A stretch of DNA of 39,967 nucleotides, from the IMG/VR virus record IMGVR_UViG_3300033146_005494, positions 1-39,967 of that record. One strand, given 5' to 3'. Both the position numbers and the translations under genes were made by a program. A model generated the notes under the pieces. That model was not told the origin of the DNA and ran no database searches. It saw nothing but the letters and a program-made list of their open reading frames with translations. This document shows positions 1 to 39,967 of the stretch, one piece after another; the stretch's first letter is position 1, and each line of letters begins with the position of its first letter. The stretch is from a virus.

Positions 1-373
1 TACCTATTTGGTGTTCTCTTGTAATATCAACGAGTTACGCCATTTCCCCAACCAAAGTTTCTTTATACAAAAGTTTTGTGAAGGCGTTTCTTCCTAAGTC
101 CTTGATATTATTGACGAATAGCACACCTGATAAAACTCAATTTTTTCACCCTCTTTTTTCATACTTATAATTTGATAGTATTCCTTAAAAGTATACCTAC
201 TAATATATATTAACATAAGATTTTTAGCGAAATTTCACTCACTGAGCGATAATTTTATGTTTCTTTGTAGTTTCACTCAAGAAGAGAAATTTTGACGTAC
301 TACGAGGCTTTACAGAGGTCGGTTTTAGTAAAAAATATTTTTGAGAATCTTGAAAAATAAAAAAGGAGAAATC
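1..373. other. Leader stretch without a convincing gene
   Basis: I see no gene here that I can support. The left edge has a short open frame on the plus strand to about 170 without a start, and on the minus strand only frames of about 22 to 34 codons (around 48 to 165). The first 120 bases look less AT-rich than the rest, so this may be the degraded end of a neighbouring gene. An ATATATATTA stretch near 200 is one base from the late-promoter octamer seen elsewhere and could be read either way. No tRNA-like T-arm was found. The ribosome site of the next gene (AAGGAG at 363-368) closes the stretch. Confidence 0.4.
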
Positions 374-967
374 ATGAATGAAAAAAAAAGTATTTTAGGA
401 AAATTAAACAAATACGTAAAATTTGATTTAACAGTAAGACAAAAAAATTTGTTTTTTAAAGTCTTCACTAAGAGAAATGTGTCAGTATCTTTTTTTAATA
501 CAATACAAGTAGATAGAGGTTTCCCTAGTGATACTACTATCATTCATGAGTTTGCTCACTATCTTGACAGATGTAAATACAATAAAAAGACAGATAAATT
601 TGAAACAAATTTCTTTAAACAAGCTTGGTGGTATCTTAGATATTCTTTCCCTATATCATTAGTATTTATAATGTTACCATTTACAGTATATTTTTGGTGT
701 AATTTTTGGTTACTTTTGCTAATAATTCCCATGCCATTATTAACAAAATTTAGGTTCAATGCCGAAATAAAAGGATATTATTGGAATTATATCAGAGGTC
801 AATCCGTTAAATCGATACGAGCGTCCTTAACTAGTAAAACATATCTTTATATGAAGTTTTTTTTGAGTCCTGAAAAACTCATACAATTATTTAATGAATA
901 TGAAAGCAAACACACTAAAGCTTTACAAATTATAGAAAAGGCACTCAATGAAAAAATTAATAACTAG
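374..967 (+). CDS. Membrane-anchored zincin-like metallopeptidase
   Basis: A 197-residue protein with the zinc metallopeptidase motif HEFAH at residues 58-62 and a candidate third zinc ligand E131 in a following AEIKGYYWNY helix. Between them (about 93-124) lies a long hydrophobic, aromatic-rich segment, probably two membrane passes. This arrangement (HExxH, membrane hairpin, Glu) recalls small membrane zincins, but I cannot assign a family and the substrate is unknown. The start ATG at 374 is chosen because AAGGAG sits 5 bases upstream; an in-frame start at 341 has no ribosome site. Its end overlaps the hub-like gene by 20 bases, so the two are probably co-translated. That pairing suggests a late or virion-associated role, which is inference. 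The zinc motif is clear; the function is not. Confidence 0.6.
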   Translation: MNEKKSILGKLNKYVKFDLTVRQKNLFFKVFTKRNVSVSFFNTIQVDRGFPSDTTIIHEFAHYLDRCKYNKKTDKFETNFFKQAWWYLRYSFPISLVFIMLPFTVYFWCNFWLLLLIIPMPLLTKFRFNAEIKGYYWNYIRGQSVKSIRASLTSKTYLYMKFFLSPEKLIQLFNEYESKHTKALQIIEKALNEKINN

Positions 968-1898
968 TATAACAATAGGAAAACATGTTTTACCTGTTGT
1001 TCAAGCCCAATTAGAGGTACTTTTAAATGGTGTTAGTATAACAGGTAACATAATTTTAAGTAAAACAAAAATGTTTCAAAAAGTTAGCTTTGGTATTGGT
1101 CACCCTATAACATTTAGTTTAGGAGTTGAGAAAAAGTTATTTACTTTCACAATTCTATCAAGAAAGAATATTAAAAATGGCTCACTCATATCACTGGGTA
1201 TAGTCGATGAATTTACAGCCCCCCTATACTTGAATTATAAATCATTTTATTTAGGTAAAGATACACCTTCAAAACTAATCAAAAACTTATTAATAGAAAA
1301 CGGTGTCCCTGAAAAGAAGATTGTGATAAAGGGTGAGACAAATACCAATAAGAGGGAATATGTAGTACCTTATATAAGTCACTATACAGCACTTTCCAAA
1401 CTCAATCAATATGATGAAAGTATGTTTTTTATTAATGATATCACAACTGAAGAAGCCTCAATAAAATTGTTGTCGATAGGTGAAATAACTAAAAAAGTCA
1501 CACCTGTATTGAGTATCAACCCGCTTTTAGAGAATTTTACTTTAACTCATAAGAATAATTATGATATTTTAAACTATAGGAATAATGGTGTTTTAGGGTA
1601 CAAGAGTGGTAAATTTGATGCATCTAAAGGAGAATTTGTTGAAGTTAAACACGCAAGTACTTTTACTTTGAGTTCAGATAACCCACCATTTTTTTTTCAA
1701 GAAGTTGCAAGAACATTAATGCTATCTCAATCAACTATTGAATTACTAATACCAGGAGATTTTAAGTATACTGTAGGAGCTCAAGTAAAGATAACTAATA
1801 GTGTAATGCAAGGGACATATATTATAGTAAAAACTATCCACACTTTTGAAGGGGATTTATCTTGGAACATGAAATTACTTTTAGCCTTGATTTATTAA
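948..1898 (+). CDS. Probable baseplate hub protein (gp27/gpD-like)
   Basis: A 316-residue beta-rich protein. The central part (about residues 95-150) has the pattern of phage hub proteins of the gp27/gpD group: a short helix of the kind LIKNLLIENGV followed by a YTALSKLNQY-type helix. The C-terminus (about 270-316) is a strand-rich barrel-like segment with GTYIIVKTIHTFEGDLSW, typical of the last hub domain. T4 gp27 is 391 residues, so this is shorter. In T4 the hub trimer links the tail tube to the spike. The start overlaps the preceding metallopeptidase gene and has AAAAGG upstream. Assigned by pattern, not by a diagnostic catalytic motif, so it could be another beta-rich tail protein. Confidence 0.5.
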   Translation: MKKLITSITIGKHVLPVVQAQLEVLLNGVSITGNIILSKTKMFQKVSFGIGHPITFSLGVEKKLFTFTILSRKNIKNGSLISLGIVDEFTAPLYLNYKSFYLGKDTPSKLIKNLLIENGVPEKKIVIKGETNTNKREYVVPYISHYTALSKLNQYDESMFFINDITTEEASIKLLSIGEITKKVTPVLSINPLLENFTLTHKNNYDILNYRNNGVLGYKSGKFDASKGEFVEVKHASTFTLSSDNPPFFFQEVARTLMLSQSTIELLIPGDFKYTVGAQVKITNSVMQGTYIIVKTIHTFEGDLSWNMKLLLALIY

Positions 1899-1933
1899 TG
1901 AATAAGTGATATAGTAAGTTTTTTGAGGGATTT

Positions 1934-2434
1934 ATGCAAAATACATTTAAAAAAAAACAAAAAATATTCACACTATCGAATTCACAATTCATTAAATTAA
2001 AGAAACTCAAAACTTTGCAATATATTATTGGTAATCAGGATAATAAAACAATTACTTTTATATCTCAGAGTGGTGTTTATTTTACTATTATTACAAAAAC
2101 AACTAGTTTTTTCATTAAATTACTTTCATTAGATGGTACAGATTTCTTAGGTGTACCCTATAAAAAACAAATTACGTTTAAATATGATTATGATTTACTT
2201 GAAGATGGTACTAAGGAAGAGTATATTTTAAAAGTTACTGTGAAAAAAGATTCTACTGTAACTTCAATACCCATAATAGTATTAAAAGATGAACCTGTAA
2301 GGGCTAAAAATAAGACTCTTTATGAGGTACAACAAGAGAAATTGATAAGAAAAGAAGAAAGAGAAATTAAAGCGAAACTGAAAGTATTTTTAGAAGAAAA
2401 AAATAAAAACCGTAAACTCTTGAGTTTATTTTAA
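1934..2434 (+). CDS. Unknown protein with C-terminal clamp-binding-like tag
   Basis: 166 residues, function not recognised. The first two thirds alternate short hydrophobic strands (beta-rich), then residues about 125-160 form a highly charged Lys/Glu helix, and the protein ends in NRKLLSLF. That last octapeptide matches the terminal R-x-L-x-SLF peptide of the DNA polymerase, the methyltransferase and two other proteins in this window, so it probably docks on the phage sliding clamp through its tail. Start ATG 1934 has GAGGG 4 bases upstream. It follows the hub-like gene by 35 bases and precedes a late-type promoter. Clamp-tethered small T4 proteins include the late-transcription factors gp33 and gp55, but I see no sequence similarity to them. 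Confidence 0.7.
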   Translation: MQNTFKKKQKIFTLSNSQFIKLKKLKTLQYIIGNQDNKTITFISQSGVYFTIITKTTSFFIKLLSLDGTDFLGVPYKKQITFKYDYDLLEDGTKEEYILKVTVKKDSTVTSIPIIVLKDEPVRAKNKTLYEVQQEKLIRKEEREIKAKLKVFLEEKNKNRKLLSLF

Positions 2435-2438
2435 TGAT

Positions 2439-2446
2439 ATATGTAT
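2439..2446 (+). promoter_or_regulatory. Putative late promoter ATATGTAT
   Basis: ATATGTAT, preceded by T, lies 19 bases before the ATG at 2466 and just before the ribosome site AGGGAG. The same octamer precedes six other probable late genes in the window. Confidence 0.5.
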
Positions 2447-2465
2447 TTATTTTAGGGAGTAGATT

Positions 2466-3083
2466 ATGAAAGATTTAATATTACTAGTAAAAGATAACAC
2501 AGTAGTTGACGGCATATTAGAAAATGTCGATATAGCGTATGCGGATTTTGATGATGATACTAAAACAGCTATGCGTTTAGTTGAAACAATTTCAATTGAT
2601 GAAACAAAATTTACAGCTTTTGCAGTTTTTAATGATGAGGGCATACAGTTAAATGAAGAGGGTAATCCTGTAGTCTTCTATGATTTTTTATTAGCAGAAT
2701 CTTATGTTAAGAATGCACCTCTTATTATAGTTCCTTTTCAATACCATGATGGTGTGAAAATGTATAACATGAATGAAAGTAAAACAGAAGTAGCTGATGT
2801 AGTTCTTTTTAATCAAATGAGGAGTGAAATTAATCGCATAACTAGGTCATGGAGAGAAATTAGTTTAGAATCTGAAAAAGAAGCGAAAAAGGCTATGTAT
2901 TTTAGTTTCTTCATACATGATGTGGATTGGGATGGTAGGGGAGACTACGAAGCATATATAGAGAGAACAATGGATAATTTTCTGGTAGATGTTATGAGCA
3001 AAATAAAGAAAATTAATGTTGATTTAACAGCAGAGTATACATTTATTAAGTTTAAGCATTTTACTTTAAAAATAGGCTTATAA
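2466..3083 (+). CDS. Unknown late protein
   Basis: 205 residues, not recognised. The protein is acidic in its first half (many Asp/Glu, e.g. a YADFDDDTK stretch near residues 26-34) with alternating hydrophobic strands, and has a mixed helical part from about 115 to 165. No signal peptide, membrane segment or known catalytic motif is visible. The start has AGGGAG 7 bases upstream. Its own ATATGTAT late-type promoter and its position beside a hub-like gene suggest a virion or assembly protein; that is inference from context only. Confidence 0.65.
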   Translation: MKDLILLVKDNTVVDGILENVDIAYADFDDDTKTAMRLVETISIDETKFTAFAVFNDEGIQLNEEGNPVVFYDFLLAESYVKNAPLIIVPFQYHDGVKMYNMNESKTEVADVVLFNQMRSEINRITRSWREISLESEKEAKKAMYFSFFIHDVDWDGRGDYEAYIERTMDNFLVDVMSKIKKINVDLTAEYTFIKFKHFTLKIGL

Positions 3084-3123
3084 AATGAAACTCAAAAAGT
3101 AATAATAAAAAGGAGAAATTATT

Positions 3124-4053
3124 ATGAAACAATACACAATGATTTTAGATTATTCAATGTACAAAAATATAATGTTACATGGGATAGCTAATAACGTGAC
3201 TAATGATGTATCTACACCACTTTTTTATGACCTTTGGCGTAAGGGTATGATTAGTGCTATTTTTAAAACTCTTGAATTTCTTGAAGCAGATGAGGAAGTG
3301 AATGAAGTGATTGTTGCAATTGATTATGGAAACTGGCGAGTTGACTTCAATAAAGAATATAAAGCGGAGCGTTCTGTAGTAAGAGAAGCGTCCCCTATTG
3401 ACTATGAAGTTTTTAACTTGATTAGCCAAGATTTTCTTGATGAGTTGGTATTGTATTTACCCTTTAAGGGTGTTAAGTGTTGGGGAGCTGAAGCAGATGA
3501 TGTAATTGGTACTCTAATTATAAATGAACCTAATAAAAATTGGCTTTTAGCATCTTCTGATAAAGATTTCTTTCAATTAAGAAACTTCTCTGATAATATT
3601 AAGCAATATAATCCACGTACTAAGACACATGCTAAGTTTATTCCTGAATTACAAAACACACAAGTACACGCAATGATGGGAGATAAAATTGATGGTGTAT
3701 CTTCTGTTAAAAAAGGTATTGGAATGAAAAAATCAATGAAGATGATTAATGAGGGCATACTTGATGCTTGGCTTGATGATAATGGTTTAAGAGAAAAATA
3801 TGAACATAATTTAACTTTAGTGGACTTAACAAGAACACCTGAAAAAATACAATTATGTATAGTCGAAGATTATAAGAATCAAACTAAAAATTTAACTTTT
3901 AATAAAATGCAATCAATGAAGTTTCTTGCAACAGGAGATTTAGAAATCAACATATATTTAAACTGGTTAAGTACTCTTGCAAAAGAAAATAAAGAAGAAG
4001 CTGAAAAGTTAAGGAGAATTGCAAGTTTACCCAAGAGGATTATTAATGTTTAA
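3124..4053 (+). CDS. rnh: RNase H / 5'-3' flap exonuclease (T4 Rnh-like)
   Basis: 309 residues, close to the 305 of T4 RNase H, which removes RNA primers and flaps from the lagging strand. The metal-binding acidic residues of the FEN/5'-nuclease family are visible in order: D9, D67 in VAIDYG, the GAEADDVIG block at 121-129, SSDKDFFQL with D146 and D148, and MGDKIDGV with D187 and D190 at the start of the helix-hairpin-helix region. AGGAG precedes the ATG at 3124. The stop overlaps the start of the methyltransferase gene by 8 bases, so the two are translationally coupled. It does not carry the SLF tail. Confidence 0.93.
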   Translation: MKQYTMILDYSMYKNIMLHGIANNVTNDVSTPLFYDLWRKGMISAIFKTLEFLEADEEVNEVIVAIDYGNWRVDFNKEYKAERSVVREASPIDYEVFNLISQDFLDELVLYLPFKGVKCWGAEADDVIGTLIINEPNKNWLLASSDKDFFQLRNFSDNIKQYNPRTKTHAKFIPELQNTQVHAMMGDKIDGVSSVKKGIGMKKSMKMINEGILDAWLDDNGLREKYEHNLTLVDLTRTPEKIQLCIVEDYKNQTKNLTFNKMQSMKFLATGDLEINIYLNWLSTLAKENKEEAEKLRRIASLPKRIINV

Positions 4054-4840
4054 AATGATAAATGGGGAAGCATTACAAGAAATGGACAAGCTTATTGAAC
4101 AAGGAATTGTTGTTGATGCTATTATTACAGACCCACCCTACGGTACGTCTTCTTGTTCCTGGGATTCTGTAATAGACTTTAAGGAAATGTGGAAAAGATT
4201 AAATAAATTAATTAAACCTACTGGTGCTATAGTTTTATTTGGTTCGGAACCCTTTTCAAGTGCTTTGAGAATGAGTAATATTAAACAGTATAAATATGAT
4301 TGGGTATGGGAGAAGCGAAGAGGTTCAAATTTTTTAAATTTTGCTTATCAACCAGCTAAAAATTATGAGAATATTGTTGTGTTTTCAAAAAGTGCGACTA
4401 GTTATACCAAAAGTGGTAAAACTTGCAATTATTTCCCACAAATGTTAGTCGGACAGCCTTATGAACAAACTCAAGGATTTGGTGGGAATGCTGTAGTTAG
4501 AAAAGGGAGTCGCATAGGCAAAAAAATAATAACGAAAAATTCTGGGTTAAGATTCCCTAGTGCAATTCAAAAATTTTCTCCTGACAAGGGATTTCACCCT
4601 ACACAGAAACCTATAAAGTTAATGGAATATTTAATCAAGACTTATACTAAAGAAAATGAATTAGTGCTTGATTTTACAATGGGTTCTGGGACTACAGGCA
4701 TAGCTTGTAAGAACTTAAAAAGGGATTTTATAGGAATTGAACTTGATAAAGATTATTATGAAATTGCTTTAAAGCGATTAAATGAGATAGTTGAAGTAGA
4801 AGAAAAAGAAAACAAAAGAGGCTTGATAAGTTTATTTTAA
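4046..4840 (+). CDS. DNA methyltransferase (beta class, DPPY) with clamp-like tag
   Basis: 264 residues. The catalytic motif DPPY is at residues 29-32 and the AdoMet-binding motif DFTMGSGTTG at 209-218, the order of beta-class N6-adenine/N4-cytosine DNA methyltransferases. It would methylate phage DNA, probably against host restriction, though the target site cannot be read from sequence. The start ATG 4046 is preferred over an upstream TTG because AAGAGGA precedes it and because the copied mini-ORF at 6078 begins at the equivalent ATG. It overlaps rnh by 8 bases and is followed 15 bases later by thyX. The last residues KRGLISLF are the shared tag, suggesting the enzyme rides on the replication clamp and methylates new DNA; this is inference. 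Confidence 0.93.
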   Translation: MFKMINGEALQEMDKLIEQGIVVDAIITDPPYGTSSCSWDSVIDFKEMWKRLNKLIKPTGAIVLFGSEPFSSALRMSNIKQYKYDWVWEKRRGSNFLNFAYQPAKNYENIVVFSKSATSYTKSGKTCNYFPQMLVGQPYEQTQGFGGNAVVRKGSRIGKKIITKNSGLRFPSAIQKFSPDKGFHPTQKPIKLMEYLIKTYTKENELVLDFTMGSGTTGIACKNLKRDFIGIELDKDYYEIALKRLNEIVEVEEKENKRGLISLF

Positions 4841-4855
4841 AGGAGAAAATTAAAA

Positions 4856-5500
4856 ATGAAAATAATAAAACCGTATTTTGTAATTGAAGAAGAAATAGAC
4901 AAAGTAAACATACTTAAGCGAATTGAAAAAGCAGGTCGCACAGCATATAAAAGTGAAGACAAGATAACTGAAAAAAGTGCTCCTGAATTTGTTAAAAAAA
5001 TGATGAATTTTAAACATGTATCTGTTATTGAACATTCACAATTATCTTTTAGGTTTATTACAGATAGGGGGATTACACATGAAATTGTTAGAAGTCGATT
5101 ATTTTCCTACACCCAAGAATCTACGAGGTACTGTAATTTTTCAAAAAATAAATTTGGTAATGAGATAACAGTTATTGAACCATTATTCTTTGAAAAAGGT
5201 ACTGTAAAATATAACTTGTGGCTTGAAAGTATGCTTTTTGCAGAGAAAACTTATCTTGAGTTACTTAAAAAAAAAGCTACACCACAAGAGGCTAGAAGTG
5301 TTCTTCCTAATTCCCTTAAAACAGAAATTGTTGTTACAGGTAATATAAGATTGTGGAGAACTTTTTTAACTCTTAGGTGTAATAAAGCAAGCCACCCACA
5401 AATGAGAGAACTCACATTACCCCTACTAATATACTTGAATAGGGAATTACCAGAACTTTTTGGCGATTTACATGAAAAGTTTATTTCAATCAATATCTAA
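4856..5500 (+). CDS. thyX: Flavin-dependent thymidylate synthase ThyX
   Basis: 214 residues, the usual ThyX length. The enzyme makes dTMP from dUMP with FAD, NADPH and methylene-tetrahydrofolate. The ThyX signature region runs from R79 to Y92: R-S-R-L-F-S then ...ESTRY. The consensus is RHRxxS, so the central His is Ser (S80) here. Upstream, the HVSVIEHSQLSFRF segment (54-67) is typical of the family, as is the late LRCNKASHPQMRE segment (about 173-185). AAGGAGAAAA precedes the ATG. Its end overlaps the opposite-strand gene at 5486 by 15 bases. In this AT-rich phage it would supply dTMP. Confidence 0.93.
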   Translation: MKIIKPYFVIEEEIDKVNILKRIEKAGRTAYKSEDKITEKSAPEFVKKMMNFKHVSVIEHSQLSFRFITDRGITHEIVRSRLFSYTQESTRYCNFSKNKFGNEITVIEPLFFEKGTVKYNLWLESMLFAEKTYLELLKKKATPQEARSVLPNSLKTEIVVTGNIRLWRTFLTLRCNKASHPQMRELTLPLLIYLNRELPELFGDLHEKFISINI

Positions 5501-5989
5501 TAAGTCTTCTTCATATTGAATTATTTCTTCCCACGATAACCAATGCGGTTTAAATGAGAGAATCTTATATAGCTCTTTCATTTTTTTAATATGACTCTCA
5601 AGTGTTTGACCCCATATTCTACTAAGAGTATTGTTATTAATTGCATATTCACAATCCCTTTGTAACCTATTGAGAAGCATATATTGAAAAGATTGGTCAC
5701 CACGATTTACACCTAGCTCCATAGTAAAATCTACTGTTCTACCTTCCTTCAATAATATAACTAGTAATTTATGGTTACCTAATTCTACTTCAAAGGCATA
5801 ATTATTCCCTTTTAAATTTTTAATTTCTGCATTAAATATGTCATCGAAAAAATCTTCAAGTAACTCTTTAGATTTCACTAATGAGCCTACTAATTTTCCT
5901 TTAATGAAATTGGATTTTCCTTTAACAGGTGAAACCCTAATATCATATTTTTTTAATTTTTGTGCTAAAATCTGTGTAGTTAATTTCAT
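5486..5989 (-). CDS. LPD11-like domain protein (polyvalent-protein type)
   Basis: 167 residues. The C-terminal half, from RGDQSFQYMLLNRLQRDCEY (about 95-115) through WGQTLESHIKKMKELYKIL to the final WLSWEEI block, has the pattern I know from LPD11, a domain found in large polyvalent proteins of plasmids, conjugative elements and phages. The N-terminal half is Lys-rich with short strands and is not recognised. It lies alone on the minus strand, converging on thyX with a 15-base overlap. The start has GAGGAG 7 bases upstream, and a TATATATATT run, one base off the late octamer, lies about 30 bases further up. LPD11 is often found with ArdC-type proteins, and an ArdC homologue is present at 16181, so a role in establishment or antirestriction is plausible but unproven. 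Confidence 0.7.
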   Translation of the reverse strand: MKLTTQILAQKLKKYDIRVSPVKGKSNFIKGKLVGSLVKSKELLEDFFDDIFNAEIKNLKGNNYAFEVELGNHKLLVILLKEGRTVDFTMELGVNRGDQSFQYMLLNRLQRDCEYAINNNTLSRIWGQTLESHIKKMKELYKILSFKPHWLSWEEIIQYEEDLLDID

Positions 5990-6023
5990 TTTTTAATCTC
6001 CTCTGTAAAATAATATATATATA

Positions 6024-6052
6024 TTGATTAATTAATAAAAAGCTGTTATAAT
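6024..6052 (+). promoter_or_regulatory. Sigma70-type early promoter, copy 1
   Basis: TTGATT (6024-6029), 17-base spacer, TATAAT (6047-6052). The sequence is identical over 45 bases to the promoter at 6189. It would drive the 35-codon mini-ORF and probably the clamp-loader operon. Confidence 0.8.
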
Positions 6053-6077
6053 AAGATTCATTTTTAGGAGTTTATCA

Positions 6078-6185
6078 ATGTTTAATATGATAAATGGGGA
6101 AGCATTACAAGAGATGGACAAGCTTATTGAACAAGGAATCGTTGTAGATGCTATTATTCAAAGGGGATTAATGAGTTTATTTTAA
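6078..6185 (+). pseudogene. 35-aa internally deleted methyltransferase copy keeping the tag
   Basis: A 35-codon open frame. Residues 1-27 match the first 27 residues of the methyltransferase at 4046 almost exactly (MFNMINGEAL against MFKMINGEAL, then the same to DAII). It then jumps directly to QRGLMSLF, the equivalent of the methyltransferase tail KRGLISLF. Everything catalytic, including DPPY and the AdoMet site, is missing. It has its own sigma70-type promoter and TAGGAG 7 bases before the ATG, and the frame is intact. It is either a deletion relic or a small expressed peptide that still carries the putative clamp-binding tail. Confidence 0.75.
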
Positions 6186-6188
6186 AAT

Positions 6189-6217
6189 TTGATTAATTAA
6201 TAAAAAGCTGTTATAAT
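6189..6217 (+). promoter_or_regulatory. Sigma70-type early promoter, copy 2
   Basis: TTGATT (6189-6194), 17-base spacer, TATAAT (6212-6217), beginning 3 bases after the mini-ORF stop. It drives the 124-aa gene and the clamp loader. Confidence 0.8.
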
Positions 6218-6246
6218 AAGATTCATTTTTAGGGAGTGAAAATAAA

Positions 6247-6621
6247 ATGAAAGATGTTAAAAAATGGTTGAAAGAAAATGAAACCTTACCCAAATATTTC
6301 AATGAGATGAAATTCTCAACAACTGTTCAAAGTTATGGTGTTATTACCTTAAAAAGGGGGATTTACACATCTTATATTAAAGTAATAAAAACGCCTGAAG
6401 GATGGTATATAGTGGATTCTTCAAATAGCGAAAATATGAGTTTATGGAAGACATTATCTTCAGAAAACATACTTCAAATTACTTTAAATGAGTTAGTTGA
6501 GTATTACATTAAATCTGAAAGAGATACTAATATTAATGCTCGATTAAGTAGGCTAGTAATAAAAGAGACTTTAACAGAGTCTGAAAAAAAAGAAATAAAA
6601 AATTTAATTAATAAACTTTAA
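6247..6621 (+). CDS. Unknown small protein upstream of the clamp loader
   Basis: 124 residues, not recognised. It shows a strand-rich middle (about 25-60, with TSYIKVIKTPEGWYIVDSS) and a helical C-terminus (about 75-124) rich in Lys and Glu. AGGGAG lies 8 bases before the ATG at 6247, right below promoter copy 2. Eleven bases separate it from the clamp-loader gene, so they form an operon and a replication-related role is possible. It does not resemble T4 gp62. Confidence 0.65.
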   Translation: MKDVKKWLKENETLPKYFNEMKFSTTVQSYGVITLKRGIYTSYIKVIKTPEGWYIVDSSNSENMSLWKTLSSENILQITLNELVEYYIKSERDTNINARLSRLVIKETLTESEKKEIKNLINKL

Positions 6622-6632
6622 TAGGGGAAAGT

Positions 6633-7721
6633 ATGGTAAAGTCACTAACAAAAAAAGAACAAGAAAGAGCAGAAGAAAGAATGTTTAAAATTATTGAAAA
6701 AAGAAATACAATAGAAAACTCGAATCAGTGGATTATTAAGCACCAACCATTGACTTGGGATAGTTTAATTTTTCCTAAAGCTTATAAAGATGATTTTAAG
6801 AAACAAGTAGCTTCTGGGGAAATGCATAACATAATTTTAACAGGGGATACAGGTGAAGGTAAAACTTCTCTTATTAAGGTTATTTTAAATGAACTTGGAG
6901 TTACGGAAGATGATTATATGTGGATTAATGCATCTGTTGATAATGGTATTGCTGTAGTAAGAGATTTAATTCCTGAGTTTCTTGATAACCCAAGCATTTT
7001 TTCTGAGATTAAACCAGCAGGATATAAGAATAAGTTTCCTCTTATTATATTAGATGAGGTGGATGCTATGTCACCTGAAGCTCAAAAAGGTTTAAGGGGT
7101 TTTATTGAACAAGAAGACTTGAAAGCAAGGTTCATTTTAACTATGAACGACCCATCACAACTACATAAAGCTTTTGTTGGAAGATTCCGTTACTATGATT
7201 TTGATTTGATTTTTAGTGAATTTAAATCAGAGGTTCAAGCAGATTTAGTAAGACACATAAAAGAAAATCTTTTAAAGCCATATGACATACCTTTTACTGA
7301 TGGTGGTCTTTTTGATATATTGAAAGCTCATTATCCTAGTATCAGGAATATCATGGTAGAGTTACAAAAACAAGCAGATGTCTATGGTGAAATTACAGAA
7401 CATGGTAATATTAAGAATCTTGAGGAGTTAATTGATATAATAGAGGGAGGTAATCTCAAGGAGATGCACAAATATTTAAAAGACCCTTATGTTCATGCTA
7501 TTATTTTTGAACAATTAGTGGCGTATTATGTAGAACAAGACGATTTTACAGCAATTAATTTACTTGCAGTTGCTTCTTATGAGAGGAGATTTTCAACGAT
7601 TCCTAGTATTACAATGGTAAATCTTTTATATAAATTACATTTAAATGAGCTTGATGAGGAAGAAGAAACTTTAGAAGAAAAAATTGATAACCTTATTGCC
7701 TTGGTTAAGAAAAAAAGGTAG
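6633..7721 (+). CDS. 44: Clamp-loader AAA+ ATPase (gp44-like)
   Basis: 362 residues (T4 gp44 is about 320). The protein loads the sliding clamp on primed DNA. Walker A is GDTGEGKTS at 71-79 and Walker B is LIILDEVDAM with DEVD at 141-144. Sensor 1 is in FILTMNDPSQL (N172), and a GRFRYYDF segment at about 183-190 occupies the position where clamp loaders carry their arginine finger. The N-terminal WIIKHQPLTWDSLIFP resembles the start of other clamp loaders. The C-terminal collar region is followed by an acidic EEEE stretch and a Lys-rich end, making it longer than T4 gp44. The start has AGGGGAAAGT upstream. A partner equivalent to gp62 was not recognised in the window. Confidence 0.93.
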   Translation: MVKSLTKKEQERAEERMFKIIEKRNTIENSNQWIIKHQPLTWDSLIFPKAYKDDFKKQVASGEMHNIILTGDTGEGKTSLIKVILNELGVTEDDYMWINASVDNGIAVVRDLIPEFLDNPSIFSEIKPAGYKNKFPLIILDEVDAMSPEAQKGLRGFIEQEDLKARFILTMNDPSQLHKAFVGRFRYYDFDLIFSEFKSEVQADLVRHIKENLLKPYDIPFTDGGLFDILKAHYPSIRNIMVELQKQADVYGEITEHGNIKNLEELIDIIEGGNLKEMHKYLKDPYVHAIIFEQLVAYYVEQDDFTAINLLAVASYERRFSTIPSITMVNLLYKLHLNELDEEEETLEEKIDNLIALVKKKR

Positions 7722-7730
7722 GTTTATTGT

Positions 7731-7771
7731 GACCCATCCTATTTATTATATGTGCTTCATATAAGGATGTC
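7731..7771 (+). terminator. Hairpin after the clamp-loader gene
   Basis: CATCCT (7735-7740) pairs with AGGATG (7764-7769), and within it ATATG (7748-7752) pairs with CATAT (7758-7762). It begins 10 bases after the clamp-loader stop. No U-run follows, so it may be a processing or stabilising hairpin rather than an intrinsic terminator. Confidence 0.3.
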
Positions 7772-7848
7772 AAGAGAGATTTTACTCATAAAAACACCGA
7801 AAAATCATCTACTGAAGAAGTGGATAAAAGAGAATAATTGTCGTGTTA

Positions 7849-7856
7849 ATATGTAT
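7849..7856 (+). promoter_or_regulatory. Putative late promoter ATATGTAT
   Basis: ATATGTAT in the context TTAATATGTATTAATTT, 17 bases before the ATG at 7874 and followed by AAGGAG. It separates the clamp-loader operon from the two downstream genes. Confidence 0.5.
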
Positions 7857-7873
7857 TAATTTAAGGAGTTATA

Positions 7874-8440
7874 ATGCGTACATTTCAAGAACAAATAGAA
7901 ATTTTAAACGAACGAAGAAAACTACAGGAGGAAGGTAACAGAGACAACTTTAAAGATGTTTTAGGTGATTTATTAGTTTCCAATAACATTACTCATGAAA
8001 TAACTGTTAACGGTGAAACTGTTACAATCACATTTGAAAGTGAGACACCGAAAGATGTTTTGAGGCTTATCAAGAAACATTGTAAGAGCCTTAAATTTAA
8101 CGATTTAGTTACACAAGGAAAGAATATTGCCACCTTTACTTTAGGGAAAAGACAGCATAGAAACAGAAGAGAACTTGAAGAAGGGCAATTTCTTTCCTAC
8201 TACAAATTATTAATCAAGCACAAATATGCTGACGTAGAAACTCTCCTTGATATCCTTGAAGACCATGCATTATTTGACTTAGAATTTCACTATAAAGGCT
8301 ATAAGTATGATTTCGGTAACCCAAAATTTGAAAAATACTTAAGAGAGGTTCCTAAGAACATTGATGATGGTTTTAATTCTATTGAGTTAACTATGAATAA
8401 TAAATGTGATATTTTCTTTACTATAAGAAACATAAGATAG
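7874..8440 (+). CDS. Unknown protein, probably late
   Basis: 188 residues, not recognised. The first 30 residues are a charged helix, followed by a strand-rich part (about 38-55, THEITVNGETVTITFE) and helices from about 60 on. There is no signal peptide or membrane segment. Its length and position after gp44 invite comparison with T4 gp62 (187 residues), but the sequence shows no resemblance to it, and a late-type promoter lies between. AAGGAG precedes the ATG. It is followed 13 bases later by the giant 1147-aa gene and is probably in one operon with it. Confidence 0.65.
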   Translation: MRTFQEQIEILNERRKLQEEGNRDNFKDVLGDLLVSNNITHEITVNGETVTITFESETPKDVLRLIKKHCKSLKFNDLVTQGKNIATFTLGKRQHRNRRELEEGQFLSYYKLLIKHKYADVETLLDILEDHALFDLEFHYKGYKYDFGNPKFEKYLREVPKNIDDGFNSIELTMNNKCDIFFTIRNIR

Positions 8441-8453
8441 CGAGGTAACCCAA

Positions 8454-11400
8454 ATGAATTTTAAACAACAACTAGCTGACGGTAACTTTGAGGAAATTTA
8501 CAACAATTTATTATTGCCAAAAGAATACGATGATTTACTTAATTTGACTTATTTTTTAGGTGAAATTGATAGTGATGAATTTAAAGAACATAAAGATGAT
8601 ATGCTTGAAATAGTGATGAGATTGTTTAAAGAAAAGGGTGATTCTCTTGATTGGGTTGACTTATTTAATGAAGAAATTGACATAACAGATTTATTTGGCT
8701 CAGATGATATTTTTTTTTATGTATTAGAAAAATTTAAGGAAAATTTAAAAGATATTGATAAAGATGAGATAATTGATGTAATTCCACCTATAGAACCAGA
8801 CTTCAGATTGCAATCAATGTTGCTTGGTGTTATTGGTGAGTATATTGGTAATAATACCTCACAATTTGACCCCCATGACATTTGGGGGAAAATTAAATTT
8901 GAACTTGAAACTAGCTACTATGAATTACCCAAAGATGTGTATAGTGAAGTTACTGCAATACTTTTTAAATATTGGGATTTTATTAATGATGTGTCTGATG
9001 ATGAAACTTTCATTGAATATCTACAAAATAATGATTTATTCATTGATGATATTGACGATTTACTTTTTTTCATTAAAACAACTGAAGAAATGGGAATACT
9101 CAATGAAAGAATGATTGTTAACTTTAATGAAGATTTAGTAATACCATTAATAAAAGCAAATGAGTTGTCAGATAATTTCATAAAAGACTACTACATAGCA
9201 TTAAAAGACGATGTTGAATTAGGATTTATTTTAGATATGGTTGATTCAATTGAATTAGTGTTCTACAATGATGATTTATTGCAAGAGTACTTAGATAACA
9301 AAGATTATACCGATTTTGGGAAAATTTTTAGTGATTTTAAAAAAATGTCGCATATAGATGTTGACGATTGGCGAAGATTCAATAATGAGGTCACAAAAGA
9401 ATTAATTGATTTAAGTGTTTTATATCCCTTAAAAACATTAAGTGTGTTGGGTGAATATAAAAGAGCTTTTAAGAAAAATGATTTTATGACCGATATATTT
9501 GGTGATGTGAGTGTAATTAGTGATTGGGATGCTTTTATATATAATCCTACACCAAAATACTTAACACTTATACAAGCTGTATATGGTGTGACAGATTATC
9601 CTTTGGATATTGCTTATAAAATCTTATATAGTAGTATTAATATTAATAATTTAAGCCATGACCAGCTAACTGGCGTTGTAAGTACTATATTAAACGATGT
9701 CAATTTAAGCAGTGAATCACTAAAAAAACTTTTACAAGCCAAATTTTATGGCTTTTATGGTAAAGTAAAAGAAAAAATTATTGAGTTAAAACCCGATTTA
9801 ACTTTGGCTGAAGTTTTTCATTACAAGGTTCTTGATAGCTATTATCCTAAGTATATTCCTTATGAGCTTACTAAAGATGTTGATGATTTTTTTAAACATT
9901 TTATTGATGAGATTCATGATAGTGCAAAAATTATTTTCAGTAGTTTTGATGATGTCGTACATTTCATAGAAGGATATACAGAATCGGAACCAGTAGAAAA
10001 TACAAGTACACAAATAATAATGGAAATGATTGATGAACTAACTAATATAAGAGAGTTCCCTCCCAACACACAAAATATTATAAAGTATACATCATTAAAA
10101 CAACATTTTAGTCAACCTGATATATTTTTAAGTTATATGGGTATTGAACCTTTTGATGGTAATCATTTTGACGACAATGAATTGAGTAAAAACCTATTAT
10201 CAATTTATGAGATGAATGAATGGGATATATTGAGTGATGTAATGTATAGGTTATTTGATGTAGATATAGACGCCAAAATAAGCGATTTTACAACAATGAA
10301 TTTAATTTATACAACAATAAGAAAAAATAATAAGGGCTTTAAGTTCAGGGATTTAACCCTTTCTCAATATGTATGGAGTAGTAATTCAATATTGTCTTTT
10401 GATGATGAAGAGACAGAAGAATATTACAAGTCATATTTTCAATTTGCTTATATTGGGAGAACTGATATAATCTTTTTTGTTGATAAAATAATCAAAAATG
10501 GCTTGCCGATAAATCCACAATATTTAGAATTATTATTAAGATATGGGAGATTAATCGATTCATATAAGGAATTATTTAAATATGTTAATGATGATGTATT
10601 TACAGTCTTACTAGAAAAATTGCCAGCTAGCTCTTTTAAATTATATTGGTATTACGTACAAAAATATCCCCATATGTCTGTTGATATATCTTTATTTGAA
10701 AAATTGACTAAAATTGAATACCTAAATGAATATTGTGAAAATAACATGGGGATTACATGGGCTGAATTAAAAATAAAACATTTTTTATTACTGAGAAAGA
10801 ATAAAGTTAAGGTTTTAAAATCTATAGACGATTTAAAGGGTTTTAATGATAAAACACTACAAAAGATTTTTAAACAAGTAGATTCAGTGAGTGAGAAGGA
10901 GCTCTCCGTTTTATTAAAAAAGAACCCAAAAAATATTTATTTAAACACTTTAAAAAATTTCCTAGTTAATAATAAAAAATTTAATACAATAAATAGGAAA
11001 CTAGCCCTAAGATACGATAGTATTATATATAACTACTTAAATGGTTCTAGTTTCTTTAAGCATTCCGATATTCAGTTAATATGGCAACGCTTTAATGGTT
11101 TAGTTACCTTAAAAAACATTAAATCGATTAAGAAAGAAATTGGCTTAATAACATTTAAAGAAATTGAATATTATTTTTTTGAACACCCAAAATTAAAGCA
11201 CTTAAGTTTTATCGATTTAACGAAAATACAAAAAGAATTAACTTTACCCAAAGCAACAGCTAATATTTACATGAAATTAACCAAGCTATTATTAAAACAA
11301 AAACAATTATATAAGGTATCATCATGGAGTAATCACGCCCAAAGGCTAAGAAGCCAAGGAAAAGATAATGTATTTAGAATTTACTTGAATAGTGAAAAAA

Positions 11401-11897
11401 TTATACTAGATTTTTTAAATAAAAATAAACTCAATTTTAACGATACATTATATCATTATATTTCAGCTGGTAACGGACACCCAACAGAAGTAGGAAAATT
11501 AACTTTAGGTTGGGTTCGCTTTGAATGGGATAAGAAAGCTAACTCAATATTTATTACTGAGATACAAACTGATTTAACTAAGATTCTAGGTTATGACAAC
11601 AGTACTCGAAAAATCTCAAATGATTTAAATAATAAAATTGCAGGACTTTTATTGAATAGGTTTATACAATGGCGAGATGCAAAAATTCAAGGAACCGAAA
11701 TAATTTTACCGACAAGTAAATATAGAAAGGAAATTATTGGTGGGGAGCCTACAAAAACAGGATATGATAATAATGCAAAAAAGCAAAAAATGAAGAAAAA
11801 GATGATGAGTGATACTGTTTGGATGCAATATACACATGGCAAAGACAGTAAAGTTTTTTATGAGAATAAAAAAATCAGATATAACAAGACCATCTAA
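8454..11897 (+). CDS. Giant 1147-aa acidic helical protein with polyvalent-type C-terminal domain
   Basis: 1147 residues, the largest gene here. Residues 1 to about 780 are strongly acidic and leucine-rich, a chain of short amphipathic helices that looks like an alpha-solenoid. From about 780 the charge reverses to Lys-rich. Near the C-terminus (about 1005-1045) GHPTEVGKLTLGWVRFEWD and FITEIQTDL recall the IDEIQSD-type domain seen in large polyvalent proteins of phages and conjugative elements, which are often carried in with the DNA. No protease or nuclease motif was identified. It lies behind the late-type promoter at 7849 with its 188-aa partner, so it may be packaged in the virion and injected; that is inference. 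GAGGTAACCCAA precedes the ATG. Confidence 0.75.
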   Translation: MNFKQQLADGNFEEIYNNLLLPKEYDDLLNLTYFLGEIDSDEFKEHKDDMLEIVMRLFKEKGDSLDWVDLFNEEIDITDLFGSDDIFFYVLEKFKENLKDIDKDEIIDVIPPIEPDFRLQSMLLGVIGEYIGNNTSQFDPHDIWGKIKFELETSYYELPKDVYSEVTAILFKYWDFINDVSDDETFIEYLQNNDLFIDDIDDLLFFIKTTEEMGILNERMIVNFNEDLVIPLIKANELSDNFIKDYYIALKDDVELGFILDMVDSIELVFYNDDLLQEYLDNKDYTDFGKIFSDFKKMSHIDVDDWRRFNNEVTKELIDLSVLYPLKTLSVLGEYKRAFKKNDFMTDIFGDVSVISDWDAFIYNPTPKYLTLIQAVYGVTDYPLDIAYKILYSSININNLSHDQLTGVVSTILNDVNLSSESLKKLLQAKFYGFYGKVKEKIIELKPDLTLAEVFHYKVLDSYYPKYIPYELTKDVDDFFKHFIDEIHDSAKIIFSSFDDVVHFIEGYTESEPVENTSTQIIMEMIDELTNIREFPPNTQNIIKYTSLKQHFSQPDIFLSYMGIEPFDGNHFDDNELSKNLLSIYEMNEWDILSDVMYRLFDVDIDAKISDFTTMNLIYTTIRKNNKGFKFRDLTLSQYVWSSNSILSFDDEETEEYYKSYFQFAYIGRTDIIFFVDKIIKNGLPINPQYLELLLRYGRLIDSYKELFKYVNDDVFTVLLEKLPASSFKLYWYYVQKYPHMSVDISLFEKLTKIEYLNEYCENNMGITWAELKIKHFLLLRKNKVKVLKSIDDLKGFNDKTLQKIFKQVDSVSEKELSVLLKKNPKNIYLNTLKNFLVNNKKFNTINRKLALRYDSIIYNYLNGSSFFKHSDIQLIWQRFNGLVTLKNIKSIKKEIGLITFKEIEYYFFEHPKLKHLSFIDLTKIQKELTLPKATANIYMKLTKLLLKQKQLYKVSSWSNHAQRLRSQGKDNVFRIYLNSEKIILDFLNKNKLNFNDTLYHYISAGNGHPTEVGKLTLGWVRFEWDKKANSIFITEIQTDLTKILGYDNSTRKISNDLNNKIAGLLLNRFIQWRDAKIQGTEIILPTSKYRKEIIGGEPTKTGYDNNAKKQKMKKKMMSDTVWMQYTHGKDSKVFYENKKIRYNKTI

Positions 11898-11937
11898 TAA
11901 TCTTTAAAAAACAAATAAAATAAGATATTTAAAAAAT

Positions 11938-11966
11938 TTGATTATTTATTCATAATCTGTTATAAT
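11938..11966 (+). promoter_or_regulatory. Sigma70-type promoter of the DNA polymerase gene
   Basis: TTGATT (11938-11943), 17-base spacer, TATAAT (11961-11966), with the CTGTTATAAT end shared with the promoters at 6024, 6189 and 24036. Confidence 0.8.
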
Positions 11967-11972
11967 TACCTT

Positions 11973-11992
11973 TAAATGAGTGATTTCATTTA
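11973..11992 (+). promoter_or_regulatory. Leader hairpin upstream of DNA polymerase
   Basis: TAAATGA (11973-11979) and TCATTTA (11986-11992) form a 7-bp stem with loop GTGATT. It lies just after the promoter and 8 bases before a perfect AGGAGG site (12001-12006). T4 DNA polymerase represses its own translation by binding a hairpin beside its ribosome site, so this is a candidate counterpart. Confidence 0.45.
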
Positions 11993-12011
11993 GTTAAAAA
12001 AGGAGGTAAAA

Positions 12012-12065
12012 ATGCACTACACAGGTAAATATTTTGATTCACCCTTGAAGAGGAAAAATGACTAA
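12012..12065 (+). CDS. 17-codon leader ORF overlapping DNA polymerase start
   Basis: An open frame encoding MHYTGKYFDSPLKRKND. It has the strongest ribosome site of the neighbourhood, AGGAGGTAAAA, directly before its ATG, and its stop (12063-12065) overlaps the first codons of the polymerase gene (ATG at 12058). A ribosome finishing it would end on the polymerase start, so it probably sets polymerase translation by coupling. The peptide itself has no recognised function. Its short length leaves some doubt that it is more than a spacer. Confidence 0.5.
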   Translation: MHYTGKYFDSPLKRKND

Positions 12066-15054
12066 GCAATACCTAGCAATACAATTATATAAAAATAAGC
12101 TTTATGTGAAAGAAAAAGAGAATGGCATCATAAAAACAAAAGCTTTCAGAGATTATGATAAAGGTTTTAAATACTATCGTCCTGATGTTACAGGAAAACA
12201 TAATTCTTTCGATACTCGCAAATATAAAGAGTATTCTATTAACAGCATTTATAAATACAATAAAAAAATTAAAGCTTTAGTTAAAGAAGGTCAAGAAGTC
12301 TGGGGAGCCGACAATATTATACACCAATATATCATGAATGAGTATCCTGCGGATGCTTCAAATTATTCACTGAGAGATTTTAGGGTAGTGAGATATGATA
12401 TAGAAACTGAATATGCGGGCATTCATAAAGACCCTGAAGAAGGATTTTATGCTATTAATTTAATCACTTTACATAACACCCAAACCAATACTTATTATAT
12501 TTGCCACTTCTTCCCAAATAAACCAAGAATAGAGGAAATTAAAAAAGAAATTGCTGTATTAAACATTAATTTTGATGACTATAAAGTTATAATAAAAGAT
12601 TTTAACGATGAGTTCGATATGTTGCATTGGACTTTAAGTTTCATTGGTAAAAATGCAGATATTTTAGGTGGTCTTAATAATATTATGTTTGATGACCCCT
12701 CTCTCTATTACCGTGCGAAAAAAATAGGTGTTGATGTAAGTATTATGTCACCGTTTGGTGTAATAAATGAGACCACTACAAGAAATGCTTATGGTAAAAT
12801 TCAAGCAACCATAGAAATAATGGGAATTAATGTTTATGATATAATGTTACTAGCTAAGTTTCTTATGAAAAGTTTACCATCTTATTCTTTACAATATTTA
12901 TCTGAAATGGTACTTAAGTCTTCAAAACTTGAATACACAGGCTCTTTATATGTACTTGCCCAAGAAAATTTAAAAAAGTTCTTTGCTTATGGTTTTATGG
13001 ATATATTTAATACTGTAGGAATCGATGAAAGGGAAGGTTTGTCAGACTCAGCCCTTGCTTTAGCTTATTTAAAAAATGTTGATTTAAGTGATTACGATTC
13101 TGTTGTTACAGGCTTTGAAAACATCATTGCAAAATACCTAAAAGAAGATTTCCAGCAAATTTCAGGTATGACACCCCTTGAAGTACATAAAAGGTTTCCT
13201 TATTTAGGAGGGTATAATTTTCTTATTAAAGCAGGATTATACTTATGGCTTGTTATCATAGATATGAAAGCTATGTATCCTTCAGTAGATGAAACTTTTA
13301 ATATTTCTTTTGAAAATATTTTTACATTGGAAACTGTTCATGATGATATAAAAGCGGTTTTGAAAACAGAAAAATATAAGAAACTTTTTAATGTGCTTAA
13401 TGAAAATGGTAGAAATGACGTGCCTATAAAAGAATATCGACATAGTCGAGGAAGAAAAATTTCACCTACGTTATATAAATTATATAAATGGAGTTCTGCA
13501 AAAGGTAAATTTATTGAAGAACCTATTGAAGTAGGACAACGCATACCTGCAATGAAACAAGACGGGACTTGTTATTATCCTTATATTGAAGATTTAGCGG
13601 TTTCTGATAAGGTGGATTTTATATACCCTCTTGAAGATTTATCTTTATTAAATATTACTCCTGAACACCCGTTATATAGAGATGTGGTATTTGCTACAGG
13701 AGATATTTTAAGTAGGATGCCTGATATATCAGAATTGCAAGACCTATTGAGATTTCATAATCTTTCTATGGTTCCTTCTTTAGTATTCTTTTCAAGGGAA
13801 AAGGAAGGTATATTGCCCCATGTTTTTGTTAAGTTAAAGAGTAAGAGAAAACATTGGCAAGGTTTACATAAGGGCGTTTTATCAGAATTGCAAGTAGTTA
13901 TGGATGCAGGGATTGAAGAAAGTATTGATGAATTAACTCATGAAGCTACTAAGACAAAGAGACAAGATAAAAGTTATAAAAAAGTTGGTAATTCAGGGTA
14001 TGGAGCCTGTGCTAATATACACTTTAAGTATTTCAATATAAATGTTGCAACAGGCATTACTTCAGGAAGTCAATATTTTATAAAAAGCTTAAGATATCAT
14101 TTAAATTTAAGATTGAATGAAGTTTTTGGAACCTCAGGTGTATCTTATATTAGGTATGGGGATACTGATTCTCTTGATATACATATTGAAAGATTTGTTA
14201 GTATGGTTACTTTTAAAGATAAACCTAATCCTGAAAAAGTAGATTATGTTAAACCAATTTTAAACTTTTATGACAAGTGGCTTGACCCTAACATTAAAGA
14301 GATACTTGAAACCTCTTGTAAGTACTTAAACGCATATACAAATGCAATGATAATGGAACTTGAAAAAATTAATTCTGAAATGCTATTTTCTGCTAAGAAA
14401 AAATATGATATGCGTAGTGTTTATGTAGACCGTGTTATTTATAAAGATGGTAAAATAAGTTCAATAGGAACAGCTTCTAAATCAATATCCTACCCTAAGA
14501 AAATTGTTAAGTGGCTTGATGAGGCTCTTGTAATTATCCTTGATAAAGATGCTCAAGGTTTATATACTTTTATTGAAGAAAAAAGAAAAGAATTTAAGCA
14601 AGTGACAGATATTAAAACTATCTCTACAAAAGTAAAAATAAGTGATTATCAAAAGTATGTAGAGTTTATAGAAGGAGATATTTATGATTTATACCCTGCA
14701 AACGAAATTGCTAAGGCTATAAAAACCCGTAGGTATTTTGAAGGTTCAGATTATTATCTTAAATCAGGGGCTCGACCGATAGCTAAAGGGGTGTCATTTG
14801 CAAACTACTTAATAAGAAAAAGAAACTTAGAAATTGAAACATTGACAACAGGGACTTATGGTAACTTAATTCCTCTTATTAATGCACCTAGTCAATTTTT
14901 ATTTTTTACAGAAGATATTGAAGCTTTTGGCGTTAAGACGTGGCAAATAGACTTCGATACTCAATTTGAAAATATGTTTTTAAAGCCACTATATATTAAG
15001 ATTAATGCTAGTGGTGTAACACCACAAAGACCAGGACTGATAAGTTTATTTTAA
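12058..15054 (+). CDS. 43: Family B DNA polymerase (gp43-like) with clamp-binding-like tail
   Basis: 998 residues (RB69 gp43 is 903). All exonuclease motifs are present: Exo I YDIETEY with D114 and E116, the same numbering as in RB69; Exo II NNIMFDDPSLYYRA with D212; Exo III YGFMD with Y311 and D315. Polymerase motif A is DMKAMYPS at 402-409, motif B GNSGYGACAN with NSGYG at 645-649, and motif C YGDTDS at 700-705. The SYSLQYLSEM segment near 275-285 also parallels RB69. The extreme C-terminus is RPGLISLF, in the place where RB69 polymerase carries its clamp-binding peptide, and it recurs on four other proteins here. It is expressed from the promoter at 11938 through a hairpin and a 17-codon leader ORF. 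It is the main replicative polymerase. Confidence 0.97.
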   Translation: MTKQYLAIQLYKNKLYVKEKENGIIKTKAFRDYDKGFKYYRPDVTGKHNSFDTRKYKEYSINSIYKYNKKIKALVKEGQEVWGADNIIHQYIMNEYPADASNYSLRDFRVVRYDIETEYAGIHKDPEEGFYAINLITLHNTQTNTYYICHFFPNKPRIEEIKKEIAVLNINFDDYKVIIKDFNDEFDMLHWTLSFIGKNADILGGLNNIMFDDPSLYYRAKKIGVDVSIMSPFGVINETTTRNAYGKIQATIEIMGINVYDIMLLAKFLMKSLPSYSLQYLSEMVLKSSKLEYTGSLYVLAQENLKKFFAYGFMDIFNTVGIDEREGLSDSALALAYLKNVDLSDYDSVVTGFENIIAKYLKEDFQQISGMTPLEVHKRFPYLGGYNFLIKAGLYLWLVIIDMKAMYPSVDETFNISFENIFTLETVHDDIKAVLKTEKYKKLFNVLNENGRNDVPIKEYRHSRGRKISPTLYKLYKWSSAKGKFIEEPIEVGQRIPAMKQDGTCYYPYIEDLAVSDKVDFIYPLEDLSLLNITPEHPLYRDVVFATGDILSRMPDISELQDLLRFHNLSMVPSLVFFSREKEGILPHVFVKLKSKRKHWQGLHKGVLSELQVVMDAGIEESIDELTHEATKTKRQDKSYKKVGNSGYGACANIHFKYFNINVATGITSGSQYFIKSLRYHLNLRLNEVFGTSGVSYIRYGDTDSLDIHIERFVSMVTFKDKPNPEKVDYVKPILNFYDKWLDPNIKEILETSCKYLNAYTNAMIMELEKINSEMLFSAKKKYDMRSVYVDRVIYKDGKISSIGTASKSISYPKKIVKWLDEALVIILDKDAQGLYTFIEEKRKEFKQVTDIKTISTKVKISDYQKYVEFIEGDIYDLYPANEIAKAIKTRRYFEGSDYYLKSGARPIAKGVSFANYLIRKRNLEIETLTTGTYGNLIPLINAPSQFLFFTEDIEAFGVKTWQIDFDTQFENMFLKPLYIKINASGVTPQRPGLISLF

Positions 15055-15068
15055 CTATAGGAGAAAAA

Positions 15069-15458
15069 ATGCAATCAGAACACACCTTCAATTATGTGAA
15101 GTATTTATTAACTTCTCATAATAATAGTACTTTACACATAACATTATTAATAATGATAATGTTAGATTTTATTTTATTCGTAAGCTTAAAAATTATATAT
15201 GAACGCTCGAATACATCGATTCCCAATTTAGTATTATTAGTACCAATTATAATTAATATTGTGCTTTATGCTATGGGTAAAATCTCTTTATATGATATAA
15301 CAGTTTTGTTTGGTGTTAGTATGCCAATTTTACTTATTGGGGTTTCTATAATATGCCTCTTTCTCTTACTTATTGCAGGATTTACTAAAGGGTTTATTGA
15401 TTTATATCAAATTTTCAAGGAAAGAAAAAGCAAAAAATATGAAAAGTCAGACGAGTAA
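15069..15458 (+). CDS. Small membrane protein
   Basis: 129 residues with three predicted membrane segments at about 22-42, 52-70 and 78-105, then a Lys/Arg-rich cytoplasmic tail (about 112-129). It follows the polymerase by 14 bases with its own TAGGAG, so it belongs to that transcript. Size and topology would allow a holin or a superinfection-exclusion protein, but no family is recognised and it lies next to replication genes rather than a lysin. Confidence 0.65.
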   Translation: MQSEHTFNYVKYLLTSHNNSTLHITLLIMIMLDFILFVSLKIIYERSNTSIPNLVLLVPIIINIVLYAMGKISLYDITVLFGVSMPILLIGVSIICLFLLLIAGFTKGFIDLYQIFKERKSKKYEKSDE

Positions 15459-15650
15459 AATTTCTTCAGTAAAATCAATGAGTTACAATTTAAATCCTTT
15501 TTAAGCGACTTTTTTAAGTTTGTGTAAGTTTAGTATTACTTTTCTTTTGATGTCTCACTACAAGCCACCTCGAAAGGATATTTTTTAGGTGAAATTTTAG
15601 TTTTTTTGTGAGTTTTCTTTTTTAGGTTCTTTTTTTTAGTTTTGTGAGCT
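15459..15650. other. T-rich stretch without a gene
   Basis: This lies between the converging membrane-protein gene and the accessory operon. It holds several T-runs (around 15601-15640) and no frame with a ribosome site. It probably contains the transcription ends of both operons, but I found no clean stem next to a T-run. Confidence 0.4.
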
Positions 15651-15776
15651 TTAAATAAACTTACTATCTTTCTTATAATAGTTGGTGTAATATTCTATTT
15701 TATCAAAATAATTAACTTTTTTAAACCTAACTATCAAAACAACGCCATATTCTTTAGTTAAATTTGTAAGTCTCAT
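15651..15776 (-). CDS. Small basic, Tyr-rich ORF
   Basis: A 41-codon frame beginning MRLTNLTKEYGVVLIVRF and ending KKDSKFI. It starts 27 bases after the stop of the preceding minus-strand gene, with GGAGAGG about 14 bases and AAGAG 2 bases upstream, so initiation would be weak. Composition (Lys, Tyr, alternating hydrophobics) is protein-like. It would be the last gene of the ArdC operon. It is too short for a family assignment, and it may be a relic. Confidence 0.4.
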   Translation of the reverse strand: MRLTNLTKEYGVVLIVRFKKVNYFDKIEYYTNYYKKDSKFI

Positions 15777-15803
15777 TACTCTTTCTGACGCCTCTCCAAA
15801 CCT

Positions 15804-16118
15804 TTAGCTTATGTGGTCTATTGGGAAACTTATTATAAAAGCAGTCCCTACAAGTTCACCGTTTTTAGCTTTTGCTTTCATATCAACTCTTAAATTCAAT
15901 TTACTATCAACTAAATCAAAACCTTTCTTAGTTGTATTTACGATACCGCCTTGAAACATATCAATCAAGCTTATCCCTAAATTTTCTTGAACATCACCAG
16001 GTTTATAACCTTTAAAAAACCCCTCAATTAAGAAAGGTTTTTGTGTATTTAGGATTACTCCCTTATACTCTTTTTTTAAAGCTTTGCGTAGGTTATTAAA
16101 TTTCTTCATCATTTTCAT
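15804..16118 (-). CDS. Unknown protein downstream of ArdC
   Basis: 104 residues at most, not recognised. A Lys-rich helical N-terminus is followed by a strand-rich part (about residues 20-104) with FLIEGFFKGYKPGDVQE. AAGGAG sits only one base from the first ATG but seven from the third codon, ATG at 16112, so translation probably starts at 16112. It is separated from ardC by 62 bases containing a perfect 8-bp hairpin, and shares its promoters. A role alongside ArdC is inferred only from the operon. Confidence 0.6.
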   Translation of the reverse strand: MKMMKKFNNLRKALKKEYKGVILNTQKPFLIEGFFKGYKPGDVQENLGISLIDMFQGGIVNTTKKGFDLVDSKLNLRVDMKAKAKNGELVGTAFIISFPIDHIS

Positions 16119-16137
16119 ACTCCTTATAGTATTATGT

Positions 16138-16160
16138 GAAGGCTCTTAAATCGAGCCTTC
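16138..16160 (-). promoter_or_regulatory. Intercistronic hairpin between ardC and the next gene
   Basis: GAAGGCTC (16138-16145) and GAGCCTTC (16153-16160) form a perfect 8-bp stem with a 7-base loop. No U-run follows in the direction of transcription. It resembles the GGAGCC/GGCTCC hairpins between genes at 17955, 18524 and 18613, so it may protect or punctuate mRNA in this block. Confidence 0.55.
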
Positions 16161-16180
16161 AAGTTGTTAAAATTGCTCCC

Positions 16181-17041
16181 TTATAGTTTCCTATTTGTGC
16201 CCGTGTTTTGATTATCAAAAATGAAATCAAAAGCTTTTTGACTCTTACTAGCAGCTTCAAATAATATTGAAGGGTTCTCACCAATTGCATTAATCCACCC
16301 TTCAAGATAAGCTGTAGAGTTCTCCAATCGTTCTTCTGAGTTAAGCCCAAAGTGTGATAAAGTCATCGCTGAAAAAATTTCTGCTACAAGTTCCTCTTTT
16401 GAGTAACTTTCTTTGTCGTCATGGTCTTTGAAACGATTTAATCTTTTTTCAGCACCAGACCAATGACCAACTTCATGAAACGCACTCCCATAAAAGTTGT
16501 TAATATTCTCATATATATCTCTTGAAGGCATTACTATTTTGTCTTGGGTGACATTGTATTGAGGTGTTGCATAATCATTGTATTCAATGACCATATCAGG
16601 TTGCTTTACTTGAATTAAACCTAAATAGTCAAAAGACTCTGAATGCTCTGTTTTTTCTTCTTCAGGAATCTCCGCATCTGTTTGACTTAAATTAAATAAG
16701 TTGAAATAAGATATTATTACTCTTGTTTCTTCTTCAAGTGTCTCCTTATTTTCTTTTACAATAAACTTGTAAAATAAGCATCTTGTAGATTTCTCACCTT
16801 TATTAATTTGGTAACCTTTATTTTTAAAAGCCTTATAAGTCCCCCATTTATTACTCCTATATCCTTTTTCAAATGCTTGAAAAGTAAGTAAGAGTTGGTT
16901 TACGCCACGATAAGCTTTTTCAGTTACTATGTTTTGGTGCGTAAATGGTGCAGCTTGATTAGGTAGATAACTATTCCACGAATAACCTTTACCCAATCCC
17001 TCAATAATCTTTTCAAGTATCTCTTCTTTTACTTTATGCAT
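16181..17041 (-). CDS. ardC: ArdC-like antirestriction protein
   Basis: 286 residues. The N-terminal half (about 1-120) is the ArdC ssDNA-binding domain: YRGVNQLLL at 44-52, a GTYKAF block near 67-72 and the INKGEKS segment at 79-85. The C-terminal half is the zincin-like metallopeptidase domain of polyvalent proteins, with HEVGHW at 189-194, a nearby zinc-ligand candidate in KEELVAEI (216-222) and family-typical SGAEKRLNR. ArdC proteins enter with or are made early from mobile DNA and protect it from type I restriction. AAAGGGGG precedes the ATG. Expression comes from two tandem leftward promoters, each holding a palindromic operator, so the gene is probably silenced after entry by a repressor I did not find. 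Confidence 0.88.
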   Translation of the reverse strand: MHKVKEEILEKIIEGLGKGYSWNSYLPNQAAPFTHQNIVTEKAYRGVNQLLLTFQAFEKGYRSNKWGTYKAFKNKGYQINKGEKSTRCLFYKFIVKENKETLEEETRVIISYFNLFNLSQTDAEIPEEEKTEHSESFDYLGLIQVKQPDMVIEYNDYATPQYNVTQDKIVMPSRDIYENINNFYGSAFHEVGHWSGAEKRLNRFKDHDDKESYSKEELVAEIFSAMTLSHFGLNSEERLENSTAYLEGWINAIGENPSILFEAASKSQKAFDFIFDNQNTGTNRKL

Positions 17042-17083
17042 ATTCCCCCTTTGTTAAGTTCCTATAAACTCCTAACTTGTCTT

Positions 17084-17112
17084 ATTATACACAAGTTAAA
17101 CTAACTTGTCAA
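17084..17112 (-). promoter_or_regulatory. Outer leftward promoter with operator
   Basis: On the minus strand, TTGACA (17112-17107), 17-base spacer, TATAAT (17089-17084). The spacer is filled by the palindrome at 17091-17109, arms ACAAGTT/AACTTGT around 5 bases. It drives ardC. Confidence 0.85.
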
Positions 17113-17232
17113 TTTTTTAAATTTACCTACATTGTCTTACATCATCTTACGTCTGTATGAGTCTTTGTATAACCTTATGTAAGTTCTTTAAATTGCCTTA
17201 CTTGTTCTTGCTAAGTAACCTAGCATGTAACC

Positions 17233-17261
17233 ATTATATACAAGTTAAACTAACTTGTCAA
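17233..17261 (-). promoter_or_regulatory. Inner leftward promoter with operator
   Basis: On the minus strand, TTGACA (17261-17256), 17-base spacer, TATAAT (17238-17233), with the same palindrome at 17240-17258. Confidence 0.85.
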
Positions 17262-17338
17262 TTTTTTAAATTTACCCCTAAAGTAGGATTAGTCGTACAA
17301 TGTAGGATAAAGTGTTAATTGTAGGTAAATTTATAAGT

Positions 17339-17367
17339 TTGACAAGTTGGTTTAACTTGTGTATACT
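17339..17367 (+). promoter_or_regulatory. Inner rightward promoter with operator
   Basis: TTGACA (17339-17344), 17-base spacer, TATACT (17362-17367). The palindrome at 17342-17360 reads ACAAGTTGGTTTAACTTGT, one base different from the other copies. Confidence 0.85.
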
Positions 17368-17488
17368 GTATACAGATGCTAAGTGATTAGCAAGAACAAC
17401 TTACAAGTTACATAGGAATTTACATAAGGGTTTACAGTGATGTAAGACAATGTAGGATAAAGTGTTAATTGTAGGTAAATTTAAAAAT

Positions 17489-17517
17489 TTGACAAGTTAG
17501 TTTAACTTGTGTATAAT
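17489..17517 (+). promoter_or_regulatory. Outer rightward promoter with operator
   Basis: A full-consensus promoter: TTGACA (17489-17494), 17-base spacer, TATAAT (17512-17517), with ACAAGTTAGTTTAACTTGT at 17492-17510 between the elements. It drives the genes from 17562 on. Confidence 0.88.
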
Positions 17518-17561
17518 GATTACAGATACTTAATTGAAAGTATCTTTTAAAGGGGGGGTGT

Positions 17562-17774
17562 ATGAATGTACGTTTATTTGAAGAAATTTATAGGGATTAT
17601 TACCCTTTAAGTTTACCAGAGTTCACAAAAGATGTGAAAGCTTTAAAAAAAGAATATGAAGAAGCACCAGTTAAAACTAATATTAAAATTTTTGATGCTT
17701 TGAACTATTTTATTACTAATAGCAAAGATTCATATAATCTTTATTGTGATTATATTGATAAAACATATTTTTAA
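17562..17774 (+). CDS. Unknown small protein, first rightward accessory gene
   Basis: 70 residues, helical and rich in Tyr and Lys, with no recognised domain and no helix-turn-helix that would mark it as the repressor of the operators next to it. It starts right below the full-consensus promoter, with an unusually G-rich ribosome site (AAAGGGGGGG) 4 bases before the ATG, which suggests high expression. It is followed 9 bases later by another small gene. A position just after a divergent control region opposite ardC is typical of early establishment or host-takeover genes, but the function is unknown. Confidence 0.6.
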   Translation: MNVRLFEEIYRDYYPLSLPEFTKDVKALKKEYEEAPVKTNIKIFDALNYFITNSKDSYNLYCDYIDKTYF

Positions 17775-17783
17775 GGGGGATGT

Positions 17784-17972
17784 ATGATAAGCCAATATTT
17801 GGGGGACATTATAAAGTTGAATAATAATGATGAAGCTGTTTGGTTAGGGACTTATTACTCATTTAGTGGTTTTAATAGCAGTAGAATACTTTTTGTCATT
17901 AATGGCGAAAGTTGTAATAGTGCGGGAAAAGTTTTACCTATTGAGTATCAACCTTATCAGGAGCCTTTTTAA
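17784..17972 (+). CDS. Unknown small protein
   Basis: 62 residues, strand-rich, with Ser/Asn-rich loops (SFSGFNSSR) and no recognised motif. AAGGGGGATGT precedes the ATG. The end of the gene, encoding QEPF and the stop, lies inside an 11-bp hairpin (17955-17985), the first of three related hairpins. It is in one operon with the 70-aa gene before it. Confidence 0.55.
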   Translation: MISQYLGDIIKLNNNDEAVWLGTYYSFSGFNSSRILFVINGESCNSAGKVLPIEYQPYQEPF

Positions 17973-17985
17973 GAGGTTCTTGATA
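17955..17985 (+). promoter_or_regulatory. Intergenic hairpin, copy 1
   Basis: TATCAGGAGCC (17955-17965) pairs with GGTTCTTGATA (17975-17985) over 11 bp including two G-U pairs, with a 9-base loop containing the stop codon of the 62-aa gene. No U-run follows. Confidence 0.6.
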
Positions 17986-18008
17986 ATAAACTAAAAAAGG
18001 GAGAAGAA

Positions 18009-18110
18009 ATGGTTAAGTTAAAAACAGAAGAATTTAAGAAAATATCAAAAGGAGGAAAAATGATTAAATTAAACACAGAAGAATTTGAGAAACTATCAAA
18101 GGGACTCGAA
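18009..18110 (+). repeat. 51-bp tandem duplication of a gene start
   Basis: Bases 18009-18059 and 18060-18110 are imperfect copies. Each begins with ATG and encodes a [VI]KL[KN]TEEF-type segment; the first copy ends with the ribosome site used by the second. Confidence 0.75.
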
Positions 18111-18515
18111 ATTAAAGAGAAAGAATTTGCAGTTTTTGGTGGGATTTTAAGATATCTTATCATTGAGAAGGGTTCTGAAGCAATAAAAAGAAAGATTATC
18201 AGAAGTGGTCTTTACTCTTATACAGCTGATTGGTGGGGAAGTTATGTAGTGTATGAATTCACTAAACCTAAGTTTGGTTATGATAAAATTGAGTCTTTTT
18301 ATGGGGAAGACGAAGACAATATAATCTTTGATTATCAAGATGAAAATAGCGTTGCAGTACCATCACTAATAATGATACCTGCAAATGTAAAAGTAAAAGA
18401 GTATCTTGAAAAAGAAAATCTTAAATATATTGAAAAAAGAGATTATAATGTATTCTCAGAACTTCAAGATTTTTTTATAGTTGATGCTTTTAGTTTACAT
18501 AAAATTACAAAATAA
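18009..18515 (+). CDS. Unknown protein with duplicated start region
   Basis: 168 residues from the first ATG, or 151 from a second in-frame ATG at 18060. The first 17 codons (VKLKTEEFKKISKGGK) are an imperfect tandem copy of the next 17 (IKLNTEEFEKLSKGLE). The second start has the stronger ribosome site (AAAGGAGG, 5 bases away) and the first has GGGAG, so both may be used. The remainder is mixed alpha/beta with a WWGSYVVYEF strand near residues 77-86 and is not recognised. The last 30 codons and the downstream hairpin have been partly copied into the following intergenic space. Confidence 0.6.
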   Translation: MVKLKTEEFKKISKGGKMIKLNTEEFEKLSKGLEIKEKEFAVFGGILRYLIIEKGSEAIKRKIIRSGLYSYTADWWGSYVVYEFTKPKFGYDKIESFYGEDEDNIIFDYQDENSVAVPSLIMIPANVKVKEYLEKENLKYIEKRDYNVFSELQDFFIVDAFSLHKITK

Positions 18516-18523
18516 ACTTTATC

Positions 18524-18546
18524 AGGAGCCTTTTTAAGAGGCTCCT
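18524..18546 (+). promoter_or_regulatory. Intergenic hairpin, copy 2
   Basis: AGGAGCC (18524-18530) and GGCTCCT (18540-18546), a perfect 7-bp stem with the same 9-base loop as copies 1 and 3. Confidence 0.6.
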
Positions 18547-18547
18547 A

Positions 18548-18604
18548 ATGATACCTGCAAATGTAAAACTAAAAGAGTATCTTGAAAATGAAATTACAAA
18601 ATAA
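18548..18604 (+). pseudogene. 18-codon internally deleted copy of the preceding gene's end
   Basis: The frame encodes MIPANVKLKEYLENEITK. Its first 14 residues match the 168-aa protein from MIPANVKVKEYLE on, then it jumps to the last residues ITK and stop, followed by a further copy of the hairpin. It has no ribosome site of its own. It is a relic of a tandem duplication with internal deletion, the same kind of event as at 6078. Confidence 0.65.
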
Positions 18605-18612
18605 ACTTTATC

Positions 18613-18635
18613 AGGAGCCTTTTTAAGAGGCTCCT
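18613..18635 (+). promoter_or_regulatory. Intergenic hairpin, copy 3
   Basis: AGGAGCC (18613-18619) and GGCTCCT (18629-18635) with the same 9-base loop, and flanking sequence (AAACTTTATC before, TAATAATAAACTAAAAA after) shared with the other copies. Confidence 0.6.
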
Positions 18636-18660
18636 AATAATAAACTAAAAAGGATATAAA

Positions 18661-19113
18661 ATGAAATTTGAAAATATTGATGGTCAATTAAAAATTCAAG
18701 AATATGATTTTTTTGATATTAAATTACCTTATAAAAATACAATTGAAAAAAAAATTGTTGAGCAATCAGGACGTGTTTATTATCATAGTTATGGGGAGGA
18801 AGGGTATATAAGCACAACTATATATGATATACCAATCTCTCTACAAGAAGAACAAGAAAAAATACTTATGGAACTTACTAAGTTACCTAAAGACAAACCA
18901 CGATTATATAAAAATATAATTTCTGAATGTGGTGATGTACAAATGGGGTTATGTATTATTGAAAAAACTACAATAATTGAACGATTTATTAAAAATCAAG
19001 ATTCATGGTTGTCAAAAGATATTGGGTTTTACATAGATGAATCTTTAAATGAGCAAGAAGGCATTATATTTTATATTTATGGTAGTTTGCAAAAAACTAA
19101 AAAAGGTGAATAA
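18661..19113 (+). CDS. Unknown protein
   Basis: 150 residues, not recognised. Strand-rich in the first third (with RVYYHSYGEEGYISTTIYD near 41-60), helical in the middle (about 63-90) and again strand-rich at the end. No signal peptide, membrane segment or cysteine cluster. AAAAAGGAT lies 7 bases before the ATG. It follows the hairpin/duplication zone and precedes a small zinc-ribbon gene by 2 bases, so it belongs to the rightward accessory operon. Confidence 0.6.
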   Translation: MKFENIDGQLKIQEYDFFDIKLPYKNTIEKKIVEQSGRVYYHSYGEEGYISTTIYDIPISLQEEQEKILMELTKLPKDKPRLYKNIISECGDVQMGLCIIEKTTIIERFIKNQDSWLSKDIGFYIDESLNEQEGIIFYIYGSLQKTKKGE

Positions 19114-19115
19114 AA

Positions 19116-19283
19116 ATGAAAAAAGAGGTTATATTAAAATGTGAAACTTGTGGTAAAGAATGTAATTTCAATACTATTAACGGTGTTATAGTTTTTAATC
19201 TTAAATGTGATATTTGTTGTATTAAATCAGCAAGTAATTATGGGGAGGTAAAAAATGGCAAAAATGTTGAATATGGAAGGTAG
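19116..19283 (+). CDS. Small zinc-ribbon protein
   Basis: A 55-residue protein with CETCGKEC near residues 9-16 and CDICC at 31-35: two CxxC knuckles about 20 residues apart, the layout of a zinc ribbon. It starts 2 bases after the preceding stop (at best a weak AAAAGG site at 19101) and its end overlaps the next gene by 29 bases, so it is translated by coupling. Small zinc ribbons in phages often bind nucleic acid or RNA polymerase, but nothing here specifies the partner. Confidence 0.6.
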   Translation: MKKEVILKCETCGKECNFNTINGVIVFNLKCDICCIKSASNYGEVKNGKNVEYGR

Positions 19284-19689
19284 TTTGTTAGTGGTTCTTG
19301 CAGAACTAAGAAATGTCACAAACAAGAATACTTTTTTTAGTTTAACATATTACAATACTAATCCAACAATTTATAACATAAAAGAGCATAATAAGAATGG
19401 TGATGCAAGAGCTAAAAAACCCTTTGTGGTTCAGTGGCTCCAAGAATCAATTTATGATGTAAACTTCATACCACCAAAAAAAATGTGGTATATAAACTTG
19501 ATGAAGGAGAATAAATCAGTGCTTATAGATATGCTTGAAAAAGCTTATAAAGAGCATATAATAACAAGAGAACCACGATTTAAAGTTCTTAAGAATCACA
19601 CCAAAACTCAATTGATATTTGAATTGAATAATGTTATTAAATTAGAACAAAGAAAGGTAGGAGAAAAAAATGAGTTACCAAAAAAATGA
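19255..19689 (+). CDS. Unknown protein
   Basis: 144 residues, mixed alpha/beta, strongly basic towards the C-terminus (KLEQRKVGEKNELPKK). No recognised domain. GGGGAGG precedes the ATG by 5 bases. It overlaps the zinc-ribbon gene upstream by 29 bases and the ABC-type ATPase downstream by 20, so the three are tightly coupled and could act together. The FSLTYYNTNPTIYNI stretch near 28-42 might be a small beta domain; that is only an impression. Confidence 0.6.
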   Translation: MAKMLNMEGSLLVVLAELRNVTNKNTFFSLTYYNTNPTIYNIKEHNKNGDARAKKPFVVQWLQESIYDVNFIPPKKMWYINLMKENKSVLIDMLEKAYKEHIITREPRFKVLKNHTKTQLIFELNNVIKLEQRKVGEKNELPKK

Positions 19690-20431
19690 AAGATTTATAA
19701 TTGTTATTAATGATTATTATTATTATTTAGGGCATAAACAAAAAGGTGAATCTTGTGGAATTTTCCCAGATATATGTCCTGAGATTAAAATAAAGGGTGC
19801 AAATGTTATTGAATGTATAGGTGAATTGAAGTTGGAATTAGCTAATTTCATTGAAAATAAAGAATCAATTTTTGATGCTATTAAAAATGATGGCATTAAG
19901 AGATTGTTATTAAGACGTTCGATTATTAAGGATTTGCAAATTATTGTCGGATATAATGGTTGCGGTAAAACTAAATTAATTAATTATCTTTCAGATTCTC
20001 CGAGATTTAGAACATTGAAATTTGATAAAACAATTGAACTAAATGTCAATGAAGATATAAAAGAATTTATATTTGAGGAATTTAAATTTAAATTTAATTC
20101 TGCTTTGGAATTGTCTTCAGAAGGGATATATAATCTTGTAAATTTATTTAGTCAACTAAATCAATTTGATATTAATAAACATGATTATTTTATTGTTGAT
20201 GATATTGAACTTGGTTTACACATTACACTACAAAAAGATTTAATCGAAAAAATGCAATTATTTGAACCAAAAGCAAGTCTTATTGTTACAAGCCATTCTC
20301 CAAGTATTATTAACGGGGCTTGGTTTAATGTTACTGATATGAGTGATGACAATACTACTTATGATAGTCTTATAAGTGAACTAGTAAAAGCTGAATTAAA
20401 ATGCGATAAATTAATAAAGGATAGGTTTTAG
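19670..20431 (+). CDS. Compact ABC-type (RecF/OLD-like) ATPase
   Basis: 253 residues. Walker A GYNGCGKT at 94-101, an ABC-signature-like ELSSEGIYNLVNL at 148-160, Walker B YFIVDDIELGLH at 173-184 with the catalytic acid E180, and the switch histidine in TSHSP at 207-211. This is the minimal ATPase core of the RecF/SMC/OLD group with almost no room for a coiled coil, and no Toprim or nuclease domain follows. Such ATPases occur in DNA repair and in phage defence and counter-defence pairs. The coupled 144-aa protein upstream is the obvious candidate partner. AGGAGAAAAA precedes the ATG. Confidence 0.8.
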   Translation: MSYQKNERFIIVINDYYYYLGHKQKGESCGIFPDICPEIKIKGANVIECIGELKLELANFIENKESIFDAIKNDGIKRLLLRRSIIKDLQIIVGYNGCGKTKLINYLSDSPRFRTLKFDKTIELNVNEDIKEFIFEEFKFKFNSALELSSEGIYNLVNLFSQLNQFDINKHDYFIVDDIELGLHITLQKDLIEKMQLFEPKASLIVTSHSPSIINGAWFNVTDMSDDNTTYDSLISELVKAELKCDKLIKDRF

Positions 20432-20446
20432 GTAAACTTTAATTTA

Positions 20447-20475
20447 TTGACAAATTATTCAAAAAGTGATATTAT
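20447..20475 (+). promoter_or_regulatory. Sigma70-type promoter
   Basis: TTGACA (20447-20452), 17-base spacer, TATTAT (20470-20475), a short distance before the GAGGAG ribosome site of the gene at 20499. Confidence 0.7.
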
Positions 20476-20498
20476 AATAATGACTGAGGAGTGTATTT

Positions 20499-20813
20499 AT
20501 GATGAAAAAATTTTTAAATAATAGGGAAGGTACTTTTGTGGATGCAAGAAAACAAGTATTCTCAAAAGTGATTCAAGATGGTAAAATATGGTATGGATTC
20601 AGAAGTGACCTTACATATTCACCCGAAGAAATAAAAAGAATGCAAGCAATCATTAATTTAAAAAGATTAAGTTTGACTTTAAGGAGTAGTTCATTTGTCC
20701 TGTTAAGTGAGGTATTAGAAATTGAAATGGAGATTAATGAATTTTCAAAAAAGAACGCATATTATTTTTTAAGGTCACTAAAAAAATTAGGATTAACAAT
20801 GCTTGATGAGTAG
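20499..20813 (+). CDS. Unknown small protein
   Basis: 104 residues, basic, mainly helical in the second half, with a LRSSSFVLLSEVLEIEMEINEF stretch that looks like a helical pair and could mediate dimerisation or DNA binding. Two successive ATG codons (20499 and 20502) follow GAGGAG. It is the first gene below its own TTGACA promoter. No family recognised. Confidence 0.6.
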   Translation: MMKKFLNNREGTFVDARKQVFSKVIQDGKIWYGFRSDLTYSPEEIKRMQAIINLKRLSLTLRSSSFVLLSEVLEIEMEINEFSKKNAYYFLRSLKKLGLTMLDE

Positions 20814-20824
20814 GGAGCGAAAAA

Positions 20825-20863
20825 ATGCTAAAAAGTGAAGTATTAAATTACAGAGAGGTTTAA
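20825..20863 (+). CDS. Possible 12-codon leader ORF
   Basis: Encodes MLKSEVLNYREV with GGGAG about 5 bases before the ATG, and ends 2 bases before the next gene, overlapping that gene's GAGAGG ribosome site. It parallels the leader ORF before the DNA polymerase. It is too short to be certain and may be chance. Confidence 0.25.
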   Translation: MLKSEVLNYREV

Positions 20864-20865
20864 AA

Positions 20866-21150
20866 ATGGAAATTAAAATTATAGGAGTGCCTAAACGCAT
20901 AAACACTAAATGGTTTTTTGAATTATACAGTATTGACCCTAAAACTCACACACATATTGAATTAGGTATTCCTGAGAATATATTTGAAGTATTCTTATTA
21001 GATGTTGCTAAATTACACGCAAATATTTATCCTTGTGGAGATATTATTTTAACAGTTAATCAAGAAGTATACGTTTTTAACACACCGTATCTTGAATTTT
21101 TAAAAGATGATGTTAAGCATGGTTTTAACTTAACACTTTATAAGGAGTAA
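20866..21150 (+). CDS. Unknown small protein
   Basis: 94 residues, mainly beta, not recognised. The N-terminus reads MEIKIIGVPKRINTKWFF and the middle NIFEVFLLDVAKLHANIYP forms one helix. GAGAGG precedes the ATG. It is followed 2 bases later by the tagged 105-aa gene, so they are coupled. There is no cysteine cluster or membrane segment. Confidence 0.6.
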   Translation: MEIKIIGVPKRINTKWFFELYSIDPKTHTHIELGIPENIFEVFLLDVAKLHANIYPCGDIILTVNQEVYVFNTPYLEFLKDDVKHGFNLTLYKE

Positions 21151-21152
21151 CT

Positions 21153-21470
21153 ATGAAAGATTATAGGGATGTGTTTAAGGAATTTAAAAAGTACTTTAAT
21201 GTAGAAAAAAGTTTTATTGATAAGATTACCAGTATGATATCAGGTAAATATATTTTTGACATAGTTTTATTTGATGAGTATATTTTAGAAACTTATAATT
21301 ATGATGAGAATGTAGAGCCACTTCAAAGTTTTATTTTAAGAAAATTTGGCAAAGAAGCAATTGAATTTATTGAAGAGATTATGAAGGGTGAAGTACCTTT
21401 ACATGAAAGTTTTATTAATGAAGAAGAACCTGAAATAGAAGATAAAAGAAAACTAACAAGTTTATTTTAG
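21153..21470 (+). CDS. Small acidic protein with clamp-binding-like tail
   Basis: 105 residues. The body is helical (about 1-80), followed by an acidic linker NEEEPEIED (about 90-98) and the end KRKLTSLF, which matches the C-terminal tag of the DNA polymerase, methyltransferase and others. The architecture of a small body, flexible acidic linker and terminal clamp peptide is what one would expect of a clamp-tethered adaptor. T4 gp33, the late-transcription coactivator, is similar in size (112 residues) and binds the clamp through its C-terminus, but no sequence similarity is visible. AAGGAG precedes the ATG. Confidence 0.7.
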   Translation: MKDYRDVFKEFKKYFNVEKSFIDKITSMISGKYIFDIVLFDEYILETYNYDENVEPLQSFILRKFGKEAIEFIEEIMKGEVPLHESFINEEEPEIEDKRKLTSLF

Positions 21471-21497
21471 CAGGAATCATATTAGGGAGTAATTTTA

Positions 21498-21854
21498 ATG
21501 AGAATATATCAAAGTAAAGATAAACTTAACATAAGAACACTACTTAAAATAAGTGGAAAAGAAAAATCTACTTGGGGTAAGAAAAAACAAGACGAATTCA
21601 TTGAATTAGTAAAATTGGGGGTATACCTAAACCCTTTATATTTTTTAGAGGATAAATATGGCAAATTAAGTGTTTTAGATGGGAAAAGTCGTTTGCATTC
21701 AATACATAACTTTTCACTAAAAGGATTCTCTGATTTAACCCCTAAATCTCAAACAGCTTTTTTAGATTATACATTTGATGTTGTTATATTTAAACCACAA
21801 AATAAAAAAGACTTGATAATAAAAATACAAAAGAGATTGAATAATGAATATTAA
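21498..21854 (+). CDS. DUF262/ParB-like small protein
   Basis: 118 residues. The core NPLYFLEDKYGKLSVLDGKSR (about 45-65) has the pattern of the DUF262/ParB-like fold, in which a variant of DGQQR forms the nucleotide-binding turn; here it is DGKSRLHSI. It corresponds to only the first part of a DUF262 domain, so it is a minimal version and lacks the C-terminal nuclease domain of GmrSD-type restriction enzymes. It ends overlapping the GNAT-like gene by 11 bases. That coupling suggests one pathway, possibly DNA-base modification; this is inference. Confidence 0.5.
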   Translation: MRIYQSKDKLNIRTLLKISGKEKSTWGKKKQDEFIELVKLGVYLNPLYFLEDKYGKLSVLDGKSRLHSIHNFSLKGFSDLTPKSQTAFLDYTFDVVIFKPQNKKDLIIKIQKRLNNEY

Positions 21855-22824
21855 ACTAAAAACCTTAAATATTACTAGTTATAATGAAATAGTAAAAAAA
21901 TACTTAAATTTCATTGCCCCTGAAGACATACCATATGAGCTTGGATGGTTATATATCGATGCTATGCCTAATGGTGCTTGCTATTATGAGAAAGACAATA
22001 TATTATATCTATATAGATTCTTTAAAAGGTATGGTAAAACAGTACTTTATTTAATGGCTCCGCCCATTGATTATTCAGGTTTCAGATATGACTTAATGAA
22101 GGAACTTTACACTGATTATAATATACCTGTAGTAACCCCTAGAGGTCACTTAACAGACAATAAAAATTCCACGAGATTCAACCAAACAGGTAATATTTTA
22201 TACCATATTGACAAAGATAAATTTATGAGCTTAGTAGGTAAAAGATATATGAAGTATAGGGTAATTTTGAATAGGATTGAAAAGAGTCCAAGAGAAGTGA
22301 CTGTTGAATCCTTTAACTTCGGAGATAGAAATATCCCCTTAGGGGCTATTAAATTTTTATTAGGTCAATGGGCTGTAAATACTAACAAGAATTTCCATAC
22401 TTATTCACTTATGAGGGTAATTGAAAATCCACAAGTAGATGCTTTTATTAATCTTTACAGTATTGACGGAAACTTAGTTGCTTTAAGTGTTATGGAAAAG
22501 TTAAGAGATGGTTATTATTTCATACCTGAGAGAAAACACATTTTACAAGCTAATGATACAAAAGAACTAAAAACAAACTACTTTAATTTTTTTATACATT
22601 ATACCGACATTAAGATAACTTTTGAAAGAAACCCTGAATTAAAAGAATTTTACGGTAGTTTTGGATTTGGTGATGCAAATGTGATGAAAATGAAAAGAGA
22701 TTTAAGAGACTTTGTTACACCCTTGAAAGTTTACTTCAAATATAAGAAAAAAGAACAACCTAAGATAACTTTTGAACTCATAAAAGAGAATAACAACACA
22801 AGAGGCTTAACAAGTCTCTTTTAA
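21844..22824 (+). CDS. GNAT/FemX-like transferase with clamp-binding-like tail
   Basis: 326 residues. The second half (about 190-310) resembles a GNAT fold of the FemX/DUF2156 type: DAFINLYSIDGNLVALSVME strands, then the late FYGSFGFGDANVMKMKRDL segment, where such enzymes have a G-x-G-x-x-x-x-x-K turn before the last strands. The first half may be a second, degenerate copy. The C-terminus TRGLTSLF is the shared tag. An acyl- or aminoacyl-transferase held on the replication clamp would make sense as a DNA-base modifying enzyme (phage Mu Mom is a GNAT-fold example), but the substrate is unknown. Its stop overlaps the stop of the opposite-strand tail-tube gene by 4 bases. Confidence 0.55.
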   Translation: MNIKLKTLNITSYNEIVKKYLNFIAPEDIPYELGWLYIDAMPNGACYYEKDNILYLYRFFKRYGKTVLYLMAPPIDYSGFRYDLMKELYTDYNIPVVTPRGHLTDNKNSTRFNQTGNILYHIDKDKFMSLVGKRYMKYRVILNRIEKSPREVTVESFNFGDRNIPLGAIKFLLGQWAVNTNKNFHTYSLMRVIENPQVDAFINLYSIDGNLVALSVMEKLRDGYYFIPERKHILQANDTKELKTNYFNFFIHYTDIKITFERNPELKEFYGSFGFGDANVMKMKRDLRDFVTPLKVYFKYKKKEQPKITFELIKENNNTRGLTSLF

Positions 22825-23426
22825 CCAATCATATTTGACATCATATCAAGTTGCTTCGGAAAGGCATTTTTAATGAAACTTTTAAGTTCTGGAACACCAC
22901 TAATAAAAGTACGATAAGAATATGTAAAAACTAAGTTAAATTCCACAATTGCATCCGCAGAGGCATCAAAAGAAACCCCAGAGATACTTGTTAATCTTGC
23001 ACCGTGCATTATTATACCTGATAAAATTTTTCTTTTATCTGTACTTAATTGAGCTAAACCTAAATCAAGAGTAATATTACCCAATAAAAGATGACCATCA
23101 TCATTTAAATGTGAGTTTAATTGTAGTAAAGTTGTAAAGAATGTTCTAATATAATCATCTTTGTCAGCATATACAGTAACTGTATAAGGTTCTATGGTTG
23201 GTGTACCACCTGCTACTATCTGCAATCCCTTTTGATAAAATACCTGTGTATCTTCAGCAAATTCAGGGAATTCTGCTCCCTTTATAAGAACTAACCTATC
23301 CATCACATCTTTCAAAAGATTCTTGTCAATAAGCCCTTTTAAACCTTCAGCAAGTCCACTAAAACTTGTCTTAAAATTTGATAATCTTAATCCACCACCA
23401 AACGCATTGTTAAATTTATCATACAT
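22821..23426 (-). CDS. 19: Tail-tube protein (gp19-like)
   Basis: 201 residues (T4 gp19 is 163). The pattern of the gp19/gp54 tube family is visible: an N-terminal RLSNFKTSFSGL strand, the AEFPEF turn, EPYTVTVYADKDDYIRTFF, a long helical link, and the final SISGVSFDASADAIVEFNLVFTYSY beta strands. Homologues stack as hexameric rings to form the tail tube; gp54, the tube initiator, is an alternative. GGAG lies 6 bases before the ATG. It sits alone with one unknown gene on the minus strand, between two plus-strand replication blocks. Confidence 0.7.
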   Translation of the reverse strand: MYDKFNNAFGGGLRLSNFKTSFSGLAEGLKGLIDKNLLKDVMDRLVLIKGAEFPEFAEDTQVFYQKGLQIVAGGTPTIEPYTVTVYADKDDYIRTFFTTLLQLNSHLNDDGHLLLGNITLDLGLAQLSTDKRKILSGIIMHGARLTSISGVSFDASADAIVEFNLVFTYSYRTFISGVPELKSFIKNAFPKQLDMMSNMIG

Positions 23427-23439
23427 ATTATTCTCCTTT

Positions 23440-23967
23440 TTATGAATTTATAATTTTACGTATTTGTTCTATTTTTTTTCTGTCAATACTATTACTAGGT
23501 TCAATAATTTCATGTGTATCATCGAAAATTTTATTAACTTTCATATGTACAATATTTCCTAATAACAATGTTGATTGTGTCTTTTTACAAGTAACTTTTT
23601 TGTCTTCAAAAATGAAATTTTCTTCTTTTAAAAAAGCTGTGTTTTTAATAATATTTTTCAGCTTCTCTAAGGCTATTTCTGCATCGCTTGAAGAGTTACA
23701 CTTATAATGAATAGTTTGTTTTTTTTCATTAGTCAAACGAAAAAGAATATCAATTAAGTAAATTGTAGTTTTACCTTTAATTTTACTCAATTCCATACCA
23801 CTCTTATTTTTCAAATATTCTTCTTGAGATTCTCTCAATTGAATTCTTGTAAATTCATCTTTATCAGATACATATATATAAACTTTTTTAGCAAATTTAA
23901 GTATGTCTTTCCTGAAGGGATAAATAAATTTTACGGCTACCATTAACCACGAAAAAATTACACTCAT
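23440..23967 (-). CDS. Unknown protein with N-terminal hydrophobic helix
   Basis: 175 residues. Residues 1-18 are hydrophobic and followed by basic residues, compatible with a signal anchor. The rest is Lys/Glu-rich with strands around 60-85 (KGKTTIYLIDILFRL) and 110-145. Not recognised. It has the same GGAGAATAAT ribosome site as the tail-tube gene 13 bases downstream, and a late-type ATATGTAT 30 bases upstream, so the two form a short late operon. Confidence 0.6.
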   Translation of the reverse strand: MSVIFSWLMVAVKFIYPFRKDILKFAKKVYIYVSDKDEFTRIQLRESQEEYLKNKSGMELSKIKGKTTIYLIDILFRLTNEKKQTIHYKCNSSSDAEIALEKLKNIIKNTAFLKEENFIFEDKKVTCKKTQSTLLLGNIVHMKVNKIFDDTHEIIEPSNSIDRKKIEQIRKIINS

Positions 23968-23996
23968 ATTATTCTCCTAATAAAGCATTAATAATA

Positions 23997-24004
23997 ATAC
24001 ATAT
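23997..24004 (-). promoter_or_regulatory. Putative late promoter ATATGTAT (minus strand)
   Basis: Reads TTAATATGTATTATTATTAA on the minus strand, 30 bases before the start at 23967. Confidence 0.5.
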
Positions 24005-24035
24005 TAATGAGAGAAACTTTTTAAATTTAATAAGC

Positions 24036-24064
24036 TTGATTAATTAATAAAATGCTGTTATAAT
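24036..24064 (+). promoter_or_regulatory. Sigma70-type early promoter of the primase-helicase gene
   Basis: TTGATT (24036-24041), 17-base spacer, TATAAT (24059-24064). The stretch TTGATTAATTAATAAAA plus GCTGTTATAAT is nearly the same as in the copies at 6024 and 6189. Confidence 0.8.
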
Positions 24065-24140
24065 ATATTTTTGAGTGAGAACAAAGAATATAAAAAGTTA
24101 ACAAAATCAAAGACTTATGCATAAACAAGGGGAAAGAAAC

Positions 24141-27100
24141 TTGTCATTAAATAAAGCTATTGTCCACAAGGTACTTATAGATGATTATGAGTACACTGAA
24201 AAACCTACTACTTTTTTATATAAGTATAGTAAATATCGAGCAAATTTCTTAGGAAAAAGCATATATGAAAGCAAGTTGAAAATTGCCCAGAAAAAGAATA
24301 TGGAATTTAATTTAAAGGGTCTTACTGTTGAAGAATTTATACATGAAGTTGGTGTAAAAGATTTAAAAAGGCGTGCATCAAAAAAAGAAATGGATATACT
24401 GAGGAAGCGTCTTAAATTTACCCCACAAAGATATTTAACTATTAATCAAGTTGCTAAATTGGTTACAAATGGTCAGACTATAGTAATGGGGGCTTTTAAA
24501 GAATTAAATAAAAAAGACCAATATATTAATGGTGTTTTTCAAGGATATATTAAATCACAAGAGGCTATTGATTTTGATGTTACTCAGTGGGTAATCTTAG
24601 ACTTTGACTCAAATATTACAATTCAAGAAGCCATATCAATTGCCGAAAAAAATAACCTACCAATTGCTTTACTATATCCTACTTTTAGCCATAAACCCAA
24701 CTCTCATAAATTTAGAATTATACACCAATTGCCATATAAAATAAAAGATTCATTAACATTTAAAATAGTCTTAAAAGCAATCACTAATGTTTATTTAAAT
24801 ACACAAGATGGTCAAGTTTCAAGTCCTATTAATTTAATTTTTGGTACTAGGGCAAAACACATAATTTTAGATGAATTAGCTGTAATAAGTAAAGAAACAT
24901 TACATAAGTTAATAGGGGTAATGGTTCCACCTGTTGAAGAGAATATTTCAATTTTTGAACCTGATGTAATTAAATGCACCCAAGGCGTAGTTACTAAAAC
25001 CGCAAAAGTAATTAAATCATTTGGAAAATTGATAGATGTTGATTATAAAGCTAGTAGTATTGATGAGAAATATGAGAAATTAATGGGTAAAAATTATTGG
25101 CTTACAAGATTCTTGCAAGGTGCAATTAATGAGTCAGGTACACACAATAAAATATTGGGTATTGGTTGGGCTTGGAATGAGTTAAACCTTGATATGTATG
25201 ATTTCTCTTATATAGCCTCTTTAAATCGTCCTGAGTATGATTGGGATAGTGAAATTGCGAGCATATTGAAAAAAGAACATTACACTGGTTTTGATATTTC
25301 ACATGCAATATTAAAAGATTTAAAAGTCCTTGATTTTACTTCAGTCCATGAAGAAATTATAAAAAACGATTATATAACAAATCAACTTAGAAAGCAAAAA
25401 ATAAAAGATAAGGTTGTTAGGGTAAAACAAGAAGGGAGACACATCGAATCAATTAAAAGTATTATTGATGATAATCTCTCTGCATGGGATAAAAACAAGA
25501 TACTATTAATTGCAGATACTGGTATGGGAAAGACTTGGTCTATCCTACATGATTATCATCATATGGGCTCAAAAGTTTGCTTTATATTACCTAATACAGC
25601 TAATGTACAACAAATTGAACAACAATATGCAAAATTAAACTTACAATGTCTGTACGGTGGCTCAAAAAAATACCATGAGTCAAAAGGCATGGTTGTTACT
25701 ACATGGGATTCTCTCAGAAAAGTCCCTATTAAAAAAGTATTTGATATAATATTCCAAGATGAAATACACACACAATTACAAGCTATGAGTTACCGTTCTG
25801 AAGCTATTGCAGATATGCAACACAAAATCAATAATGCTATTACTGTGGTTGATGTTACGGCAACCCCTAACTTTCTTGATTTTCCTTCATATAATAAAAT
25901 AATACGAATCGAAAAAGTAGATAAAAGAGATGCTATACCTGTTACCATAGAAATATCAGATTGTGCGAAGAAATTTTCTGAGGATATTATAAGAAAGATT
26001 ATTAAAAAGAAACAATTAAAGAATAATAAATTTCTTGTTTTAAGACAAAATAAGACTTGGTTGAGTAATGTTGGAGAAGAATTAAAATTTGAAGAGGCTG
26101 TTAAGAAATATGAAGATGATTTACAAGACTTTGACATAACTTATTTAAGCTCATTTATAAAAAAAGATAACCCTGTGTATAATGAAATAATTGACACTGG
26201 TTTGATGACTAGTGATGTTTTAGTTCATACCGATATTTTCTCTACAGGAATAAATATAGAAAATGAAGAAACCTTTAATTTATTTATAGTTGATATCAAA
26301 GATGCAACTCTCATTAAGCAATACATTGCAAGGTTTAGGAATGCTGTAAAAGTTAATGTCACTATATATAATTATTTTTCAGAGGAACTTGAAGCAACGA
26401 AGATATCAAGGGATATGGAATCTTATTATGATTCTTTATCATTACTACAAAAAAAAACTAAGGAAATTGCTGATTTACTCAATAAAATGAAAGAGGGTGA
26501 AAGTGACCTAGAAAGTAAGATATATGACTCACTATCTTATTCTCAAGGTCTTATCTTAAATCCTATTTCAAATTTATATGAAATTAACCCATTAATGCTA
26601 CAATTCATAGTTTACAATAATTACATCACTTCATTCATAAAAAAAGACACAGGAGTAGCTTTAAAAGAATATTATAGTGATATAAGTTATATAACAGTTG
26701 CTGAAAATGAACAAGATTTGCCAGATACCTATGAGGATTTAGAAGGAGAAAAATTAATATATACACTTCAAAATCTTTATGATGATAATATTGAAAATCC
26801 CAATATTGATAAAGAGTTAATTGATGAGAAAACCATACAAACCTTTGAAAAATACATGAGTAGATATGCAAATCCGAGAATATCCACCTTAAGAATCTCT
26901 TTAGGTGGTTCAACTTTCTTTCAAAAATATCAAGGATTCTTCAATATAAGGCAATTAAAAAAATACAAGATATCAAATGCGGGTTTAGAAATTGATTTCA
27001 TGGTGCAAGTTTTAAAAAAATTAGGTAGAAATAAAAAAGTGTATGATAAAAATAAAACAAGATATTTAGCAACTGAAATAAATAATCTATTAGTTACAAA

Positions 27101-27422
27101 ATTAAGAATTACTCAGGTTGAAAGAAAGATTAATCAATATTTCTATAAGTCCCCTGTAAAAAACAAAAAGAAAGAAAAAGAATATACATACAAATTATAT
27201 AATATTGATTTACTACATGATTACTTAAAAGATAGTGAAGGATATAAGAAATTAGATAAGAATATTACAAATCCTTTTTTGCGTACAGATTTAATACAAA
27301 TGATAAGAATTGACGAGGCTTTATTTAAAAAAGAGTTTGAAAAAATTAATAATAGTAAGAGAATTAAACCTAATAATAAAAAGAAGAAAATAGCTAAATT
27401 ATTTAAGAAAAAAAGAAGATGA
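24141..27422 (+). CDS. Primase (AEP-like) - SF2 helicase fusion protein
   Basis: 1093 residues from TTG at 24141, chosen because AAGGGG lies 8 bases upstream; the in-frame ATG at 24117 has no ribosome site. The N-terminal part has archaeo-eukaryotic primase-like motifs: LDFDS with D154 and D156, then TFSHKPNSHKFRII with S183-H184 and R192. The middle is an SF2 helicase: Walker A ADTGMGKT at 458-465, DEIH at 540-543, motif III VTATP, motif V DIFSTGINIE and motif VI QYIARFRNA. The tail is Lys-rich. Similar fusions resemble viral origin-binding proteins. It probably primes and/or opens DNA at an origin; a separate DnaB-type helicase and primase (T4 gp41, gp61) were not seen in the window. Confidence 0.8.
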   Translation: MSLNKAIVHKVLIDDYEYTEKPTTFLYKYSKYRANFLGKSIYESKLKIAQKKNMEFNLKGLTVEEFIHEVGVKDLKRRASKKEMDILRKRLKFTPQRYLTINQVAKLVTNGQTIVMGAFKELNKKDQYINGVFQGYIKSQEAIDFDVTQWVILDFDSNITIQEAISIAEKNNLPIALLYPTFSHKPNSHKFRIIHQLPYKIKDSLTFKIVLKAITNVYLNTQDGQVSSPINLIFGTRAKHIILDELAVISKETLHKLIGVMVPPVEENISIFEPDVIKCTQGVVTKTAKVIKSFGKLIDVDYKASSIDEKYEKLMGKNYWLTRFLQGAINESGTHNKILGIGWAWNELNLDMYDFSYIASLNRPEYDWDSEIASILKKEHYTGFDISHAILKDLKVLDFTSVHEEIIKNDYITNQLRKQKIKDKVVRVKQEGRHIESIKSIIDDNLSAWDKNKILLIADTGMGKTWSILHDYHHMGSKVCFILPNTANVQQIEQQYAKLNLQCLYGGSKKYHESKGMVVTTWDSLRKVPIKKVFDIIFQDEIHTQLQAMSYRSEAIADMQHKINNAITVVDVTATPNFLDFPSYNKIIRIEKVDKRDAIPVTIEISDCAKKFSEDIIRKIIKKKQLKNNKFLVLRQNKTWLSNVGEELKFEEAVKKYEDDLQDFDITYLSSFIKKDNPVYNEIIDTGLMTSDVLVHTDIFSTGINIENEETFNLFIVDIKDATLIKQYIARFRNAVKVNVTIYNYFSEELEATKISRDMESYYDSLSLLQKKTKEIADLLNKMKEGESDLESKIYDSLSYSQGLILNPISNLYEINPLMLQFIVYNNYITSFIKKDTGVALKEYYSDISYITVAENEQDLPDTYEDLEGEKLIYTLQNLYDDNIENPNIDKELIDEKTIQTFEKYMSRYANPRISTLRISLGGSTFFQKYQGFFNIRQLKKYKISNAGLEIDFMVQVLKKLGRNKKVYDKNKTRYLATEINNLLVTKLRITQVERKINQYFYKSPVKNKKKEKEYTYKLYNIDLLHDYLKDSEGYKKLDKNITNPFLRTDLIQMIRIDEALFKKEFEKINNSKRIKPNNKKKKIAKLFKKKRR

Positions 27423-27782
27423 TTATAGGTTTTCTTTGAAGTATACTAAAAGAGAATCTTCGTTTCCTGTGCGAGTATAAGTATAAAATATAATAACGTT
27501 GATTATAGCACCATCTATAGAAGTCTTGATTGAGTCAACTTTTATCCTATCCTCCTTCTCTGATAACAGTAACCTTATTTTACTTTCAAGGAACTTGATA
27601 TTAGCTGTTGATAAATTTGAAATCGTAGACCTGAAATTGGCTCCTAGAAAGTAATGAAAAGGTCTTTCTCCCCAATTCATTAATAAAAGGTTCTTAATAC
27701 TATTTTTAACAATACTCTTATAATCAGAAATCAGTCCTAAGTCATTGAATTCATTTAAATTATAAGTATTTGATATATCCAC
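27423..27782 (-). CDS. 25: Baseplate wedge protein (gp25-like)
   Basis: 119 residues (T4 gp25 is 132). The family pattern is clear: VKNSIKNLLLMNWGERPFHYFLGANFRSTI (about 25-54 in two adjoining stretches), i.e. a helix, the GER turn and the conserved G-x-N-F/L segment, followed by a helix and two final strands VDSIKTSIDGAIINVIIFY. This gp25/lysozyme-like fold joins wedge to tube and sheath in contractile tails. It lies alone between two plus-strand genes; its stop abuts the helicase stop directly. A late-type promoter lies 25 bases upstream. Confidence 0.88.
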   Translation of the reverse strand: MDISNTYNLNEFNDLGLISDYKSIVKNSIKNLLLMNWGERPFHYFLGANFRSTISNLSTANIKFLESKIRLLLSEKEDRIKVDSIKTSIDGAIINVIIFYTYTRTGNEDSLLVYFKENL

Positions 27783-27807
27783 TTTCTACTCCTTTGTTTA
27801 GTTACTT

Positions 27808-27815
27808 ATACATAT
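27808..27815 (-). promoter_or_regulatory. Putative late promoter ATATGTAT (minus strand)
   Basis: Reads TTATATGTATAAGTAAC on the minus strand, 25 bases before the gp25-like start. Confidence 0.5.
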
Positions 27816-27845
27816 AATTGATTATTTAAGACATAATTTTTTTTC

Positions 27846-27874
27846 TTGATTAATTAATGAATATATTATATAAT
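27846..27874 (+). promoter_or_regulatory. Sigma70-type early promoter of the ssDNA-binding protein gene
   Basis: TTGATT (27846-27851), 17-base spacer, TATAAT (27869-27874); the first 14 bases repeat the TTGATTAATTAAT block of the other early promoters. About 80 bases of leader follow. Confidence 0.75.
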
Positions 27875-27883
27875 TCAGTATTG

Positions 27884-27915
27884 CATGAGTAAGCAACTTA
27901 TTTTTATTGCTCATG
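27884..27915 (+). promoter_or_regulatory. Leader hairpin before the gp32-like gene
   Basis: CATGAG (27884-27889) pairs with CTCATG (27910-27915), and CAA (27894-27896) with TTG (27907-27909), with a 4-base bulge. It sits in the leader, about 30 bases before AAGGAG. T4 gp32 represses its own translation from a structured leader, so a similar control is possible. Confidence 0.4.
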
Positions 27916-27956
27916 ACATTGATACTATTTTATTTTTACTACTATAAGGAGAACTA

Positions 27957-28964
27957 ATGAGTAAAATTAAAGATTTATTGAGAAAGAGGAAAGAGGAACG
28001 AGAATCAGAAGGAACAGGGAGTAGCCCATTCCCATATTTTTTGTTTCCTAATGGCAAGAAAAAAGTTACTTATACAGTACGCTTTTTGGCAGATGTTAAA
28101 GAAGACAAAGGGGGTAAAAGAACTGTTGATGAAGATGATTTATTTTACATCTACAATAGAGTACATGGTAGTGACAAACAGTATAAACTAAGATGCCCTA
28201 AATCTGCTGGTTTAGTATGTCCTCTTTGTGATAAAGTTAATAATCTTACATATCGTCTTGCAAATGATATTTGGGATATTCATAAAGAAATAAAAGATGA
28301 TAATGAAGATACAAGTGATACTACTTACACAAGACTTAGAATGAAACAAGGGTATGAAATGTATGGCGTAATTATTGAAGCAGATTGGGATAAAGAAGGT
28401 AAGTTTTTAAATAACATTTGCCAAATGACTTATTCAAAAACTACTTTTAATATGATTGAAGACTTATTTACCAAGAAAAGAAGACCAAATGATTTTTGGG
28501 TGGATAAAACAGGAAGGGAAGTAATTTTTACTATCACTCAAGATGGTGATAAGAGAACTTGGTCACTTGAACTAGGTGATGTTATTGAAATTACGAAAGA
28601 TGGTAAAATGTTAAGATATGTAGATGATGATAAAGATAATATAGAAGTTCTTGAAGCTACTTGTAAATTAGCTGACCGTCCACTTATAACTAAAAGAGCA
28701 GATTTTTATAATGGTTATATCCTAAAACATGACGATATACTTAAAAAGATTCGTAAAGCAATTAATAGAAAAGAAGATATTGATTTAACACCTTTCTGGT
28801 TAGGTGACGTTCCTAATGATAAAAAAGATGCAAAGAAAATTCTTGATGATATTGATGAAGATTCTGATGAAATAGATGACCATAATTGGGGAGAAAAAAA
28901 ACAACCAAAGAAAAATAAAAAGAAGAGAGTGAAGACCATCGCAAAAAGTTTAACTGATTTTTAA
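27957..28964 (+). CDS. 32: Single-stranded DNA-binding protein (gp32-like)
   Basis: 335 residues (T4 gp32 is 301). The zinc site is visible as H70, C80, C88 and C91, nearly the same spacing and position as T4 H64, C77, C87 and C90. The N-terminal basic helix (LLRKRKEERE) fits the cooperative-binding arm. The C-terminal region has the acidic stretch DDIDEDSDEIDD (about 297-308), then a Lys-rich part and the end KSLTDF, which is similar to but not the same as the shared SLF tag. It coats ssDNA in replication and recombination. AAGGAG precedes the ATG. It is the first gene of an operon with the clamp and the trigger-factor-like gene. Confidence 0.9.
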   Translation: MSKIKDLLRKRKEERESEGTGSSPFPYFLFPNGKKKVTYTVRFLADVKEDKGGKRTVDEDDLFYIYNRVHGSDKQYKLRCPKSAGLVCPLCDKVNNLTYRLANDIWDIHKEIKDDNEDTSDTTYTRLRMKQGYEMYGVIIEADWDKEGKFLNNICQMTYSKTTFNMIEDLFTKKRRPNDFWVDKTGREVIFTITQDGDKRTWSLELGDVIEITKDGKMLRYVDDDKDNIEVLEATCKLADRPLITKRADFYNGYILKHDDILKKIRKAINRKEDIDLTPFWLGDVPNDKKDAKKILDDIDEDSDEIDDHNWGEKKQPKKNKKKRVKTIAKSLTDF

Positions 28965-28983
28965 ATAAAAGGAGATATTAATC

Positions 28984-29799
28984 ATGACTGAAAAAACAAT
29001 TAAGAGAAGAAAAGTGCCTAAAGTGAAAGAGGCTCCGAAGTGGGATATGACTATCATGCAACACGTAGCTAAAAAATTATCTAGTTTAGAGTACTTTGAA
29101 GGAGAAATGTATAGTGAAGCACCTGTGATGCTTGATTTCAAAGATGAACTATTTAAGCAATTTAAGGGTATGAAAATAGGTAATTTAGGTGACTTAGTAA
29201 GAAAATTAAATTTATTTTCAATTGGTGGTTCAAAAATACAATGTTATATAGAACCTACAGATAATGAAGTTGCTGTAAGAATTTATAATGATAATGGTAT
29301 GAGATTAATTTATGGGCTTGGTAGACAACCTGCTAATAAACATTACAATATAAGTAAAGAGTTTATAGGAGAAGTTACTGATGATTTAAAATGGAGTAAT
29401 ATCATGGCTAAGCATGAGGAAAATCTATTGAAACACACCAATAAGGCTTCTTTTGTGCTAACTACTGAGATGTTTACAAAATTACTTGGTTTAGGTTCAA
29501 AATTTAAGGCTCAAACATCATCTTTTATATTACTTGTAGAAGATGGTAAACTATATTTTTCTTTACAAGATGGTGTAAAATCTTTCTTTAAGATGCCTTT
29601 AAGTGAAGACTTTAACATCCCTAATCAAACTTATAGTTTACTTTCATTACCACACCCACAGGATAATTGGAAACTTACTATATATGAGGGAATACAATCA
29701 GTTTTATTTGAATCATTAGATAACCCATATAATATTCAAATAAAAACTGTAGGAGCTTTATCAGAAGCTGATGCATATTCTGACAAGTTAATCAAATAA
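28984..29799 (+). CDS. 45: Probable sliding clamp (gp45-like)
   Basis: 271 residues (T4 gp45 is 228). There is no catalytic motif to check; the call rests on a sequence pattern along the whole length: VMLDFKDELFKQFKGMKIGNLGDLVRKLNLF (in the place of the T4 VIDFD...FLGILSLV region), MFTKLLGLGSKFKAQTSSFILLVEDGKLYF (T4 LQQLLRVSRGLQIDTIAITVKEGK region) and the final strand pair. It also rests on location directly after the ssDNA-binding gene. An N-terminal basic extension of about 20 residues is extra. The clamp would be the docking site for the SLF-tagged proteins. AAAGGAG precedes the ATG. Confidence 0.65.
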   Translation: MTEKTIKRRKVPKVKEAPKWDMTIMQHVAKKLSSLEYFEGEMYSEAPVMLDFKDELFKQFKGMKIGNLGDLVRKLNLFSIGGSKIQCYIEPTDNEVAVRIYNDNGMRLIYGLGRQPANKHYNISKEFIGEVTDDLKWSNIMAKHEENLLKHTNKASFVLTTEMFTKLLGLGSKFKAQTSSFILLVEDGKLYFSLQDGVKSFFKMPLSEDFNIPNQTYSLLSLPHPQDNWKLTIYEGIQSVLFESLDNPYNIQIKTVGALSEADAYSDKLIK

Positions 29800-29836
29800 A
29801 AAAACCACTTAACAATTTATAAAAAGGATAATTAAC

Positions 29837-30898
29837 ATGGAAAATTCAACATTAAAACACGTAGTAAAATATGATGTTTCTCATATTATTGATAAGGAAA
29901 TAAGAGCTTTAAAACCTTTCTTAAAAATTAAAGGGTATCGTCAAGGGAAAGTTCCTGATAAATTAATATACCATAGAAACAAAGAGAAATTCAATAAAAA
30001 AGCTTTTAGGATTTTCAGAGAAGAGGAGTTTCACAAGGCGATTAAAAGGTGGGAGAATTTAAATAAAGATAAGATAATTATTGAAAAAGAACTAATAAAT
30101 ATTGAAAATAAAAAGCTTGACTTCATAATGCACATTAAAATTAAATTTGCTAATGCAATCATAATAACAGAGAAAGACATTGGAGATTCTTTAGCAGAAG
30201 TTAAATTTAGCCCTGAAGATTTAAATGGTGAAGAAGCATATAAAGAATTTGTACAAAATAATTACATAATGCAAAATAAGTTATTTACCGAGGTTACCGA
30301 TAAGGATTTAATCTTAGAAAAAGATAAATATTCTTGTGATGTAACTTTAACCTCTGTTGAGGATGACAAAATAAATGATAAACTTAAAAATGTATTAGTA
30401 GCCTCTGAAGGCGAGATTAACAGTAACCTGCAAGGTAAAAAGGTAGGTGATGTAGTCGAAATCGAATATAACAAAAGTACGCTACTAATGACTATTGACA
30501 AGGTTTATTTAATTGAAATTCCTGAGAATCTTGAAGCAATAGCAAAGCGATTGGAAATACCTTTTTTACAATATGAAAGCATGATTAAAAAAGATTTTGA
30601 AAAATATAATGAAAAACGTAATGATATGGTTAAATACTCTGCAATTATTAAATATCTTATTGAAGAAAAGTTAAAACTTAAAAAAACACCTGAAACAGTT
30701 GAAATTGTTGAAGTTTCTTTATTTAAATTATACGGTCTTAAGGCTAATGTTAAAGGATATCTACAAGCTACTTTAAAAATGAAGAATATAGAAGAATCCC
30801 TTGAGCAAAAGAAATATAATGCTGATTATTGGGGGATTGATAAACATATTAAATTGATGATGTTACAGGAGATTATACTGGGGAAACTTCCCCAGTAA
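29837..30898 (+). CDS. Trigger-factor-like chaperone
   Basis: 353 residues (bacterial trigger factor is about 430). The ribosome-binding signature of trigger factor, GFRxGKxP, is present as GYRQGKVP at 33-40, followed by the usual helical stretch. The middle, with a GEINSNLQGKKVGDVVEIE segment near 195-213, resembles the FKBP-type peptidyl-prolyl isomerase domain, shortened. The last third has paired helices like the substrate-holding C-terminal arms (LEIPFLQYESMIKKDFEKY and after). It lies after the clamp gene and converges on the capsid gene. A phage-made trigger factor could help fold capsid or other viral proteins at the ribosome; T4 uses gp31 with GroEL instead. AAAAGGAT precedes the ATG. 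Confidence 0.7.
   Translation: MENSTLKHVVKYDVSHIIDKEIRALKPFLKIKGYRQGKVPDKLIYHRNKEKFNKKAFRIFREEEFHKAIKRWENLNKDKIIIEKELINIENKKLDFIMHIKIKFANAIIITEKDIGDSLAEVKFSPEDLNGEEAYKEFVQNNYIMQNKLFTEVTDKDLILEKDKYSCDVTLTSVEDDKINDKLKNVLVASEGEINSNLQGKKVGDVVEIEYNKSTLLMTIDKVYLIEIPENLEAIAKRLEIPFLQYESMIKKDFEKYNEKRNDMVKYSAIIKYLIEEKLKLKKTPETVEIVEVSLFKLYGLKANVKGYLQATLKMKNIEESLEQKKYNADYWGIDKHIKLMMLQEIILGKLPQ
30878..30895. terminator. GC-rich hairpin between converging operons
   Basis: CTGGGGA and TCCCCAG form a 7-bp stem around AACT, the most GC-rich hairpin seen here, at the end of the trigger-factor-like gene and 14 bases past the capsid stop. A second weaker stem, AAAGCTT/AAGCTTT, follows at 30905-30922, then a T-rich run on the plus strand. 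Probably a shared terminator for both operons. Confidence 0.5.
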
Positions 30899-30909
30899 GA
30901 AGATAAAGC

Positions 30910-32472
30910 TTAAATTAAAGCTTTTCTGTTTTTACCTATTAGAGGAATACCATAAACTAAACCAGTTCTGTAATACTTTCCTGCACCTTTAGGATTTTCA
31001 ACAATACCATAAGATTCAACAAAATAGTACTTATTTCTTGTTCCTACATTCTCTACAGGTATATCAAATACTCTATGAGGTGCTACAACAATTCCTGAAT
31101 CCCATTCACCAGTTCCTTTATAAACTAAAATAAATCTTGTTGGCTCTAAACGTTTACTTCTGTAAACATCAAAGGTATCATTTAACACACCTTTAAAACC
31201 ATCTCCACCAACTCTTTTTTTAGCTTTTGTAAAAATATCTTTTTTCTTACTTAAGTAAGAGAATAAAGTTTTACCTACAACTATTTTATCAACAGCTTCT
31301 TTACCATACACAGCTTCTTCAATATCACTTGCTAAGTCCATTAAAACACCTAATAAGTAATCAAGTTTACTATCTTCTCCTCTGAAGTGAGCCATACTTA
31401 CATTAGCTAAATCAATTGAAAAATCCCCTTGCCCTTTAGCAATAGTAAGAATCTTATCAAGAACTAATGCATCTTGGTCTAAACCTAATTGAGTTAACAT
31501 AAAAGTAGATATATTTGTAATTAAGTCATATTGATGTTCAGAAGCCATTAATTGTTGAGTAAAGATACTAATATCTGCTTGGATTCCTGCATATTGTACT
31601 TCAAAATTAACATCTTTTTTAATAACACTAAGTTTATTAAATTCAGTTACATTTTCTACTTCACTTAAAGTCATTGGGCCCGTTAAAGTAGGAATTAATT
31701 TTCTTGAAATATTACCATCATTTGGTTGAGCAAATAAAGTAGTATATACTCTACCAGCTTGATTAATAGAAGTAGTATTCCCTGTATCATTCATTAAGTC
31801 AATAGTAGTTGCTACAGTTTCGCCACCTACATACTTACAAATTGCATTGTTTTTGTAATGAGCTACAGGAATTAATATATCACCTGCAATAGCTGTATTA
31901 ACCCCTGAACCAGCCGCACCAACTTCAGATGTAATTGTAAAAGATGTATTAGTTAAATCTAAAGTTCCTGAATCAGTAGCTTTATTAAAAGTAATGATGA
32001 TAGCATTTGCCGCATCAATAGCATTATTGTGTCCACCACCAACAATATCATTTGAATTACCAGCATAGATATAATCTAAGAAAGTAACAGTCATTTTACT
32101 GTATTCTGTAGGTTGTACAGAAACAATTTGATAAGTCCATCTTTGCTCAAAAGCATCTACAACAAAAGGAACTAATACTCTTTGGTAAGGAGCATAATTA
32201 GAACTACCAATAAAATCACTAGCTTCATTTAATTTTCCTTCTTTAAGTGCTCTTTGTCTACTTTCAGTTAATACAAAAAGTTTACTGTTTTCCTTAATCA
32301 TTTCTTTCTGATTTTTCATCATTTTTGAGATAATATTTCTATCTCTTGCAGAAAAATGGTCTCTTTTTGCGATACTTTCTGTAAGCATTACCTGCTCACT
32401 TTCAAGTAAGCTACTAAGTTGACTTGGAGTCATACCCCATTTTTGTTTTCTTGTTTCATTCAATTTTCCCAT
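30910..32472 (-). CDS. 23: Major capsid protein (gp23-like)
   Basis: 520 residues from the ATG at 32472 (T4 gp23 is 521), chosen for AAGGAG 7 bases upstream over an in-frame ATG at 32508 that overlaps the promoter. The N-terminal 80 residues are charged and helical, like the propeptide removed in T4 heads. Candidate cleavage sites of the prohead protease type (L-x-E) are at LTE 68-70 and LNE 81-83. The following APYQRVLVPFVVDAFEQRW segment and the C-terminal RNKYYFVESYGIVENPKGAGKYYRTG region are typical of the family. It forms the hexamers of the head. It has its own late-type promoter at 32503 and is separate from the portal operon upstream. Confidence 0.93.
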   Translation of the reverse strand: MGKLNETRKQKWGMTPSQLSSLLESEQVMLTESIAKRDHFSARDRNIISKMMKNQKEMIKENSKLFVLTESRQRALKEGKLNEASDFIGSSNYAPYQRVLVPFVVDAFEQRWTYQIVSVQPTEYSKMTVTFLDYIYAGNSNDIVGGGHNNAIDAANAIIITFNKATDSGTLDLTNTSFTITSEVGAAGSGVNTAIAGDILIPVAHYKNNAICKYVGGETVATTIDLMNDTGNTTSINQAGRVYTTLFAQPNDGNISRKLIPTLTGPMTLSEVENVTEFNKLSVIKKDVNFEVQYAGIQADISIFTQQLMASEHQYDLITNISTFMLTQLGLDQDALVLDKILTIAKGQGDFSIDLANVSMAHFRGEDSKLDYLLGVLMDLASDIEEAVYGKEAVDKIVVGKTLFSYLSKKKDIFTKAKKRVGGDGFKGVLNDTFDVYRSKRLEPTRFILVYKGTGEWDSGIVVAPHRVFDIPVENVGTRNKYYFVESYGIVENPKGAGKYYRTGLVYGIPLIGKNRKALI

Positions 32473-32502
32473 GTGTTTCTCCTTATAAAAAACCTTATAT
32501 TC

Positions 32503-32510
32503 ATACATAT
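32503..32510 (-). promoter_or_regulatory. Putative late promoter ATATGTAT of the capsid gene
   Basis: Reads GTATATGTATGAATATAAGG on the minus strand, 30 bases before the capsid ATG at 32472. Confidence 0.55.
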
Positions 32511-32518
32511 ACTACTTA

Positions 32519-33025
32519 TTAAAAAATGCCCTGCATATCTGAAAAATCGAAGGATTCATTCAAATTTTCAGGCTTTTCACTATTTGGCTTCACTGATACT
32601 TTACCTATATTTTCCATAATCTCATCATAATAATCATCAGTAGTTTTATCACTCTCAATATTTAAATCTTCATTAAGCTCACTTTCATGTAAACTTTGAC
32701 TATAAACGGAAAAGTCATAATTATTAATATCATCATAGGCGATAGCCTCTGACAAATCTTGTACGTACTCATCAATATTATGAATATGTTGTTCTCTCAT
32801 TTTTCTATAAATCTCGTTATTTCTGATTGTCTCATAAAATGTTTTCTTATTGCCCCCTGCTTCAACATATATAGCTAAGTTATCTTTAACTATTGAATCT
32901 CCTGTTAAGTCATATCGATTAGCTTTAATAATATTGAGATTTTTTTCTATAACATCAATTATTGACTCATCGAACTTCTCGTTAAATTTAATAAGTTGTT
33001 CTCTTATTTTTTCTCTTAATCCCAT
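32519..33025 (-). CDS. Possible prohead core/scaffold protein
   Basis: 168 residues, highly acidic (residues about 85-165 rich in Asp, Glu, Asn), helical at the N-terminus and poor in aromatic residues. It lies directly upstream of the capsid gene, where T4 has its core protein gp22, which is also acidic and is cut by the prohead protease. L-x-E sites are present (ELNED, NLNES). No sequence motif proves this; the call is from position and composition. It has its own late-type promoter at 33060 and AGGAGG before the ATG. A gp21-type protease was not seen in the window. Confidence 0.4.
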   Translation of the reverse strand: MGLREKIREQLIKFNEKFDESIIDVIEKNLNIIKANRYDLTGDSIVKDNLAIYVEAGGNKKTFYETIRNNEIYRKMREQHIHNIDEYVQDLSEAIAYDDINNYDFSVYSQSLHESELNEDLNIESDKTTDDYYDEIMENIGKVSVKPNSEKPENLNESFDFSDMQGIF

Positions 33026-33059
33026 CTTATTATCCTCCTAAAATAACCTTCCTACAAAT

Positions 33060-33067
33060 ATACATAT
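33060..33067 (-). promoter_or_regulatory. Putative late promoter ATATGTAT (minus strand)
   Basis: Reads TTGTATATGTATATTTGTAG on the minus strand, 34 bases before the start at 33025, directly after the tetranucleotide repeat. Confidence 0.5.
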
Positions 33068-33070
33068 ACA

Positions 33071-33823
<753 letters not shown>

Positions 33824-33833
33824 ATAAAACCCC

Positions 33834-34202
33834 CTATTTTTTATTCTCTCTTAAATATAATTTACGATATTCTTGCATAAATTTATAATATACTTTAATT
33901 CTACTCTGTAGTAACCTCAAATTTAATCGCAAATTAATGAAATCTGTTGAATCTATTTTTATAGCATCAAGCACAACTCCATCTTCTTCCCAAGTTAAAT
34001 AACCATACACAATTATATTATCAATGAAAAAATCTTCAATGGGTTTTTCTTCAATTGGCTTTATTAAAGAATATTTACATACATTTATATATATGGGTTT
34101 GTCAATAAATTTAGTTCTTACGCATGAAGAAATTGACATTAAAGATAATATTGAACCCGAAAATATTATTAACGCTAATACTAAAAGTAATAATTTTTTC
34201 AT
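33834..34202 (-). CDS. Small lipoprotein
   Basis: 122 residues. A lipoprotein signal peptide is visible: MKK, a hydrophobic stretch of about 20 residues, and a lipobox ISSC with the modified Cys at about residue 27. The mature part is mixed, with a charged helix at the end (about 95-122). Its start overlaps the stop of the 192-aa gene by 4 bases (ATGA). Lipoproteins in phage late operons can be outer-membrane spanins (lysis) or block superinfection, but the usual partner i-spanin is not seen next to it. Confidence 0.65.
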   Translation of the reverse strand: MKKLLLLVLALIIFSGSILSLMSISSCVRTKFIDKPIYINVCKYSLIKPIEEKPIEDFFIDNIIVYGYLTWEEDGVVLDAIKIDSTDFINLRLNLRLLQSRIKVYYKFMQEYRKLYLRENKK

Positions 34203-34777
34203 AATTTATCCACCCTAAAAATATACTCAATTAAGTCAACATAGAAACCTGTAGTATCAACATAAAAATCATTACCTGAATCATCTTGAGTAATTGAAAT
34301 TATAAGCCCATCTGTTGGTAACGTATCGGTTATAAGAGAAGATGATTTACTAGGTAACTCTAAAAGGGCTAAAGTCTTATAGGCAGCTAACCCAACTATA
34401 ACTGATTCAGGCAAATCTTCCCATACAACTTTTTTATTAATTACAAAGAAAAATTCAAAAGAATCAATACTTGCCAAAATGTCATCTCCTAAAGTATTAA
34501 AATCAAACTTCTTTAAGTATATTGTTTCAGTTACACCATCAATCAAAAATTCATGTACTATATTGAAATCATCTACAGTACTCCTATAAGCTAATTGTAT
34601 GTCTGTTGCCTTAATACCAACAATTAAATTAGCAATAGGTTGCAACTCGCTATAAGCTGTATACTGATTATCAAGCGGTAAATTATTCGATAAATAACAT
34701 AAATAAATATGCTCATTTTTTATATACTGATTCAGTAAACTTAAACCAAAACCATTGTGTAAAATTCGTGTAATCAT
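34199..34777 (-). CDS. Unknown virion-operon protein
   Basis: 192 residues, strand-rich, not recognised; no similarity to T4 gp13, gp15 or gp53 was visible. The position between portal and neck genes, in one operon with them, suggests a head-completion, connector or baseplate protein. AGGAG precedes the ATG; its stop overlaps the lipoprotein start by 4 bases. Confidence 0.6.
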   Translation of the reverse strand: MITRILHNGFGLSLLNQYIKNEHIYLCYLSNNLPLDNQYTAYSELQPIANLIVGIKATDIQLAYRSTVDDFNIVHEFLIDGVTETIYLKKFDFNTLGDDILASIDSFEFFFVINKKVVWEDLPESVIVGLAAYKTLALLELPSKSSSLITDTLPTDGLIISITQDDSGNDFYVDTTGFYVDLIEYIFRVDKL

Positions 34778-34824
34778 CTCTTAAATCTCCTTCTAAAGTA
34801 TCGAACTTTGGTTGACAAAATAAC

Positions 34825-35331
34825 CTAAGTCATTGAATTCACCCACCTTTCACTAACTATGTTAAATTCAAATTTAAATCCCTTATGGTGTTTTTCATAT
34901 TCGATAACTTTCGGGTCTTTTTTGATGTTAAATGATGGCAAGTGACCTTTAGGCTCCCCACCTTTACGCATCCAATGATTAAATGCCCTATCACCAAAGA
35001 AATACACAAGATTATAAAAAATTTCTTCTTTAAGACCGTAAATTATCTCTTCTGAAATACCTGCTCTTGATACACCCACCATTTCTTTTTTGAAGATTTT
35101 ATCAGCCATATATTTATCTTTAAAGTTTCCACCTAGATAATAAGCTAAATCATGTCTTGCACAAGGTGCATAAAAAGAACCTGAAATAGTTTCTGCAATA
35201 AATTTAGGAAAGATATCAGGAGAGCAACCATTCACTATACAAAGATAATCGTATTTATTCATTTGTGAGAACATTTTATCAATAGCATTGTCGTTAAATA
35301 TTCTTGCTTTATCAAAGTCTATTGCTTTCAT
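34825..35331 (-). CDS. Phospholipase A2-like protein in the virion operon
   Basis: 168 residues. The pattern NGCSPDIFPKF (34-44), SGSFYAPCARHDLAYYLGG (50-68) and MADKIFKKEM follows prokaryotic phospholipase A2: a calcium-loop-like segment around C36, the C-x-x-H-D-x-x-Y catalytic block with H60 and D61, and a later Asp on the next helix. These enzymes cut the sn-2 acyl chain of phospholipids. The rest, including a Trp/Arg-rich tail, is unrecognised. It starts directly after the portal stop. A virion- or lysis-associated phospholipase could breach membranes at entry (as in parvoviruses) or exit; which of these applies is not known. Confidence 0.55.
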   Translation of the reverse strand: MKAIDFDKARIFNDNAIDKMFSQMNKYDYLCIVNGCSPDIFPKFIAETISGSFYAPCARHDLAYYLGGNFKDKYMADKIFKKEMVGVSRAGISEEIIYGLKEEIFYNLVYFFGDRAFNHWMRKGGEPKGHLPSFNIKKDPKVIEYEKHHKGFKFEFNIVSERWVNSMT

Positions 35332-35332
35332 T

Positions 35333-36934
35333 TTAATACTCCTCTTCTGGTGGTGGTGGGGCTAGCTTTTTCATGGTAGCTTTTTCATTTACTATTGTTT
35401 GATATACCTCATCAATTTCTTCTTGTGTCCTATTAAATATTTCCTTATGAGCATAAGATATAGGAAATAGGGGAATTACTACATCATTAATATCACTAGA
35501 GAATCCTGTAAAGGGAACTATTCTTTCAAGTATATCTATTTTAGCACCTAAATTAGCAAATTTAACTCTTTCAAGGAATCTTATGTTATCTTGAAAAACT
35601 ACCCTGACAGACTTTTTAAATAGTATTAATTCTTGCTCTGATAATATGCCTGATAAGTCAGCAAAATCATTAATAAATGCAATATATAACTTACTAAATT
35701 TCTTTCTAATTTTCAGAATAGTTAAATAAAAATCCCATTCATCAGCGGATATTTCATCCCCTTTTAAAAGCCTCTTTTCTCCTAACCTTGCCTCAATTAC
35801 ACTAGCAGGTAAATCAAGATACATGTAAGCTTCTTTTAAGTACATCTTATAATCTTCTATGGAGCCAAAATGGTCTCCCGCATCAAGAGTCTCGATTGAG
35901 TTATTACTATTAGCTGGTCTTGACATAAATAAACTATCAAGGAAACTTAACTTATTCCTCTTTAAGTCATAATCCCCTGAAGCTGTATCATAAAATTTTG
36001 ATTCATTATATTCTTTCTTAAATTCTCTTAATCGCTCTTTGGCAATTGTCTTTGGTACATTACCTACATCTAACCAAAAAACTCTTGTGGGAATAGCTCT
36101 TGACATACGATAAACTAATAAATGGTCTTTTAAAGTAGAAACTTGAAATAGTGGTTTCATAGCCTTGTGTAATCTTGAAGCTCCGTAACCATCTACTTTA
36201 ATAGCAGATTTAATGTAAATAATATCATCTTTTGAAACCTCTATGTTATTATTATGTAACCTATTATTATAACTAAACATATTAGGGGTTTCTTCAAGGC
36301 TAACTAAATATACATTTTTAGTTGCATTCCAAGTAATATTCCACGGTTCAAGTAATTCATAATGACTTAATTTACCATCAATACCTCTTTTTTTGAGTAA
36401 ACATAATCTACCATCAACATAAAATTGTTGTAAATATTCTTCTGCATTTTCCATTATATCTGGGTTAATATCTGTGAAAGCTCGCATTATAGCATTAAAT
36501 TTTTTTTGCATCTCATCAGTTATGTTATCACCTAGTTTCTTCTTTAGTTTAAAACTAACGGAATAATCCTCAATATTTTCGGAACTATCAATTAATGTTG
36601 ATTTAACAACTTGTTCAATGGCAAACATTGTCTCAGGGAGCATTGCTGTTCTTCTATATTTTGTGATTAAATCTTTTGTTGAAGTAAAGTACTGAATTTG
36701 GGTATTCATAGTTTCTCTTGACTTCTGATAATGTAAAGTTAACCCAGGTATTTCACTAATCTTTTGCTCAATGCTTTGCTGGGGTGCTTTAACAGGTACT
36801 TTAACAGGTGCTTTAGCAGGTATTTTAACAGGTGCTTTAACAGGTGCTTTAGCAGGTACTTTAACAGGTGCTTTAACAGGTGCTTTAGCAGGTACTTTAA
36901 CAGGTGCTTTAGCAGGTACTTTTTTATTTGGCAT
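35333..36934 (-). CDS. 20: Portal protein (gp20-like) with basic repeat N-terminus
   Basis: 533 residues (T4 gp20 is 524). After a repetitive Lys/Ala/Pro N-terminus (residues 5-51), the portal homology is clear: [15 protein letters not shown], the [21 protein letters not shown] segment matching T4 [42 protein letters not shown], and [14 protein letters not shown]. Twelve copies form the head vertex ring through which DNA passes. It overlaps the tube-cap gene by 11 bases. The lysine-rich N-terminal repeat has no T4 counterpart and may bind DNA or scaffold. Confidence 0.95.
   Translation of the reverse strand: [533 protein letters not shown]
36783..36921. repeat. 12-bp / 36-bp repeats in the portal gene start
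   Basis: Tandem units of GGTGCTTTAACA and variants (plus strand) in about 36-base higher-order groups. They encode KAPVK, VPAK and IPAK units over portal residues about 6-51. Such repeats can expand or contract in steps of 12 bases without frameshift. Confidence 0.9.
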
Positions 36935-37934
36935 TATCTATCTCCTTATTTTCTTTTTCTTTAAGTTCCATATTACCAATAAAATCATCATAATATTCTC
37001 TTAACCCCTCTTTTAGTGCTATTGTTAAATCAACTATTGCAGGATAACCATCATCATGAAAATACTTCCCTTCAGGTGTCTTATTTATTGTTAAAGTTTG
37101 TATCTTAAGTTCGTTATAAGTTTGTATTAATCTACCACCTACAAAAACCTTTAATTTTACACTACGAGGATATTCGATACCACTATCTTTTATCCTAGGT
37201 AAAGAAGACACTTGGAAAATATTCAATAACATGTCAACTGTTTCAGATTCTTTTTGGTTTCTTGGCATAAACCTAAAAGTAAATTCAGGGGTTCTTCTTT
37301 CAATACCTTCAAAATGTAAAAAGTCGTCATCTAAATGGGGATTAATCCCCATATTAGCACCAATCATATCTACAGCTCCCTCAACCTCTTCAGATGTTTG
37401 GGAAAGTCCCGCAGTATTTAATCCACCCGCTAATGTACTTCTTAATTGAGAAGTTATTAAGTATCCCTTTTTTCTCTTTAATATCTCATTTAAGGAAACG
37501 CTAGGGTTTCTTTGTATGTCATTCATGAGTATGCCTAAGCCACCAGCGGGTGATTCAGTCCAAGCTAAACCAATTTCATTTTCAATCCCTTGTTCACTAG
37601 GAAAATTAAGAGTTATCTTTGAAGATAAAACTGGCTCAGTAACACCTATAATATTTGCAACTGAACTCAAGTCAACTGTTTTTATAGAATCAACTAAATC
37701 TTTACAGGTTACAGGGTCTTTACTATTTTTCATTGTGCTTAAGTTCTCCCCTTCTTTGAAAGCTTTTTTAAGTAACTCCACACCGATTGAACCTGTAACA
37801 GTTTTCCTGTAAAATTCAAAACTTATGAAAGTTCCACCTGTAGAATTTGATATGTTAGTAGGAAATTCTATATTAATACCATCTGTGATTCTCTTGTTTG
37901 AATCTTTCTTTTTAGTATCTTTTTTAATTCCCAT
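36924..37934 (-). CDS. 48: Baseplate tail-tube cap (gp48-like)
   Basis: 336 residues from the ATG at 37934 (T4 gp48 is 364). The start is chosen because an upstream in-frame ATG (37958) lies at or before the expected transcript start of the promoter at 37966 and has no ribosome site; ATAAGG is near 37934. The late PEFTFRFMPRNQKESETVDMLL segment (about 218-240) and the KLKVFVGGRLIQTYNELKIQTLTINKTP region are typical of the tube-cap group, in which a beta domain related to the tube protein sits on the baseplate. The N-terminus is Lys-rich. It is the first gene of the portal-neck operon. Confidence 0.65.
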   Translation of the reverse strand: MGIKKDTKKKDSNKRITDGINIEFPTNISNSTGGTFISFEFYRKTVTGSIGVELLKKAFKEGENLSTMKNSKDPVTCKDLVDSIKTVDLSSVANIIGVTEPVLSSKITLNFPSEQGIENEIGLAWTESPAGGLGILMNDIQRNPSVSLNEILKRKKGYLITSQLRSTLAGGLNTAGLSQTSEEVEGAVDMIGANMGINPHLDDDFLHFEGIERRTPEFTFRFMPRNQKESETVDMLLNIFQVSSLPRIKDSGIEYPRSVKLKVFVGGRLIQTYNELKIQTLTINKTPEGKYFHDDGYPAIVDLTIALKEGLREYYDDFIGNMELKEKENKEIDNAK

Positions 37935-37965
37935 AAAACCAACCTTATAATAAATCATGATAATA

Positions 37966-37973
37966 ATACATAT
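37966..37973 (-). promoter_or_regulatory. Putative late promoter ATATGTAT of the virion operon
   Basis: Reads AATATTATATGTATTATTA on the minus strand, 32 bases before the tube-cap ATG. It would start the operon from tube cap to neck protein. Confidence 0.55.
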
Positions 37974-37986
37974 AATATTAAAAAAA

Positions 37987-38016
37987 TTGACATTTTTAAG
38001 TAAACTATATTATATA
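37987..38016 (+). promoter_or_regulatory. Sigma70-type promoter of a small gene
   Basis: TTGACA (37987-37992) with TATATA (38011-38016) after 18 bases, or TTATAT after 17. It diverges from the late promoter at 37966. Confidence 0.6.
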
Positions 38017-38056
38017 TTTTAAAGAACGGTTGTTTTACTTTATTAAGGAAAAGAAA

Positions 38057-38230
38057 ATGAAAAAAATTTATGAATTCACCCCATACAATCAAACTGAAAA
38101 ATCTGTTATATTCAAGACGTTGTCTAAAGTAAAAAAGTATGTTAGGATTAACAAAATTGAGGGTTTTATTGAAGTTTATTATAAAGGCAATAAAGAAGTT
38201 ATTGAAACACTATATACAAGTGACTTTTAA
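38057..38230 (+). CDS. Small unknown protein
   Basis: 57 residues from the ATG at 38057, chosen for AAGGAAAAG upstream over an in-frame ATG at 38030. Basic, strand-helix composition (MKKIYEFTPYNQTEKS, then VIFKTL, then FIEVYYKGNKEV). No recognised family. It has its own TTGACA promoter and stands alone between the virion operon and the large lipoprotein, converging on the latter; a single early host-directed gene is plausible. Confidence 0.55.
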   Translation: MKKIYEFTPYNQTEKSVIFKTLSKVKKYVRINKIEGFIEVYYKGNKEVIETLYTSDF

Positions 38231-38236
38231 AGATTA

Positions 38237-39718
38237 TTATTGAAATCTCTCATACCAACCATCAATATAATATCCCACAGTTAACATGTCAGGTGTTCTT
38301 GATTCATCATGACTTATGATAGTAATCTTATCTGAATTAATTGATAATTTCCTAACTTCTAAATTACCAACAACATTGATGTAGGTGTTACCCATCAGTT
38401 TTGAAGTGCTATCAGTATCAAATTTGATTGTATTTCCTGTAAATCTCATAATGTGACCAGGAGTAGTATCGTGAAATTTTCTTACCAAAGGTATTTGTGT
38501 TGTTGATGTGTAATAAGAATAAAATTCAATATTATTGTTAAGTGATACATATATATATCCTTGAACTTTTCGAATTTCAAATGTATCCAAATCATAATCT
38601 TCTATTTGTGAGTGTAAAAGCTCCCACTTTGAACCATCAAAACCGTAAGTCAACCCATGAAACATGATAAGTATTTTATCAGATTCCATGACATATTTAT
38701 AATTTAATTTTGATATGTTAGGTAAATCACCAAAGGGTGTCCTGAATGTATATAATGAATTTGACGACATGTTATATTCAATCTCATTTGAAGCATCTAA
38801 TGTAATGGTACTTTGAACCTTAACTACCACTTCCTGATAAATGTTATCGGTAGTTAAATATGTTAGTGTTGTATTGCTAATTTTCATTGATGGTTGTAAC
38901 ATCTTATAGTGACTTTGGGTAACATAAGCAGGTGATAAAACACCACTCGAATTAATGTAAATGCCAATAATCTTTTCTTCATCATCTGAATTTTTTTGAG
39001 CAATTAAGAAAGTTTGCAATGGCTCAATAAATTCTATTTGAAAATCACCTCTTATTGAGGGGGTGTTCTGGGATAATATAACACCAACTTCATCAATTTG
39101 CTCACTGATTAAACTAATACTCCCACCCAAAAGATAAGTTGCTGAATAAATAGTACCGTCTGTTGCTACCGCAAAAATTATTGCAAAATTATCTCCGCCA
39201 CTTGTATAAGTAAAGGTTCTTACATTAGAACCTAACATTTCCCAATTATGTGTTGGGTAAGTTACAGTCAAATCGGTCTCAATTATTGCATTGTTATTTT
39301 TCTGTATAAAAGCAACTATGTTGTTGGTTACTATGTCCTTATGTATACCAAAATAATATGCACCTAGCCCAGTGATATGCTTATAATTATAATCCACCAT
39401 ATCCAAAGTTAAATTTGTGTGTATCAATTTTGTCACATCCATAGAATATCTACCACTATCACCATACCAAGATGTTTTCACACCTTGAGCTTTAATCATG
39501 TCGTAGTTTCTGGGGTCATTGCTTGTGCGTTCCACTAAATCATTATACTTGTCAATGAAATCCTCATTGCTGTCACTTGGTTTATCTACTTTTAAGTTTG
39601 CCATATCATTCTCCTCAATATCGCCGCACGCAACTGAAAATAACATTAGTATTATTAGTAAGATGCTTTTGCTAATAATACCTATTCTTTTTACATTTTT
39701 CTTTCTTAATGAATTCAT
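38237..39718 (-). CDS. Large surface lipoprotein, probably beta-propeller-like
   Basis: 493 residues. A lipoprotein signal peptide (basic start, hydrophobic stretch, lipobox FSVAC, Cys near residue 32) is followed by an Asn/Asp/Ser-rich linker and a long part of repeated short beta strands with Gly/Asn turns, suggesting a beta-propeller or similar all-beta fold. No enzyme motif. AAGGAGG lies 4 bases before the ATG. It is driven by two host-type sigma70 promoters, not the late octamer, so it would be made early or continuously. Phage-coded lipoproteins such as T5 Llp block the receptor against further infection; such a role, or lysogenic conversion, is possible here. Confidence 0.7.
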   Translation of the reverse strand: MNSLRKKNVKRIGIISKSILLIILMLFSVACGDIEENDMANLKVDKPSDSNEDFIDKYNDLVERTSNDPRNYDMIKAQGVKTSWYGDSGRYSMDVTKLIHTNLTLDMVDYNYKHITGLGAYYFGIHKDIVTNNIVAFIQKNNNAIIETDLTVTYPTHNWEMLGSNVRTFTYTSGGDNFAIIFAVATDGTIYSATYLLGGSISLISEQIDEVGVILSQNTPSIRGDFQIEFIEPLQTFLIAQKNSDDEEKIIGIYINSSGVLSPAYVTQSHYKMLQPSMKISNTTLTYLTTDNIYQEVVVKVQSTITLDASNEIEYNMSSNSLYTFRTPFGDLPNISKLNYKYVMESDKILIMFHGLTYGFDGSKWELLHSQIEDYDLDTFEIRKVQGYIYVSLNNNIEFYSYYTSTTQIPLVRKFHDTTPGHIMRFTGNTIKFDTDSTSKLMGNTYINVVGNLEVRKLSINSDKITIISHDESRTPDMLTVGYYIDGWYERFQ

Positions 39719-39753
39719 AGTGCCTCCTTATGGTCACAGTTAATCATGTACTT

Positions 39754-39782
39754 ATAATACCATGAGTTAATTTAAAAGTCAA
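39754..39782 (-). promoter_or_regulatory. Proximal promoter of the large lipoprotein
   Basis: On the minus strand, TTGACT (39782-39777), 17-base spacer, TATTAT (39759-39754), about 36 bases before the ATG. Confidence 0.7.
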
Positions 39783-39871
39783 ATTTATAAATTAACTCAC
39801 TCTATTCACCCATAGAGTACCTGAAAAAATGCCTTAAATTGCCCTCGAAAATGAATTTTAAAGTAATTTTT

Positions 39872-39900
39872 AGTATACTACAAAGTAAAATGAAAGTCAA
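39872..39900 (-). promoter_or_regulatory. Distal promoter of the large lipoprotein
   Basis: On the minus strand, TTGACT (39900-39895), 17-base spacer, TATACT (39877-39872), immediately downstream of the phased TGTGAA repeats. Confidence 0.7.
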
Positions 39901-39903
39901 GTC

Positions 39904-39943
39904 TTTTCACATCTTTTCACATTTAATTCACAAGTTTTTCACA
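39904..39943 (-). repeat. Four helically phased TGTGAA repeats
   Basis: TTCACA on the plus strand at 39906, 39916, 39927 and 39938, spaced 10, 11 and 11 bases, so all face one side of the helix. They end directly before the -35 of the distal lipoprotein promoter, as expected for an activator site. Confidence 0.65.
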
Positions 39944-39967
39944 TAATTTAGTAAAACTTATAATAAC

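Follow-up and report, generated by a model that had tools for sequence, protein, structure and literature searches.

A C-terminal tail shared by the DNA polymerase and four other proteins of a divergent T4-like phage resembles the T4 clamp-binding motif

The window considered in the current analysis is the whole stretch of 39,967 nucleotides, and its gene content points to a divergent T4-like virus of bacteria as the source. Homologues of gp43, gp44, gp23 and gp20 are all encoded in it. The gp44 homologue, a T4-type clamp loader large subunit (6633..7721, + strand), matches phrog_168 (1.5e-48) and gp44 itself by hhalign (99.8%). No close relatives of the phage have been found in IMG/VR with the polymerase, the clamp candidate at 28984, the product of 21844 and gp44 as queries. 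Wider scans of IMG/VR and bacterial genomes place the best relative of the polymerase at about 32% identity, the one exception being a 41-residue fragment at 46%. As the phage has no close relatives, conservation of the features described below has been judged in other T4-like phages.

Five genes and one mini-ORF of the window, all on the + strand, encode products with a common C-terminal tail of the form [RK/P]-x-L-x-S-L-F. The six C-termini are NRKLLSLF (stop at 2434), KRGLISLF (4840), QRGLMSLF (6185), RPGLISLF (15054), KRKLTSLF (21470) and TRGLTSLF (22824), exactly as read in the preliminary description of this DNA. The pattern R-x-L-x-SLF proposed there holds strictly (R or K) in four of the five genes, and the polymerase has P two residues before the L. 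No other plausible gene in the whole window ends in SLF.

One of the five genes (12058..15054) encodes a 998-residue family B DNA polymerase with the tail RPGLISLF (PGLISLF at 15031-15051). Its previously suggested membership of the T4/RB69 gp43 family is borne out by the PHROG match (1e-120) and by RB69 gp43 (1clq, 1.7e-47). Another (4046..4840; tail RGLISLF at 4817-4837) encodes a DNA amino-methyltransferase assigned to N6_N4_Mtase (Pfam 7.8e-35) and phrog_67 (3.3e-71), the ATG at 4046, which gives 264 residues, being the more likely start. The DPPY motif, the SAM-binding motif, the N6_N4_Mtase domain and the fold expected of such an enzyme have all been identified; the AF2 model (pLDDT 87) matches N6-adenine methyltransferases of the M1.HpyAVI/CcrM type. 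The tail falls outside the region common to 33 aligned homologues and is predicted in the model as a helix extension rather than a free coil, a feature that counts against docking.

The mini-ORF (6078..6185; tail RGLMSLF at 6162-6182) is 35 residues long. Its first 27 residues copy the N-terminus of the methyltransferase, as had been noticed earlier, and its nucleotides agree with the 5' end of that gene at 77 of 81 positions. The tails of the two are near-identical as protein, with codons that differ at five positions. A sigma70-like promoter of its own (TTGATT-17-TATAAT), read by eye upstream of the mini-ORF, sits in an element of about 44 bp with copies at about 6026-6068 and 6192-6234.

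The other three tagged proteins are without confident function. The gene at 1934..2434 encodes a protein of 166 residues (tail RKLLSLF at 2411-2431) with no Pfam or PHROG family, and that at 21153..21470 an acidic protein of 105 residues (tail RKLTSLF at 21447-21467) with no detectable family. Homologues of these two could not be detected, and neither gives a significant hmmsearch or hhalign match to gp33 or gp55 profiles, which are small (7 and 14 sequences) and may miss distant homology; profile searches for gp33, gp55 and gp62 candidates have likewise returned nothing significant. Their earlier designation as two small adaptors thus finds no backing. The third gene (21844..22824; tail RGLTSLF at 22801-22821) encodes a putative acyltransferase of 326 residues with weak FemAB/LPG_synthase_C similarity (Pfam E=0.0034). 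No FemAB or GNAT domain exceeds its curated cut-off, LPG_synthase_C scoring 16.9 bits against 27.5, so the label GNAT-like had rested on a sub-threshold match; no homologues of this protein have been found. It is overlapped by 11 bp by an untagged gene (21498..21854, + strand) for a GmrSD_N/ParB-like domain protein of 118 residues (Pfam GmrSD_N 3.8e-6, below the curated cut-off), whose product is a possible partner of it.

The tripeptide SLF occurs eight times in the 12,171 residues of 44 called proteins, a set that leaves out the mini-ORF, and five of the eight are exactly C-terminal. By a simple composition model the chance of L-x-S-L-F at a given C-terminus is 3e-5, the number expected among 44 genes is 0.0014 and the probability of at least five such C-termini is about 3e-17. 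The codon for the tail L varies (CTC, TTG, TTA, CTG, CTA, TTA), and AGTTTATTT is common to five of the six tails. Since the codons differ, an origin of the tails from one copied DNA element has been rejected.

The tail of the window polymerase aligns with the SLDFLFG of T4 gp43 and the SLLSFF of a cyanophage, at the homologous position on gp43, which supports its earlier reading as a clamp-type tail, the gp43 tail being an established gp45-binding one. The tails of T4 gp43, gp55 and gp33 are clamp-binding motifs that closely resemble one another and can be exchanged freely (PMC2988020); those used as controls were SLDFLFG, SLDFLYEAND and TLDFLL, respectively. All six tails of the window show the hydrophobic pattern of the T4-type sliding-clamp-binding motif (SCBM), L-x-x-[LF]-F in a terminal or near-terminal position, and of 82 sampled records that encode a gp43-type polymerase, 77 have a polymerase tail that fits the motif. 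As in T4, a single phage has a short C-terminal L-x-x-[LF]-[FLY] both on its polymerase and on small accessory proteins (PMC2988020, PMC7892883). The T4 carriers, however, are the polymerase and two late-transcription factors, whereas here and in the relatives they are DNA-modifying enzymes. The acidic residue that follows the first L in T4 and most relatives (LD/LE) is also absent in the window lineage, which has I, L, M or T there (LISLF against LDFLF of T4). The SLLSFF of cyanophage S-RIM32 lacks it too, and it is therefore common and not strictly defining.

Because the polymerase tail aligns with the clamp-binding motif of T4 gp43, clamp docking is the best reading of the shared tail. We consider it probable that the tail is a motif of the gp43/gp33/gp55 type, [RKP]-x-L-x-S-L-F being the form peculiar to this lineage, which would dock the replicative polymerase on a clamp of the phage. 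The methyltransferase, the putative acyltransferase and the products of 1934 and 21153 would most likely ride the same clamp through the same tail. Modification enzymes held on the clamp could then modify bases of freshly replicated DNA behind the fork, ahead of host restriction.

The product of 28984..29799 (+ strand, 271 residues), previously named as the clamp, is kept here as a candidate. It has no HMM, PDB or phage match by tblastn, phmmer and hmmsearch, its AF2 model has a pLDDT of 35, and hhalign gives one weak match, of gp45 114-153 to residues 155-196, in the expected register (P=0.05). The gene adjoins 27957, whose product is by position a possible gp32 analogue.

Similar tails have been identified on DNA-modifying enzymes of many other T4-like phages, which agrees with the earlier proposal of a portable tag on such enzymes. 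A survey of about 2 Mb of T4-like DNA shows a 23-fold enrichment of the motif at C-termini relative to positions inside proteins, and most of the credible carriers other than polymerases are modification enzymes: three Tet/JBP proteins, a C5-methyltransferase, glycosyltransferases, two DpdA-like and two QueC-like proteins and amino-methyltransferases. The tag is present in 60 of 61 Tet/JBP relatives and in 60 of 61 relatives in an amino-methyltransferase family (the exception ends in LDSFM), figures that count related sequences and not independent events. In the Tet/JBP tails the positions L, E, F and F vary by 0.2-0.6 bits, and the linker preceding the tag by 2-3.5 bits. Held-out contigs from bacterial genome assemblies contain seven carriers against 1.4 expected, among them two methyltransferases, a 5-hmdU DNA kinase and the neighbour of the kinase. 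Among cultured phages, Stenotrophomonas phage Marzo has a DpdA ending in NSLDDLFG and a polymerase ending in SLEDLFGW, Synechococcus phage BUCT-ZZ01 has tails on DpdA and a glycosyltransferase, and C48C1 and Methylophilales phage Melnitz have them on Tet/JBP. In line with this, the Tet/JBP proteins of three phages lacking gp43 (HTVC112P, S-CBWM1, P12024L) have no tail of the kind. In a comparison built on 24 hand-assembled pairs, the tails of the enzymes are closer to the polymerase tail of their own phage than shuffled ones (p=0.005 with the window and T4 left out).

The tag is frequent and not universal. It is absent from most C5-methyltransferases of T4-like phages (G012, G013, G015, Melnitz, XG4). 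The Tet/JBP tail of Cr30 is degenerate, the DpdA of pf16 ends in VTLDLMCA and a methyltransferase of the window type in the T4-like contig L327 ends in NLIKHFQ. In favour of the docking reading, none of 27 gp44, 33 gp62, 22 gp45, 47 UvsX, 31 gp41 and 33 RegA proteins carries the tag; the acidic tails of gp32 (LDDLLNDL), which a less strict pattern would admit, were not scored as tags. Pattern matches judged to be chance or doubtful are T4 118348 (IIGLFE), a baseplate protein of an Ochrobactrum phage (GITDFFI, PF12322), 116958, S-RIM32 51315, an 85-residue protein of L069, and those in L430 and L453.

Docking on the DnaN beta clamp of the host is an improbable alternative for the window phage. 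The ending L-x-S-L-F does resemble QL[SD]LF, and the hydrophobic residues are equally spaced in the bacterial motif QLxLF, to which the tails had been likened. The match is partial, since all six tails begin the motif with L, as T4 does, and never with the Q of the bacterial one. The phage encodes gp43 and its own gp44-type loader, and polymerases of the gp43 family are known to use the phage clamp. Of 37 relatives of the window methyltransferase, seven have LF at the very C-terminus (0.11 expected), another three have it among their six final residues and two terminate in QLSLI or QLRLI; a gp43-type polymerase is visible in only one of the stretches fetched for them. On account of these endings, docking on the beta clamp may occur elsewhere in the methyltransferase family, and a QLxLF-type motif may serve its members in phages without a gp43-type polymerase.

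Short C-terminal signals such as degrons and localisation tags occur in bacteria and phages, and the tail could be a signal for a protease, localisation or assembly that happens to sit also on the polymerase. We regard this as quite unlikely, as the tail occupies the exact place of the gp43 clamp motif, and its carriers in other T4-like phages are proteins that act on DNA, while core replication and recombination proteins lack it. Still less likely is that the polymerase tail alone is functional, the others being relics or chance. The products of 1934, 21153 and 21844 are indeed without relatives and the mini-ORF resembles a deletion remnant. Chance is nevertheless excluded by the composition model, the varied codons with protein sequence kept argue for upkeep, and in other phages the tails are conserved beside a fast-varying linker.

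The clamp-docking reading has precedents, and the earlier claim of a new system was too strong. Already known are the clamp-docking tails of gp43, gp33 and gp55 and one clamp-bound modifier, the alpha-glucosyltransferase of T4, reported to bind gp45 (Sommer 2004, as cited in PMC6024577). The pull-down of this enzyme with gp45 has been repeated, but its clamp binding did not account for how glucosylation is balanced and did not set the alpha/beta levels (PMC13216743). It is likewise a phage DNA-modifying enzyme bound to a sliding clamp; it differs in being one enzyme only and in having no such C-terminal motif (it ends in KEQFDIITK). Eukaryotic DNMT1 binds PCNA (PMC9690074), and here too a DNA methyltransferase is brought to a clamp to mark newly replicated DNA, but with another clamp and another motif, and for maintenance methylation, not anti-restriction defence. 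No account of one portable C-terminal tag serving the various DNA-modification enzymes of phages has been found in the searchable literature.

The similar tails on unrelated DNA-modifying enzymes of related viruses suggest that new DNA may be modified from the replication ring itself, which bears on the question of how phages modify new DNA fast enough to outrun restriction. For T4-like phages at large we lean towards the view that the tag is a general address for modification at the ring. Unrelated enzymes (methyltransferases, Tet/JBP oxygenases, DpdA-like and QueC-like proteins, DNA kinases, glycosyltransferases) would each have gained the tail typical of the polymerase of their own phage, with multi-step hypermodification of bases on the clamp behind the fork; phages that use the host beta clamp may do likewise through QLxLF-type tails. 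A simple rule follows, that a protein ending like the polymerase is a likely clamp client. By this rule the products of 1934, 21153 and 21844, phrog_17781 and the glycosyltransferases would work at the fork. It also singles out cultured phages, for example Stenotrophomonas phages Marzo and DLP_6, Methylophilales phage Melnitz and Synechococcus phage BUCT-ZZ01.

Six C-termini sharing an L-x-S-L-F tail had been put forward in the preliminary description and all of them were found in the window as stated, namely those of the proteins starting at 1934, 21153 and 21844, the methyltransferase at 4046, the DNA polymerase at 12058 and a mini-ORF at 6078-6185. This motif ends 5 of the 44 called window genes (expected 0.0014), and 5 of the 8 SLF tripeptides in the 44 called proteins are C-terminal. 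The final codons vary from gene to gene; the tail is therefore preserved as protein sequence, and its origin as a repeated piece of DNA is rejected. The mini-ORF is read as a second, shortened copy of the methyltransferase gene. Its first 27 residues copy the methyltransferase start (77/81 nt), after which it jumps to a tail unlike that of the methyltransferase at 5 nucleotide positions, 3 of them silent. By eye, a sigma70-like promoter and a ribosome-binding site belonging to the mini-ORF can be made out inside an element of ~44 bp. This promoter-like element (TTGATT-17-TATAAT with ribosome-binding site) occurs twice in window 6026-6234, once ahead of the mini-ORF and once ahead of the gene that follows.

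When the window polymerase is aligned with six diverse gp43 polymerases, its RPGLISLF end coincides with ASLDFLFG in T4 and VSLLSFF in a cyanophage. The T4 gp43 tail is an established sliding-clamp-binding motif, and according to published work (PMC2988020; PMC7892883) the gp43, gp55 and gp33 tails closely resemble and can replace one another; they are read here as SLDFLFG, SLDFLYEAND and TLDFLL. Position 1 is L in all six window tails, as in T4, whereas the bacterial QLxLF motif has Q. The window tails are thus predicted, from their sequence, to be of the clamp-binding type. The protein at 27957-28964 ends in AKSLTDF, similar to the YSLTDFGD end of the Rhizobium phage I1_18 polymerase, and possibly carries a degenerate tag.

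Across 86 T4-like records (~2 Mb, the window counted in; 2627 genes of at least 60 aa), a strict tail pattern occurs in 3.9% of C-termini versus 0.17% of internal positions. The polymerase ends in this pattern in 77 of the 82 records having a polymerase. Core genes served as negative control and none has the tail (0/27 gp44, 0/33 gp62, 0/22 gp45, 0/47 UvsX, 0/31 gp41, 0/33 RegA, 0/14 gp46 and 0/14 gp47). Apart from T4 gp33, the positive control, the carriers other than polymerases are for the most part DNA-modification enzymes. They include Tet/JBP oxygenases on three contigs, a C5-methyltransferase adjoining a glycosyltransferase, another glycosyltransferase, two DpdA-like (phrog_10773) and two QueC-like (phrog_26038) proteins and a family of amino-methyltransferases. 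One T4-like polymerase (contig L034:4234-6919) is in two ORFs, the second ending in two tail-like motifs, TLMDFFSEE followed by ATLESFF.

The tail is found in 60 of 61 distinct complete Tet/JBP relatives from IMG/VR, where residues directly before it vary by 2-3.5 bits versus 0.2-0.6 bits at motif positions. It is also found in 60 of 61 members of an unrelated amino-methyltransferase family, the odd one ending in LDSFM. In 84 cases, the same stretch also encodes a polymerase that bears a tail of its own; these counts represent related sequences and not independent events. A held-out set of T4-like contigs, taken at a later stage from bacterial genome assemblies (692 genes), has 7 non-polymerase carriers, where 1.4 are expected. 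These are two amino-methyltransferases, a 5-hmdU DNA kinase (PF18723, 1e-11), its phrog_17781 neighbour, a 190-aa unknown protein, and two probable chance matches. The tagged kinase and its tagged neighbour are situated at L444:16755-18928, on a contig that is catalogued within a bacterial genome bin.

Among cultured gp43 phages, Tet/JBP proteins end in ATLGDFFV (DLP_6), SLEEFFV (C48C1; polymerase TLEDFFG) and NLNDFLGE (Melnitz; polymerase TLEDFFG). DpdA ends in NSLDDLFG in Marzo (polymerase SSLEDLFGW) and in ASLDSFFD in BUCT-ZZ01, which also has a glycosyltransferase ending in GSLEDFFND and a polymerase ending in STLDDFFS. Exceptions in gp43 phages are the degenerate Tet/JBP end GATLF of Cr30, the DpdA end VTLDLMCA of pf16 and the C5-methyltransferases of XG4, G012, G013, G015 and Melnitz. 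Such a tail is absent from the Tet/JBP proteins of the gp43-less HTVC112P, S-CBWM1 and P12024L and from the C5-methyltransferase of the gp43-less S-TIM5.

Judged by its sequence matches, the window, with a low GC content of 28.7%, is a fragment of a T4-like phage. It encodes a gp43-type polymerase (phrog_262, 1e-120; RB69 gp43 1clq, 1.7e-47), a gp44-type clamp loader (phrog_168; hhalign 99.8%), a Gp23 major capsid protein (5e-15) and a T4-type portal (1.5e-52). The nearest polymerases in IMG/VR, INPHARED and GTDB contigs share at most ~32% identity, except for one 41-residue fragment at 46%. Searches for relatives of 28984 (the candidate clamp), the window gp44 and 21844 yielded none. For 28984, hhalign places gp45 114-153 on residues 155-196 (P=0.05), the same register being seen by eye, and AF2 from the single sequence gave no usable model. 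The adjoining 29837-30898 has a trigger-factor N-terminal domain (PF05697, 1.7e-8), odd for a phage replication cluster. An ArdC-like antirestriction protein with zincin domain (16181-17041; ArdcN 1.6e-24) and an LPD11 polyvalent-protein domain (5486-5989; 6.5e-18) are also encoded. The 21844 protein, a putative acyltransferase, has only a sub-threshold LPG_synthase_C match and its gene shares an 11-bp overlap with a GmrSD_N/ParB-like gene (21498-21854); speculatively, the two would suit a DNA-modification pair.

The window methyltransferase (METHYLTRANSFERASE) gave a confident AF2 model from 34 sequences (pLDDT 87) that matches the N6-adenine methyltransferases M1.HpyAVI and CcrM; its tail prolongs the last helix at lower confidence. 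Most of its relatives end short of the tail in the alignment. Seven of 37 distinct relatives (stretches L326-L373) are LF-terminal (0.11 expected), in three more LF stands among the six C-terminal residues, and two finish with QLSLI or QLRLI; of the fetched stretches, L327 alone shows a gp43 polymerase. These beta-clamp-like LF and QLSLI/QLRLI endings hint that members of this family in other phages may rely on the host beta clamp.

In T4, it is well established that the polymerase and transcription factors carry clamp tails (PMC2988020; PMC7892883). T4 alpha-glucosyltransferase binds gp45, but without this kind of C-terminal motif, and its binding to gp45 was found not to determine how much glucosylation takes place (PMC13216743); DNMT1 binds PCNA (PMC9690074). 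None of the open-access papers searched was found to describe a phage DNA-modifying enzyme with a C-terminal clamp tail. In view of these precedents and of this literature, the clamp tag and the tool-belt principle are already known, and what is new is the breadth of the client set.
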